DNA of 64,000 nt, from the NCBI GenBank assembly GCA_036245525.1, contig BTPG01000001.1, positions 223,845,656 through 223,909,655 of the forward strand, read 5' to 3'. The notes below the pieces were generated by a model. That model was not told the origin of the DNA. It did no database searches and saw only the letters and a program-made list of their open reading frames with translations. This DNA comes from Semisulcospira habei (lineage: Eukaryota > Mollusca > Gastropoda > Semisulcospiridae). Shown here in pieces: positions 1 through 64,000 of the stretch. Position 1 is the first letter of the stretch. Every line of letters begins with the position of its first letter. A program made the position numbers and the translations under genes.

Positions 1-331
1 TAATCATCAGGAACCACGTGACGTTCCTTCCCTCACTGTAGGTCACCACGGCAGATAGCATGACGTCACTTTGCGCGAAGTCTAGGTCAAGGTCGTACAG
101 TTCGTGCAGTCTATCCCCTAACTGACGACTACCAAGATACGGTTGAAAGTCCTTCTCGCGGTATACACTGTGTGATAGTTCAATTACGTGCCACGGACGT
201 AATTGCGTGACACTGCCTGGGCGGACTAACTTGTGACACGTCGGACTATAGTGGTTCCATGGATACAGGGGCATCAGACAAGCGTATAGTGTCCCTTGGC
301 CGCTTCCGGTGTAGTTCGCTCTCTCATGGAC
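1..331 (-). CDS. Exon, extracellular protein (3'-most in window)
   Basis: Open throughout on the minus strand with no stop across about 110 codons. It begins after the acceptor TTTTCAG in phase 0, which fits the phase-0 donor of the preceding exon at 777. It contains cysteines in LYACLMPLYP and SPTCHKL and the sequon NVTW near the window edge. The exon runs off the window. The segment matches no domain I can name. Confidence 0.6.
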
Positions 332-776
332 CTGAAAAGTTATAAATAACATCATTAACAGTGCCATCTGGCATTGATGAGGACAGATGTGGAAGCGTGC
401 ACGTTCAATGGGGAATTATTCAGGACTGGACGGACAAACGGTTACACCGTTTGTTTGTCCAGCGCTGAGTAATTTCCCTTGGTACGTATGCAGTTTCTTC
501 CAGTACTTGCCCCACCTTCTTGGTTTGTGGGTGATGTGGCAGAAACACTGAGTTCATATGATGTAATAAAAGGTTGCCTTTCAGCATTCTCGTATTAGCA
601 GATGAATTATAACACATTTTTGCAACCGAGGTTTTTCATACCTTACACGGAAATTTACCTACACATTCTTAAGGAACTGAGCATCGGTCTACCGATGGTG
701 CTGTCGTGCAGAGATTTAGTCAGCAGATCTGTCTGCAAATATATTTACGGATCTGACACACTGCTGGCGTCTTTAC
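332..776 (-). other. Intron with a short hairpin
   Basis: No coding signal seen. A near-perfect inverted repeat of about 15 bp per arm lies around 425-465 (GGACAAACGG and its inverse with a short loop). It could be a small MITE remnant. Confidence 0.4.
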
Positions 777-2194
777 CGTTATGTTGCTACCCGACGCAGA
801 TTGTCCGACGCTCCAGTCTGTTATGGGCAGGGCACCGTCGCTGTCTCTTGCCACAGCCCATCGAAACACACACGGCGAGGCGACTCCAACATCACTATGA
901 TACCGGTCAACTTCAGCAGACATTTCCACCTCCACGTCTTCAGAGGACTGAGCGAGAATTGTGGCGCTGTTGAAAACGACAGATGAAAGAGTGGTGATAA
1001 ATGTCACGGGAGAAGATTTCACAGCGGAAAGACAGGAGTCGTCCAGGCAGACAGCGACGCTAGCGATGTAATTGTGGTATTGGATAACGTTGTCTGCAGG
1101 AAGATGTGCCTCTGTTTTGGTAGGACTAGCAATAGTTTCATCAAGAAGACAGTACTGAGTTTTGACATTGTTTATCTGTGACGCGTCCATGCAGGTTTTA
1201 TCAGTGACGTCAACTTTCAGACGTTTAGCAAAAGACGCCCAGGGTCCAGTTAACTCCCAAGTTACTCTCACGTGCTCATGAGTTAGAGGCAACATTGCGG
1301 CGTCCTTGAGACAAGTCATGACCTCAACACTTGTGTTTGTGGTGATGGGCTTGGGCAGTGCCGCTGTCAGAGAGGAAGAACTGGAGATGAGCTGGTAGCC
1401 AGTAAGTGTGGTCTGGAGCAGGACTGTGTCAGGAAAATCAACGCGCTGGACAAATGGCGTGAACCTTACGAACACAGTGTCTCCAGCTTGAATGCTTACG
1501 TTGGTTATGGCAGTTAGATTGATTGTATCAACGCCAGGAACGATTATCCGAGCACCTACGATGTCTGTAATGGCGCACCCTTTGCCGTTGAAAACATGAA
1601 GTCCGTTTTGAGTATCGTTCAGAGGAAGCATGCGGAACCCGTCGGAAGAGAAGACTGTGGCCCCTCCTGGACTGGTTGCCCTGACAACCGAATACAACTT
1701 AGTATACACGGGAAGGGAGTGGGCATCGATGCAGGCAGGATTTTGGTTCTCAACATGGTTGAAAGGTAGCAAGTCGTCCTCTGTTGGAGATGTTCCGATT
1801 CCAACTTCAATGCTGACTTGATCCTCACGAGAAAGACCGTGCCAGGCGATGCAGATCTCATCACGTTGAACAATCGCATCAATGTCCTCAGGAATGGGGA
1901 CAAAACTGCCAGAGACTGATATCTGGGATTTGATAACGTCGATGATAACTGCATAGCTCGGGGGCAGGTGTGCCGGAAGACGTACTGATGACGTATTCAC
2001 GGTGGTCATATGACCCGCTGCATTCGTGACGTGCAGTTGGAAGAAGAATGAGCGTCCAGCTTCAGTGTCATGTGGATAGAGGTTGCTGATCGGATAAACT
2101 GCACATCCGGTGACGTTAATGTTATCTTTTGCACACTTGGAATAGGATGAATTTATCACAGATAGGAATGACGTAATAATGATGTTCCCGTATC
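777..2194 (-). CDS. Long exon, extracellular protein, FN3-like repeats
   Basis: About 470 codons are open on the minus strand, between acceptor TTTTCAG at 2195 and a GTAAAG donor at 776. The product is extracellular in character: sequons such as NVT, NTS and NLT, sparse paired cysteines, and repeated beta-strand blocks. It also contains SIEVGIGTSPTEDDLLPF, which echoes the IGLGRDKTT...DLLPF block of the next exon upstream. That internal similarity suggests repeated fibronectin-III-like domains. The true exon may extend a little past the donor, since the frame stays open to 720. Confidence 0.75.
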
Positions 2195-2351
2195 CTGAAA
2201 ACAGAAGAGAGGATTTATGAGCACACCTGACCTAGCAAAATCGCGATAAATTCTGATCAGTATTTTTTTTGGGTACATTTATCATTAGATGAAAAGAAGG
2301 TGACCATTTAAAAAAAAAGGAAAAGTAGACCTTTTGCTTGTTCGTCTCGCA

Positions 2352-2557
2352 TTAACATATTCTATCTCAGGATCGAAATCCCCAAATTTTGAAATTGCCC
2401 TCTGAAGAGCTGTATTACAATTCTAGCGAGCATGACAGATCAAGGGTTATGCCAGAATAGCTTGGCGCCTACGGGCGCCAAGCTATTCCGGCACAACCGT
2501 TGAACTATCATGCTCGTTTCGTTTCTTGCTGTGGTGTGTCGGGGCTGAATGAGTTAA
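2352..2557. mobile_element. TTAA-flanked palindromic MITE, copy 1
   Basis: Flanked by TTAA on both sides. The centre is a near-perfect palindrome containing AGCTTGGCGCC and its inverse, and the right end reads CGGGGCTGAATGAGTTAA. Four related copies are in the window (5615, 8313, 9269, 30180). TTAA target sites suggest mobilisation by a piggyBac-type transposase. It has no coding capacity and lies in an intron. Confidence 0.65.
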
Positions 2558-2672
2558 ATGGTCAGTGTTTTCGGATTACACGTTTATCCCCACATAATTT
2601 GTGGAGTAAAGAATTGCAAATCTGAAGATAAATTAAACTAAGCCGATTCTGATTTGACTTATGTTTACAAAC

Positions 2673-3428
2673 CTATGCGGAATGTGATGTCAAGGTCCAT
2701 CCCAGCAGGTTGTTCAGGATCCACGAAAGTGCTCTCGTTCCAGGAAGCGATAATGTAGTCCCCTTCCACTCGAACTGTCAGTGGTTGTGTCACGTCAGGC
2801 GGCGTAACATCAATGATGATGGGTCCGAGTGTGACCTGCACGTCCAGTCCGGATTTGCTAACCGCCCGAAGGAATATGTAGAACAGGTCACCGTGACCCA
2901 GCCCCGAGTGACGCGCGTGGTAAAAGGGATGACCGTACGTGGAAGTGAATGGGAGGAGGTCGGGGGCGGGGGCCGTGGTTTTGTCTCTCCCTAACCCAAT
3001 GTAATAGTCTTCCATCTCGCTCTCTCTGTCTGTCGCCGCCCACGACAGCTTGACGTAATCGGAAGGCAGCATGATCGGTGAATCTTCGTTCATCGTTGGC
3101 AATCTTCGGCAAAAATCGTTAGACACCTCGGCTTCAATCGTATGGTTGGAGGATATAGGTAGATACTCAGCATCCACGGCGAAAGAGGTTTGGGAACAGT
3201 GTTTGAGACAATCTCCTGTCCTTGGTAGTCGGACTCGGGTCATATTGGTGTTGACTAACCATGGCTGGTCGGGATGCGTGCAGGCGACGTAGTGCACGGT
3301 GCGGGCGTGAGTGAGGGACAAGTTCAGTAGACGTGGCGGTGTGATGTCGTAAGTGATGCCGTCGGAACACACCACACCTGATGGCTCCATAGCTCCGTTG
3401 TAGGCGACCACGCTGGTGACGTAGTGAC
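2673..3428 (-). CDS. Exon, extracellular protein, FN3-like
   Basis: About 252 codons between acceptor CTGCTAG and donor GTTTGT, phase-consistent on both sides. It includes DVTPPDVTQPLTVRVEGD followed by a SWNEST segment, which is the usual linker and first strands of a fibronectin-III-like domain. An earlier SDGITYDITPPRLLNLSL repeats the D-x-TPP hinge. Four or more cysteines (VACTH, GDCLKHC, DFCRR) may pair. An extracellular adhesive or recognition role is inferred from domain style only. Confidence 0.75.
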
Positions 3429-3608
3429 CTAGCAGAGGGAGAAAGGCAAACAATCCTCAAAATCTGATAATTTTGTGTAAAAGTAAGCGCACGCGCGGTT
3501 GTGTGTGTTTATGTGTTTGTGTCTTGCTTGCGGGAAATAGTAGCAAGTTACAGATAAAGTAAACATCTCGTTCACACGTGGCCTTTTCCATAATTCATAT
3601 TTGTTTAC

Positions 3609-3825
3609 CTTCCTTTGGAAACTCGAGTGACGCCGTCATCAATCCGTTTTCTACATCTGTGGCATTGTGGGCCACGTCCATCTCAGCAATGGAGAGACAA
3701 TGTGGACCCACTGCGACTCGGTACATCAGCACCCCGCTCTCGTGGTCAAGGAAACCATGCCAGCGCACGTGCACCACTCGACTACTGGTAAAGTCCATCT
3801 CGGCTTTGTCGTCATCACCCAGACC
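3609..3825 (-). CDS. Exon, extracellular protein
   Basis: About 72 codons, starting after acceptor CTCTCCAG in phase 0 and ending at donor GTAAAC with one overhanging base. Both fit the neighbouring exons. VRWHGFLDHESGVLMYRVAVG is the typical middle of an FN3-like beta sandwich (W then SGV-x-x-YRV). DVAHNATDV carries a glycosylation sequon. Confidence 0.7.
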
Positions 3826-4265
3826 CTGGAGAGTAAAAACAATCGAACTATTCCGACGAAAGATTTTTTTCGGTTAACTTTTTTTCTAAATAAATTCAAG
3901 ATGATATTTAACACAGAACGACAATTCAACACCTGTCTCCACTATAAATAAAACCTTTGGCCTTTAAATGAGACGATAATGCGATGCGTTTAGCCAATTT
4001 TACGACCAGTGTCTGGAAAATGATGTCGAAAGTCATCGCGGGTTTACTGATACGGATTCGAATGAGAGTCCGGCAAGAGGTATATATCCCCATGAGCCCC
4101 CGTAATAATTGCGGGGGCTCATGAGGATCTATGCCTCTTGCAAACTGTGTGTTATTTTCTATGTTCCATCAATAAAAACAAAAAAATCCAACCCGCTGGT
4201 TGAACAAACAAACAAACAAACAAACAAACAAACAAACAAACAAACAAACAAACAAACAAACGCAC
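3826..4265 (-). other. Intron with palindrome and (AAAC)n tract
   Basis: Contains an imperfect palindrome at about 4073-4144. One arm has GCAAGAGG then CATGAGCCCCCG; the inverse follows an 8-nt loop. A pure (AAAC)n array occupies about 4203-4260. A related CATGAG/AAGAG motif is seen near 8150. No coding signal. Confidence 0.5.
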
Positions 4266-4496
4266 CTCTAGAACTAGGCCTACGCTGGGTGGAGAATCGT
4301 CAACGAGAATTTGAAACTGAACTCTGGTCTGGAGACTTGCGTGGTTGGTAACCGTGATAGTGATGTAGTAATGACGGTGGTGGTCACCCTTGTGGCTGTT
4401 GCTGTGGACGAGGTTGGTGAAACGAACGATGTATAGGTGGATCTCGCACACCCCCACAGACGGACAGTAGCAGTCGCTTTGTCCTTGGCAGTCAGT
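4266..4496 (-). CDS. Exon, cysteine-containing, extracellular protein
   Basis: Exactly 77 codons in phase 0 at both ends, between acceptor TTCTGTCTAG and donor GTGCGT. It opens with a cysteine-dense stretch (TDCQGQSDCYCPSVGVC), then a beta-rich segment ending in VDDSPPSVGLVLE, an FN3-type hinge. The cysteine cluster suggests a disulfide-stabilised module joined to the next FN3-like unit. Confidence 0.7.
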
Positions 4497-5222
4497 CTAG
4501 ACAGAAACAGTACACTTATAAACTTTTCGGTGGGAGGCGTTTTTAATCTATTTGAGTTAAAAACTGATTGTATTCAGCAAACACTGGAGCAAAAGCGATC
4601 AACATTTCAGTTTATTGCACTGCTTCTTGTTTCCAATTGCACACAGTGCATCAAAGTACCATTACACATAAATCTGAAGACACGCTGGAGAACCATTTGT
4701 GTTTGTTATGCCTTGTCGACACACCTAATAAACTTTAACAGCAGTTGGGACACAAAGCAAAAGCGCACGCGTAATAGCACTTATTAATTCTGCGCTGCCG
4801 TTAGAGTGTCAATCTGTTTTTAGACGTTTCTCATACTAAAAGCGTTGTATTTTTAGAACAGAATGGAGTCATTGTCAGGTTACTTGATATACAGAGGACA
4901 TTCGCTGAACTGAATTCTCCTGTGTCTAAATGAAGCATAACTAGATCTGTGTGTAGAGTTTCGTAACCAAATGTTACAGAAATGTATCTTTGAATAGTTA
5001 CGGCGGTAGTGGACCTTTAACACTTTTTTTCTGTCATTTTTGTTGTAGTCGATGGCAGCATATAATGATGGTAAAATCAAGTTATCCTACATATGTGGTT
5101 TTAGAATCCCCAAGCTGGAAACAGGTTTGTACTTGATATTTAAAAATAAACAACGAAAAAAAAAAAAAAAAAAAAAAACAAGGAAAAACAAAACAACCAC
5201 CCCAAACACAATTGCAGCTTAC

Positions 5223-5538
5223 GCCATTTTCTAGCCTGTTGATTCCAACAGCTCCCATTCCTACGTCATCATCCATGTCACGCGTCCCTAGCGTCCACTG
5301 TAGCTTCTCAAGGCCGCTGTGAGGGTCGTCTGCATGAACACGTAGCAACATGGTGGACAGGTCCGTAGTGTTGTGCACGTACAGCCCGTCTCTTTCGTAC
5401 CTGCCGCGCAATCCCACTATACTGACGATGGGTTCCGTGTTATCGATGCTCACTCGTACGCTGTCCTCCTGGACCCCAAATAGATTAACCGTGCGTGTGT
5501 CCAGTGTTAATATAAAACTTCTATCAGAATACACGGTT
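5223..5538 (-). CDS. Exon, extracellular protein, beta-rich
   Basis: About 105 codons between acceptor CTATGTCAG at 5539 and a GTAAGC donor at 5222. It contains VSIDNTEPIVSIVGLRGRYE, a cadherin/FN3-like hinge, and LRVHADDPHSGLEKLQWTLG, which resembles the SGL...W core of the other FN3-like units. The downstream junction is phase 0 and fits. The upstream junction to 6101-6253 does not match in phase as drawn, so a micro-exon or an alternative donor is likely. Confidence 0.6.
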
Positions 5539-5614
5539 CTGACATAGAAACGAAACAAGTATAAATTAATTAGATATGCTATCATTATTTCACTTCACTC
5601 GTATGCTCTCCTTT

Positions 5615-5828
5615 TTAAAACATTCTGCCGCAGGACCGAAATCACCAAATTTTGAAGTTGCCCTCTGAAGGATTACATTACAATTCCAGAGACAGATCGA
5701 GCATAATAGTTCAAGGGTGGTGCCAGAAGAGCTTGGCGCCTATGGGCGCCAAGCTGTTCTGGCACCACCCTTGAACTATCATGCTTGATCCATGTTTTGC
5801 TGCGGTGTGTCGGGGCTGAATGAGTTAA
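5615..5828. mobile_element. TTAA-flanked palindromic MITE, copy 2
   Basis: Same family as 2352-2557. It has TTAA at both ends, a central palindrome (CTTGGCGCC, short loop, GGGCGCCAAG) with long arms reading CATGATAGTTCAAGGGTGG-type sequence, and right end CGGGGCTGAATGAGTTAA. It lies in an intron of the extracellular gene. Confidence 0.65.
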
Positions 5829-6100
5829 AGTGTTGCAAGCAGTAATACCAGTATGCAAAGTATTAATACCAGTATGCAAAGCATCTAACGCACTCGTGCA
5901 CGAACAAAGCTGCCAGACGCAAAATGCACGGCAACGCTAAAACCTGTGCGAGGGACGGTAAAATGTATCCATTTCATTCATCCATGTATACATAACTATA
6001 CACGATACATTAACCAGGGATACGCGGCCATGCCGCGTATTCGTGTGCGGCAAGTCTCGAGAGAGAACACATTTTCAGGAATACAGTGAAGATGGATTAC

Positions 6101-6253
6101 CCTGAAATTATCCATGATATCAGTCCCCCGGATCCAGATCTCGTACGTCTGACCGTCCAGCAGAGTTTCGTTGTAAACACAAGTGGTCTGAGAGAAGACG
6201 TCATGGACCGGTAACAACACTGACCGTGGTCCGTGGTCGCACGCCCAGGCCAT
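6101..6253 (-). CDS. Short exon, extracellular protein
   Basis: 51 codons from acceptor TTTTTTCCAG, phase 0, to a GTAATC donor. It encodes WACDHGPRSVLLPVHDVFSQ, then TTCVYNETLLDGQTYEIWIRG, where DGQ-x-YEIWIRG is the typical F-strand region of an FN3-like fold. The phase at its downstream junction is unresolved. Confidence 0.6.
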
Positions 6254-6705
6254 CTGGAAAAAATATGTCATAGTTTTTATTTACGAATTTTGCATACTGA
6301 AGAATCCATTTACTTTTACAGGCAAACAGACTCCCGATTATTTCGAACCATAATACTAAACATTAACTCATTCGAGACGTGCCGCGTATCCATTTACTTT
6401 TACAGGCAAACAGACTCCCGATTATTTCGAACCACAATCTAAACATTAACTCATTCGATACGTAAGCCGCGTATCCGGAGGCGGCACGTCTCGAATGAGT
6501 TTAAGGTAAGAATTATTTTCAGTAATGTTGAAATACGAAAAAAACCCCGAGTTTTAATACCTACATTTTAAAAGAATAAAAATATTTACAGAAAAGGTAG
6601 CTCTACAGCTGCATTATTTTCTCCTTTTTAACACAACAACAAGAACTAAAAAAGAACAACAGCAGCAGTATCAAACCAGCCATCTTTCTTTGTCTTTCGC
6701 AAGAC
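6254..6705 (-). repeat. Intron with short duplicated sequence
   Basis: A block containing CAGGCAAACAGACTCCCG is present twice in tandem, about 6312-6370 and 6399-6450. It is flanked by ATTAACTCATTCGA motifs and a GCCGCGTATCC inverted motif, also seen near 6010-6050. It looks like a small decayed MITE. No exon was found here. Confidence 0.4.
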
Positions 6706-6943
6706 CTGTCCAGCTGATGTAAATGTTTTCATCACCTCAAATTTAGTGACCCCATGGACGTTATCCGTTCCAGAGATAGGCAGTATGCCAGACTGCTGGT
6801 CGTACTGTTGTTCTATTTCGCGCCCTGTGTCCGGGTTGACTGGCTGGAGAAAGTTGTTGTGGTACAGCTCACTGTTATAGAATCGGTCTTTCCAGTCCAC
6901 GCAGATATCAGTGGTGACGTTCGTTTGCCATCGGAAACCCGAC
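6706..6943 (-). CDS. Exon, extracellular protein
   Basis: About 79 codons. It starts after acceptor TTTTAG with a one-base overhang that matches the two-base overhang of the upstream exon, and ends in phase 0 at a GTCTTG donor after FTSAGQ. Features are sequon NVT, a cysteine in DICVDWKDRF and a serine/glycine-rich tail. The donor is weak, so the 3' boundary is the least certain part. Confidence 0.55.
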
Positions 6944-7407
6944 CTAAAAGTGGAATTAAAATAGATTACTGCAAATTCTAAATCAAGAGGGTATGCATGT
7001 ACTTCATAGAATATGAAATTTTTGCAGTAGCATCTGAAACTCTTTTCTCGTTTGGCCAAAATGTATTTGAGGCTTATATTCTCACACTTAGTATGAATAT
7101 CATCTTGCTTTAGGAGAAACACGTTTGCTCGCCACGTCCCAGTTGTTTCTTGAGTAGTAGCAGTTATAACCCTTTCACTGTCAGGGAAAAGCAAACACAG
7201 CTAACCTGCAAGAGGAACAAACGCTCATAAGCTACCTCTATGCGGATGCTTATGACGATCTGTACATTTGGATTGACCCATTTACATGTCCCTTGGCCAG
7301 CTGGGGTTATCGGGCGTTGTAAAATTGATTTCAAATATATAAGTTGTAGTCTCCAACACTGAAGGGGTCAACAAAATAACCCGTTTGATGGAGTACTCAC
7401 CAAATAG

Positions 7408-7513
7408 ACCCACTCGTAGAGTAGATTTGCGCCACAAGTACACTTCTGTTAAAATGAAATGCAATGAATCTCATTTGACCTGAAGTGTACTTGTGGCGTA
7501 CTCCCCGAGTGGG
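7408..7513. repeat. Inverted repeat (hairpin) in intron
   Basis: Arms of about 35 bp, the inner 17 bp perfect (CCACAAGTACACTTC and its inverse), are separated by about 34 nt. An outer ACCCACTCG motif is also mirrored. The short open frame here is not an exon, because flanking exons 7537-7778 and 6706-6943 join in phase without it. Confidence 0.6.
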
Positions 7514-7536
7514 TCGCCTGGGGATGACATTTGTAC

Positions 7537-7778
7537 CTTGGCTCCGCCGTCAAAACATGTACAGACGCAGAGTGCATCAGTTCTATGGATGACGAGTTGT
7601 CATAAAGAACAAGGCGTCGAGCGTAAGCAACATTGCCTGCGCGGTCGTGGACCTCGAGAATGATGGCGTACAGACGAGCAGTGCCCTCTTCTGGCAACGT
7701 CACTGTTTTGTCAAACGGTCCGGTAGCTGTCAGTTCCTGCACGCTCCACTCAATGGTGTGGTTAGTCTTTGCTTCGTC
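7537..7778 (-). CDS. Exon, extracellular protein, FN3-like
   Basis: About 80 codons between an acceptor preceded by TTTCTTTC and donor GTACAAAT. It is phase 0 at its start and leaves two bases at its end, both matching neighbours. VHDRAGNVAYARRLVLYDNS is the classic last strands of a cadherin/FN3-type ectodomain repeat (D-x-AGN...R-x-x-x-YD). Confidence 0.75.
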
Positions 7779-8312
7779 CTTGAAACGAAGAAAGAAACCA
7801 CAGAGAACGAAAGACGCTTTTAAAGGCAAACTAAAACGAAATGATGTGTCGAAGTATTTCTTAAGCTTGTTTCTTTCTGTGCTGGTTAATTTGTTGGTTA
7901 TATACTCATTTGACAAGTTTGGCAGTGACGTTTTTGGCCTGGAAAGTGTATTGAGGAGAACGAATATCATAATTATATCAAGATAGCCAAGAGATAGACG
8001 TATACGTACTACAGCCAAAACTACAATTTGTAAGTTGTAGTTTACAGCCAAAGTAGAACCATAATAAGTCATCGTAACAGTTCAAATTTTACATTATCTC
8101 CTTAACTGCCGGGACAAGGCAAACGCGATCCATCTGCAATAGAATAAACCCTCAAGAGCACCCGCAGTCGAGGGGGCTCATGAGGGTCTGTTGTTAGTCC
8201 TATGTTCTGTACGCCTGTTTTGGTCACATTCACATCTGTGATCTTCGCATCAATGTCGGCCAGTGTGCAGTCGTTTCAGATGCGCAATTCGTAATCAGTA
8301 GTTGCAAAGGGT

Positions 8313-8509
8313 TTAACTCATTCAACCCGACGGCCGTATTTCCCAAATTTTGGAGGCGTCATCTAATGACTATGCACCAGTTGCAGGAAATGGATCGACC
8401 ATGATAATTCAAGGGCAGTGCCAGATTAGCTTGGCTAATCTGACACTACCCTTGAATTATCATGGTCGACCCATCTCCTGCTGTAGTGCGTCAGGGCTGA
8501 ATGGGTTAA
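8313..8509. mobile_element. TTAA-flanked palindromic MITE, copy 3
   Basis: Clear TTAA flanks. Both ends read TTAAC-(T/C)-CATTCA-(A/G)-CCC inward, which defines the terminal inverted repeat of the family. The central palindrome has arms with AATTCAAGGG(C/T)AGTG followed by a short AGCTTGGCTAATCT core, shorter than in copies 1 and 2. Confidence 0.7.
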
Positions 8510-8552
8510 CAGGTAAATAAAAGTTGTTATAATTATATACTGTATATCATAC

Positions 8553-8898
8553 ATTGACAGTTAGCGTGGACCCGCTGACATCAACTTCATGAACTTCCAA
8601 AATGTATTTGTCGATCTTGGACGCCGATTGTGATGTGCCGCCAAGTGGAATGGGGTCGAGCCACCCCTCCACGTGCACTTCAACTTTTGGGACGCGCGTA
8701 AGTCGGGTGGAGAGCTGTAAAGGCTGACTGGTACATGGAGGCACATGATGGGAACAGTGAATAGGCTTTGAGTGGTCGTAGGCAAAACAGACTCGCTTCC
8801 TCTTAGACACCCTGGTGAAGGTGTACTGGCCCTTGTCGGCGCCTGAGTCATGCAGGTTGTAGTAACCGCCAGAAAGTGCTTCCATATCCAAACAAAAG
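8553..8898 (-). CDS. Exon, extracellular protein
   Basis: About 115 codons between acceptor TTATTCCAG and a GTATGA donor, phase-consistent on both sides. It includes a cysteine pair region (RVCFAYDHSKPIHCSHH, then VPPCTS) and a beta-rich FN3-like half (VEVHVEGWLDPIPLGG, then KYILEVHEVDV). Role within the gene is as for the other exons. Confidence 0.7.
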
Positions 8899-9268
8899 CT
8901 GGAATAAATACACCAAAAGTAAATGTAAGTGTTTAGAAACTGGTCAAGCAGATACGTTGTATATACGCCACCACCTAAACACCCAACCGCACCAATGAAT
9001 TACTTTAGATGAAAAGTGCGTCCCCCGTTGCATTGACTTTGCAACGGGTGTGGGGACGGGGTTAGGAGTGGGAATGGGGGGACGGGGAAGGGTGGGGAGG
9101 GGGAGGGTGAAGGAGGGGGCGGGGTGGTGGTGGTGGTGGTTGGGGGGGGGGGGGGAGGGCGCTCAGCCCTCACTTGACACCCATATACAAGATCAAATTA
9201 AGGATTTCAACGTATTTTCACAATACATATTGTACCGTAACCATTTCGCATTAAACATATTAACCCTC

Positions 9269-9473
9269 TTAACCCCAAGGCCGAATTCCCAAACTTTTGG
9301 AAGCGTTGTCTAACGACTATGTACCAGTTGTACGAGATAGATTGATCATGATAATTCAAGGGTAGTGCCAGATGAGCGTGGCGCCTTCAGGCGCCAAGCT
9401 CATCTGGCACTACCCTTGACTTATCAAGATCAATCCTTCTCCTGCTGCAGGGTCCCGGGGCTAAATGGGTTAA
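9269..9473. mobile_element. TTAA-flanked palindromic MITE, copy 4
   Basis: TTAA at both ends with inner ends TTAACCCC and GGGTTAA. The central palindrome GTGGCGCCTTCAGGCGCCAAGC sits inside arms of about 55 bp (positions about 9345-9430). Same family as copies 1-3 and 5. A G-rich low-complexity tract (about 9050-9160) lies just upstream. Confidence 0.65.
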
Positions 9474-9603
9474 ACCATGCTTCAGGTAACCAAATCCATT
9501 GAGTAAAGATGAATTCATCACCTTGATATCATTTCATTTCAGACTGAACATGACGGTTATTTTGTGGTGCATGTAAACAGTAAGACCTAATTAGACTAAA
9601 AAC

Positions 9604-9748
9604 CTTTCGCCATCAGCTAGGTTGAGACTGGATGAGACAGACAATGTTCCTTCGCAGTCAAAGTCAGGAATTGGTGAGGTGTCTCTCATTGTCTGATGAC
9701 AGTAGACCGCAGGGTCAAGGTTGTGCACACTCACAGTACTCTCAATTC
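9604..9748 (-). CDS. Exon, extracellular protein, next to the Polinton insertion
   Basis: 48 codons from acceptor TATCAACAG to a GTTTTT donor. It starts with a two-base overhang that pairs with the one-base overhang of exon 28550-28810, so these two exons are consecutive and the whole first Polinton sits in the intron between them. It contains two cysteines (AVYCHQTM, FDCEGT). Confidence 0.7.
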
Positions 9749-10021
9749 CTGTTGATACATCAAGGAAAGGCACATTCATAAATACACAAATTAATGCGTT
9801 CAGTCTGAACGAAGTTTGCGTGCACGAAGAAGCCAAACTGACAGCGTAAACGTGCTTTCAGAGATCAGCAAGAGAGCTCTATCTGGGAATAAAGGTTGGC
9901 GTGTGCATGCATTGTTTGTCTATCATTCATTTATCATGCCATATGGTCCTTAGGACGCCAACACTTCTGCGTTGAAGTAAAGACGAAGCGTAAGTAAACG
10001 AGGTGGGCGTGGGGGAGAAGC

Positions 10022-11174
10022 AGAGATGTGCAAATGAGAGAGTACATCGACTCCTAAATCAATAATGCCGTATCGATAGTTCTAAATCAGGGTAAATTAC
10101 GTACGTAATTACGTTACTGTCCAGAATTTCCAATCTCCCGTTATCACAGTTGGCGTTCCTGAGAAATTGCGACTACACAGAAGAATGTAGCCGATTCACT
10201 CCAGGTAATATTATATGTCGGTGTTTAACTGCGTCATTGACTTGAAACGGTTAGAACACACCCCCCCTCCCCCCCCTCCCACACACATCCTGTACACGCC
10301 GTCTCACCATCCACCCCTTACCCTATACACTCCCCTACATCCTGTACACGCCACCCCACCACCCACCCTTTACCCTATACCCCCTCCACACACACACACC
10401 CACCCCCCTACCCCCACACCCCACCCCACCCCACCCTACAAAGCCCGACACACTCACACTTCACAAAGGCACCCACCCCACCCTCCACACAGGCACCCCC
10501 CACACAGGCACACACAACATACCAGGCCAAATTATTCCGTTCTGTGTCAACGCTTCAAATTCATGTCACTATGTCACTAGGACAAACTTTTTATGTGGGA
10601 CAAATCTTGAAAATAGGTTTTTCTCCAAATATAGATCACCAGGTCATTCCTAAATAATTAGGACACGCAAAGTTAGTAGTAGAATAGAGAAATTTTTTTT
10701 TGTTTTTGTGTTTCGACGTCTGACAAAGTGTGGAGAAAAATATGTTGTTGTTTTCATTCCAAGCACACATCCGGCAGACCAACCTACGACGCATTTGAAA
10801 TTGAAAGACAAAACCCATAATCTACTCCCAGTGAGAGACCTCAGTGATTCAAAGTCACTATACACGCACCCTGTTTACGAGTGTTTTAGATCAACAAATC
10901 ATGCGAGAAGAGAATGGGCATGCCTGAAATCGGGTGCCTGTATCTGTCAGTACCGGATCAGGGACACCAGCTATCACGTGATTGAGTTTATTGCCTTGCA
11001 ACCGGGCCAGAGCAGGAAGAGAATCAAGCCAGACAAGCTTTTGCGTAGTCATTATTACAACACTTGCCGTAGGGTGAGTTTACTAGATTGTGTCCCTTTC
11101 ATGACCAGGAAGGTGTGCTTGAAATCGGTAGTGAAACGGATACCTTTTTATTCTCAGTGGGGACGACCCTGTAC
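10022..11174 (+). repeat. P1 left terminal inverted repeat
   Basis: Matches the inverse of 26956-28501 over its length, with scattered substitutions and length differences in low-complexity tracts. It contains a perfect palindrome AATTACGTACGTAATT at 10095-10110, a C/A-rich minisatellite (about 10258-10520) built on CACACCC(A/C) units and TACCCTATAC motifs, and an open frame of over 130 codons in its inner part. Confidence 0.9.
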
Positions 11175-11175
11175 A
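10708..11175 (+). CDS. Open frame inside P1 left terminal repeat, doubtful gene
   Basis: An open frame of more than 130 codons whose counterpart in the right repeat (about 26950-27334, minus strand) also stays open. About nine amino-acid differences and no frame breaks separate the two over that stretch. It contains a basic segment (QPGQSRKRIKPDKLL) and a C-x5-C-x-C cluster. No family recognised. Identical frames in inverted repeats can persist simply because the repeats are homogenised, so coding status is open. There is no convincing start context like that of the other element genes. Confidence 0.25.
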
Positions 11176-11290
11176 ATACACCTTTCATGCCCAAGCTTTT
11201 GCGTAGTCATTATATAACACCTGCCGTGTGTGTGTGGGTGAATTTATTAGAATGTACCCACCCCTTTCATGACCAGATAGGCATGCATAG
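11035..11290 (+). repeat. Imperfect tandem duplication at inner end of P1 left TIR
   Basis: A unit of about 90 bp starting AAGCTTTTGCGTAGTCATTAT and ending CTTTCATGACCAG occurs at about 11035-11112 and again at about 11193-11275. The second copy lies outside the part shared with the right repeat. Confidence 0.6.
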
Positions 11291-11327
11291 TGTTTTGTAC
11301 ACACAGTTTATATATTGTGTTTTAAAA

Positions 11328-11933
11328 ATGAACTTAATGACACTCGACCCACACTGTGGCTTATTTGTTGGTGCCACGGGCTGTGGAAAAACTGTATTTG
11401 TACTTAATCTATTACAAACAAGATACATTCATCATTTTGAAAACATTGTGATATTCTGTCCTACTGTCAAACACAACAAAGCTTATCACAACCGTTCATT
11501 CATTTGGACTGACAGCAACATTTACTTAGTTGACCCTGAGAAAAAACTGAACGACTACCTGCATTATTTTTACAAGCAATTTGAAGGACAGCCAACCCTG
11601 TTCATAGTCGATGACTGCTCTGCAGATAAGGATATTGTTAAGAAGAGAAACACACTGGCAGAACTGGCCTTCAGTGGCAGACATGCAAACATTAGTGTAT
11701 GGATTCTCACTCAAAAATATAATGCTGTACTGAAAGATTTTCGTGAGCAGTTAAAGTTTATCTGTTTGTTTTACTGTAAAGATCGTGACAGCTTTGAAGA
11801 CTGTCTTAGAGAGAACGATGTCATCCCCAACAAACACGAACGAGACATTGTGAAAAACAAACTGAAATCGACTAAGCATCTAAAGCTTATTTTAAAGACA
11901 GATCAGCCCACAGGGTATGGATTAGTGAATTAA
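11328..11933 (+). CDS. ATP: Packaging ATPase, A32/FtsK-HerA type (P1)
   Basis: 201 residues from the ATG that directly follows TTTTAAAA, the start context shared by most genes of the element; the frame is open further upstream but that part is terminal-repeat DNA. Walker A is GATGCGKT at residues 15-22. Walker B is LFIVDD with aspartates at about 95-96, followed by a long arm with ILTQKYNAV (sensor-like). Family knowledge: Polinton and large DNA-virus A32-like ATPases translocate the genome into preformed capsids. It is intact here. The homologue in P2 is split by an insertion. It reads rightwards, first in the row ATPase-X-Y-polymerase. Confidence 0.9.
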   Translation: MNLMTLDPHCGLFVGATGCGKTVFVLNLLQTRYIHHFENIVIFCPTVKHNKAYHNRSFIWTDSNIYLVDPEKKLNDYLHYFYKQFEGQPTLFIVDDCSADKDIVKKRNTLAELAFSGRHANISVWILTQKYNAVLKDFREQLKFICLFYCKDRDSFEDCLRENDVIPNKHERDIVKNKLKSTKHLKLILKTDQPTGYGLVN

Positions 11934-11960
11934 TTTAGCATTATGGTTTGTCTTTAAAAA

Positions 11961-12308
11961 ATGACAGACAGACAAACCATTGATATCACAGACTGCTTCA
12001 AAGATGTTGAGTGCATTTATGACTTTAAAACGCATGTTAAAAAGCCGTTTGAGCTCAGTATAAAACTCTCAACACCGACACTGATAAGCATGGCATATAA
12101 TGTGACTTTGGGGTATTCTGAATCTTTTCCATGTTATGAGTACGAGACTGTTGATCTTAGGACACATAGCTTTAGAGTTAATGATGCTAACTGCGACTGG
12201 TTTGAGGCACTGTGTAAACACATATTCAGACAACTATGTAAACTACATGATTATATTGAAGACGTTACAGTGAATAAAGTGGTATTACACCTACAGCGCA
12301 AGCAGTAA
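11961..12308 (+). CDS. Small conserved Polinton protein X (P1)
   Basis: 115 residues, function unknown. It begins 27 bp after the ATPase stop, with GTTTGTCTTTAAAAA directly before the ATG. Shared pattern with Y and with the P2 homologue: IDITDCF near the N-terminus, VDLRTHSF in the middle, then W-F...L-C, and VNKVVLH at the C-terminus. The fold looks mixed alpha/beta and soluble. Position between ATPase and polymerase is conserved in both elements. Confidence 0.75.
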   Translation: MTDRQTIDITDCFKDVECIYDFKTHVKKPFELSIKLSTPTLISMAYNVTLGYSESFPCYEYETVDLRTHSFRVNDANCDWFEALCKHIFRQLCKLHDYIEDVTVNKVVLHLQRKQ

Positions 12309-12319
12309 TATTTTTATAT

Positions 12320-12343
12320 TATTATTTTGTCGGACAAATAAAA
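12320..12343 (+). promoter_or_regulatory. Palindromic TTGTCGGACAA start-proximal motif (gene Y)
   Basis: TTTTGTCGGACAAATAAAA ends at the ATG of Y. The core TTGTC-G-GACAA is an 11-bp hyphenated palindrome. The same string occurs before P1 polymerase and, inverted, before P2 polymerase. It is probably an element-specific promoter or factor site (inference). Confidence 0.5.
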
Positions 12344-12664
12344 ATGACGCTCAACACAATTGATGTTACAGACTGCTTTAGTTATATCCAGCACTTTGAT
12401 CAGTTAAGAACAGATTTCAAACAACCGGACATAACACCAGTATCAACACAGGAGATGATTTATGTGTCATATCAAATGACTTTAGAAATATTTGAGGAGT
12501 TACCATTTGTAGAGTACATGCCTGTTGATCTTAGACACATACCTTTTGAGGTTGATGATCACTGGTTTGAGTCAGTGTGTGAGCAAATATTCAGACAACT
12601 ATGTGAACTGAATCTGTTTATTGTAGGTGTTGCAGTCAATAAAGTGGTATTACACAAGGTGTAA
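12344..12664 (+). CDS. Small conserved Polinton protein Y, paralogue of X (P1)
   Basis: 106 residues. It is clearly a tandem duplicate of X: IDVTDCF, PVDLRHIPFEV, HWFESVCEQIFRQLC and VNKVVLH align with X in the same order. P2 has only one member at this place, so X/Y duplicated in the P1 lineage or one was lost in P2. Immediately upstream is TTGTCGGACAAATAAAA, the same motif that precedes the polymerase gene. Function unknown. Confidence 0.75.
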   Translation: MTLNTIDVTDCFSYIQHFDQLRTDFKQPDITPVSTQEMIYVSYQMTLEIFEELPFVEYMPVDLRHIPFEVDDHWFESVCEQIFRQLCELNLFIVGVAVNKVVLHKV

Positions 12665-12675
12665 TGTTTTCTATT

Positions 12676-12699
12676 TATTATTTTGTCGGACAAATAAAA
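12676..12699 (+). promoter_or_regulatory. Palindromic TTGTCGGACAA start-proximal motif (polymerase, P1)
   Basis: TATTTATTATTTTGTCGGAC continues into AAATAAAA and ends at the polymerase ATG at 12700. It is nearly identical to the copy before gene Y. The homologous spot in P2 (about 46109-46140, minus strand) keeps it. Confidence 0.5.
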
Positions 12700-15600
12700 A
12701 TGACGGACAATTCCCAAAGCTTGTCAAGCTTAAGAAACGTGTTTCACAGAACAGATTTGCCTATATCCAACACTTACAGTGTTTATGAATCAATAGAAAG
12801 GTCTTTTTTGGTCATACAAGATAATCTTCTTTCTGGTAGTGTAAAGATTCAGATTGTTGCGAAAATAGGATTTACCAGGGTAGGTGGTGAAGTGATTGTT
12901 TCATATATCTCGACAAGACAACACACAGTTAATTCAAAAGAGGAATTGGAAAAAGTGTTTAGAGAAAGACTGTTGCCTGACTTTTTAGAAGCAATTGACA
13001 GAGCAAAAATGCAGGGATCTGGTTGGCATGAAGGCCGTGTACATGAACTACAACTGAAGCAGTCAAGATATCATCCTATTTTAGGCAAATCATGGCTGCC
13101 CCTACCAACTGAGGTTGCAGACAAAAAGGCTGTCGTCAATGTTCAGAACAAAGATAATTTCTGTTTCATGTGGTGTGTGCTTGCCAAACTGCATTTTGTA
13201 AAAACAAAACCTGAACGTGTATCTAACTATGCCAAATTTGTAAATGAACTCAACTTCAGTGGCATAGATTTTCCTGTTAAGGTGGAGGATATAGATCTGT
13301 TTGAAAAACTAAATCCTGGGATATCTGTGAATGTGTATGTATGGGATAATGAGTCTGAGAACAAGTTACAACCAATTAGAGTGTCGCCAATTGCCCCAAC
13401 CTACGGTCAGTCAGAAGATAAGCATGTTGATATGTTACTAATAAGCTCTGGCTCAGGTGATAACTTTCACTACACAATTATTAGGAGTATGTCACGACTA
13501 ATTCACAACCATGTATCAAAACACAATGGCAAACAGGAAGTATGTAAAAGATGCTCACAAAGGTTCTCCTCTATAAAAGTGGCACATAAACATACCCAGC
13601 ACTGTAGGTCGGCTGATGACATTCAAACAATACTTAGGTATCCAGATCCTGGTAGCAAGGTATATTTCAAGAACTATGTTAATCAGCAAAAGCTGCCATT
13701 TGTAGTGTACTCTGATTTTGAATCACTGGTTGTTCCATACGAGGGTCCTGTTCCAGAATCATTACCAAAGACTGTAAAATTGAGTGATCAAGTGGTGTGT
13801 TCTTTCGGACATATTCTTGTTAGGTCTGACGGCCAGCATACAGAACCTGTTATCTACAGGGGTGAAAATGCAGCAGCTGAGTTTTTAGCAGAAATGAGAC
13901 AACTGTATAGTCAGGTAGTACAGTATTTGGAAAAGTGTCAGATGCCTTTGGTGATGACAGAAGAAGACAAACAGAATTTTGATACAGCAGTGATGTGTTG
14001 GATTTGTGAACAACCTTTAGGAGGTTGTGATCAACTTCTGAAGGGTGATAAAGTTCATGACCATGACCACATAACTGGGCGTTACAGAGGTGCTGCCCAT
14101 GGTGATTGTAACTTGAAATTAAAAATAGATCCCAAGGCATACAAACTGCCTATCTTTTTCCACAATCTCAAAGGGTATGATTCACATATTATCATGCAGG
14201 CTGTGGATGAGTCTTACAAAAAACATTAGTTGTATTGCCCAGACAACTGTAAAATACTTGACTTTTAGGCTGGACAACAAATTAGCATTTTATGACTCCA
14301 TGCAACATTTGTCCTTAGGGCTTGCTAGTCTCGCAGAAGGACTGACTGAGTTTCCAACAACAAGTAAATATTTTGAGCCTGAGTTAATCAAGAAAGGAGT
14401 CTATCCCTATGAGTACATTGATCAATGGGTTGTTTTTGAAGAAAGGAGACTGCCTCCAAAAGAGAAATTTTATTCTACACTAACTGGCAAAGGTATTTCT
14501 GACTCTGATTACAAACACGCACTTGATGCATGGGGTAAACTAGGGTGTCAGACAATTGGTGACTACCATGACCAGTACTTGAAAGCTGATGTTTGCTTGC
14601 TTGCAGACGTATTTGAAAGTTATCATGAAAAGGGTTTGTTACACTACAGTCTTGACCCAGCTTGCTACATAACTAGTCCTGGCATGACATGGGATTCATT
14701 TTTGAAATCCAGTAAGATATCTATAGACCTGTTGTCGGATCATACGATGGGTGAAATGGTGGAACGTGGATTGAGGGGAGGCATTAGTATAGCTGCAAAC
14801 AATTATGCCAGAGCCAACAACACATATCTTGATGACCTTGGGTTTGACCCCTCAAGGTCAAGGTCATTCATTACGTACCTTGACGCTAATAACCTTTACG
14901 GATTCGCAATGTGTGAGTTATTGCCCTTGAAAAACTTTTGTCTGTATGATTTGTCACAGTATGACATAACACACACGGCTGTTCAGTTCTTCTACAAACC
15001 GACACATTTAGTTAGGGAGTGCCGCGCTAGCATATCAAGTGGCGAGCTGACCTAGTTACACGCATTCCGATGGGCATCTGGTACCGCCTGATAGTAGGCC
15101 TTCTTTATGCTTACTATTTTATGTGGGCAGAGTGCCAAATTTGTGCAGGCTTTAAACCTTGACTGTGCTTTCAAAATACTTTTGTTTGGATTTTCAATGA
15201 GTGATATGTGTTAGTGTAACATAGTGCTACAAGTAAGTGTTTTTCTTTTACTGGATAGATTTACCTGTGATTTTTTATAGAACGTTTTATAGACCAGCAT
15301 GTGAGTGTATTTCGCCCACCTTTAGAATGGAGTCTGACACACAATATTCCTATTCAAACCACATGGAACGATTGAGTAGTTTGTGCAGGATTTGCCATGC
15401 AGAGCGAGTAAAAGGCAAAGGAAAGACGAACTTTAACACTTTAAACTGTGTGTTGATTATGTAGACGATCTTTCTGCTTTTCATGGTATTGACGTATGTA
15501 CAGATGAAGAAGACAAACACCTGAAAGAAATGTGTAGAGAGCCGCCGGTAACAAGTACACGCAGGACTCAGTCTCTCTGTGAAATAAATTGTCTTGAGAC

Positions 15601-17733
15601 TGATACATTTTAGCCTGCACCGGCTGTTCTGTGTTTATCTAATTTACGCATATCAAAATAGCTATTTGATCACCATTAAGAGTGTTTATTATTTTCACTG
15701 TGGGTGTCCCATCCGATTTGTTAGTAAAGTGGATTGCTCTTTACATTTTATAAGATTTAGTGGAATGCTAAAGACAACTTCACCTATACAAAGTGTGCAA
15801 CTGACACTGCCACTAACCCTGCATATAAACTGTGAATTATTTGAAACATTTTCACTGCCTCCGAAATCAACTACGTGTGGAGATTACGTTAACCCAAGAA
15901 CTTTCCGTCTGTCTAACACTGGATTACCAATGACACATCATCCCATTTCAGGACCCACTGAGATTGCAAGGTAAATCTATCTGACATTTTGAGTAGTGCA
16001 TAGCGTAGTGGCTGTATACGATGATCGCTGGCCTGAACCATAATTTTCGCAAAAGTACTTTGCATGAGTTAGAACAGTTGAAAGACATGTCATTTGCAAC
16101 AGATTTGCGTTGTCTTCACGGTAAACTGCGCGCCGGTTGCCTGTCTTCTAGTCCGTTGCATGCATTGCTCATCTTCATTTTCCTAAGCATGTCTAGTGTC
16201 TACAGAAAGCTTATTTTCTTAGCTTTTAAGTGTATGTCTTAAATACAAGATACATTCAGTACAGCTTAAACAACACTCCGTAAATGACCGGTACCATTAA
16301 AATGTATCCCGTGTGGCACACGGTCAGCGCTGAGCATGTACACAGAGAGCGTGCTCGCGTAAAACAGTGACAAGAATAGCGCGACTATAGTTGCACAGCC
16401 GTAACAGATTGCGCTCAGCTCTGTGCTGCCAGCCGGCGGTATTAACAGTGGTGACACGCTGCGCGGCTCCTTATCTTACAGCGCAGGCACGCGCGCGTGC
16501 CTCGAAACTAAATGGGAGGCCTTGAACAGCTGTGCACAGTTAACAAACTATATTATGACTCATGACCGGAATGATGCAAAGGGTTGGATCTTTGAAGTAG
16601 ACCTGGAGTACCCACACCATCTACATGATTACCACAATGATTATCCGTTGGCTGTTGAGAAAATGAGTATGACGGGTAAAAAAGAAGACTTGTGCCAAAT
16701 CTGAATGACAAATTCAATTACGTTTGCCACTATCGCTTGTTACAGTTTTACATCAGACATGGGTTAGTACTAAAGAAAGTTCACAGAGGCATTCAATTTG
16801 AGCAAAGTGCTTTCATGAAAGATTACATAATGAAGAACACAACATTGCGTGCGAGGGATGGCAACACTGCATTTGACAAAGACTTCTTAAGCTTATGAAC
16901 AATGCCTGTTTTGGTAAGACAATGGAAAATCCTCATCACCGCAAAGATGTGAGACTGGTCACAACTGAATCAGGTGCTATTAAGCTTACAGGCAAGCCAC
17001 AGTACACAGGGTACAAAGAGTTTCATCCATCATTGTATGCAGTGTCACTCAAAAAAAAGATTGTCAAACTGGACAAGCCAGTATTCATTGGTATGGCAAT
17101 ACTTGAGTTGTCAAAACTGTTGATGCTTGAATTTTATTATGATTACTTCAAACCAAAGTATCCTGAGTGCCGCCTGTTATACACTGACACCGACTCTATG
17201 ATCATAGACGTGCCTACTGAAGACTTTTATGAAGACATGAAAACAGAGTTGCATATGTATGACACGTCTGATTACCCTAAGGATCACCCGCTGTTTAGCA
17301 CACAAAATAAGAAAGTGCCTGGGAAATTTAAAGATGAACTCAATGGAGTGCCTATTGTTGAGTACGTTGGACTGAGATAAAAAATGTATTCTATACTGCA
17401 CCAAAAGGGAAGTCAGTCAAAAGCCAAAGGTATAAAAAAAAAACAGCCATAAAAAATAAAGACATTCGCCATGAACATTACAAGCAAGTATTAGATGGAG
17501 AACTGATGTCGGATTATCCAAACAAGACACTGAGGTCAAATAGACACAATATTGAAATGATCCAAACACATAAAAAGTCACTTGCAGTTGGGGACACAAA
17601 ACGTGTGTTTTACACTAAGAAAAAGGCTTATGCACCTGGGCATTATGCGCTTAAGTTATCTGAAGAAATAGCTGATGAACTGGTTGATGAACTAATCGAT
17701 GAATTAGTTGATGAAATGGTTAAAAATGCGTAA
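12700..17733 (+). pseudogene. POLB: Protein-primed DNA polymerase B, decayed and interrupted (P1)
   Basis: Family-B, protein-primed type. In order it has: an N-terminal region with NKDNFCFMWCVLAKLH; a C2H2-like CKRCSQRFSSIKVAHKHTQH (about 13530-13600); exonuclease motif DFESL (about 13713); an HNH-like CWIC...DHDHITGRYRGAAHGDCN (about 13990-14110); HNLKGYDSH; YLKADVCLLAD; motif A LDANNLYG (about 14880); motif B NNACFGKTMEN (about 16897); and motif C YTDTDS (about 17178). Lesions: frameshift near 14225, a 1.56-kb transposon at 14974-16534, a small deletion near 16690, frameshift near 16888, a nonsense codon at about 17378 and a poly-A length change near 17438. A seven-residue insertion relative to P2 lies in the HNH segment. 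Its 3' end overlaps the convergent integrase gene. Confidence 0.9.
14974..16534. mobile_element. Transposon inside P1 polymerase, N-RAG/Chapaev-like
   Basis: A 1.56-kb insertion flanked by CACA on both sides (14970-14973, 16535-16538). Removing one copy gives the same local length as the intact P2 gene. Ends are 12-bp inverted repeats CAC(G/A)GCTGTTCA. Inside (about 15330-15600, one frame change) is SLCRICHAERVKGKGK, then HGIDVCTDEEDKH and MCRE. This resembles the zinc-binding CRIC...FGIDV...D...H...C arrangement of the RAG1 N-terminal region that is carried by molluscan N-RAG-TP/Chapaev transposons. Four-base duplications and CAC termini also fit Chapaev. No catalytic core seen, so it is non-autonomous. 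Assignment is tentative. Confidence 0.5.
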
Positions 17734-18686
17734 CAGTGTCTGGAGGAATAATTTGTAATTCTTCTCTAACAAATGCCCTCTGAGGCGCAGGCTCATACAG
17801 ATAATAAATCGATGCATTAGCACCAGGAACTATTTTTTTTTTTTATATTGTGAACGGACGTAGACCATATTGGATCAGTTGCCCTACGTCTGACGTCATT
17901 CTCGGCCTCATCAGGTTGATACAAATATCTTACCTGTTTTGTAAACAAGCTTGTGTCTGGAGGTGTTGTTTTTATTTCTGACCCTGATGGCATTGTTTTC
18001 AATTTAATAGCATCAACAGGTTTAGGGTGACCTTCATTATTCATTGCTTTTATCACAGATGGTAATCTCTTATCCCACTCAGTGTTACTTGCGTCATGCA
18101 TGAGTTCCTTAGAATACTGATAGCTGAAAAGTCTCTCCGATAATTGCTTGTTAAAGTTTTCAACAATAGCCTGTGATCTGTGCACGTCCGGTATGCCTCG
18201 CCGCACTAGCACTCCATGTTTTGCAAATAACTGATTAACAGCGCCTTTAAATTCAGATCCATCATCGACTTGCACAAGCCTGGGAAATTTTAAAGGACCA
18301 CGACTATATATCTTTGTTAACACAGTGGCCACTGTACTAGCATTCTTGTCAGTTATGGTTTCGGCATCCTTATACCTTGAAGCTATGTCAACAACAGTTA
18401 ATGCATACTTGTATCGTTTCTTTCTTATTGTATCGTGTGGTAGGAACAGGAGATCCATTTGATGGGTGTCATTAGGGATAGTGTTTACAAAATGAGGTCT
18501 TGTTATTTTTCTTGGAGCAGGAAGATATATTTGCCAAATTGCTTGTTTTTGTAGCCACTGTTTTATTTGTTCGAGTGTGACATCCCCACCAACAGCGGTA
18601 TGCAATTTTTCTATTGCAGTTTTTCCTTTCCAGTAGCCAATAGGGGAGTAATATATTTTTGATAGTTTAGCTCCGACGTCGATCAT
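17720..18686 (-). pseudogene. INT: DDE (retroviral-type) integrase, C-terminal frameshift (P1)
   Basis: Homologue of the intact P2 integrase. It keeps all three catalytic residues: D in THQMDLLFLP, D in VDDGSEFKGA and E in AIVENFNKQL. An extended adenine run (12 instead of 8, near 17831-17842) shifts the frame before the last 30 or so residues. The original stop lies at about 17720, inside the end of the convergent polymerase gene. It starts 20 bp before the end of gene D (overlap). No chromodomain is visible. The core may be functional if the C-terminal tail is dispensable. Confidence 0.85.
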
Positions 18687-19101
18687 TTCTTCTAGCAATA
18701 AAAACTCCTGTAAAATATACTAATGTCATTCCTACTAGAACAAATATTATTTCTCCATTTCTTTGTTCTGGGCTTGGTTGGTAATAGTCGCTAAGTTTTG
18801 GTTGTGGGATGGTCATGTCTTCGCCAGTAACAAGAAAATATTCTTTGATCGCGTCATCGACATTTGAAAATGTATGCTGTGATGACCTTCAAGCCTGAGT
18901 TTTTCATTGATGAAATCAAGTTTTTCTATTCTTTGCTTCTCATAATCTTGTTGAGCTTGTGCCAGTTTTTCAGATGCCTCATTGTGACGCTTCATTTCTT
19001 CTGCAGATTCCTCTACCCATTTTTGAAAAGAGATAGTTTGATCCACTGAAAGCCAATGCATTAACAACGGCCCCACCAATCAAAATAGCTATAGTTGCCA
19101 T
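18667..19101 (-). pseudogene. Membrane/coiled-coil protein D, frameshifted (P1)
   Basis: Homologue of the intact 143-residue P2 gene at 41345-41776. The central helical segment ESAEEMKRHNEASEKLAQAQ is conserved. Frame changes near 19030 and 18850 separate the N-terminal hydrophobic segment and the C-terminal transmembrane segment. It overlaps the integrase start as in P2. Confidence 0.75.
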
Positions 19102-19110
19102 ATTTTTTAT

Positions 19111-19341
19111 TTACATAGAAACATTTTCTGGAATAATTCCTTGCTTGACGAGAAAGTCTTTTGTGGCAATCGATGCTGTGACAACTGCTACTAGTTTAGC
19201 GCTGTCTTCGAAGTCTAATCTACTCAAGTCTGCCGATTTCATTTTGAGAAGACTTTTCCCCAGCATAGAATAAGCAACGGTTAGTCCACTTATTACTGCA
19301 GAGTGATAGACGAGGTTCATTATGTTCTTTGTGTCGCTCAT
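19111..19341 (-). CDS. Small hydrophobic protein C (P1)
   Basis: 76 residues, intact in both elements with few differences. It contains a hydrophobic helix (LVYHSAVISGLTVAYSMLG) and a second moderately hydrophobic stretch (KLVAVVTASIATKDFLV). Probably a small membrane protein of the virion or of assembly (inference). Function unknown. It lies between genes B and D in a tight row of same-strand genes. Confidence 0.75.
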   Translation of the reverse strand: MSDTKNIMNLVYHSAVISGLTVAYSMLGKSLLKMKSADLSRLDFEDSAKLVAVVTASIATKDFLVKQGIIPENVSM

Positions 19342-19377
19342 TTACTTATGCTACAAAAATTAAAATAATAAATTTAT

Positions 19378-19823
19378 TTACTGCATGTAAAATGGGTCCA
19401 AAGGTTTTGACACTGCTGGTAATGTGGAGACTTCTTCTTTTATTTTTGGAGTGTTTGATTTTTTGGACACTGTTCAAGTGTTTGGTTTGTATTTTTTGTA
19501 TAATTGGTAACCTACGTAAACAAATCCGAGAACAAATCCAGCAACTATATATTTTGTTGTTTCAGGTTTAGACTCAATTGTTTGTCTCTCACTTTGTTGG
19601 GGGTGTGAGGGTGTTGGTCCTGACGGTAGTAACACTGGTGCTGTTGATGGTGTGTCAGTTACATGAGTCTTTTGTGTTAATGCCTGAAGCTGTAATTTTT
19701 TTGTCTGTTATATTCAGCTAATTTTTTCCCCGCCTCTATTCGACCTGGAATTTTAGCCTTAGTCACTGTTTGAACCTGTGTCAAGACAGGACTCTGATGT
19801 GGAGTCGTCTGGGTCTCGTCCAT
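19378..19823 (-). pseudogene. Single-pass membrane protein B, frameshifted (P1)
   Basis: Homologue of P2 40653-41066. The N-terminal part (SPVLTQVQTVTK) and the end near 19378 are recognisable, but a one-base change in an adenine run near 19697 breaks the frame. The P2 form has one transmembrane helix. The start overlaps the end of gene A, as in P2. Confidence 0.7.
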
Positions 19824-20279
19824 TTTCTTCTAATTTAAAATTTATTTTAGAAAAATCGATATGACTCCCAGTAACGAGCAAGGTTACCACAGGTGCAAGG
19901 TAATTCCCAAACTTGTAAAACATAAGGCATGCTAATTTGCCTATTGAACTTGAAACTATTGGGTTGCTTTCTAGATCATGTGATAAACTGTCACTATCAT
20001 CAGGCAGGAAGTGACTCACAGCTTTTGTGTATAGGCAGACAAGAGATCGACTCAAATCACGTGTCATTAGTGAAGCAATGTGATTTTCATATTTAGCATG
20101 AAGTTTGATTAGCTCGTCAGCGGTGAGGGATTCTATGTCTTCTGTCATGTATTGTTTACCAAGAAAGCTTTTGATTTTCCAGAAACAACTACAGAGAGAA
20201 GACGCTGTTTTTTCGAGTCTAAGTCTTTGTTCTCTACAGTGCAGATATCGCTTAGAAGAAGTAATTCGTCTTGGTTCAT
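19759..20279 (-). pseudogene. Conserved Polinton protein A, one frameshift (P1)
   Basis: Homologue of the intact 173-residue P2 gene at 40196. It starts at the ATG preceded by TTATAAA. A single missing base near 20160 breaks it after about 40 codons; the remaining 129 codons are open. The conserved core has MTRDLSRSL, LESNPIV-x-SSIGKLAC and FGNYLAPVVTLLVTGSHIDF. It is acidic and helical at the N-terminus, with an acidic C-terminal tail. Function unknown. Confidence 0.75.
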
Positions 20280-20586
20280 TTTATAATGAAAAATATAAAA
20301 AAAAGTAACACAGCTTTGCTTGGACCTGTGAATAACTTATGAAGTTACTGTTCATGTAACTTTCTAGAATAATGTGATCTTACTTGATAACTAATTTCAA
20401 AGTTACCTACAACTTACAAGTAACTTTGACGTTAACTTTGAAGTTAGTTGTCACAAGTTCTTATAAGTGACTTAAAATAAGAACTTATAAATGTCTTATC
20501 ATAAGTTCTTATAAGTTCTTGACTCCAGACAATAAGACACTCGGACAGATTTCTCAAGTTACAAGGACAACAAGAAAACTTTTTTC
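20280..20586. promoter_or_regulatory. AT-rich palindromic spacer between genes A and P (P1)
   Basis: A 300-bp non-coding spacer between two same-strand genes, dense in related direct and inverted motifs: AAGTTCTTATAAG (20455-20467), GAACTTATAA (20481-20490), ATAAGTTCTTATAAGTTCTT (20501-20520), plus several AAGTTAC/GTAACTT units. A homologous spacer follows gene P in P2 (about 54115-54350). It is the longest internal non-coding part and the place where P1 and P2 gene orders diverge. Candidate replication origin or recombination site (inference). Confidence 0.5.
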
Positions 20587-21336
20587 TCAGTAGTACTCTG
20601 GTGGTGGAGCTGATGGCATCAAATGAGCAGGCATAAAAGGCATGACATCTCTTTGCGAAGAGTATGACAAATTTAATGAACGATTACCAAAACTGATTTT
20701 TACTTGCTTAAAAGTCCTTGAACTTTTTTTCATAGTTTCTTCCACCCTTATTTTTTTTCCTTCCTCTAAAAAAGATTGCTTTAGCTCTTCAACATTCATG
20801 GGTTGACTATACATCTTATTCTGTATTTCAGATTTCTGTTGTTTGTAATTGGCCAAATCATCCTGGACTCTCTTAAATTCATGATCATCAATTTTATTAT
20901 CATCTAAAGCCTTACTGATAATAAGTTTCATACTGCTCAGCTTAGCTCCAGCGAGTGTACTCAAGGCTTCATGCTTCTGCAACTTTGTATGAAATCTTTT
21001 GTTAAGGGCTTCCATACCAAAGCATGCCAGGCCTGTGGCAGCGCCAACACCTTCAATAGCAATTCCTATGACACTTCCCACTCCCGTAGCAAACAGAGCT
21101 AAACCAGTGACAGATAATCCAGCTGAAACCACACCAACGGCCATTGATGTGTTGTGTACAGAATTAAAAACCGTTTTGTAACGTCGTTTACACCTTGAGT
21201 ATTTTGCTTGTTCTCCTTCCAAATACTTCAATGCTTCTGTAATATTCATTAAACGGAATGAGTCTGCCTGTAATGTTTTATCTGGAACAATAGGATCAAG
21301 CGGCTCAGGCGGTATTTGCGGATACAGTGGTGGCAT
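20587..21336 (-). CDS. Membrane protein P with ESCRT late-domain motifs (P1)
   Basis: 249 residues, intact. N-terminus MPPLYPQIPPEP has PPLY (PPxY) and LYPQI (LYPx(n)L/I-like). Residues about 63-110 are a long glycine/alanine-rich hydrophobic stretch (VSAGLSVTGLALFATGVG, then IGIAIEGVGAATGLACFG) that could form a membrane hairpin. A charged helical region follows. The last ten residues are MPSAPPPEYY: PSAP at 241-244 and PPEY at 245-248. Such motifs recruit TSG101 (PSAP), NEDD4-family ligases (PPxY) and ALIX (LYPxL) in enveloped viruses. The role in budding or membrane remodelling is inferred. The P2 homologue keeps LYPQIPP but has lost PSAP and PPEY. Confidence 0.75.
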   Translation of the reverse strand: MPPLYPQIPPEPLDPIVPDKTLQADSFRLMNITEALKYLEGEQAKYSRCKRRYKTVFNSVHNTSMAVGVVSAGLSVTGLALFATGVGSVIGIAIEGVGAATGLACFGMEALNKRFHTKLQKHEALSTLAGAKLSSMKLIISKALDDNKIDDHEFKRVQDDLANYKQQKSEIQNKMYSQPMNVEELKQSFLEEGKKIRVEETMKKSSRTFKQVKISFGNRSLNLSYSSQRDVMPFMPAHLMPSAPPPEYY

Positions 21337-21366
21337 TTTTTTAATGGCAAATATTTTGTATTTTAT

Positions 21367-22247
21367 TTAATCTTCTAATTTATTTTGCAACTCTTCAAAG
21401 GTATACAATTTGCTAGCGTAATAAATGAAACAAGATCTATGTGTTCCAGGTTTATGAAACTTAGATAAACTAGAGTTGTTTTATCAATCACTACTTTAAC
21501 AGCAGGGACACTACTCGAAATTTCAAAATCTGTATTGATTTTTCTAATAGCAATAACAACCTTTGTTGACTCTGCTACTGAGCTATCCCATATAAGTTTG
21601 ATTCCCTGTGCGATATCTGCTTCTTTCAGAGCTTCCACAGATCTCATGAGAATTTCAAAAACTATTGTCGCTTCTCTATCTATGGTAAAATTTGCTGGTA
21701 CGAACGAAATAGAAGTATCTGTTTTACCCTTTCTATTTGTAAGAAAATACCTTCGTTTCCCATACTCTTGAAGTTTTAGTTTTTCTCTGCTATTGGTTTC
21801 GGAATAGCTTGGCACAAGACTTACAAGCATTGGCTCAGAGTTAACAACTTTTCTAAATACTAAGTCACCTTCATCAGTAAAATAAACATAAGGACTGATA
21901 AAAACAAACTTTACATCCCATGCAATGGGAATAGGTGCAAGCGGACCAGGGGTAGGAATAATTACCCACTTATTACCCACATGTTTTAAGCTGTAGAGCA
22001 CATTACTTACAGGAGTAGGAACAGTAACATCACGAAGTTGACTAAGTTTAGGAAACTGTCTCTCAGCGCCATCTTTTACATCATCAATTACCTTTCGTTT
22101 GTACAATCCAATGGAAACAAGTTCAAGGCCGTACACCTCTCCTACCTCACCTTCTTTATCAAAATCTTGCACGTCAGCCAAATCTTTCAACTCTATTGAT
22201 GGACATGCAACTGGAATAATTCTCGGCTTTGGACCAAGACCGCTCAT
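21367..22247 (-). CDS. Beta-rich conserved protein Q, 3' frameshift (P1)
   Basis: About 290 residues from MSGLGPKPRIIPVAC. The ATG follows TAAAATAAAAA, the common start context. It is predominantly beta with many valine/isoleucine strands, and has no signal peptide or transmembrane helix. Close homologue at 52467-53345. A missing T near 21430 shifts the last 20 or so codons; the P2 form ends YTFEELQN. It is probably a virion structural or accessory protein because it sits in the capsid-side gene cluster (inference). Not recognised. Confidence 0.75.
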
Positions 22248-22271
22248 TTTTTATTTTAGCAAAAATAAAAT

Positions 22272-22989
22272 TTATTTCACTTCCAACACAACATAAAAAT
22301 CATGCATTACAACTGGTTTGTCATCCTGATTAGTTACATATAAGCACAATGATTCAAAGAAACTGCAGCCCAATTTTTTAAACTGAGAATTAGGAAATCT
22401 AACAACTACATTTTCGCAATAAGCAGCAGTTCCAGGCGACACACATTTCAACAAAGATGAAGGCTTTCCATTGTGAAGATTATCAGTAGTGCTTAGTTCT
22501 TTCAAATGAACATTTAGCACTGTGTGTACTGACAAATAAACAGGATATCTGCCAGTTATTTTTAATTTTTTTTGGTGATAGTAGACGTCCGTCTGAGGGT
22601 GTCCAATCTTCATCTGGATATGTTATTTTTTTACCTAAAAAAACAAGTAATAATAAAAGACTAATTGATAAAGAAAACTGACCACTTTTCGGAAATTCAG
22701 TTGTAACAAGTAAATTAGCTGGGTTTAAAGTTGCTTTAATTTTAAATTCATTTTGAAGCCATTCAGCTAAAGTACAAAAGTCATAATACCCAGATCGTAA
22801 AATATCGCCCTTCTCTAAACCATCGAGAGTTCCACTTACAGAATAATTTTTATCATCTGTTACATTAAACCACTTTACAGTGTAAAACATTTCATGAATA
22901 GCTACAGCCTTGTTACCATCACGATTATCTATTCCATTAGTTAACCACACTGGTTTGCTTGTGTCAATATTTGATAAGGTTATAAACAT
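22272..22989 (-). pseudogene. Conserved protein R, candidate minor capsid, one frameshift (P1)
   Basis: Originally about 238 codons, starting MFITLSNIDTSKPVWLTNG. One adenine-run length change near 22570 divides it. Features: NRDGNKAVAIHEMFYTVKWFNV, a leucine-rich hydrophobic stretch (LSISLLLLLVFLGKKI), then a beta-rich C-terminal half (YPVYLSVHTVLNVHLKEL). The size and beta-rich composition would suit a single jelly-roll penton-type minor capsid protein, but I see no diagnostic motif. It diverges from gene S with only 26 bp between the start codons. The P2 copy is also frameshifted, at a different place. Confidence 0.6.
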
Positions 22990-23015
22990 TTTTTATTATC
23001 ACATAAAAAAGAACA

Positions 23016-24275
23016 ATGGAATTTAAATCACCAGCCATTACCACAATAAACGCATTTCAATTTAACGTGAATGCCAAGTACAATGTCGCACCAACTTACG
23101 ATCAGAAAATAATTCAGCTAAATCAGCTTGATATAGATTTGGCAGAAGCAGATTTATTTCAAGTGAAAGTACCCAACCCTTATGATCATTACCTAAACCC
23201 TCCAATAACAGATGATGCAACTGCAAGAGAGTGGTCCTCAAGCCCACTACAGATGTTTCAAAACCAACTTAACTTTGCTATACTATGCTCAACTACAGGC
23301 TGTGGCATTTCTTTTACAGACCATTTGAATCACCCAAACAAACTGATTAAGTCTGTCTATCATTTCCACACGTATTACCAGCTTAGAAGAATACTGTCAG
23401 AACTCCATACACCACTGCCTACTGAATCCAGTTTTAATCAGTTTAACAACCCCATGGATATGAAAGCATTTGAACGCATCTGTAATGAATTTAACATCAG
23501 TACAAAGTATGACTTTACACAAAATCTTGATGATCACAAAGGCATGGGTACATTGTATTATGCTATGAGTCACAGACAATACCCTCAAGATTACTGGCCT
23601 CCCTACTCTTCATTCTCATCAAAATCTGAAGTCTGGTTAGGCTCAATTGAACAGAAACAGTCTAATGCCTGGACCACATTTGTCTTAGACAGGAGTGACG
23701 GGTTTACTCAAGCAGGAGTCGAACGCATTAATGAGTCTATCAGAACATATGTGTGGTGTATTCTAGGAGCACAAGCTCAAACAAAATCAAACATCTTAAA
23801 CGGTAGTGGGAAATTTGAAGCACAAAAGCAGTTTCTGGCAAACCTGGAAGATTCAATTAACTCAGTTGTTGATCTCCCATCAAGCATACAACACTATCAA
23901 GATGTTCTCAGATATGCGAGATCGAAAGTTGACTTTGTAGTTGGCATTGGGTTATACATGTTACCATCTGACCTTCAACTACAAATGGGGACAATCACAA
24001 ATTATAATAACGAAATCATTGTTGCAGGTGTTGGTAAAAAACTCGGTCTTAATCAATCTGTAAACTTAGGAGCAACAACCACGCATGTACAATCATTAAA
24101 ACCATTAATAACACCAACACCAGCCACAGTAACATCATCACCTGTACCTGTACAGACAGTAACAGCCCTGGCCCCGGATCCAACACCAACCCTTGACACA
24201 CATGAGTCAGAGAGAACAGCATTGGTAATAGGCTTAACGGGATTAGGTGTTTTACTTCTTTACCTGTTTCATTAA
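23016..24275 (+). CDS. Tail-anchored structural-type protein S (P1)
   Basis: 419 residues, intact in both elements. A globular 330-residue N-terminal region contains FQNQLNFAILCSTTGCGISF and HKGMGTLYYAMSHRQYPQDY. A Pro/Thr-rich stalk (about 350-395) and a C-terminal transmembrane helix (ALVIGLTGLGVLLLYLF) follow. This is the layout of a membrane-anchored spike or tethering protein, though there is no N-terminal signal peptide, so tail-anchored insertion is more likely. Its 3' end overlaps T tail-to-tail by 24 bp in both elements. Family not recognised. Confidence 0.75.
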   Translation: MEFKSPAITTINAFQFNVNAKYNVAPTYDQKIIQLNQLDIDLAEADLFQVKVPNPYDHYLNPPITDDATAREWSSSPLQMFQNQLNFAILCSTTGCGISFTDHLNHPNKLIKSVYHFHTYYQLRRILSELHTPLPTESSFNQFNNPMDMKAFERICNEFNISTKYDFTQNLDDHKGMGTLYYAMSHRQYPQDYWPPYSSFSSKSEVWLGSIEQKQSNAWTTFVLDRSDGFTQAGVERINESIRTYVWCILGAQAQTKSNILNGSGKFEAQKQFLANLEDSINSVVDLPSSIQHYQDVLRYARSKVDFVVGIGLYMLPSDLQLQMGTITNYNNEIIVAGVGKKLGLNQSVNLGATTTHVQSLKPLITPTPATVTSSPVPVQTVTALAPDPTPTLDTHESERTALVIGLTGLGVLLLYLFH

Positions 24276-25475
24276 ATATCCTGTGATTAACCCTCCTACT
24301 GTCACCAAAAAGACCCATACATGCTCTGCCACAAACCCTACTACCTTTGCTGCAGTACTTATCAGCCAACTGACAACACTCCCTATTATGCCAGGCAAAG
24401 CAGCCATTGCTTTTACAGCTAATTTCTGAAGCAAGTCTGATATATGAGACAGCTGTATTTTTACCCACGACTGTAAATCTTTTGGGTCTGATGGAACTGG
24501 AGGAGCTGGAGGGGCAGGTGGAGCTGGACTGCTACCACCACCTGTTACAGCTAACACTACAGTACTGATAATAAATCCAAGAGCAGTAATTAAACTTGCA
24601 ATAGTGATACCCTGCTCTCTGAAAAGTGCTTTCAATCTCTCAGCCAAAGTTGTGTCTTCGTGAAGTATTTTCTGAATAGTTTCTCTAATCCTGTTGATCT
24701 GTGTTTTCAGTTTTTCTTTCCCAATTTCAATCACTTCTAGTCGCGCTGATCTTTCTATCTGCAAATCATTTAATCTGTGTTGTATTCTTTCTTTCATTTC
24801 TGTGTCATAATTCTCATCATCAGCTTTAGCTAATTTTTCTCTTTCTCTTTCAATGTGATTATCAAGCTCCCCTAGTTTGGCTACATTATTTACAAGCTCA
24901 CCTCTTATTGACTGCAGTGTTTTATCAAAGCCCGCTAACTCCCGCATTGTCAAAGGAGAGTCACCAATTGTTTTCATAGCCTCATTTATTTGCCCTTCAG
25001 TAAATAAAGTTTCTTGTATTACTGTGTTTGCTAATTCTGGCAGTCTTGTTACTTCAGTCATTTCAATTTCCTGTCCAGTTGGCAACCTTGTTTGCGCATC
25101 ATGAAGAGCACTAGCAAGACGAGGTGGTAACTGTTTATCTCCAATACCAAGTTGACGCAAGGCGCCAACACCACCTTCATTTTTTATTGTACTTAAAGCT
25201 CTAAACTTACCAGGGTCTCTTTTGTTAGTCAATTGTACTTTTCCTCTGTCAACAGTGTTTAAATATAAATGACCTTTTTCATATTCAAACTGATTAGGAT
25301 CTATTTCATCTGGGCGGTCACCAACACTATCATAAAATGAGTTCACTTTGTCTTTTAACAGTTCGTGATACATACTAGAAGTATTTCCCATTCCAGTTAC
25401 ATCTGTTGCACTAGTATCATAGTCATTCATGTCATCTATTTCAAAATCTTCATGGTTAAATCCTCCCGCTGCCAT
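24252..25475 (-). CDS. Membrane protein T with coiled coil (P1)
   Basis: 407 residues, intact in both elements. The N-terminal acidic segment is MAAGGFNHEDFEIDDMNDYD. Residues about 180-285 are strongly helical and charged (coiled-coil-like, LGELDNHIEREREKLAKAD). A hydrophobic helix (IASLITALGFIISTVVLAV), a PAPPAPPAPP linker, and a C-terminal hydrophobic hairpin (about 358-402) ending KQVKK follow. Likely a virion membrane or internal protein. It diverges from the capsid gene: the two ATGs are 41 bp apart, a bidirectional promoter. Confidence 0.75.
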   Translation of the reverse strand: MAAGGFNHEDFEIDDMNDYDTSATDVTGMGNTSSMYHELLKDKVNSFYDSVGDRPDEIDPNQFEYEKGHLYLNTVDRGKVQLTNKRDPGKFRALSTIKNEGGVGALRQLGIGDKQLPPRLASALHDAQTRLPTGQEIEMTEVTRLPELANTVIQETLFTEGQINEAMKTIGDSPLTMRELAGFDKTLQSIRGELVNNVAKLGELDNHIEREREKLAKADDENYDTEMKERIQHRLNDLQIERSARLEVIEIGKEKLKTQINRIRETIQKILHEDTTLAERLKALFREQGITIASLITALGFIISTVVLAVTGGGSSPAPPAPPAPPVPSDPKDLQSWVKIQLSHISDLLQKLAVKAMAALPGIIGSVVSWLISTAAKVVGFVAEHVWVFLVTVGGLITGYLMKQVKK

Positions 25476-25516
25476 TGTTTTTATTAATTAATTTTTTTTT
25501 ATTTTTGCATAATAAA
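25476..25516. promoter_or_regulatory. Bidirectional T/capsid promoter (P1)
   Basis: 41 bp of almost pure A/T between the divergent starts of T and the capsid gene. It reads into (A)TAAAA(A)ATG on the capsid side and TAATAAAAACAATG on the other. The same arrangement recurs in P2 at 49194-49233. Confidence 0.55.
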
Positions 25517-26800
25517 ATGACACAGTCCTATGGATCGAAGTTAGACCCATACAGAAAACTACGTGAGCCTCTTGGTGTTAAGGGCATTAGACAATCAATT
25601 GTCATCACAAACAATCCTAGCTCCATAGATCAGAACCAAATTCTTACTGTCAAGTTTCCTAACCTAGGTCCCAGTGACGTTATTGTTCCTGGTACTGCAC
25701 GCCTTGCATTTAATATAGAACTTTCATCAGACACAGATGACAAAAGAACACTAGTTGACAACCTAGGCAGAGCAATTATTAAGAATATTAAAGTTAAACT
25801 TGAAGGACAGGAAGTGTTTAATCTTGATGATTCCGATGTGTTCTACTGTTACAAAGATTTGTGGCTTACACGGGAAGAACGAGAGGATCGTAGTTATCAA
25901 GGCATACAGTCAGATAGCATTATGAAAATTCGAATCAATGCATCAGATAAAACAACAACAGAAGCCAAGGACATTATTGTGGCCGAAACATATGGAAATA
26001 GGTTTTGCATTCCACTTGAGTTTGAAATCCTAACAGCGCATTTGCCTTTTTATCAAGGAGCACTAAATGACCGCCTGAGTTTTAAACTAATCTTTAATGA
26101 CTACTCCAAAGTTATCAAATCAACGGATCTCAATGCATCATACAAGATCTCTAACATTTCCTTGGAATATGAGATTGTCACACATACTCATTTAGCTACT
26201 CTCATACAAAATCAGTACCAGTCAAGACTGCCAATTTATTATGACCGTGTGATAAGACACAGTTTAATTAATAAAAACAAAAGCGACCAGATTTGGAATA
26301 TCAACCTAAACACGCCTGCTAGGTCACTGAAAGGCATTCTTATGTTGTTTGTTGAACCAGGAAGTCCATACCAACGAGATTCAGAAAAATTCTATAATCC
26401 GAAAATTACACATTTATCCTGTACAATCGAAGGATGCCCAAATCAAGTCTTCGCGTCGGGAATGATGGGATACCAGCACTACGGCGAGATCACAAAGTAT
26501 TTTGCAGGGGGGAGACTTAGAGATAAACCAGCAAACATAGCATGCAAGGATCTGCATCTGTATGATGTAAGAATCGGTGAATACCTGACAAACAAGTATG
26601 CACTGTGGCTAGACCTGCGTTCTTCTGATGATGATTTTCTTCATGGCTCTGGCCGTACTATCAAAAACGGCAGTGACGGGATTACAATTCAGATACAGAA
26701 AAAGACTGAAAAAGCCGAAGCAATAAATATATATTTGTATCTGATTTATGATGCGCAACTGAACATTTCTGAGAGCAGGCTAAGTGCTCACGTGTATTAA
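25517..26800 (+). CDS. MCP: Major capsid protein, double-jelly-roll type (P1)
   Basis: 427 residues from MTQSYGSKLDPYRK; the ATG follows GCATAATAAA. Indicators: VPGTARLAFNIEL followed by NLGRAIIKNIKVKLEGQEVF (strand pairs of a first jelly roll), FYCYKDLWLTREERED, a mid-protein IPLEFEILTAHLPFYQGALN block as in hexon-like capsids (LPF...L-x-D), and a second beta-rich half ending AQLNISESRLSAHVY. I assign it as major capsid from this pattern and its central place in the gene set; a structure prediction would settle it. Intact here; the P2 copy has a frameshift. It ends 155 bp before the right terminal repeat. Confidence 0.75.
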   Translation: MTQSYGSKLDPYRKLREPLGVKGIRQSIVITNNPSSIDQNQILTVKFPNLGPSDVIVPGTARLAFNIELSSDTDDKRTLVDNLGRAIIKNIKVKLEGQEVFNLDDSDVFYCYKDLWLTREEREDRSYQGIQSDSIMKIRINASDKTTTEAKDIIVAETYGNRFCIPLEFEILTAHLPFYQGALNDRLSFKLIFNDYSKVIKSTDLNASYKISNISLEYEIVTHTHLATLIQNQYQSRLPIYYDRVIRHSLINKNKSDQIWNINLNTPARSLKGILMLFVEPGSPYQRDSEKFYNPKITHLSCTIEGCPNQVFASGMMGYQHYGEITKYFAGGRLRDKPANIACKDLHLYDVRIGEYLTNKYALWLDLRSSDDDFLHGSGRTIKNGSDGITIQIQKKTEKAEAINIYLYLIYDAQLNISESRLSAHVY

Positions 26801-26955
26801 AAAATCACTTAGCTTTTGAGTTGCTTTGGTTTTAATCCTTCACAGCCCATTTTGAATTAGAAATGCACCAAATCACGATAAAATCCGAACCTGTTAGCAG
26901 ACACGTCACGCTTGTGCGGTAAACTAAGACTAAACTGGAAATAAAAGGCCTATAG

Positions 26956-28501
26956 TACAGGGTCGTCCCCACTGAGCATAAACAGGTAACCGTTTCACTA
27001 CCGATTTCAAGCACACCTTCCTGGTCATGAAAGGGATGCAATCTAGTAAACTCACCCTACGGCAAGTGTTATAATAATGACTACGCAAAAGCTTGTCTGG
27101 CTTTATTCTCTTCCTGCTCTGGCCCGGTTGCAAGGTAATAAACTCAATCACGCGATAGCTGGTGTCCCTGATCCGGTACTGACAGATACAGGCACCCGAT
27201 TTCAGGCATGCCCATTCTCTGCTCGCGTGATTTGTTGATCTAAAACACTCGTAAACAGGGTGCATGTATAGTGACTTTGAATCACTGAGGTCTCTCACTG
27301 GGAGTAGATTATGGGTTTTGTCTTTCAATTTCAAATGCGTCGTAGGTTGGTCTGCCGGATGTGTGCTTGGAATGAAAACAACAACATATTTTTGTCAGAC
27401 GTTGAAACACAAAAACAAAATTCTTTTTCTCTATTCTACTGCTAACGTTGCATGTCCTAATTATTTAGGAATGACCTGGTGATCTATATTTGGAGAAAAA
27501 CCTATTTTCAAGATTTGTCCCACATAAAAAGTTTGTCCTAGTGACATAGTGACATGAATTTGAAGCGTTGACACAGAACGGAATAATTTGGCCTGATATG
27601 TTGTGTGTGCCTGTGTGCCTGTGTGGGGGGTGCCTGTGTGGAGGGTGGGGTGGGTGCCTGTGTGAAGTGTGAGTGTGTCGGGCTTTGTAGGGTGGGGTGT
27701 GGTGGTAGGGGGGTGGGTGTGTGTGTGTGTGTGTGTGTGGGGGGGGTATAGGGTAAAGGGTGGGTGGTGGGGTGGCGTGTACAGGATGTAGGGGAGTGTA
27801 TAGGGTAANNNNNNNNNNNNNNNNNNNNNNNNNNNNNNNNNNNNNNNNNNNNNNNNNNNNNNNNNNNNNNNNNNNNNNNNNNNNNNNNNNNNNNNNNNNN
27901 NNNNNNNNNNNNNNNNNNNNNNNNNNNNNNNNNNNNNNNNNNNNNNNNNNNNNNNNNNNNNNNNNNNNNNNNNNNNNNNNNNNNNNNNNNNNNNNNNNNN
28001 NNNNNNNNNNNNNNNNNNNNNNNNNNNNNNNNNNNNNNNNNNNNNNNNNNNNNNNNNNNNNNNNNNNNNNNNNNNNNNNNNNNNNNNNNNNNNNNNNNNN
28101 NNNNNNNNNNNNNNNNNNNNNNNNNNNNNNNNNNNNNNNNNNGTATAGGGTAAAGGGTGGGTGGTGGGGTGGCGTGTACAGGATGTAGGGGAGTGTATAG
28201 GGTAAGGGGTGGATGGTGAGACGGCGTGTACAGGATGTGTGTGGGGGGGGAGGGAGGGGGGGGGTGTTCTAACTGTTTCAATTCAATGACGCAGTTAAAC
28301 ACCGACATATAATATTACCTGGAGTGAATCGGCTACATTCTTCTGTGTAGTCGCAATTTCTCAGGAACGCCAACTGTGATAACAGGAGATTGGAAATTCT
28401 GGACCGTAACTTAATTACGTACGTAATTTACCCTGATTTAGAACTATCGATACGGCATTATTGATTTAGGAGTCGATGTACTCTCTCATTTGCACATCTC
28501 T
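26956..28501 (-). repeat. P1 right terminal inverted repeat, with assembly gap
   Basis: Inverse of 10022-11174 with the same internal landmarks, including palindrome AATTACGTACGTAATT at 28413-28428 and the inner open frame (minus strand, about 26950-27334). It is longer than the left copy because a G/T-rich minisatellite (about 27600-28260) is expanded and contains 334 undetermined bases. Confidence 0.9.
27809..28142. other. Assembly gap (334 N)
   Basis: Undetermined bases. The same minisatellite string (GTATAGGGTAAAGGGTGGG...) lies on both sides, so the gap spans a tandem array whose true length is unknown. Confidence 1.
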
Positions 28502-28549
28502 GAAGCACGCAACAAAAGTCAGACCAGCATGAACATGTGTAAGTGTTAC

Positions 28550-28810
28550 CTGCAAGAGATACTTTGACTTGGGTAACTTTAGCAGCAACTACTCCCACGT
28601 CACTCTGGGATACGTAGTTTGGTTTCGGTCCTATGTCCAAGCTGAAGTCTGCCTTAATCACGAAGTACAGTTGAACAGGCAGCGTTCTGATATCTTCGTC
28701 TCTTTGATACTGGCACTGGGTAATGGTTCCGACATAAGAAGAGTTTTTGTCGTTTCCCTGACTGTCAGTCACCGATATGCGACACGTATTTAAATTTGGT
28801 GGTGTGTCGA
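28550..28810 (-). CDS. Exon, extracellular protein, right of the Polinton
   Basis: 87 codons between acceptor CTGACAG and donor GTAACACTT, ending with one overhanging base that fits exon 9604-9748 (18.8 kb away, across P1). It starts with a two-base overhang that fits exon 30540-30662. Contains SVTDSQGNDKNSSYVGTITQ with a sequon and an FN3/Ig-like strand series to KVSLAG. Confidence 0.7.
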
Positions 28811-30179
28811 CTGTCAGACAGAAAGAGATTACGTGTGTAACATATTACACAAGTGATAATCAAGTGTTATCAAGACTGACAAAGCCCTTAGGCTCACGTG
28901 CATGAATGATCCAGTTCTAAAGTAAGTAAAGGGTTAGCTTTGTATCTGTGAAAGCCATGTTGTTGTTGTTTTTTTAAAAATATTTATTATGTAGGCATTT
29001 TCTCACTTCACCATCTCCCGAGACCATTAACGTTTGCGAGTAGTGAACCAAAACAGTATGCATGGAAAGGTGTTAGCAGCTCCCTTTCTGACAAATTTGG
29101 TTAAACTATTTGGCAAAAGTGCTGATAAAAGCTGAAATTCTATTCTTTCACACCATCTGCCGATCTCTTGTGACATTTGACCTTTCCGAGGGGTCATCCA
29201 AATTAGCATACGAAGGTTTTACCGTCAGGTATCTGTGGACCAAGTGTGAGTTTGACGTTGTAAATAGTATTCAAGACAAAACAATTTGTGTGAAGAAATA
29301 GTGATTTGTGACCTATTTCCTGATCTCTTGTGAACCTTGAATTTCCGAGGGGTAATCTTAATTGTTATTCATAGGAAGGTCTTACCATCACGTATCTCTG
29401 TATCAAAGTTTGGGTCTGAAGTTATGAACAGTATTTGAGAAAAAAACATCTTTTGTCAAAATATGGCCAGTTGTTACCTATTTCTTGATCTCTTGTGACC
29501 CTTGACCTCTCCCAGGGATCATCCAAATTATTATGCATAGAAAGGCCTTACCATTGGGTATCTTTGTATCAAATTGTGGTTTGAAGTTGTGAATAGTATT
29601 TGAGAAATTTTTTTTGTCGTCAAAATAAGGCTATGTTTATTACTTATTTCCTGTGCCTTTGTGACGTTGACCTTCGACCTACAAAGTATCCTTGGGCCAA
29701 GTTTAAAGACTGTGACTTGAATGTTCTCTTTAAAAAAGCCAAGGTTAAAGTTTACCACGGTAGACGGCCGACGACGGAGAGACGACCACTGGCCGGGACA
29801 ATAGACTCACTTTTTCATCGCACGCGAGGCAAAAATCGATACAAGGGAATTGCAACAACAACAGTTTACATCTAAAATGAAATATTCTAGATTTTGAGCA
29901 AGGCCTCAATCAAGACAAAACATCTACTGCTTCCATGATGGTTTAACCGATATAAAGAAAGTGAAACCAGCCAGACACTTGATTTTATTTAAAACTGCCA
30001 ATGATCATTAATAATGGACACAGACTTCTGGGCCACAAGTTTTAAAAAGAAAAGCAAAAGCCCGTTTTAAGTTATCTTGACAATGAGCCCATGCACTGAA
30101 GCACAGGGAACTCTGCAATCATGTAAATTGACTCATACTCAATACAGACCCCAAATGTAGAACACACATTTAACCCATT
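28811..30179 (-). repeat. Intron with ~165-bp imperfect tandem repeat
   Basis: From about 29140 to 29690 three to four diverged units of roughly 165 bp follow each other. Each contains GATCTCTTGTGAC(C/A), then CCGAGGGGT(C/A)ATC, then ATAG(G)AAGGTCTTACC and GTATCT-(C/T)-TGTATCAAA. The rest of the interval shows no coding signal. Confidence 0.55.
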
Positions 30180-30367
30180 CAGCCATGACGCATCACAGCA
30201 GGAGATGGGTCGACCATTATAATTCAAGGGTAGTGCCAGATTAGCTTGGCGCCTGTCAGCGCCAAGCTAATCTCGCACTACCCTTGAATTATCATGGTCG
30301 ACCCATCTTCTGCAATTGGTGCATAGTCATTAGATGTGAAATACGGCCGTTGGGCTGAATAAGTTAA
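30180..30367. mobile_element. TTAA-flanked palindromic MITE, copy 5
   Basis: TTAA at both ends, TTAACCCATTCAGCC inward at the left, central palindrome AGCTTGGCGCC...GGCGCCAAGCT, and arms with TTCAAGGGTAGTGCCAGATT. It is inverted relative to copy 3 and most similar to it. Confidence 0.7.
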
Positions 30368-30539
30368 AATCTTATTTGTCCCTATCCACAAAAGCATTAT
30401 TAAATCCCCCGTGCATGTTCAAGTTACAGCACTGTTGCTTGTATGCACAAAGCAGGCGCGGGAATGGGGAGTGTAGGGGCGGGTGTGTGTGTCTCAAAAC
30501 AGACAACAATATAATGTGTAAACAGTAAAAATAACTTAC

Positions 30540-30662
30540 GGTCGCAGAGTGCAGCACCTGAACTTTGCCGCATCTTGAAACCCGAACGACACGCGCAGTT
30601 CTTAGAGAAGCCGCCTGCACAGTCCCCGGGCCAGCAGTGGCTGTTACGCCAGCCACACGCCT
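30540..30662 (-). CDS. Exon, cysteine-rich (EGF-like) segment
   Basis: 41 codons: ACGWRNSHCWPGDCAGGFS, then KNCACRSGFKMRQ and AALC, six cysteines with a CACRSGF core typical of EGF-like modules. Acceptor TTGCACTCAG and donor GTAAGT are strong. Phase fits the sushi exon upstream and exon 28550-28810 downstream. Confidence 0.75.
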
Positions 30663-31037
30663 CTGAGTGCAACAAGATAAGGAAACATGAGAACTGCCTA
30701 AAAGTACCTACACTCTCTAATTTCTGGACATCTAATTCCAAAGCTGAAAAACATTTCGCATATCTTATGAAGCACTTAAGTCTTCATATAGTTCAGTACC
30801 CCCTTTTCCGAATTTCAAGGAAGAAAAAAAAAAATTGTCCAGTTCGAGACAACTGAAGGCACTTCCTGACCAAAAGTTACAACTCTGATAATTTTCCGAA
30901 ATTATACCACGGTGCTATTCTAAATTAGGTTTCCAGATAAACAATCTCGTGGCCAATCACACCGATGCTTTCCATTGGGTGACCCGTGCACACATGTTCC
31001 CTTGACAGATAGGACAATAAAGATTGTCTATACCTAC

Positions 31038-31210
31038 CCTCGCAGCTGATCATTCCACTGTTGTTCCATGTTCTGTCACTTTGACACACTCTTGACCGAT
31101 AGATCCCGCTTGCATGTATATAACCAGAGTTACAGGTGTAAGAGCAGGTAGACCCTAAGAGTGTCGCGTAATCAGTTGACTCAGCGGCGTTCGCTATTTT
31201 CGGGCAGGCA
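31038..31210 (-). CDS. Exon, sushi (CCP) domain
   Basis: 57 codons encoding one complement-control module: C-P-K-I-A-N-A start, STCSYTCNSGYIHASG, VCQSDRTWNNSGMISCE. Four cysteines and the conserved tryptophan are in the correct order. Domain-sized exon with acceptor TCCGCTGCAG and donor GTAGGT. It is the 5'-most confident exon of the gene in this window. Confidence 0.85.
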
Positions 31211-31439
31211 CTGCAGCGGATGACTTAATTGGCAAATAAAAAAGAGGAAATTACCTTTTATACGCTTTACTGCCAGCGGACGCAAATTATGTCTTTAAAA
31301 CGGTGGATGATCGAACGACCAATAACCACATTCACCCAGAGAACATGGATATATATGAGGAGAGATGAGGCAAAAACCTCATGTCCACATGGCGTTAGTG
31401 TTTATAGTTTTCCGTAGGTGAATGGGTTGAGATTAGTTT

Positions 31440-31560
31440 CATAATATTAATTACTACTTCTATTACTGCTATAACTACTATAACGACTATCACCATTACT
31501 ACTACAACAATTACTACTAATACTGTTGTTGCTGTTACTACGACTACTACCACTGCTGCT
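31440..31560. repeat. (TAC)n/(TGC)n-rich trinucleotide tract
   Basis: An imperfect trinucleotide array dominated by ACT/ACA/GCT units; no gene. Confidence 0.6.
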
Positions 31561-31724
31561 ACAACATTTTCTGCAAATTTCCTTTTTACTTTTTATAATG
31601 AAGATTGAAAGAAGAAAGTCTTTGTTGTAAGATTTATGTCTAAAATAAGCAAGCAGTATGAACGTGTAAATGCGAGTTATTTTAAAATAACATTTGGTAT
31701 CCTCAAACACTGCTTATATATATA

Positions 31725-32574
31725 TGTTACGTGGTGGAGTTGTAGTCGTAGTATGATAAACACACCAGACGCACGCACGTAAGGTTCTTTTAAATAACCC
31801 TCATTCAGCTGCAACCCGTCACACATGGCTTAAGGATGTAGACAATACTGGAGGAACAGTTCCAACAATATTTTAATTCAGCGATGCGATCTCCACACAA
31901 TGCAGTTCCAAACTCACAACCACTGATACAATGTCTCTTCTGCAATGTCCACACTCTGACACAAAGTTTCTCATACACAGCGAATCACACAATGTACACC
32001 CTACACCTGCCACGTACCTACGCTAACTGTGTCTCTACGACTGACAAATGCAAGACAATGTACACATGAGCTTCCCAGTACGACTCTTTTATAGTAACAT
32101 ACTTTCCAGAAAAATCGTGGAGATTCGTATAACACAACCAATCAGAACAAAATACGCAACTAAAACTCCTAAATATCAATGAATAAACATTTCACTGGAA
32201 TGTTCTGTGAGAATCTGGCTGCTATTTACCAGCCCCTATGTTGAAAAATACCTGCGCGCTACGACGTCACACAAAAGTAGGCCAGGCAGGTCACGACCTT
32301 GCCCGCTTTATTTAGAAAACACGCGATTAGTGCACTAGTACTGAACGCTAAACTACACGCGCGCAGTAAACAAATGAATACTCGAGCTGCTTCTAGACTC
32401 TTCGTGACTCAACTCCGTGCGGCAACAGATAATCAATACCGCACTATTCGTAAACGAAAGTGAAATTCACTGAAAAAGTACATGATTCGTAATTATGATA
32501 GCTCAAATAAATATTGGATCGTTTCCTACGATTTATGCATGACCATTCTCACGGAACACCACGACCACAATCGT

Positions 32575-32578
<4 letters not shown>
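31725..32578. mobile_element. Solo LTR, copy 1
   Basis: Begins TGTTACG and ends CGTAACA (TG...CA with a 7-bp inverted end). It is flanked by ATATA on both sides, although the right flank runs into an (AT)n tract, so the duplication is weak evidence. Aligns over its length with 59506-60228 in the same orientation (shared CAGCTGCAAC, GTCACAC, CAGCGATGCGATCTC). No internal retroelement genes beside either copy. Confidence 0.55.

Positions 32579-32651
<73 letters not shown>
32579..32651. repeat. (AT)n microsatellite
   Basis: About 73 bp of pure AT directly after the solo LTR. The downstream 32652-32820 contains a short frame ending HSFIPKSITLSNL that resembles the C-terminal tail of some LINE proteins (weak). 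Confidence 0.7.
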
Positions 32652-32655
<4 letters not shown>

Positions 32656-33081
32656 GAGAAAGGGTAGGCGGATAGCTTCCGACAGATCCCATGTCCTTGC
32701 CCACCTCTATGAACTCCTCCCATCTAGCCGCAGACTCTGCACGCACAAAGCTAGGATACTCAGACTACAGCACAGTTTCATCCCCAAATCCATCACTCTA
32801 AGCAATCTGTAGGTATATCCACTCATACCCAAACCTAATTCCTCCCCCTATCCCCCTTTACCTGTGCAATCAGTAGGAATGGAGCTTGTTGATTTTAGAG
32901 AAGTGATTATATTGTGTTTTATCTAGTGGTGAACATGGACATATTGGGATTTTTGTTACTGTTTGTTTACCCACTAATTATTTTACTAAGGTAGATCTTA
33001 ATCATACGCAGCTTGTGTAATAATGTGTAATAATATATTGAGACGTTTGTATAATAAGCAGTGAGGGTTAGGATTAAGCAT

Positions 33082-33673
33082 GTTCTTAATTAAACGAACT
33101 TTAGTTCGCGAACTCTGACAATCTAGAGTTCACGATCTCGGGCGAACCAGGTTGGTTCTTAATTGGACGATCTAAATATACGGCGAACCTAGTTCAAAGT
33201 AGTTCACGAACCTCGGCCATAATTCGTTCGCTCAACGTGTTGAGCAAACAAAGGCGAACCTTTTCTCTGATTGGTCAAAACTTTTACCCTCTTCTGCGTT
33301 GGAGATAAAAAGATAGTCACCGATACAAACAAATATGGCGGACAGCTATATTTCACTCGTGCGAAGAACAAGACCTATTTTTTTTTTAATTGATTTGTGG
33401 GAGGCGCAACGCTGTTTGTGGGGTCGCTACTGCAAGGAGTACAAAAACAAACATCGTTCAAATCGCGAAGCGGCATAGCGGCAGCCATTTTGAACACCTT
33501 CGCAGACAGTAAGTACACCGAATCAAGCACTTCAGTTAAGAAAGAGAACCATGGCAAACCTGGTTTGCTGAAGTTCGCCTAGGTTCGTTAAACCTTAATT
33601 AAGAAACAAACCAAAAGATCGCCGATCTTCTCCCATCTAGGTTTGCCGATCAAAAGTTCGTCCAATTAAGAAC
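33082..33673. mobile_element. MITE-like element with GTTCTTAATT inverted ends
   Basis: Starts GTTCTTAATTAAACGAACTT and ends with the inverse of GTTCTTAATTGGACGAACTT, giving inverted repeats of at least 20 bp with two mismatches. Interior has repeated TTCG/CGAAC motifs and no coding capacity. Confidence 0.55.
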
Positions 33674-34178
33674 AGCTCTTAGGCTGAAACACTGACGCGT
33701 ATTATGTATGCATGTGTAGAGCTGGGTGTGACTGTGTAAGTGCCGCTCAGTTCAGTTAATAAAAGATGTCTATGTGTGAGATGTGTAAGAGTTACGTGTA
33801 AAGATTTTATAGTGTTTACTTATGTCCATTGGGAATGTGTAGCTGTGTAAGTGCAGGGAGAAAATGTTCCTAATTAGTTTTATAATGTTTTCATGTCTTG
33901 TTGGTACTATTTGTGATAAATGTAATTTTTATATATATATCTGTTTGGGAATATTTTCTAGCATCCCCCTCGGGGGGAACACTGGATATTCTCCAGCGGA
34001 TGGCGGGGCGCCTGGTGGTAGTTCCTATTACTTTATTTAGTAGGTGTTCAGTGGGAGGCTCAAAAGATCTAATAAGCGATGCAGTCACAAAAAGGGCAGC
34101 TGATATCCTGATGACACAATGCAAGCTTACCAGCCTGGAATTCCGTGGCATTAGCACAGCATTCTCAGGATTTAATGA

Positions 34179-35409
<1,231 letters not shown>

Positions 35410-35501
<92 letters not shown>

Positions 35502-35506
35502 AAGAG

Positions 35507-35592
<86 letters not shown>
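35410..35592. repeat. (AG)n microsatellite
   Basis: About 180 bp of AG repeats with two small interruptions. Open frames here encode only Ser-Leu or Arg-Glu repeats and are artefacts. Confidence 0.9.
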
Positions 35593-35593
<1 letters not shown>

Positions 35594-35596
<3 letters not shown>

Positions 35597-35727
35597 ACAT
35601 TTTGCTTGATATAGTGCCGATAACAGGCAGATGTGATTACGTCCGAGTCGTATGACGAGGACATTTGGATCGGATGAAGTAATCACATATGTCTGGTTAT
35701 CGGCACTGTATCAATCACAATGTGGCT
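35594..35727. mobile_element. Palindromic MITE family 2, copy 1
   Basis: Ends GCAACATTTTGCTTGATATA and its inverse (decayed at the right). The inner arms mirror GTGCCGATAACAGGCAGATGTG. Two more copies at 38358 and 59036. Confidence 0.65.
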
Positions 35728-37910
35728 CAATGTAATGTACGTATCCAGTCCAAAACAAAACTTTACCAGATGCCTTCCGATTACCGCCATTGGTGCTGAA
35801 GTGGTCAATTTCACTATATTTGGACATAAAACTTCCCAGCGTGACACTACTAACTGAAATGTACTCAGTGCAAATCCACCCAGGCGTACATCTACCCAGT
35901 GCAAATGTGTTCCTCTGATTTTCCATTTATTTTTAGAACTAAATAAACTCAGCGTGAATCTTCACAGCATGATTCCACTCAGGATAAATCGACAACGGCT
36001 TGCATTTACTCAAATAAAAATGTCTCAATAGAATAGCGACAGCACACATTTACACTGGGTAGATTTACGCCAGGTTCATTCATGCTTTCGTTGGATATTG
36101 TCACGGTTTTTTTTTTTACATTTGCGCTAAAACATAGCGAACTTACCCCTTCAGCGCCACTGACAATCGTACTGTGAGTACTTCACGTACTAGAAAAATC
36201 AAGTCACCACAAAACTCTTTTTAACGTCACTTTGATGAAGCTCTATGCCCATGCATAGAGTTCACACAGGGTTTTTGTATGGTACGGTCTTGTCGGCGGT
36301 TTGTCTTGTGACAAATATCCAGTGTATGCACGATGTCACGTGCATTCATAAGTAAAGCGTTTTGCACTAACCGAGGCAGAGAGTGGTTAGTATTGGCTAT
36401 GCTGTCAGCAAGGACGGTTGTATGTGGGATACCCTAGCCCCTATTCCAAGACTCTGAGACTTAGATTTCAAGTATGTTTATGTATTATTGAGAGTTACGG
36501 AGTTAATGGTAATATGCGTTAAATAGCGTAGTTTGGTTGTGTAGCGTGTATATGGTTTAGTTAGGTTGGTTTGGAATTTGTGGAGATATTTGGTGATTTG
36601 TCTAGTTAGTTATTTACCGACAGGGATAGTTAAAGAATGTGAGATGTGTATGCCTAAATGATTGGTGAAGGTAGTATGTAGTTGGTTTAAGTATAGCCTT
36701 TTTCAATGTATGAAATATTGTATGGCAGAGTGTCATGCTATAGTCTGTTTTAGTGTCGTGACAGAGTTATGGTGTGTTGCGAAAATAGTTTGTTATGAAG
36801 CACATGTGTGTGAATGAAAGTGAGTTATTTGTATCAACCAGGTTACGTAAGGTACCTCATATTATCCAAGTTGTGTGTTTGTTGAAAATGTTATCATGTC
36901 AGGACTTTGTGTACAGAGTTCTTGTGTGGAGCGGAGCGACGTGACGCCGAGACGTCAGTCAACGGAGGCTGCCGCCAGAGGACCTATCGTGAGGTCATTT
37001 CACCACTTGAGGAGTGAGCGACCGGTGCCTAGAAACCTGGGTCATCAGAGGCTGCACTACGAGAGCGAGCCAGGAGGACGTCCACGGTACGAGAAACGGG
37101 GGACTACTCAGAAGCGTGCGACGCGAGAAGCTACCCGCCTAGACGTGAAAGTACAGAACGTCACAGAACGATAACACCAGTGAAACAGTTTGGATTGTGG
37201 GGACAATTACCTAGCCTGGCTTTTACGTTGTGTAGGTGTATGCGGTGTTGACGTGCTTGTAGTGAGAAGTGTATGGTGTAAAGAATCTTTTAAGTTTGCG
37301 TTATTTCTTTTGTTAAGAGTAAAAGGGCCTTGAAGAAAGAGTAACAGTGTTTGAGTTGTACCGCGTGAATGCGCCCGTCTGAGTCAGTGGCGGTGCATGC
37401 GTCTGTTGTGCTGTGAGTCTGTACGTGCGACTGGTGAGAGTCTGCGTGCGTTACAGTCACAGTCTAGGGCATGCATAGTCTAGAGTTCACGTCAGACTTT
37501 TCTGAAATGTTGCAAAGGAGTTGACATGACGTAAAGTTTACATGCACATAGGCTGAAGGGAACTTTACCGTCCAAGACTAAATAATTTATATGCTTCAAA
37601 CATACAGGACCCAGCAAATTTGACACTGCTAAACATGTTTCATCGCGCAAATTCCCTCTCGCACGCCTCCGATGTTGGAGAAAACAGGCGGTTAAGTTGC
37701 CTTAGGTGCGACCACAGACATTAATAGCTATGTCTATTTATGAAACTGGGTGTGATACTTCCGATGTGTGCTTTTCTATGTCCAAATGGTGACTTGTGTG
37801 CCACGTAGGCATATTGGAGACTGACTCAGCGCGGAGATTACGGTTGACTGTATAGACATCGGTGCTTTCTATAATCGTGCGTGTTGTTGAGTAAAGTCTA
37901 CTTGTAATTA
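35728..37910. repeat. Duplicated non-coding block (longer copy)
   Basis: About 35815-36260 aligns with 38503-38940 and about 37450-37910 aligns with 38905-39375, both direct. The 1.2 kb between (36260-37450) is absent from the shorter copy and is bounded by similar ATGCATAG...AGTTCAC strings, so it is probably an insertion. No gene recognised; the open frame near 36875-37174 has no family features. Confidence 0.6.
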
Positions 37911-38357
37911 GAACACGGATAATGACGGAAAATGCCAGCAGCTTTGTTTATTTAGTCCTTTTCTAAGGTTCTCACTATCACTAGCAGACGCCAGTGTCGT
38001 CAATTTCAATAGTATGGCGATTCGATTCGTGTGTTCGCTGCTCTCTATTCTCCGTTTATGTGTGTGTTTGGGAAAGACATTTCGAGCGTACGTACACACT
38101 AAGAAGTATTTCATTACTAGTGAGCATAAGGAGCTTGCTAATGTGACAGTATGCGCGTCTTTAGCGTTCTTTCATTGCGGACAGAGGCAAGCATCAAGAT
38201 TGAGTCTTTCTGGTCTGCAAGCGAATATGGGGAGGAAAGTATAGTAATAGTATATATCAAGCAAGTTCATGAATATTAATTTGCTTGCTATACAATATAT
38301 CAGTACTCATGTTCTCAAAGAAGGGGAAATTGTATGGAGTGGGTATATATATATTGA
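37911..38357. repeat. Dispersed repeat also found in the foldback element
   Basis: Begins ACACGGATAATGACGGAAAA and matches 57275-57765 along its length, to GGGGAAATTGTATGGAGTGG. There the palindromic MITE family 2 is inserted in this copy, whereas the 57-kb copy continues into its hairpin. No coding signal. Confidence 0.65.
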
Positions 38358-38497
38358 GCAGCATTTTGCTTGATATAGTGCCGATAATAGGCAGATGTGA
38401 TTACGAAACCCGATTAAAATGTCAGACAAGGACATTTGAATCGGGTCATGTAAGCACATCTGTCTGTTTATCGGCAGTATATCAAGCAAAATGTTGC
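38358..38497. mobile_element. Palindromic MITE family 2, copy 2
   Basis: GCAGCATTTTGCTTGATATA to its inverse; mirrored arms with CCGATAA and GACATTT(G/T)AATCGGGT. Best-preserved copy with 59036-59187. Confidence 0.65.
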
Positions 38498-38502
38498 AAA
38501 AT

Positions 38503-39375
38503 ATTTGGACATGAAACTTCCCAGCTTGACACTACTAACTGAAATGTACGCAGCGCAAATCCGCATAGGCGTACATCTACCCAGTGCAAATGTGTTTCTC
38601 TGATTTTCCATTTATTTTTAGAACTAAATAAACTCAACGTGAATCTTCACAGCCTGATTCCACCCAGCATAAATCAACAAAGGCGTGAATTTACACAAAT
38701 AAAAATATCTCAGTGGAATAGCGAGAAAGCATACATTTATATTGAGTAGATTTACGCGCAGGTTCATTCAAGATGTGTAGATTTTCACTGGATATTTTCA
38801 CGTCTTTTTATATTTGTGCTGAAACATAGCGAACTTACCCGCTTAGCGCCAATGATAGTGTGTACTATACACGTACTAAATCACGTCACCACAAAATTCT
38901 TTAACGTCACAATCTAGGGCCCGCATAGGATGGACTTCACGTCAAAATTTTCCTGAAATGTTGCAAAGGAGGTGAGTGACGTAAAGTTTATATACACTTA
39001 GGCTGAAGGGAACATTACCGTCCAACACCAAATGCATGCGCCAAACATACATAACCCAGCAAACCTGACACTGCTGAACATGTTTCATCGCGCAAATTCC
39101 CTCTCGCACGCATCCGATGTTGTAGAAAACAGGTGGATAAGCTGCCTTAGGTGCGACCACAGACATTAATAACTATGTCGATTTATGAACCTGGGAGTGA
39201 TACTTCCGATGTGTGTTTGTCACTGTCCAAATGCTGACCTGTTGTGTGCCCTGTATTGGACTGTCGACTGACTTAGCGCGAATATTTCGTTTGACTGTGT
39301 AGACATCAGTTCTTTCTGTAATCGTGCGTGTTGTTGAGTAAAGTCTACTTGAAGTTAGAACACGGATGGTCACGG
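38503..39375. repeat. Duplicated non-coding block (shorter copy)
   Basis: Direct duplicate of 35815-37910 without its 1.2-kb insert. Shared landmarks: AACTTCCCAGC, GGCGTACATCTACCCAGTGC, GAAATGTTGCAAAGGAG and TTTCATCGCGCAAATTCCC. 39376-39938 shows nothing I can assign. Confidence 0.6.
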
Positions 39376-39938
39376 ACTAGGGAAAGATGGTAGTTTGTTT
39401 GTGATGTGGGGGCATGTTATATAATCTTGTTAACAGGAGATCTCCACTCACACTCTCATCATTTTAGCTATAAACTTCGCAGTTATCACATTTCTCTCAA
39501 TCTGGAGAGGGCCGTCTCGCATGTGCTTTCCACACACGCATTCATACAACCGACTCACTAAGGAACTCGGTTACTGAAATGCTAACTATGTTGATTATTT
39601 ACATAAAAGAATTATACGATGTCACACTTAACTAATGTCTAAAGTCTCTGTTATTCCACTGTCTTCATCTTTGTTTTACCTAGCTCTGTGCACAGACACA
39701 AAGTTACCTTACCTGGCCAGGCTTTCTATACTGTGGTCATAATGTGGCTATCTTGGCCTCGCCGGCGCTGAGTCTGTCTGGCGATAGTGATCTCAGAGTG
39801 TTCATGAGTTCACGTAGACAAGTTCACAATTGTATTAGTTCACACAGTTTCCACCTTCTCTTCTTGGTTTCATCGTCTTCCGGTGAATCCATAGTGAAAC
39901 AGGTTATTTTCTGATCACGTCATTTAGTCCACACCATC

Positions 39939-40175
39939 AGAGATAGTAAAGTGGACAGTTGATAGGCACCCCTCCCCCAATCAATAGATTTATTCTAATC
40001 AACTAGCCATTTAGACAAACCCACTCCAACCAATACACCCAATACCTTTATTACGTAGCCATTTTAGTTCCACTCCAGAAATCGTTCAAGCTACGTTTTT
40101 TGATCAGCTACCAACCTGCGATTATTAAGCCAGATCCTAAATAATTAATGCTGTCATTGACTTTTTTAAACAAAA
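39939..40175 (+). repeat. P2 left terminal inverted repeat
   Basis: Matches the inverse of 56203-56447 with small gaps. Shared blocks: GGCACCCCTCCCCC, CCATTTTAGTTCCACTCCAG and ACGTTTTTTGATCAGCTACC. Only the first six bases (AGAGAT) are shared with the P1 ends. It stops 20 bp before gene A. Confidence 0.9.
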
Positions 40176-40195
40176 TTATTATATTACATTATAAA

Positions 40196-40717
40196 ATGAA
40201 TCAAGACGAATTACTTCTATTGAATGATATCAATGCTGTAGAGAACAAAGACTTAGACTCTAAAAAACAGCGTCTTTTGTCTGTGATTGTTTCAGGGAAG
40301 TCCAAAACTTATCTCGGAAGACAATACATGATAGAGGATATTGAATTTCTTACCTCTGATGAACTAATCAAGCTTCATACTAAATATGAAAATCATATTG
40401 CTTCACTAATGACACGCGATCTAAGTCGATCTCTTATATGTCTATATACAAAAGCTGTAAGTCACTTCCTACCTATAGACACTGAAAACCTTTTTCATGA
40501 TCTCGAAAGCAACCCAATAGTTTTAAGTTCGATTGGCAAATTAGCATGTGTCATGTTTTATAAGTTTGGAAATTACCTAGCACCCGCCGTAACCTTACTA
40601 GTTACTGGGAGCCATATTGATTTCTCAAAAATAAATTTTAAAGAAGAAGAAAATGGAAGAGACGACTCCACAACAGAACCATGTCTTGACACAGGTTCAA
40701 ACTGTAACGAAGACTAA
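40196..40717 (+). CDS. Conserved Polinton protein A (P2)
   Basis: 173 residues, intact. ATG at 40196 directly after TTACATTATAAA; the frame extends upstream but only into the terminal repeat. Helical acidic N-terminus (MNQDELLLLNDINAVENKD), core IASLMTRDLSRSL, LESNPIVLSSIGKLACVMF and KFGNYLAPAVTLLVTGSHID, and an acidic tail. In P2 it is the first gene inside the element; in P1 it lies in the middle. It overlaps gene B by 65 bp in another frame. Function unknown. Confidence 0.8.
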   Translation: MNQDELLLLNDINAVENKDLDSKKQRLLSVIVSGKSKTYLGRQYMIEDIEFLTSDELIKLHTKYENHIASLMTRDLSRSLICLYTKAVSHFLPIDTENLFHDLESNPIVLSSIGKLACVMFYKFGNYLAPAVTLLVTGSHIDFSKINFKEEENGRDDSTTEPCLDTGSNCNED

Positions 40718-41066
40718 AAGTCCAGGCAGGGTCGATGCAGGAAAAAGATTAGCTGAATATAACAGACAAAAGAAATTACAGCTTCAAGCATTAACAGAAA
40801 AGACTGACGTAACATCATCAGTGACGCTACCATTAGAACCAACACATACCCCACAAAGTGATAAAAAAACAACTAAACCTGAAACAACAAAATATATAGT
40901 TGCTGGATTTGTTGTCGGATTTGGTTACGTAGGTTACCAATTATATAAAAAATACAAACCAAACACTCGAACAGTGTCCAAAAAATCAAACACTCCAAAA
41001 ACAAAAGAAGAAGTCTCCACATTACCAGCAGTTTCAAAACCTTTGGACCCATTTTACATGCAGTAA
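40653..41066 (+). CDS. Single-pass membrane protein B (P2)
   Basis: 137 residues, intact. Basic N-terminal half (AGKRLAEYNRQKKLQLQAL), one transmembrane helix (KYIVAGFVVGFGYVGYQLY) and a basic Lys/Thr/Ser-rich tail. Overlaps the end of A. The P1 copy is frameshifted. Possibly a small virion membrane protein (inference). Confidence 0.75.
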   Translation: MEETTPQQNHVLTQVQTVTKTKSPGRVDAGKRLAEYNRQKKLQLQALTEKTDVTSSVTLPLEPTHTPQSDKKTTKPETTKYIVAGFVVGFGYVGYQLYKKYKPNTRTVSKKSNTPKTKEEVSTLPAVSKPLDPFYMQ

Positions 41067-41105
41067 ATAAATTTATTATTATTTTAATTTTTGTAGCATA
41101 AGAAA

Positions 41106-41336
41106 ATGAGCGACACAAAGAACTTAATGAACCTTGTCTATCACTCTGCTGTAATAAGTGGACTAGCAGTAGCTTATTCTATGCTGGGAAAAAGTCTTCT
41201 CAAAATGAAATCAGCAGACCTTAGTAAATTAGACTTCGAAGACAGTGCTAAACTAGTAGTTGTTATAACAGCATCGATTGCAACAAAAGATTTTCTAGTC
41301 AAGCAAGGAATTATTCCAGAAAATATTTCTACGTAA
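41106..41336 (+). CDS. Small hydrophobic protein C (P2)
   Basis: 76 residues, intact, nearly the same as P1 C. ATG after GTAGCATAAGAAA. One or two membrane-compatible helices (AVISGLAVAYSMLG; LVVVITASIATKDFLV). Conservation of an intact frame in both elements argues it is a real gene. Function unknown. Confidence 0.75.
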   Translation: MSDTKNLMNLVYHSAVISGLAVAYSMLGKSLLKMKSADLSKLDFEDSAKLVVVITASIATKDFLVKQGIIPENIST

Positions 41337-41344
41337 ATAAAAAT

Positions 41345-41776
41345 ATGGCAACTATAGCTGTCATGATTGGTGGTGCAGTTATTAACGCATTAGCTTTTAG
41401 TGGATCAAACTATTTCTTTTCAAAAGTTAGTAAAGAAGAATCAGCAGAAGAAATGAAGCGACACAATGAGGCATCTGAAAAACTAGCTCAAGCTCAACAA
41501 GATTATGAAAAGCAAAGAATTGAGAAACTTGATTTTATTAATGAAAAACTAAAACTTGAGGGTCATGCACAGCATACATTTTCAAATGTTGATGACGCGA
41601 TCAAAGAATACTATCTTGTAACTGGTGAAGACATATCTATTCCTCAACCAAAACTTAGCGACTATTACCAACCAAGCTCAGAACAAAGAAATGGAGAAAT
41701 AATATTTGTTCTAGTAGGAATGACATTAGTATATTTTACAGGAGTTTATATTGCTAGAAAAAATGGCAGACGCTAA
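41345..41776 (+). CDS. Membrane/coiled-coil protein D (P2)
   Basis: 143 residues, intact. Hydrophobic N-terminus (IAVMIGGAVINALAFSG), charged helix with coiled-coil character (EEMKRHNEASEKLAQAQQDY), then a C-terminal transmembrane helix (IIFVLVGMTLVYFTGVYI) with a positive end RKNGRR. ATG preceded by GTAAATAAAAAT. Its last 14 bp overlap the integrase start. Probably a bitopic virion or assembly membrane protein. Confidence 0.75.
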   Translation: MATIAVMIGGAVINALAFSGSNYFFSKVSKEESAEEMKRHNEASEKLAQAQQDYEKQRIEKLDFINEKLKLEGHAQHTFSNVDDAIKEYYLVTGEDISIPQPKLSDYYQPSSEQRNGEIIFVLVGMTLVYFTGVYIARKNGRR

Positions 41777-42716
41777 ACTATCAAAAATATATTACTCCCC
41801 AATTGGCTACTGGAAAGGGAATACTGCAATAAAAAAATTACATGCTGCTGTGGGTGGAGATGTTAACCAAATAAAACAGTGGCTTAAAAAACAGGCAATT
41901 TGGCAAATATATCTTCCTGCTCCAAGAAAAATAACAAGGCCTCATTTTGAAAACACATCACCTAATGACACACACCAAATGGACCTCCTGTTTCTTCCGC
42001 ATGACACAATAAGAAAGAAACGATACAAGTATGCATTAACTGTTGTTGACATAGCTTCAAGGTATAAGGATGCAGAACCCATAACTGACAAAAAAGCTGT
42101 AACAGTGGCCACTGCATTATCAAAAATATATAGTCGAGGTCCTTTAAAATACCCTAGGCTTGTGCAGGTTGATGATGGGAGTGAATTTAAAGGGGCTATT
42201 AATCAATTATTTGCAAAGCATGGCGTACTGGTTAGACGCGGTATTCCAGGCTTGCATAGATCACAGGCAATTGTTGAAAACTTTAACAAGCAATTATCGG
42301 AGAGACTTTTTAGCTATCAGTATTCTAAGGAACTCATGCATGACGCACGTAACACTGAGTGGGTTAAAAGATTACCTTCTGTGATAAAAGCAATGAATAA
42401 TGATGGTCACCCTAAACCTGTTAATTCTATTAAATTGAAAACAATACCGTCAGAAATAAAAGCAATAACACCTCCAGACACTAACTTATTTACAAAACAG
42501 GTGAGATATTTGTATCAACCCGGTGAGGCTGAAAATGACGTTAGACGTAGGGCAACTGATCCAATTTGGTCTACATCTGTTCATAATATAAAAAAAATAG
42601 TTCCTTCAGCTAATGCAACAATATATTATCTGTATGAGCCTGCACCAAAGAGGGCATTTGTCAGAGAAGAATTACAGATTATTCCCCCAGACACCGTTAC
42701 TCATTTCAGTAACTAA
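41763..42716 (+). CDS. INT: DDE (retroviral-type) integrase (P2)
   Basis: 317 residues, intact. Catalytic triad at D74 (THQMD), D137 (VDDGSEF) and E172 (AIVENFNK), with the canonical 35-residue spacing between the last two. The N-terminal region (to 70) is helical and basic. The C-terminal part has VRYLYQPGEAENDVRRRATD, an SH3-like DNA-binding region by position. No chromodomain seen. Family role: inserts the linear element by strand transfer, making the 5-bp duplications seen at both elements. I chose the start MADAKLSK (after GCTAGAAAAA) over an in-frame non-ATG upstream start. The last 45 bp overlap the polymerase 3' end. Confidence 0.9.
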   Translation: MADAKLSKIYYSPIGYWKGNTAIKKLHAAVGGDVNQIKQWLKKQAIWQIYLPAPRKITRPHFENTSPNDTHQMDLLFLPHDTIRKKRYKYALTVVDIASRYKDAEPITDKKAVTVATALSKIYSRGPLKYPRLVQVDDGSEFKGAINQLFAKHGVLVRRGIPGLHRSQAIVENFNKQLSERLFSYQYSKELMHDARNTEWVKRLPSVIKAMNNDGHPKPVNSIKLKTIPSEIKAITPPDTNLFTKQVRYLYQPGEAENDVRRRATDPIWSTSVHNIKKIVPSANATIYYLYEPAPKRAFVREELQIIPPDTVTHFSN

Positions 42717-45700
42717 CTCATCAATTAATTCATCAACCAGTTCGTCAGCTATTTCTTCAGATAACTTGAGTCTGTAATGACCAGGTGCATAAGCTTTTTC
42801 CTTACTATGAAACACTCGTTTTGTGTCTCCAACTGCCAGAGACTTCTTATGTGTTTGGATCATTTCAAGATTATGTTTGTTTGATCTCAGTGACTTGTTT
42901 GGATAATCAGGCATTAATGCACCGTCTAACACTTGCTTGTAATGTTCATGTCGAATGTCTTTATTTTTTATTGCTGTTTTTTTGATACCTTTGGCTTTTG
43001 ACTGACTACCCTTCTGGTGCAGTATAGAATACATTTTTGATCTCAGTCCAACGTACTCAACTATAGGCACACCATTTAGTTCATCCTTAAACTTACCAGG
43101 CACTTTCTTGTTTTGTGTGCTAAACAGTGGATGGTCTTTAGGGTAGTCAGACGTGTCATACATGTGTAACTCTGTTTTCATGTCTTCATAAAAGTCTTCA
43201 GTACACACATCAATGATCATAGAGTCAGTGTCAGTGTATAACAGACGGCAGTCAGGATACTTTGGTTTGAAGTAATCATAATAAAATTCAAGCATTAATA
43301 ATTTTGACAACTCCAGAATTGCCATACCTATAAATACTGGCTTGTCCAGTTTAACAATCTTTTTTTTGAGTGACACTGCATATAATGATGAATGAAATTC
43401 TTTATACCCTGTGTACTGAGGCTTACTTGTAAGTTTAATTGCACCCGATTCAGTTGTGACTAGTCTCACATCTTTTCTGTGATGAGGATTTTCCATAGTC
43501 TTGCCAAAACAGGCATTGTTCATAAGCTTAAAGAAGTCTTTGTCAAATGCAGTGTTACCTTCTCTCGCACGAAGGGTTGTGTTCTTCATTATGTAATCTT
43601 TCATGAAAGCACTCTGATCAAATTGAATGCCTCTGTGAACTTTTTTTAGTACTAACCCATGCCTGATGTAAAACTGCAGCAATCGATAGTGGCAAACGTA
43701 ATTGAATTTGTCATTCAAATTTGGTACAAGTTTGGTGTCTTCTTTTTTCCCAGTCAAACTCAGTTTCTCAACTGCTAATGGATAATCATTATGGTAATCA
43801 TGTAAATGGTGTGGATACTCCAAGTCTACTTCAAAGATCCAACCCTTTTCATCATTTTGACCTCGATCCATAATATATTTTGTTAATTTTTTTATGCCAT
43901 ACTGTGACAAATCATACAAACAAAAGTTTTTTAATGGCAACATTTCACACATTGCAAATCCATACAAATTATTAGCATCTAAGTATGTAATAAATGACAT
44001 TGGCTTTGAGGGGTCAAAGTCATCAAGATATTTGTTGTTGGCCTTACCATAATTGTTTGCTGCTAGACTAATACCACCTCTCAATCCACGTTCCACCATT
44101 TCACCCATCGTACGATCAGACAACAGGTCTATAGATATCTTACTGGATTTCAAAAGTGCATCCCAAGTCATGCCAGGACTAGTTATGTAACAAGCAGGGT
44201 CAAGACTGTAGTGCAACAAACCCTTTTCACGATAACTTTCAAATACATCTGCTAGCAAGCAAACGTCAGCTTTCAAGTACTGATCGTGGTAATCACCAAT
44301 TGTCTGACACCCTAATTTATCCCACGCATCAAGTGCATGCTGGTATTCAGAGTCAGAAATACCTTTACCAGTTAGTGTGGAATAAAATTTTTCTTTTGGT
44401 GGCAGTCTTGTTTCTTCAAACACAATCCAGTGATCAATGTACTCATACGGATACACTCCTTTCTTAATCAAGTCTGGTTCAAAATATTTACTCGTTATTG
44501 GATACTCAGTCAGTCCTTCTGCCAGACTAGCAAGACCTAAAGACAAATGTTGCATGGAGTCATAAAATGCTAATTTATCTAACCTAAAAGTCAAGTACTT
44601 CTCAGTTGTCTGAGCAATGCAACTAATTTTTCTGTAAGACTCATCAACAGCCTGCATGATGATGTGTGAATCATATCCCTTCAGATTGTGAAAAAAGATT
44701 GGTAACTTATATGTCTTAGGATCTGTTTTTAATAATAAGTTACAATTGTTATGTGCAGCACCTCTGTAACGCCCAGTTATGTGATCGTGGTCACAAACTT
44801 TATCACCTCCCAGAGGCTGTTCACAAATCCAACACGTCTCTGCTGTATCAAATTTTAGTTTGTCTTCTTCTGTCATCACCAAAGGCATCTGACATGTTGT
44901 GAGATACTGTACTACCTGACTATACAGTTGTCTCATTTCTGTTAAAAACAGGCATGCTGCATTTTCACCCCTATAGATAACAGGTTCTGAATGAAGACCG
45001 TCTGACCTAACAAGAATGTATCCAAAAGAACACACCACTTGCTCACTCAATTTTATAGTCTTTGGTAATGACTCTGGAACAGGACCCTCATATGGAACAA
45101 CGAGTGATTCAAAATCTGCATACACTACAAACGGCAGCTTTTGTTGATTCCCATAGTTCTTAAAATACACTTGACTACCAGGATCTGGATACCTCAGTAT
45201 TGTTTGAATGTCATCAGCCGACCTGCAGTGCTGCACATGTTTGTGTGCTACTTTAATAGAGGAAAACCTCTGTAAACATTTTTTACAAAATTCATGTTTA
45301 CCGTCATGTTTTGTTGTATGATGAATTAGTCTTGACATACTTCTGATAATTGTGTAGTGAAAGTTATCACCAGATCTTATTAGCAACATGTCAACATGTT
45401 TATCTTCTGGCTGCCAATAGGTTGGGGCAATTGGAGATACTCTAATTGGCTGTAACTTATTCTCAGATTCATTTTCCCACACAAACACATTCACAGATAT
45501 ACCAGGATTTAGTTTTTCAAACAAGTCTATGTCCTCTATTTTAACAGGGAACTCAATGCCACTGAAGTTGAGTTCGTTTACAAATTTGGTATAGTTAGAT
45601 ACACGATCAGGTCTTGTTTTTACAAAGTGTAGTTTAGCAAGCACACACAACATGAAACAATAGTTGTCATTGTTTTGAATATTGACTACAGCCTTTTTGT

Positions 45701-46108
45701 TTGCAACCTCAGTTGGAAGTGGTATCCATGATTTACCTAGTATGGATGATATCTTGACTGCTTCAGTTGTAGTTCATGTACAAGGCCTTCATGCCAGCCA
45801 GACCCTTGCATTTCTGCTCTGTCAATTGCTTCATGGAAGTCTGGTAACAATCTTTCTCTAAACACTTTCTCTAGTTCTCTTCTCGAATTAACTGTGTGCT
45901 GCCTTGTCGAGATATACGTTACAATAACTTCACCAACATCTCTGGCAAATTCTATTTTTGCAACAATCTGAATCTTTACACTATCAGAAAGAAGGTTATT
46001 TTGTATGACTAAAAAAGATCTTTCTATTGATTCATAGACATTGTAAATATTAGATATAGGTAAGTCAGTTGTGTGAAACACGTTTCTTAATCTTTGATGG
46101 TTGTCCAT
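42672..46108 (-). pseudogene. POLB: Protein-primed DNA polymerase B, one frameshift (P2)
   Basis: About 1,145 codons, the better copy. All catalytic motifs are present: DFESL exonuclease I, HNLKGYDSH exonuclease II, YLKADVCLLAD exonuclease III, motif A LDANNLYG (about 43962-43990), motif B NNACFGKTMEN (about 43495-43530) and motif C YTDTDS (about 43220-43245). Also the C2H2-like CKKCLQRFSSIKVAHKHVQH and an HNH-like CWIC...DHDHITGRYRGAAH. The only break is a one-base loss near 45743, after about 120 codons. Family role: protein-primed replication of the linear element. Its start carries the TTGTCGGACAA motif. The long N-terminal region contains FCFMWC in P1 but YCFMLC here. Confidence 0.9.
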
Positions 46109-46140
46109 CTTTTTTATTTGTCCGACAAAAAAATAAATAG
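46109..46140 (-). promoter_or_regulatory. Palindromic TTGTCGGACAA motif (polymerase, P2)
   Basis: Read on the minus strand: TTTTTTGTCGGACAAATAAA, ending a few bases before the polymerase ATG at 46108. Conserved in sequence and position with P1 12676-12699. Confidence 0.5.
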
Positions 46141-46212
46141 AAAATTATATAATAAAAATAACACTTTTTTGACTGTAAATCCTACAAAACAGATTTGTTT
46201 ACTCAATCATCA

Positions 46213-46548
46213 TTATTGTATGTGTAATACCATTTTATTAAATGTAATAGCGTTAAAATACAAATTTATTTTATATAGTTCTTTTGCTAAATCACTACAC
46301 ACTTTACCAAACCAATTACTGCAATAATTAATAGTAAATGATTGAGTCTTAATATCAACAGTTATTTTTTTAATAAATGGATTATCAACACAAAAAGTTA
46401 TATTACCAGACATATACACTGTTGTTGGTATCATAAATAAATTACCAGGTGACTCTCTATTATGAAGCTGGCTTTCATATTTAATATTTTTAAAATAGTG
46501 TGTAATATCTATTATTTCACTAATAGGCCAATTTTGTCTGTCTGTCAT
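46213..46548 (-). CDS. Small conserved Polinton protein X (P2)
   Basis: 111 residues, intact. EIIDITHYFKNIKYE near the N-terminus, VDIKTQSFTI in the middle, then NWFGKVC and NKMVLH at the C-terminus: the same skeleton as P1 X and Y. ATG after GGGTTTGTCTATAAAA, the context also seen before P1 X. Sits between polymerase and ATPase as in P1. More diverged than the other homologues. Function unknown. Confidence 0.7.
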   Translation of the reverse strand: MTDRQNWPISEIIDITHYFKNIKYESQLHNRESPGNLFMIPTTVYMSGNITFCVDNPFIKKITVDIKTQSFTINYCSNWFGKVCSDLAKELYKINLYFNAITFNKMVLHIQ

Positions 46549-46870
46549 TTTTATAGACAAACCCAAAAGATAAATTAATTTACTAACCCATACCCTGTGG
46601 GCTGATCTGTCTTTAAAATGAGCTTTAGATGCTTGGTTGATTTCAGTTTGTTTTTCACACAGTCTCGTTCATGTTTATTTGGTATAACATCGTTTTCTCT
46701 GAGACAGTCTTCGAAGCTGTCACGATCCTTACAGTAAAACAGACATATAAACTTTAACTGCTCACGAAAATCTTTCAGTACAGCATTATATTTCTGAGTA
46801 AGAATCCATACACTGATTTTTGCATGTCTGCCACTGAAAGCAAGTTCTGCCAGTGTGTTTCTTTTCTTAA

Positions 46871-47572
46871 CTCACTCCACCCGGATCACCGCGATCCCGG
46901 TGATGGCCTGCACAACGCTTGCACACTGATCACCGGGATCGCGGGTTGTGAAGTTGGCCGCCTTCTACAAGAACTGGGGATTACTGAATACGAAACTAAC
47001 CTGCCTAGTGTGCAGCTCTGTTTTCGTACAATGACCCTCATTCCTATTTTTATCACTAGGCCTCACAGTTACTGAAGTAGAGCGTGCTTTTCGAACATAC
47101 TAGCTTTGCTTACATTTGCGAAACAACATGGCGTTTCTGTGTGCTTCACTCACCACAAGAGCGCAAAGTAATCGTCAATTTACTGTCAGAGAAGTGATAG
47201 AAATCATCCAGATTGAGGATTCGGATGCAGAAGAGGCTGCTGAAGACAGTGATAGCGATTTTGAACCAGCAGAGAGTGAGAAGAATGCATCTGATTGAAC
47301 TGTTCGGTGGGTCACAAGTGAACTGATAACCGATTAAACTTGGAAGTGCAGTGTGAAAAATAAGTGGTATCTTTACTATGCTCCAGAATATACATTTTTG
47401 GGGTTAGTAACTCAAAATTTTGTATATGCATGCACCCATTTACTAATCAACTAACCTGAAAATTGTATTTACATTTGTCAGAAAGTTTTTTTTTATGATT
47501 TTTTTTTCTAACCCATTGAAACAGCCAGTATACAGAGCATTGCTAACGAAAAAACAGCCAGTGCTGATTGAG
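46871..47572. mobile_element. piggyBac-like non-autonomous element in P2 ATPase
   Basis: 702 bp between two TTAA sites (46867-46870 and 47573-47576), inserted exactly where P1 ATPase has GTTAAG. Ends inward: TTAACTCACTCCACCC and, inverted, TTAACTCAATCAGCACTGG. Subterminal GC-rich inverted motifs (ATCACCG(C/G)GATC) lie at 46886-46945. Contains a short open frame (47128-47298) ending EDSDSDFEPAESE, like the acidic N-terminus of piggyBac-derived transposases. The catalytic part is missing. Confidence 0.7.
47128..47298 (+). pseudogene. piggyBac transposase N-terminal remnant
   Basis: 56 codons from ATGGCGTTTCTG. Contains QFTVREVIEIIQIEDSDAEE and an acidic serine/aspartate cluster, then a stop. 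No catalytic aspartates. Interpreted as the retained 5' end of a deleted transposase gene. Confidence 0.4.
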
Positions 47573-47911
47573 TTAACAATGTCTTTCTCTGCAGAACAGT
47601 CATCGACAATAAATAAAGTTGTCTGACCTTCAAAATGTTTGTAAAAATACTGTAGGTAGTCATTCAGTTTTTTCTCAGGGTCGACTAAGTATATGTTGCT
47701 GTCAGTCCAAATGAATAAACGGTTGTGATAAGCTTTGTTGTGTTTTATCGTAGGACAAAATATTACAATGTTTTCAAAATGATGGATGTATCTTGTTTGT
47801 AATAAGTCAAGTACGAATTGAGTTTTCCCACACCCTGTGGCACCAACAAATAAGCCACAGTGTGGATCGAGTGTCATTAAGCCCTGGTTCATTTTAATAC
47901 ACAATATAATT

Positions 47912-49193
47912 TTAATATATGTGTCCACTCAGTCTGCTTTCTGCAATATTGAGTTGTGCGTCATATATCAGGTACAAATATATATTTATGGCTGCAGCAG
48001 TTTCAACCATCTTTTGTATCTGAATTGTAATCCCATCACTACCATTCTCAACAGTTCGACCTGACCCATGAAGGTAATCGTCGTCTGTACTACGCAGGTC
48101 TAACCACAGTGCATATTTGTTTGTCAGGTATTGACCAATCCTAACGTCATACAGATGTAGATCTTTGCACGCAATGTTTGCTGGTTTATCTCTAATCCTT
48201 CCTCCTGCAAAATACTTTGTGATCTCATCGTAGTGTTGATAAGGTAACATTCCAGACGCGTACACTTGATTAGGATGGCCTTCGATTGTGCAGGACAAAT
48301 GTGTAATCTTAGGATTGTAGAATTTTTCTGAATCCCGTTTGTATGGACTCACAGGTTCAACAAACAACATAAAAATACCTTTCAGTGACCTAGCAGGTGT
48401 GTTTAAGTTTATGTTCCACATTGGGTCGCTTTTGTCTTTGGGTATTAAACACCCTAATCACCCTGTCATAATAAATTGGTAGTCTTGACTGATACTGATT
48501 TTGTATGAGTCTGGCTAGTTCAGTGTGTGTGACAATTTCATATTCCAAGGAAATGTTAGAGATCTTATATGTTGCACTAAGATCAGATGATTTAATAACT
48601 TTGGAGTAGTCATTGAAGGTTAGTTCAAAACTCAGACGGTCATTCAGTGCTCCTTGATAATAAGGCAGATGAGCTGTTAGGATTTCAAACTCAAGTGGAA
48701 TGTAGAATCTGGATCCATATGTTTCGGCCATTATAACATCCATGGCTGTATTAGTTACTTTATCTCCGGCGTCGATTCGAAGTTTACCAACATTATCTGG
48801 CTGTATGCCTTGGTAAATACGGTCTTCTCGTTCTTCTCTTGTTAGCCAAAGGTCTTTGTAACAGTAGAATACATCTGAGTCGTCAAGACTAAACACTTCC
48901 TGTCCTTCAAGATTTACTTTAATAGTTCTAACAATTGCTCTGCCAAGATTGTTAACTAGTGTTCTGTTCACGTCTGCGTCTGATGATAGTTCAATATTAA
49001 AAGCAAGGCGTGCAGTGCCAGGAACAATAACGTCACTGGGACCTAGGTTTGGAAACTTGACTGTAAGTGTTTGATTCTGGTCTATGGTACTTGGATTGTT
49101 TGTGATGACGATTGATTGTCTTATGCCCTTAACACCCAGAGGCTCACGTAGTTTTCTGTATGGGTCTAACTTTGATCCGTAAGACTGTGTCAT
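47912..49193 (-). pseudogene. MCP: Major capsid protein, frameshifted (P2)
   Basis: Homologue of P1 25517-26800, about 425 codons. Start MTQSYGSKLDPYRK at 49193 after TTATTGTGCATAATAAAA. A small deletion near 48410-48440 shifts the frame after YYDRVIR. Both halves are otherwise open and well conserved (VPGTARLAFNIELSSD; ILTAHLPYYQGALNDRL; AQLNIAESRLSGHIY). It is directly upstream of the ATPase and diverges from T. Confidence 0.85.
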
Positions 49194-49233
49194 TTTTATT
49201 ATGCACAATAAAAAATAATAAATTAATAAAACA
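49194..49233. promoter_or_regulatory. Bidirectional capsid/T promoter (P2)
   Basis: 40 bp A/T-rich spacer between the divergent capsid and T starts, equivalent to P1 25476-25516. Confidence 0.55.
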
Positions 49234-50445
49234 ATGGCAGCGGGAGGATTTAATCATGAAGATTTTGAAATGGATGACATGAATGACTATGATACTGGTG
49301 CAACAGATATGACTGGAATGGTAACTAGTTCTAGTATGTATCATGAACTATTAAAAGACATAGTAAACTCATTTTATGACAGTGTTGGTGTCCACCCAGA
49401 TGTAATAGATCCTAATCAGTTTGAATATGATAAAGGACACTTATTTGTAAATACAGACAGAGGGAAAATAAATCTAACACATAAAAATAATCCTTCTAAG
49501 TTTAGAGCTTTAAGTACAATTAAAGGTGAAGTCGGTGGTAACTCTGGGTTGGCAAGATACCTTGGTATTGGAGGGTCTCCTGTTCCCCCAAGACTTGTTA
49601 GTGTGCTTCACGACACGCAAACAAAGTTGCCAACGGGGCAAGAGATTGAAATGGCACCAATAACAAGCCTACCAGAAATAGCAAACACAGTGATACAAGA
49701 AACTTCATTTACTGAAGGACAAATAAATGATGTTATGAAAACAATAGATGATCCACCTTTGTCAATGAGGGAGATTATGGGTTTGGATAAATCACTGCAG
49801 ACAATAAGAGGTGAGATGGTAAATAATTTAGCCAAACTAGGAGAGCTTGATAAACACATAGAACGTGAAAAAGAGAAACTGGCTACCGCAGACACAGAAA
49901 TGAAAGAAAGAATTCAACACAGATTAAATGATTTGCAGATAGAAAGATCAGGAAGGTTAGAAGCGATTAGTATTGGGAGACAAAAACTGAAAACACAAGT
50001 CAACAGGATTAGAGAAACTATTAAAAAAATACTTCACGAAGACACTACTCTGGCTGAGAGACTTAAAACACTTTTCAGAGAACAGGGTATCACAATTGCC
50101 AGTTTAATTACAGCTCTGGGGTTTATTATCAGTACAGTTGTGTTGGCTGTCTCCGGGGGTGGTGGTGGTGGACCACTGCCTCCAGCACCACCAACCCCAG
50201 TCCCCACAGATCCAAAAGACTTACAGTCGTGGGTAAAGAAACAACTGTCTCACATATCAGACTTGCTTAAGAAATTGGCTCTGAAAGCAGTAGACGTGTT
50301 ACCCAATTTAATTGGCACGGTTGTCAGTTGGTTGATTAGTACTACAGCAAAGGTAGTTGGGTTTATGGCAGAACATGTGTGGATCTTTCTGGTTACAGTA
50401 GGAGGGTTAATGGTGGGTTATTTAATGAAACAGATAAAGAAGTAA
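49234..50445 (+). CDS. Membrane protein T with coiled coil (P2)
   Basis: 403 residues, intact. Same architecture as P1 T: acidic N-terminus MAAGGFNHEDFEMDDMNDYD, charged helical middle (LGELDKHIEREKEKLATAD), hydrophobic helix IASLITALGFIISTVVLAVS, Gly- then Pro-rich linker, and a C-terminal hydrophobic hairpin ending KQIKK. Overlaps S tail-to-tail by 24 bp. Conservation of the overlap in both elements despite protein divergence shows both frames are real. Confidence 0.8.
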   Translation: MAAGGFNHEDFEMDDMNDYDTGATDMTGMVTSSSMYHELLKDIVNSFYDSVGVHPDVIDPNQFEYDKGHLFVNTDRGKINLTHKNNPSKFRALSTIKGEVGGNSGLARYLGIGGSPVPPRLVSVLHDTQTKLPTGQEIEMAPITSLPEIANTVIQETSFTEGQINDVMKTIDDPPLSMREIMGLDKSLQTIRGEMVNNLAKLGELDKHIEREKEKLATADTEMKERIQHRLNDLQIERSGRLEAISIGRQKLKTQVNRIRETIKKILHEDTTLAERLKTLFREQGITIASLITALGFIISTVVLAVSGGGGGGPLPPAPPTPVPTDPKDLQSWVKKQLSHISDLLKKLALKAVDVLPNLIGTVVSWLISTTAKVVGFMAEHVWIFLVTVGGLMVGYLMKQIKK

Positions 50446-51705
50446 AACCCCTAATCCAGTGAGACCTATTACCAATGCAGTTCTCTCTGACTCATGTGTG
50501 TTTGATGACGGTGCTGGTGCTGGTGATGGTGATGGTGCCAGTACAGGTGTGGGTGTCGGGGCTGGGGCTGTTATTGACATTACTGGTGTTACCAGGGCTG
50601 CCTGTACGGGTGGTGATGTTACTGGTGCTGGCATTATTATTGACTGTAAATGTGTGTTTACTGATTGGTTGAGTCCTAATTTCTGATCACGACCAGCGAC
50701 AATGATTTCATTATTATAATTTGTTATTGTCCCCATTTGGAGTTGAAGGTCAGATGGTAGCATGTATAACCCAATGCCAACTACAAAGTCAACTTTTGAT
50801 CTAGCATATCTGAGAACGTCTTGGTAACGTTGTATGCTTGATGGTAGATCGACTGTTGAGTTGATTGAATCTTCTAGATTAGCAAGAAACTGTTTTTGTG
50901 CTTCAAATTTACCACTCCCGTTTAAAATATTCGATTTTGTTAGTGATTGTGCTCCTAGTAAACACCAGACATATGTTCTGATAGACTCATTGACGCGTTC
51001 GACTCCTGCTTGAGTAAATCCGTCACTCTTATCTAAGACAAATGTGGTCCAGGCATTAGACTGTTTCTGTTCAATTGAGCCTAACCACACTTCAGATTTT
51101 GATGAGAATGAAGTGTAACCAGGGTAATAATCTTGAGGGTATTGTCTGTGACTCATAGCATAATACAATGTTCCCATGCCTTTGTGATCATCAAGTTTTT
51201 GTGTAAAGTCATACTTTGTACTGATGTTAAATTCATTACAGATCCGTTCAAATGCTTTCAAATCCATGGGATTGTTAAACCTGTTGAAACTGGATTCAGT
51301 GGGTAATGGTGTATGCAGTTCTGACAGTATTCTTCTAAGCTGGTAATAAACATGAAAACGATAGACAGACTTAATCAGTTTGTTTGGGTGATTCAAATGG
51401 TCTGTAAAAGAAATGCCACAGCCTGTAGTTGAGCATAGTATAGCAAAGTTAAGTTGGTTTTGAAACATCTGTAGTGGGCTTGAAGACCACTTTCTTGCAG
51501 TTGAGTCATCTGTAATTGGAGGGTTTAGGTAATGCTCATAAGGATTTGGCACTTTCACTTGAAATAAATCTCCTTCAGACAAAGCTATATCAAGCTGATT
51601 TAGTTGAATTATTTTCTGGTCATAAGTTGGTGCAACATTATACTTGGCATCCACGTTAAATTGAAACGCGTTTACAATGGCAATTGTTGGTGATTTAAAT
51701 TCCAT
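50422..51705 (-). CDS. Tail-anchored structural-type protein S (P2)
   Basis: 427 residues, intact. Starts MEFKSPTIAIVNAFQFNVDA. The globular part is nearly collinear with P1 S. The stalk is longer and richer in Pro/Ala (PAPTPTPVLAPSPSPAPAPS), so the difference between the two proteins is concentrated there. Identical C-terminal helix ALVIGLTGLGVLLLYLF. Divergent from R with a 25-bp gap. Confidence 0.8.
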   Translation of the reverse strand: MEFKSPTIAIVNAFQFNVDAKYNVAPTYDQKIIQLNQLDIALSEGDLFQVKVPNPYEHYLNPPITDDSTARKWSSSPLQMFQNQLNFAILCSTTGCGISFTDHLNHPNKLIKSVYRFHVYYQLRRILSELHTPLPTESSFNRFNNPMDLKAFERICNEFNISTKYDFTQKLDDHKGMGTLYYAMSHRQYPQDYYPGYTSFSSKSEVWLGSIEQKQSNAWTTFVLDKSDGFTQAGVERVNESIRTYVWCLLGAQSLTKSNILNGSGKFEAQKQFLANLEDSINSTVDLPSSIQRYQDVLRYARSKVDFVVGIGLYMLPSDLQLQMGTITNYNNEIIVAGRDQKLGLNQSVNTHLQSIIMPAPVTSPPVQAALVTPVMSITAPAPTPTPVLAPSPSPAPAPSSNTHESERTALVIGLTGLGVLLLYLFH

Positions 51706-51730
51706 TGTGCTTTTTTATGTGATAATAAAA

Positions 51731-52446
51731 ATGTTTATAACCTTAACAAATCTTGACACAAGCAAACCAGTGTGGTTAACTAATGGGATTGATAATCGTG
51801 ATGGTAACAAGGCTGTGGCTATCCATGAAATGTTTTATACAGTAAAGTGGTTTAATGTAACGGATGATGAAAATTATTCTGTAAGTGGAACTCTTGATGG
51901 TATTGAGAAGGTGATACTTTACGAGCTGGGTATTATGACTTTTGTACTTTAGCTGAATGGCTTCAAAATGAATTTAAAATTAAAGCAACTTTAAACCCAG
52001 CTAATTTACTTGTTACAATTGAATTTCCGAAAAGTGGTCAGTTTTCTTTATCAATTAGTCTTTTATTATTACTTGGATTTTTAGGTAAAAAAATAACACA
52101 TCCAGATGAAGATTGGTCACAATCAGTTGGTGGTCTACTATCACCAAAAAAACCAAGAATAACTGGCAGATATCCTGTTCATTTGTCAGTACACACAGTG
52201 CTAAATGTTCATTTGAAAGAACTGAACACTACTGAAAATGTACACAATGGAAAGCCTTCAACTTTGTTAAGATGCTTGCCGACTGGAACTGCCCCATATT
52301 GTGAAAGTGTGGTTGCTAGATTTCCTAATTTGCAGTTTAAGAAATTAGGTTCTAGTTTCTTTGAGTCACTGAGTATATCTGTAACTAATCAGGATGACAA
52401 ACCAGTTCTTATGCATGATTTTAGTGTAGTGTTAGAAATTAAATAA
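51731..52446 (+). pseudogene. Conserved protein R, candidate minor capsid, frameshifted (P2)
   Basis: Starts MFITLTNLDTSKPVWLTNG. A lost base near 51911 breaks the frame after GTLDGIEK; the rest of the homologous sequence stays recognisable to the stop at 52444. The position of the break differs from P1 R. See P1 R for features and alternatives. Confidence 0.7.
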
Positions 52447-52466
52447 TTTTATTTTTGTTTATAAAA

Positions 52467-53345
52467 ATGAGTGGTCTTGGTCCAAAGCCTAGAATCATAC
52501 CAGTTGCGTGTCCGGTAACAGAGTTGAAAGATTTGGCAGATGTCCAGGATTTTGAGAAGGAAGGAGAAATTGGAGAAATATATGGTTTTGAACTTGATTC
52601 AAATTTCATGTACAAGAGGAAAGTAATTGTTGACATGAAAGACGGTGAAAAACAGATTCCTAAACTTGGTCAGCTTCGTGATGTTACTGTACCTACTCCA
52701 CCTGTAAATAATGCGCCTTACAACTTAATACATGTGGGTAGTAAGTGGGTTGTTTCACCTGTACCGGCACCACCACCCACAATTGACTGGGACATAAAGA
52801 TTGAATTTATTAGTCCTTATGTATACACTGATGATGAAGGCGCCTTAGTGTTTAGGAAGGTTGTTAATTCTGGGCCGCTTATTGTAAGCCTTGTTCCAAG
52901 TTTTGCCCTAGACAACAATAGCAGAGAAAAACTGAAAGTTGAAAATTATGAGAGACGGCGATATCTTCTTACAACTAGAAAGGGTAGATCAAATACTTCT
53001 GTTGTGTTTATGCCAGCAAGCTTAGTCGTGGCTAGAGAAGTGACAATAGTATTTGAAATTATCATGAAATCTGTTGCTTCTGCAAAAGAGGCAAATATAG
53101 CACAAGGAATTAAACTTACATGGAATGAAACAGTAACAGAATCATCAAAGGTCTTTATTGCCATTACAAAAAATAATGATGTTATTAATGTTTCAAGCAG
53201 TATTCCCGCTGTCAAGGTGGTGGTCGACAAAACAACTTTTGTTCGTCTAACTTACATAAACCTTGAACACATTGATCTTGTTGCATTTTATTATGCCAGC
53301 AAATTGTATACTTTTGAAGAGTTGCAAAATGTAATTGCTGATTAA
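52467..53345 (+). CDS. Beta-rich conserved protein Q (P2)
   Basis: 292 residues, intact. ATG at 52467 after TTTATAAAA; an in-frame TTG 12 bp upstream is not favoured. Starts MSGLGPKPRIIPVACPVTEL and ends YTFEELQNVIAD. Strand-rich, proline-rich at about 75-105 (VPTPPVNNAP; PVPAPPPTIDW). No membrane segment. Between R and P on the same strand, like P1. Function unknown; a virion component by neighbourhood. Confidence 0.8.
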   Translation: MSGLGPKPRIIPVACPVTELKDLADVQDFEKEGEIGEIYGFELDSNFMYKRKVIVDMKDGEKQIPKLGQLRDVTVPTPPVNNAPYNLIHVGSKWVVSPVPAPPPTIDWDIKIEFISPYVYTDDEGALVFRKVVNSGPLIVSLVPSFALDNNSREKLKVENYERRRYLLTTRKGRSNTSVVFMPASLVVAREVTIVFEIIMKSVASAKEANIAQGIKLTWNETVTESSKVFIAITKNNDVINVSSSIPAVKVVVDKTTFVRLTYINLEHIDLVAFYYASKLYTFEELQNVIAD

Positions 53346-53365
53346 AAAAATATTTGTCATAAAAA

Positions 53366-54111
53366 ATGGTGAACTTGTATCCACAAATACCACCTAAGCA
53401 GCTTGAGCCTATTGAGCGTGATAAAACATTAAAGGCAGATTCATTCCGTTTAATGAATATTACAGAAGCGTTGAAGTATTTGGAAGAAGAACAAGCAAAA
53501 TACTCGAGGTGTAAACGCCGTTACAATACGGTTTTCAATTCTGTACACAACACATCAATGGCCATGGGGGTGGTTTCGGCCGGATTATCTGTAGGAGGTA
53601 TAACTCTGTTTGCAACGGGGGTGGGAAGTGTCGTAGGAATTGCTGTTGAAGCTGTTGGCCTTGCCACAAGCCTGGCATGCTTTGGTATGGAAGCCCTTAA
53701 CAAAATTTTTTATACTAAGTTGCAGAAGCATGAAGCATTAAGTACGCTCGCAGCAGCTAAGCTGACGAGTATGAAACTTATTATTAGTAAATCTTTGGAA
53801 GATAATGAAATTGACGATAACGAATTTAAAAGAGTCCAGGATGATTTGGCCAACTATAAACAACAAAAGTCTGAAAAACAACAAAAGTCTGAAATACAGA
53901 ATAAGATGCGTAGTCAGGCTGTAAATGTTGAAGAGCTAAAGAAATCTTTTTTAGAACAAGGAAAAAAGATAGGCGTAGAAGAAACTATGAAAAAAGTTCG
54001 AGAACTTACAAGCAAGTAACGATAGGTTTTGTTAATCAATTATTTTTGTCATACACTTCGCAAAGAGATGTCATGCCTTTCACGTCTGCCCCACCACCAA
54101 ACCACTATTGA
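53366..54111 (+). pseudogene. Membrane protein P, late-domain tail lost (P2)
   Basis: 217 open codons from MVNLYPQIPPKQLEP, followed by a frameshift (adenine run six instead of seven, near 53993). The original reading continues recognisably to 54111. It keeps LYPQIPP and the glycine-rich hydrophobic stretch (VVSAGLSVGGITLFATGVG). The first residues no longer have PPLY, and the tail reads TSAPPPNHY, so PSAP and PPEY are absent even before the frameshift. Contains a local duplication QQKSEKQQKSE. Confidence 0.8.
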
Positions 54112-54580
54112 GAAAAAAGTTTTTATATTGTCCTTGTAACTTGGAAATTCTGTCCAAGTAAGTTGTGACTTGGGTCCAAAAAGTTGTAAGTTCTTGTTTT
54201 AAGAGACTTATAAGAATTTGTTTTAAGTCACTTTAAAATCTTATGACAATTAACTTATAAGAACTTGAGGAGGTAACTTAAAAGCTACTTGTCAGTTGCA
54301 AGTAACTTATAGGTTACCTTATCATGTACTTGTAATTTTCTTTTTTTCAGCCATAGGGTGTTTTGCTTTATAATAGAAGACATAATTAATCTCTAGAAGT
54401 GCATTGTTGTTAATATGAGACACAGTGTTTGATGTTTAGGCATGAAATCAGTTTAAAAAAAATCTTTCAAGCTGGCTTAGATGCCTCACTATCTCTATCT
54501 CTAAAATTTAAAAAAAAAAGTACCAATTTTTCTTTCTCTGAAATTAAAAGTGAGGTGTTTAGGCATATCTGATAGCAAAT
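54112..54580. promoter_or_regulatory. AT-rich palindromic spacer after gene P (P2)
   Basis: 54115-54350 is homologous to the P1 A-P spacer: CTTATAAGAA, AACTTATAAGAACTTG, AAGTAACTTATAGGTTACC. In P2 it no longer precedes gene A, which is 14 kb away at the other end. 54350-54580 is AT-rich with no assignable feature. Confidence 0.5.
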
Positions 54581-54850
54581 GAAGCAATCAATATATATTT
54601 GTATCTGATTTATGATGCGCAACTTAACATTTCTGAGTGCCGACTAAGCGCTCACATATATTAAAAGTATTCACTTAGCTTTTGAGTTGTTTTGGTTTTA
54701 ATCCTTCACAGCCCATTTTGAATAAGAAAAGCACCGAATCCGAACGAGTTAGCAGACACGTCACGCTTGTGCGGTAAACACAGACTAAACTGATAATAAA
54801 AGGCGTCGTCCCACTGAGGTAACCGTTTCAACCTTCCTAGTCATGAGCAC
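54581..54850 (+). pseudogene. Capsid gene 3' end plus P1-type inner end sequence (relic)
   Basis: 54581-54664 matches the last 27 or so codons of P1 capsid (ATTTATGATGCGCAAC... to the stop). 54665-54850 matches the P1 sequence after it (CACTTAGCTTTTGAGTTG, ATCCTTCACAGCCCATTTTG, CACGTCACGCTTGTGCGGTAAAC, GTCGTCCC, CCTTCCT(A/G)GTCATGA). It is a second, partial capsid end in P2, oriented as in P1 towards the right terminus. The full P2 capsid gene is elsewhere. Confidence 0.85.
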
Positions 54851-56202
54851 TGTAAAATCTTTCAGGCAAAACTAGCCTATCACACACCACCCTTTGTCAG
54901 TGCATGTGTCACAAGTCCTGTTAGGGCTGGCCTGCGCAGAAGTCAACAGTAAACACCCTTTAGTCTACTCACAAGAAGGGCCTTATCTTAAAGCTTTCTC
55001 TGTTTTCCAACAGGTTGCAAACTCATTTTGGCTCTGTGTCTGTGAAGACTTCATGGTGTTTATACATAGAGTGGGTTTTTTTCCCCCCGCCCACAATCTT
55101 TAGTCAATGCTTGTTATGTTCTTATAAACACAGATCTAAATAAGTGAGGGGTAATGTATATAATTACTGAATTTATGACGGGGCTCTCTCTGTGTAAGAA
55201 AAAAAAATTGTGGGCGTGTGGAGCCGCTGCCTATTTGAATATAATGAAGTAAACCATATAGTGAACACATAATTTAAAAAATTATAAATTTCTTTTTGAA
55301 TATTGTGTAGGGTCTGGTACATATTTAAAAAAATTAAAAATTCCTTTATGAATATTGTGTTTGGTCTGATACATATTGAGTCAAGTCGGGTGAATACCGA
55401 GACAAGTTCGGTGCATAACGATCTTTCAGAACAGGTCCAATCATAACGCGCATGAACGAAGGTGGCTGTTTTTCAGAACCAGCCTGAGGTTATGTATGTA
55501 TTTCCTTGAGCGCCCTGTTGATTGAGTGGCCATGTTAGTGTGTATTGTATGGTGAAGTGCGAAAGTAGGTCAGTGAATCAGCGCGCTGTTGTTCTTGCCT
55601 ATTGTGTATTGTGGCATTGTATGGTTGAGTGGGGAGGTAGGTGGGTGGTGACGTTTAAGGGAGGGGGGGGGGTGTATTACGCAGTTTGCTTAGAGGGCAT
55701 GTAGCGATGAATCAGTGCACTGTTGTGTCGCCGTGTGCTTGTGCGAGGTTGGTGGGAGGTGCCTTGGAGTGGTGTGAGGGGCTTTGTAGGGTGGTGGGTA
55801 TGTGTGTGTGTGTGTGTACAAGGTTGGTGATGGGGGGTGGGGGTGAGTGGCACAGAGAGAGAGAGAGAAAGAGAGAGAGAGACACACACACTATTTGGAC
55901 ATAGAGGACTATTGTTTACCATGGTGGTATAAACAGGAAGTATTCTCAGGAAGACCAACTCTGACAGCATTGAGTGGTGGGTGGCGTGTACGGTAGTCAC
56001 TATTTCTCGGGAAGATATTTTAACTAGCCTTTTGTTTCCAAGGGGTCGGGGGACCTGACTGGGCAGATAAAGCTGTTAAATGTATTTGGTCAAAGCAAAG
56101 TGAAGACACCAAACACACACGGCGCGCTGTGAAGGGAGTGTTGTGTACAATCGTATTCAAAATATAATCTCACTGTGATCATTGATAGATTAATTAGTCT
56201 TT
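54851..56202. other. P2 right-end non-coding region, partly P1-TIR-like
   Basis: G/T-rich low complexity (about 55620-55880) includes GGCTTTGTAGGGTGG(T/G)G, and 55970-56010 has GGGTGGCGTGTAC then ATTTCTCGGGAAG. Both resemble the P1 right terminal repeat minisatellite and its outer flank. No gene seen. Confidence 0.45.
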
Positions 56203-56447
56203 GTTTAAAGCAGTCAATGACAGCATTAATTATTTAGGTGGGAGTGGGGGATCTGCCTTAATACTCGCGGGTTGGTAGCTGATCAAAAAACGTAGCTTGA
56301 ATGATTTCTGGAGTGGAACTAAAATGGCTAGGTAATAAAGGTATTGGCGGTAAGTGCTGGAGTTCGTTTGTCTAAATACGGAGAGGATCAAATAAATCTA
56401 TAGATTGGGGGGAGGGGTGCCCATCAACTGTCCACTTTACTATCTCT
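56203..56447 (-). repeat. P2 right terminal inverted repeat
   Basis: Inverse of 39939-40175 with a few short insertions. Ends CTGTCCACTTTACTATCTCT, followed by CCATC. Confidence 0.9.
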
Positions 56448-56452
56448 CCATC

Positions 56453-57272
56453 TCCATCAGTCCCCATCTCCTCTCTCTCGTCTTTTCGCCTTTCTCGCTC
56501 AGCGCCAAGTGTCCTGTCTCCCACGCTCCGATCCATATATTAAAACAAGTCTATTCCCCTTCCTCATTCTGTATTCTTACGACCCCCACTGGGTCTGCCC
56601 TAGGGGACCTTGGTGGGGTTGTCTACGTTTTAGTTCCTAGGATCACCTTGTCTAACCCCTGCAAGGTGGGTTCTACTCTTTTGGGGGTTTGTATTTCTGT
56701 CTTTCTGGTCCATTCATCTGTATTTTTCTTTTGAAATTCTCTCTCCTGTCTGCGCTTCTTGCAGTTCTTTCCTTCATGAGAAGGCCTTTGTCGCTTGCGG
56801 GACGTAAAGCAATCTATACTCACTCACTCACCCTGTATTCTTACGCGATGTCCTGAATATTCATTTACATCTCTACATCAATTTCAACTAACTTCAGTAA
56901 CTATATAAAATATAATAAACATGTATTTCACATCAGGTCCATGCATCCAATTCAACCGAGCACCCGTATCACAACATTATAGTAATTATTTTGTGAACGG
57001 ACTATTTCTTTACAAATTCTGGAATTTTCCTTAGACACTAGTAGGTGTATTCTTTGATAGACTCGGCTGGGAAAGTACTGACCCCTTTTCCCCCGCAAAA
57101 TATATTAGGTCGTGCCTGCCGGCACGTACGACCGCTTCCCGTTTCCACTACCCCATGACTTACTCGCAATCAGCGATATACTTTTTTCCTTATTCAATTA
57201 TTTCGCTAGTAACTTTGGTTCCACTCACTTCTTAATCTTCCACTAAATTGTGAACTTAATTTTGGTCCCTTG
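56453..57272. other. No feature recognised
   Basis: Flank to the right of P2. Pyrimidine-rich at the start, otherwise ordinary AT-rich intergenic or intronic DNA. Confidence 0.4.
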
Positions 57273-58870
57273 ACACGGATAACGAAGGAAAATGCCAGCA
57301 GATTTGTTTATTTAGTCCTTTTCTAAGGTTGTCACTATCATTAGTGAACGTCAGTGTCGTCTATCTCAATATTATGGCGATTCGATTCGTGTGTTTGCTG
57401 CTCTCTATTCTCCGCTTATGTGTGTTTGGGAAAGAAATTTCGAGCGTACGTACACACTAAGAAGTATTTCATTACTAGTGAGCATAAGGTGGTTGCTAAT
57501 GTGACAGTATGAGCATATTTAAGCGTTTTTGCATTGAGGACAGAAGTTAGTTAGTTACTTAGTCATTTGGGTTTATCGCCGAGCAGGCAACTAAGGCCAT
57601 ATCACGGCGGGCGGACAGAGGCAAACATCAAGACTGAATCTTTTGGGTCTGCAATGGATTATGGGAAGGAAAGCATGTCGAACAAGCTCATGAATATTAA
57701 TTTGCTTGTTATACAATATATCGGTACTTGTGTCAAAGAAGGGGAAATTGTATGGAGTGGGTAATATATTATAAGTTATTGGTCGCAGGGGTTTGCTACA
57801 CGGACCCTTGTAGGCCTGAGGGAAGTCAAAGGAACCATTGTACCCCGAAGGCCTGAGGGGTACAATGGTTCCTTTGACATACCGAATATATTTGTTTTCA
57901 CCCCTACGTCACAAGACCAATTTCTTTAGCGCAAACTGTGCTACATGACCGAGCTAAAAAAACAACAACCGTGTAGTAACAAATGGTGGACTTTTTGTTG
58001 CCCTCTTTCTGACGCGTCTTGGACGTCAGTTTTGTTTTTATAAAAGATCACCAAACGTTCTAAAGTACAAAGTTATTTGGTGTTGTTCTAAACAACAGGC
58101 ACACTACTGGAGACGGCAACGTTATGAAAGATTTTAAATTATGTCATAAGTCTATTATATATAAATATATACTTGTTTTACGTCAGTCATGTCTGGCGCG
58201 ATCAAGGTCGGAAGATTTCTTCTTGATTTTTTTTACGAAAATAGTGGAGAAATGAAAACAAATACCTTATTGGTAGCAGGGGCTTGCTGCACGAACCCTT
58301 ATAGGCCTTTGGAAGGTCAAAGAAACCATTGTACCCCTCAGGCCTTCGGGGTACAGTGGTTTCTTTGACCTCCCTCAGGCCTACAAGGGTCCGTGTAGCA
58401 AACCCCTGCGACCAATAACTTATAATATATACCCACTCCATAAAGTTTTTCCTTCTTTGACACATGTGTTGATGTAGTGTATAACAAGCAAATTAATATT
58501 CATGAATTTGTTTCATCTACCTCCCTTCCCAAAATCCCTTGCGCGCTAATTTTCGATCTTGAGATACGTGCATTTTTCAAAACAGAATCGCGAAATATTT
58601 TTTATACGGCAACATTAACAAGCTTCTTTTATGTACTAGTAATACAATACTTCGTAGTGTGTAAGAAGGCTCGAAATTTACATCCTATACTCAAACATGA
58701 ACGAAGAACAGACGCAAGAAAACGTGCGAGTCGTTGGACTGACTAGTCAAATTAACGAGATGTCAGTTGGCGATATCGACAACCTGAGAAAAGAACTAAA
58801 TAAACAAACCTGCTGGCATTTTCCGCAATTATGCGTGATCTAGTAACAAGTAGAATTTACTCAGTAACGC
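57273..58870. mobile_element. Foldback element with ~550-bp inverted arms
   Basis: 57273-57865 is mirrored by about 58330-58870. Shared anchors: GGAAAATGCCAGCAG, TTTGTTTATTTAGT, ATGAATATTAATTTGCTTG, CAGGGG-(T/C)-TTGCT. Each inner arm contains its own hairpin (ACCATTGTACCCC...GGGGTACA-(A/G)-TGG). The left arm also resembles 37911-38357. No open frame with a recognisable product. A SINE-like CGCCGAGCAGGCAACTAAGG segment is embedded at about 57550-57615 and recurs inverted at 59298-59355. Confidence 0.65.
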
Positions 58871-59035
58871 ACACGGCTATACAAAGCACTGGATGTGCTC
58901 ATAGTTAGACAAAATCTACCTGCTGAGTCGAAACTGATATGCAGTCGTCTGTCATTCATATGTTTTGTCTGAACACCGCAATTAGGGCAAAATGAATGTT
59001 TTGTTTTGCTTTTGACTAGGTACATAAATTATGTT

Positions 59036-59187
59036 GAGTAACATTTTGCTTGATATACTGCCGATAACCGACATACGTCGATTACTTGACCCTAATAAAA
59101 TGTCCTCGTCTTACGACTCGGACATTTTGATTCGGGTCTCATAATCACATCTGCCTGTTATCGGCACTATATCAAGCAAAATGTTGC
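59036..59187. mobile_element. Palindromic MITE family 2, copy 3
   Basis: (GT)AACATTTTGCTTGATATACT to inverse AGTATATCAAGCAAAATGTT-type end; mirrored CCGATAA and GACATTTTGATTCGGGT. Same family as 35594 and 38358. Confidence 0.65.
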
Positions 59188-59505
59188 TCAATATAATATA
59201 CTATATTGTCAATGAGAATTTCTGCACAAACTGTTAAGCCATCGTATAGTATCATTGTTTAACTCGCTGCCTACTAAGTAGCTTTTCTGTATTATGACCG
59301 CCGTGAGATGGCCTTAGTCGCCTGCTCGGCGTTAAACCCAAATAACTAACTAACGAAACGTGGCTGAGGTTGAATGTATACTGACCGTATTGATCATAGC
59401 TAGCTGAATACCATGATAGAAGAATCTTGAGAATCTGTCCATCGATTCCTCAGTTTTGTCCACCATATTAATGGCAGATTTCATGAAGAGTGGGTTGTGA
59501 CGCCC

Positions 59506-60228
59506 TGTTACGGGTAGTCGTAGTCGTAGTATAATGCAATCACATCAGACGCAAGCACGTAGGGTTCTTGTAATGAAACTTCACTCAGCTGCAACTCGTC
59601 ACACGTGGCACAAGGTTGTAGACCACACTGGATTAACAGTTCCAGCAATATTGTATTGCAGCGATGCGATCTCAGTACAATGCATCCACAAATGCACCAA
59701 CACTGATACACTGTCTCCTCTACAATGCATCAACACTTTTGACACACTGCGTCTCTCATACAATGTACACACATATTTCCTAACACCGTCTTTTATACTA
59801 TTACAGATTTCCAGAATAATCCAGCAAATTCACACAACTCAACCAATCAGAGAAGAAAACGTAACCAAAACTCATTAATATTCATGAAAAAGAATACACT
59901 AGTATGAACTACAGCCTTCGACTAACATTCAGGCGTATCCGATACAATGCTACGAAATTTTCCTAACAACTTTGACGTCATATTTGAGGTCACTAGAAAT
60001 ATCGCGACCCTGCTCGAACCTTCCAGTCTAATGTAGGTCAAACTTTACAACACTGCAGCGAAACTACGCGTCACAACAAGAATCGATCGCAATTCTCTGT
60101 GCAACAGAAAATGAATCCTACTAAAAAGGTGCGTAATTATTATCCAAAATAACTCAAATGAGTATCGGATCTTTCCTATGATTAACGTACACATGCTCTC
60201 AAAGAATAACACAACCACAAACGTAACA
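59506..60228. mobile_element. Solo LTR, copy 2
   Basis: Begins TGTTACG, ends ACGTAACA, and aligns in the same orientation with 31725-32578. Flanks CGCCC and GACCC are similar but not identical, so the target duplication is not proven. No retroelement genes adjacent. Confidence 0.5.
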
Positions 60229-60688
60229 GACCCGTTTCGAAGTGCGGACAACGGGGATGTTATTAGCGGCGCGCGCACCTTTATGAGTAGTTTGATGCTC
60301 GTGGTAGAGGGAGGAGATGAAGCGCAGCCTTGAGAGAGCCAGCAAGTTGTGCATAACGTTGTATGTGAACTGTGAGGATTATCCGGGTCTGTGTACTTCT
60401 GTGAAATATTGTTGTGCTTGAACTTTGAGGTACTGTATGCTAAATACACGCGAAGGACCATGAAAACTCCTGACTTTGTTGTACCTCTGTAAGATATACG
60501 CGAAGTTCACAAGTGTTTTACTAGTCGTCAACCTGTTATCTGTCTGCCTGCAACCAGTCCTCAAAGAACATCGGTAACATTTTACTTTAACTTATAATTT
60601 TTCGTTTTAAGCGCGCCCTCACATTCTAGTGTTTTAAAAAAAATGAGACAAAAGTCATACCGATAGTTCGAATGATGAATTTACATAC

Positions 60689-60788
60689 GTCACCGTTGAT
60701 CCATCCCCAGCCCAAAGCTCCATTGTAGGTGTACTTTATCTGGGTGTCTCCCTCCGGAAAGCAGTCGCCAGGTTTTCCTCCTTCTCGC
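60689..60788 (-). CDS. Possible exon, extracellular protein
   Basis: About 33 codons: REGGKPGDCFPEGDTQIKYT, then YNGALGWGWINGD, between acceptor TAAGCGACAG and donor GTATGT. Composition suggests a secreted protein. Its phase does not join directly to exon 31038-31210 or to 63669-63798, so it belongs either to another gene or to this gene with unseen exons. Confidence 0.45.
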
Positions 60789-60839
60789 CTGTCGCTTAAT
60801 ATGAAATTCAATCAAATCAGAGGATATCTGAAAGAGCTG

Positions 60840-60842
60840 GAG

Positions 60843-60919
<77 letters not shown>

Positions 60920-61087
60920 ACACACACATACACACACACACACACACACGAACGCACGCACGCACACACACACAACCACACAGACAAATACACACGCGCG
61001 CATATACACACATACACACGCACACGCACACACACACACACACATACATACACACATACACACACACACACACACGCGCGCGCGCAA

Positions 61088-61125
<38 letters not shown>

Positions 61126-61137
61126 GCAAACACATAC
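60840..61137. repeat. (AC)n microsatellite
   Basis: About 300 bp of interrupted CA repeats. The long frames here are Cys-Val or Thr-His repeats and are artefacts. Confidence 0.95.
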
Positions 61138-61770
61138 TGATAGGCATTTTGTTAATGCAATACTAACAGTACGATTACTTAATTAAGTGCAGGTGTCATA
61201 AAAAGGTATTGTGCCGTAAATCTGAAACCATTAATGCAGTTTACTTGACATTTTCAAATATTTTCATGGCACTGTCCTCCACTGTTTACACAAACTTTTG
61301 GATATATTGGGGAAGATTCAAATACGGTATGGGATTCTGATGAAGGTCACGGTCGGACTTGTTAATTTACAGCTTTTGCTAGGTCTTGGATGCGTGAAGA
61401 CTCCATGCTGCCAGCCTATTTTCAGTATAGAGAGCAACCGCAAGTCGCACTGGTGGAGGCAAGGACTCATAGAGTATAGTCTTTTTGAGCCTTCATGTGA
61501 ATGTGAAGTAAAGGGCCTGCTGTAGTAAATTCCATGCTGCGTAAAGGGCCTGCCGCTAGTGTCAGCAACTGTCCTTTAGCACTTTGCCGCTAGCAGCTGT
61601 CGGTACTCCGAACTCAGAATAAAAGAGATCAACCCTTGTATGGCTGAACATAGATGCCGTGGAACATAGAGCGGATTCCAGAAGCGCTCGTCAGGCCGCG
61701 TTTTGATCAGGTTTTAATTTATTTGTTTGCTCATTTAGATTTATGAGATAGAAATGACGCAGAGAAAAAC
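61138..61770. other. No feature recognised
   Basis: No gene seen. 61517-61560 contains a short direct repeat of AAAGGGCCTGC. Confidence 0.4.
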
Positions 61771-61785
61771 ATGGACATCGGTGGT

Positions 61786-62960
<1,175 letters not shown>

Positions 62961-63320
62961 ACGTTTTATTTACAGGATACAGTTTTCGGCGAAACGCCTC
63001 CCTTACAAACTGTCCTGCTAGATTGTTAGATAATAAACATTACCAGCAAAGAGGAAGAGAAACACAATAAATCGAAACATGAAGAAATAAACTGAAAAAG
63101 ACCACTATACAAAAGCAATGCAAATAATGCTCACATAAATTATCACATCAATAACAGTGCAGGGGCGGGTTTAGGGATTCCGGACACCCCCCCCCCCTCC
63201 CGACCTAAAATTCTTTACAATGCTATAACAAAGTTCCTTTTGGGGTGTTTGGACCGCCCCCCCCCCCACCCCCTCTCCGTTAAGTGATATTTTGGCGAAT
63301 GGTGAGAGTCTTAACACGCA
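62961..63320. other. Second LINE-like tail and C-rich tracts
   Basis: Starts with (GAT)n followed by TAAACGTTTTATTTACAGG, the mirror of a LINE 3' tail (as at 34374-34410), so probably the end of a minus-strand LINE. C-rich runs at about 63187-63200 and 63257-63272. No gene. Confidence 0.35.
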
Positions 63321-63323
63321 CGC

Positions 63324-63548
<225 letters not shown>

Positions 63549-63668
63549 TGCCTGCGCCATTGACACGCATACAGATGATAATTTAGCCCTATAATAGAAA
63601 CCCGTCCTCAATATGACAATTTTTTTTCTTTTGCTTAGAGAAATGTCATCGTTTAAGAGGTAACTCAC

Positions 63669-63798
63669 TAGTGCGGTTCCTTCCAGTACGCCTGTGCACA
63701 AGTACTGCGTGGTCCTGCCGTGTACGTATAAATTTCGTTGCCTTCACAGTCCTCGTACGAATCCCAAATGGCACGTTTTACTCGTCTGCGGCTGCTAG
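63669..63798 (-). CDS. Possible exon with furin-like site
   Basis: 43 codons between acceptor AAACGCAG and donor GTGAGT: SSRRRVKRAIWDSYEDCEGN, EIYTYTAGPRSTCAQ, then AYWKEPH. RRRVKR is a dibasic proprotein-convertase consensus and two cysteines follow, so the segment is probably part of a secreted precursor. Joined directly to exon 60689-60788 it would create a stop at the junction, so an intervening exon or a different gene is implied. Confidence 0.45.
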
Positions 63799-63934
63799 CT
63801 GCGTTTATGTAAACAATCTCGTGATAATATTCGTAGGTAATGCGAAAATACATTTATTTTAGTCAAAACTACTGGATGAAATTTATTACTATATTTGGAA
63901 AGCAAAAATGTAATAACACTAATAGTGTATTGGG

Positions 63935-64000
63935 TGGGGCTGGGGGGGGGGGGGGTTGGGGGGTTGGGTCAAGGAGGGGGTGGGGGGGGGGGAGGCGTAG
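63935..64000. repeat. G-rich low-complexity tract
   Basis: Runs of 5-14 G at the window edge; G-quadruplex-prone. No gene. Confidence 0.8.

Follow-up and report, generated by a model that had tools for sequence, protein, structure and literature searches.

Linear protein-primed genomes are thought to require their ends at one fixed place. In vertebrate Mavericks, as described in the parts of PMC8097293 drawn on here, two gene modules face the centre in most elements, point away from each other in Rhinella marina and share one strand in Xenopus tropicalis, and intact elements carry a 6-bp target duplication. A protease is present in 74% of Polintons according to the excerpt of PMC4028283 used here and is, therefore, not a strict requirement for a Polinton. 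Here, we describe two Polintons, P1 and P2, in a window of 64,000 nucleotides (the whole stretch of Semisulcospira habei DNA that was analysed), which have the same cyclic gene order but a different position of their ends. The features of P1 are:

10017..10021, no strand, left target duplication, GAAGC, read by eye
10022..28501, no strand, element P1, arm-ATPase-X-Y-PolB-integrase-D-C-B-A-spacer-P-Q-R-S-T-capsid-arm, with ends AGAGATG...CATCTCT
10022..11188, plus strand, left terminal inverted repeat, from self-comparison
11328..11933, plus strand, packaging ATPase (Pox_A32, E 1.3e-15 on ORF 11187-11933)
12664..17733, plus strand, fragmented protein-primed PolB with an intervening insert at about 14970-16539
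17817..18686, minus strand, integrase (rve, E 4.9e-11)
19759..20279, minus strand, gene A
20280..20586, no strand, A-P spacer, in which inverted repeats are abundant
20587..21336, minus strand, gene P
25517..26800, plus strand, major capsid protein, with the arm next and not the ATPase
26941..28501, minus strand, right terminal inverted repeat, including an N gap at 27809-28142
28502..28506, no strand, right target duplication, GAAGC, read by eye

The features of P2 are:

39934..39938, no strand, left target duplication, CCATC, read by eye
39939..56447, no strand, element P2, end-A-B-C-D-integrase-PolB-X-ATPase-capsid-T-S-R-Q-P-spacer-patch-end
39939..40174, plus strand, left terminal inverted repeat, about 85% identical to 56200-56447
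40196..40717, plus strand, gene A, its start codon about 20 bp inside the left repeat
41763..42716, plus strand, integrase (rve, E 6.9e-11)
42672..45653, minus strand, PolB, main open frame of 993 aa
46575..47892, minus strand, ATPase (Pox_A32, E 3.7e-06), interrupted by an insert at about 46872-47572
47893..47911, no strand, capsid-ATPase gap of 19 bp, whose equivalent site in P1 is occupied by the P1 ends
47912..49193, minus strand, major capsid gene, with a broken frame near 48390-48457
53366..54019, plus strand, gene P
54581..56093, plus strand, patch of P1-order right arm: 86-bp capsid tail, noncoding stretch and arm
56200..56447, minus strand, right terminal inverted repeat, from self-comparison
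56448..56452, no strand, right target duplication, CCATC, read by eye

Both P1 and P2 are complete Polintons with their own terminal repeats and target duplications. A Pfam scan found the rve integrase and the packaging ATPase (Pox_A32) in each, while DNA_pol_B_2 on a P1 piece (E 0.0012) and Endonuclease_7 in both elements matched below the curated cut-offs of their families. Homologues of the P2 PolB made up 5686 of 8000 scored, with PF03175 in many of the 120 listed. As to the double jelly-roll fold of a Polinton major capsid protein, Capsid_N was recognised in 19 of 25 aligned capsid proteins (best E 8e-05), the P1 protein itself giving none, and the capsid had no sequence match in PDB. No protease family, including the adenovirus type, was detected by Pfam at E up to 0.1 in 19 ORFs of P1 and P2, a selection of the ORFs in which a diverged protease could be missed. 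Ends of the AG type (AGAGAT...ATCTCT) bound the terminal inverted repeats of P1, P2 and four further copies, and the target duplications of these six elements, read by eye, are 5 bp long in four (P1, P2, GTAGT and CCGGT) and 6 bp in two (CGTGAG and GAAGTC).

The earlier note on this DNA had claimed two Polintons with circularly permuted gene order, and in self-comparison the blocks swap sides exactly as it stated. P1 11311-20295 (block A) aligns in five matches, each of 84-91%, with P2 47908-40180 reversed, leaving the P1 stretches 11977-12307 and 14970-16539, the latter being the insert, without a P2 match; P1 20381-26802 (block B) corresponds to P2 54328-47910 reversed at 82%. Block A precedes block B in P1, and B precedes A in reversed P2. 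The difference between P1 and P2 is a true circular permutation, which equals an in-place inversion of both halves. The finer claims of the note also stood: the roughly 20 bp between capsid and ATPase in P2 is 19 bp when counted from the stop codon of the one to the start of the other, genes A and P of P1 adjoin each other with some 300 bp of spacer (20280-20586) between them, and the 'palindromic' part of that spacer (20296-20586) folds better than all 200 of 200 shuffles (z -4.0). With deletions, the spacer is common to six other aligned P1-order copies. At the other gap, P1 is cut clean beside the capsid stop codon and, compared by eye, retains that portion of the capsid-ATPase gap which borders the ATPase. 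Comparison of P1 with P2 gave dN/dS of 0.03-0.29 in 14 of 16 gene stretches, the exceptions being gene B (0.82 on 44 codons) and a 28-codon capsid tail with saturated dS. Purifying selection thus acted on most genes as they diverged, which means that both orders served functional elements.

The permutation is no assembly artefact, since its junctions recur in many copies of one genome, as the earlier note had proposed to check. All copy searches covered the window's own 1.98-Gb genome, and the samples were chosen by similarity to the query and not as a random census. For the P1 arm-ATPase junction, 3613 candidates at first look included 40 scored copies (the window among them) matching over 285-305 bases at 94-100%, and 22 further short matches were of the repeat only. 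The P1-like capsid runs into the arm in all 20 copies fetched of 98 listed, and gene A or the A-spacer lies beside P in seven of ten fetched P1 copies, three being uninformative. At seven loci, the window included, the arm-ATPase junction is linked to a capsid gene 11.6-14.3 kb further on and on the same strand (97 of the 98 capsid places were used). The capsid-ATPase junction of P2 likewise has 40 scored copies including the window (97-100%), and in ten of these fetched with their ends the position expected from the P2 order is held by gene A in eight and by gene P in nine. The same junction was present in 13 of 13 copies fetched from a second list of 98, one of them chosen for a P1 arm-ATPase junction 11.7 kb away. 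Taken together, 54 fetched capsid genes lead at the 3' side into the arm (20) or the ATPase (34; L071-L102 and L129 were assigned solely from the capsid-ATPase junction and could belong to either P2 or P3, the third order described below), and in none of the 54 is the capsid 3' end next to gene A or P. Upstream of gene A, 20 copies were fetched from the 40 listed nearest to the A of P2: a P2-type repeat stands there in 17, X in one, two could not be resolved, and the P1 spacer is found in none. P1 does contain one N gap, of 334 Ns (27809-28142), which is what could be said for misassembly. This gap is bounded by 63-bp identical flanks within a right repeat that matches the left one (10021-10380 to 28502-28143 at 98%, 10318-11188 to 27808-26941 at 93%, in self-comparison), and it is distant from all permuted junctions. 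The junctions themselves are free of N, the ends and duplications of each element match, and either junction type is present tens of times, with copies on every one of the eight large contigs, leaving an artefact with practically negligible probability.

A third order, P3, exists in the same genome and reads capsid-ATPase-X-A..integrase-polymerase. One copy (L124) reads T-capsid-ATPase-X-A-B-C-D, a second carries D-integrase-PolB reversed, and the X-A junction has 40 scored copies including L124 (97-100%). P3 differs from P2 by a single inversion of the terminal module, from gene A to PolB. Two contigs (L001 and L103) of one distant MAG resemble P3; the MAG is contaminated, L001 is degenerate, and L103 has no ATPase match between capsid and integrase. 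The view in the earlier note that Polintons are treated as fixed units and that end relocation would be new is not upheld, given the P3 order and the differently oriented modules of the vertebrate Mavericks in PMC8097293.

The right end of P2 is not simple. A patch of about 1.5 kb opens with the final 86 bp of a capsid gene, which are identical to P1 at 78 of 86 positions and to the capsid of P2 itself at 68 of 86; third codon positions account for 13 of the 18 differences from P2. The patch matches the P1-order copy L027 (54581-55741 at 88% and 55854-56093 at 94%). Because the fragment is closer to the P1 capsid and is followed by an arm matching a P1-order copy, we read it as a captured patch; the idea that it was a precursor of P1 was dropped. 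The arms of both orders also share stretches (L037, L043 and L033 versus L027, 76-86% over 140-343 bases). In a capsid tree of five P1-type rows (two from the same window locus) and 17 P2-type rows the two types are sisters, and a derivation of P1 from within P2 failed by this tree. A quick capsid tree with P3 and one more row no longer places the P2-type in one group, and the trees of genes A and P, midpoint-rooted and in the case of A with the precise position of the window P2 weakly supported, tell another story than the capsid. Read together, the gene trees and the P1-type right-arm patch show recombination between orders. Neither the capsid nor the polymerase brought up a useful relative in scans of viral_contigs, and L002 was rejected as one, ORFs of another kind surrounding its polymerase.

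The patch would also suit nested or tandem Polinton copies that recombined in the chromosome, with a permuted unit then excised between chance repeats at both ends. Nesting seems to be frequent: in L093, codon 17 of the ATPase is followed by a Polinton end, Polinton genes flank L019 and L047/L048, and L021 repeats the capsid end. However, this course requires two copies with their ends at one and the same gap, as well as a loss of the inner ends, and by eye the inner arm edges of P1 have neither target duplication nor terminal motif, which makes it quite improbable.

Given P3, one inversion away, and the recombination between orders, gene modules have been repeatedly re-set relative to the ends. 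Extrachromosomal protein-primed linear replication may have been the setting for recombination breaks in intergenic gaps, and such breaks would re-set whole modules with respect to the terminal arms, in most cases by inversion. The difference between P1 and P2 could then stem from two in-place inversions, one of each half, in a P2-like ancestor whose arms remained at the ends, and the direction was probably from P3-like through P2-like to P1, a polarity based on the two contigs of the contaminated MAG. To this replication-linked account, including the two inversions and the polarity, we give slightly better than even credence, a grading that applies jointly to the whole explanation, which takes P1 and P2 as isomers, by gene order, of a single Polinton (Maverick) lineage.

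The two-inversion path has the same gap cut twice, and the lack of an inversion intermediate among the 54 fetched capsid junctions counts against it. A single change would be enough if a P2-type genome had been closed between A and P, reopened between capsid and ATPase and given new arms. The missing inversion intermediates, the identity of both orders on a circle, the inverted repeats of the A-P spacer and the clean cut at the capsid stop codon agree with such a circular or concatemeric passage, but the arms would have to be regained, yet they share stretches with P2-type arms, and P3 demonstrates that plain module inversions do happen. Nor did relics exceed shuffles: the A-P spacer of P1 yielded none of the left repeat of P2, and the stretch before the P1 ATPase none of the P2 capsid end. 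The P1 outer repeat does resemble the P2 repeat more than shuffles do (0 of 300 scored as high), but over about 36 bases only. We regard this passage as unlikely, and find it rather hard to credit in its fuller form, with new ends at the other gap, a shifting end position and three stable, recombining orders. Inversions suffice, and a circular intermediate is possible, without a trace found.

With many copies, at least three order junctions and shared genes in one genome, breakpoints, polarity and exchange can be resolved from sequence alone, and the way in which Polintons reconstruct or preserve their ends is now directly testable. Gene order is a poor marker for Polinton classification. As in Polintons generally, in the portions of PMC4028283 and PMC6431247 used, P1 and P2 have a pPolB, an rve integrase, a packaging ATPase, a capsid gene and terminal inverted repeats; unlike them, the order here varies and no protease was recognised in the scanned ORFs. 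The medaka Teratorn, in the same portion of PMC6431247, is likewise a mobile element of viral kind and has two subtypes, set apart by a large inversion inside the element, with inner copies of its end repeats, but it is a 180 kb herpesvirus-piggyBac fusion and not a Polinton. In the frog and toad Mavericks, as far as the excerpted PMC8097293 goes, the orientation of modules relative to the ends differs between elements, as here, and no mechanism is given; there, however, the states occur in different host species, whereas in Semisulcospira habei three orders recombine in one genome.

Self-comparison of the window revealed two related Polintons (Mavericks), the ends and target duplications of which were read by eye:

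10022-28501: P1, flanked by copies of GAAGC, beginning AGAGAT and ending ATCTCT; order arm-ATPase-X-Y-PolB-integrase-D-C-B-A-spacer-P-Q-R-S-T-capsid-arm
39939-56447: P2, flanked by copies of CCATC, beginning AGAGAT and ending ATCTCT; order end-A-B-C-D-integrase-PolB-X-ATPase-capsid-T-S-R-Q-P-spacer-patch-end

In this comparison, P2 47908-40180, reversed, corresponds to P1 11311-20295 in several matches, two P1 stretches excepted, and P2 54328-47910, reversed, corresponds to P1 20381-26802. The halves have therefore swapped sides, and the circularly permuted order described in an earlier note on this DNA is borne out; on a line with like ends, such a swap equals the in-place inversion of each half. 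The gene letters (A-D, P-T, X and Y) are those of the earlier note, and the gene borders were set in the present analysis. The packaging ATPase and the integrase were identified by Pfam, and the polymerase by a weak Pfam match together with 5686 homologues among 8000 scored. The capsid call rests on 3211 homologues out of 7577 candidates; Capsid_N was matched in 19 of the 25 that were aligned.

The P1 genes X and Y (12138-12349 and 12512-12705) resemble a tandem duplicate (77%), and a single such gene takes their place in P2 and in L124, another copy from the same genome. Inserts break the P1 polymerase (14970-16539) and the P2 ATPase (46872-47572). A gap of 334 N inside the P1 right repeat (27809-28142) may be an unmerged overlap, because the 63 bp on each side are identical. 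In each of the dispersed repeats at 2427-2560, 5695-5829, 8383-8481, 9334-9474 and 30198-30313, one part is nearly palindromic (84-92% when compared with its own reverse), and these repeats may represent a foldback element; a direct repeat of about 270 bp (90%) flanks P2 at 37913-38185 and 57273-57544.

Further copies of both orders, which the earlier note had suggested seeking, were found in the assembly, which was searched whole (1.98 Gb, 507 contigs). The searches score the best candidates only and list the copies nearest the query, so all counts are minima rather than a full tally, and every figure of 40 scored copies is the number scored, including the query's own locus. At least 98 capsid copies near P1 were among the matches listed, and P1-type arm DNA follows the capsid gene in all 20 fetched of these 98. 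The P1 arm-ATPase junction is nearly full length in at least 40 scored copies; at seven loci, the window included, this junction and a capsid lie 11.6-14.3 kb apart on one strand, as drawn from 97 of the 98 capsid places. Gene P adjoins gene A or its spacer in seven of ten fetched P1-type copies, the others (L053, L055 and L067) being uninformative. At least 40 scored copies carry the P2 capsid-ATPase junction in full or at most 2 bases short, and all 20 fetched copies show it. Among ten P2-type copies fetched with their ends, gene A stands at its P2-order place in eight and P in nine, and the left and right inverted repeats pair in seven. Three P2-type copies and one of P1 type have target duplications recognised by eye (CGTGAG, GTAGT, CCGGT and GAAGTC). 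Polinton ends or genes in or beside other Polintons suggest nested insertions at the loci L093, L019, L047/L048 and L021.

Synonymous distance between P1 and P2 is 0.31-0.72 in 13 of the 16 gene stretches compared, and dN/dS is 0.03-0.29 in 14 of the 16. Outlying values come from gene B (dS 0.11 and dN/dS 0.82 over 44 codons), from part of R (dS 0.16) and from the final 28 capsid codons, where dS is saturated. The two orders thus diverged largely as functional elements, and the difference between them is neither an artefact nor recent noise.

Upstream of gene A, 20 copies fetched of 40 listed carry the P2-type repeat (17), the end of gene X (one) or a stretch assigned to neither (two). The copy with the X end, L124, represents a third order, P3, and reads T-capsid-ATPase-X-A-B-C-D, and the X-A junction is full length, at 97-100% identity, in at least 40 scored copies. 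In a second copy with this junction, D and integrase are followed by PolB on the opposite strand, and S and T lie about 9 kb off on the other side; because this is farther than expected, an insert likely lies between the junction and S/T, the stretch between being gauged from distance. Relative to P2, P3 has the block from A to PolB inverted. Two contigs of one contaminated MAG both fit the P3 order: L001, a distant and degenerate contig whose capsid covers only 34% of the alignment columns, has a capsid followed after about 20 bp by an ATPase fragment and then by A, with PolB reversed, and L103 has a capsid, an integrase and a reversed PolB, with no ATPase match between the capsid and the integrase. 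Should these contigs serve as a fair outgroup, P3 would be the oldest order, P2 would have arisen from it by one inversion, and P1, which has the X-PolB side in common with P2, would be derived. In the copies L125 and L126, the DNA upstream of gene A is without a match to the P1, P2 and P3 features tried, possibly a further end type or order. Three stretches within L124 4348-5586 belong to an insert of about 380 bp at most; it is also present in L126, L043, L058, L056, L088 and L092, and among these loci the L124 stretches are 95-98% identical to L126.

The capsid tree proposed earlier for relating the orders was run with 18 metagenomic outgroups and shows P1-type (five rows, four loci) and P2-type capsids (17 rows, assigned to their type from the junction) as sisters; the unity of the P2-type group did not survive in a quick tree to which P3 and one further row had been added, and in which the P3 capsid falls among the P2-type rows. 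Midpoint-rooted trees of gene A and gene P, each of 15 rows, place the short-repeat P2 copies (window P2, L031/L032 and L047/L048) among P1-type copies and set the remaining P2-type rows, six per tree, apart; the split is fully supported, and the nesting strongly so in the P tree and more weakly in the A tree. A patch within the right end of P2 (54581-56093) matches the right arm of L027, a copy of P1 order, at 88% and 94%, and opens with a capsid-gene tail of 86 bp, 78/86 to the P1 capsid end versus 68/86 to P2's own; beyond this patch, 56092-56419 is 88% identical to the P2-type copy L047. On the evidence of the trees and the patch, elements of differing order have recombined.

At the level of sequence, the relation of modules to ends changes and the breakpoints fall in intergenic gaps. 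P1 is cut beside the capsid stop codon, with most of the 19-bp gap to the ATPase kept (by eye), and the arms of P1-order and P2-order copies have common stretches of 76-86% identity. The order may have changed during replication of free linear genomes, through inversions or template switches in intergenic DNA and in inverted-repeat stretches such as the A-P spacer. Two in-place inversions, with the arms unmoved, would convert P2 into P1; no inversion intermediate was present in 54 fetched capsid junctions (20 P1-type plus 20, 12, 1 and 1), which counts against stepwise inversion. A circle re-opened at another place would also make P1 from P2, but by that route the old ends should have been lost or should persist at the A-P join; the P2 left repeat was looked for there, with a negative result.

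Titles and abstract openings on Polinton/Maverick gene order, with subscription journals mostly outside the scope, yielded no report of permuted Polintons within one genome, which is weak evidence of absence. The earlier note had expected end relocation in Polintons to be new, but a study of vertebrate Mavericks (Barreat and Katzourakis, PMC8097293) already describes changes in module orientation that are of the same kind as those seen here. According to that study, the two modules point to the centre in most vertebrate Mavericks, point apart in those of the cane toad and lie on a single strand in those of the clawed frog; judged from its text, the cane toad state would probably amount to a permutation of the P1/P2 kind.
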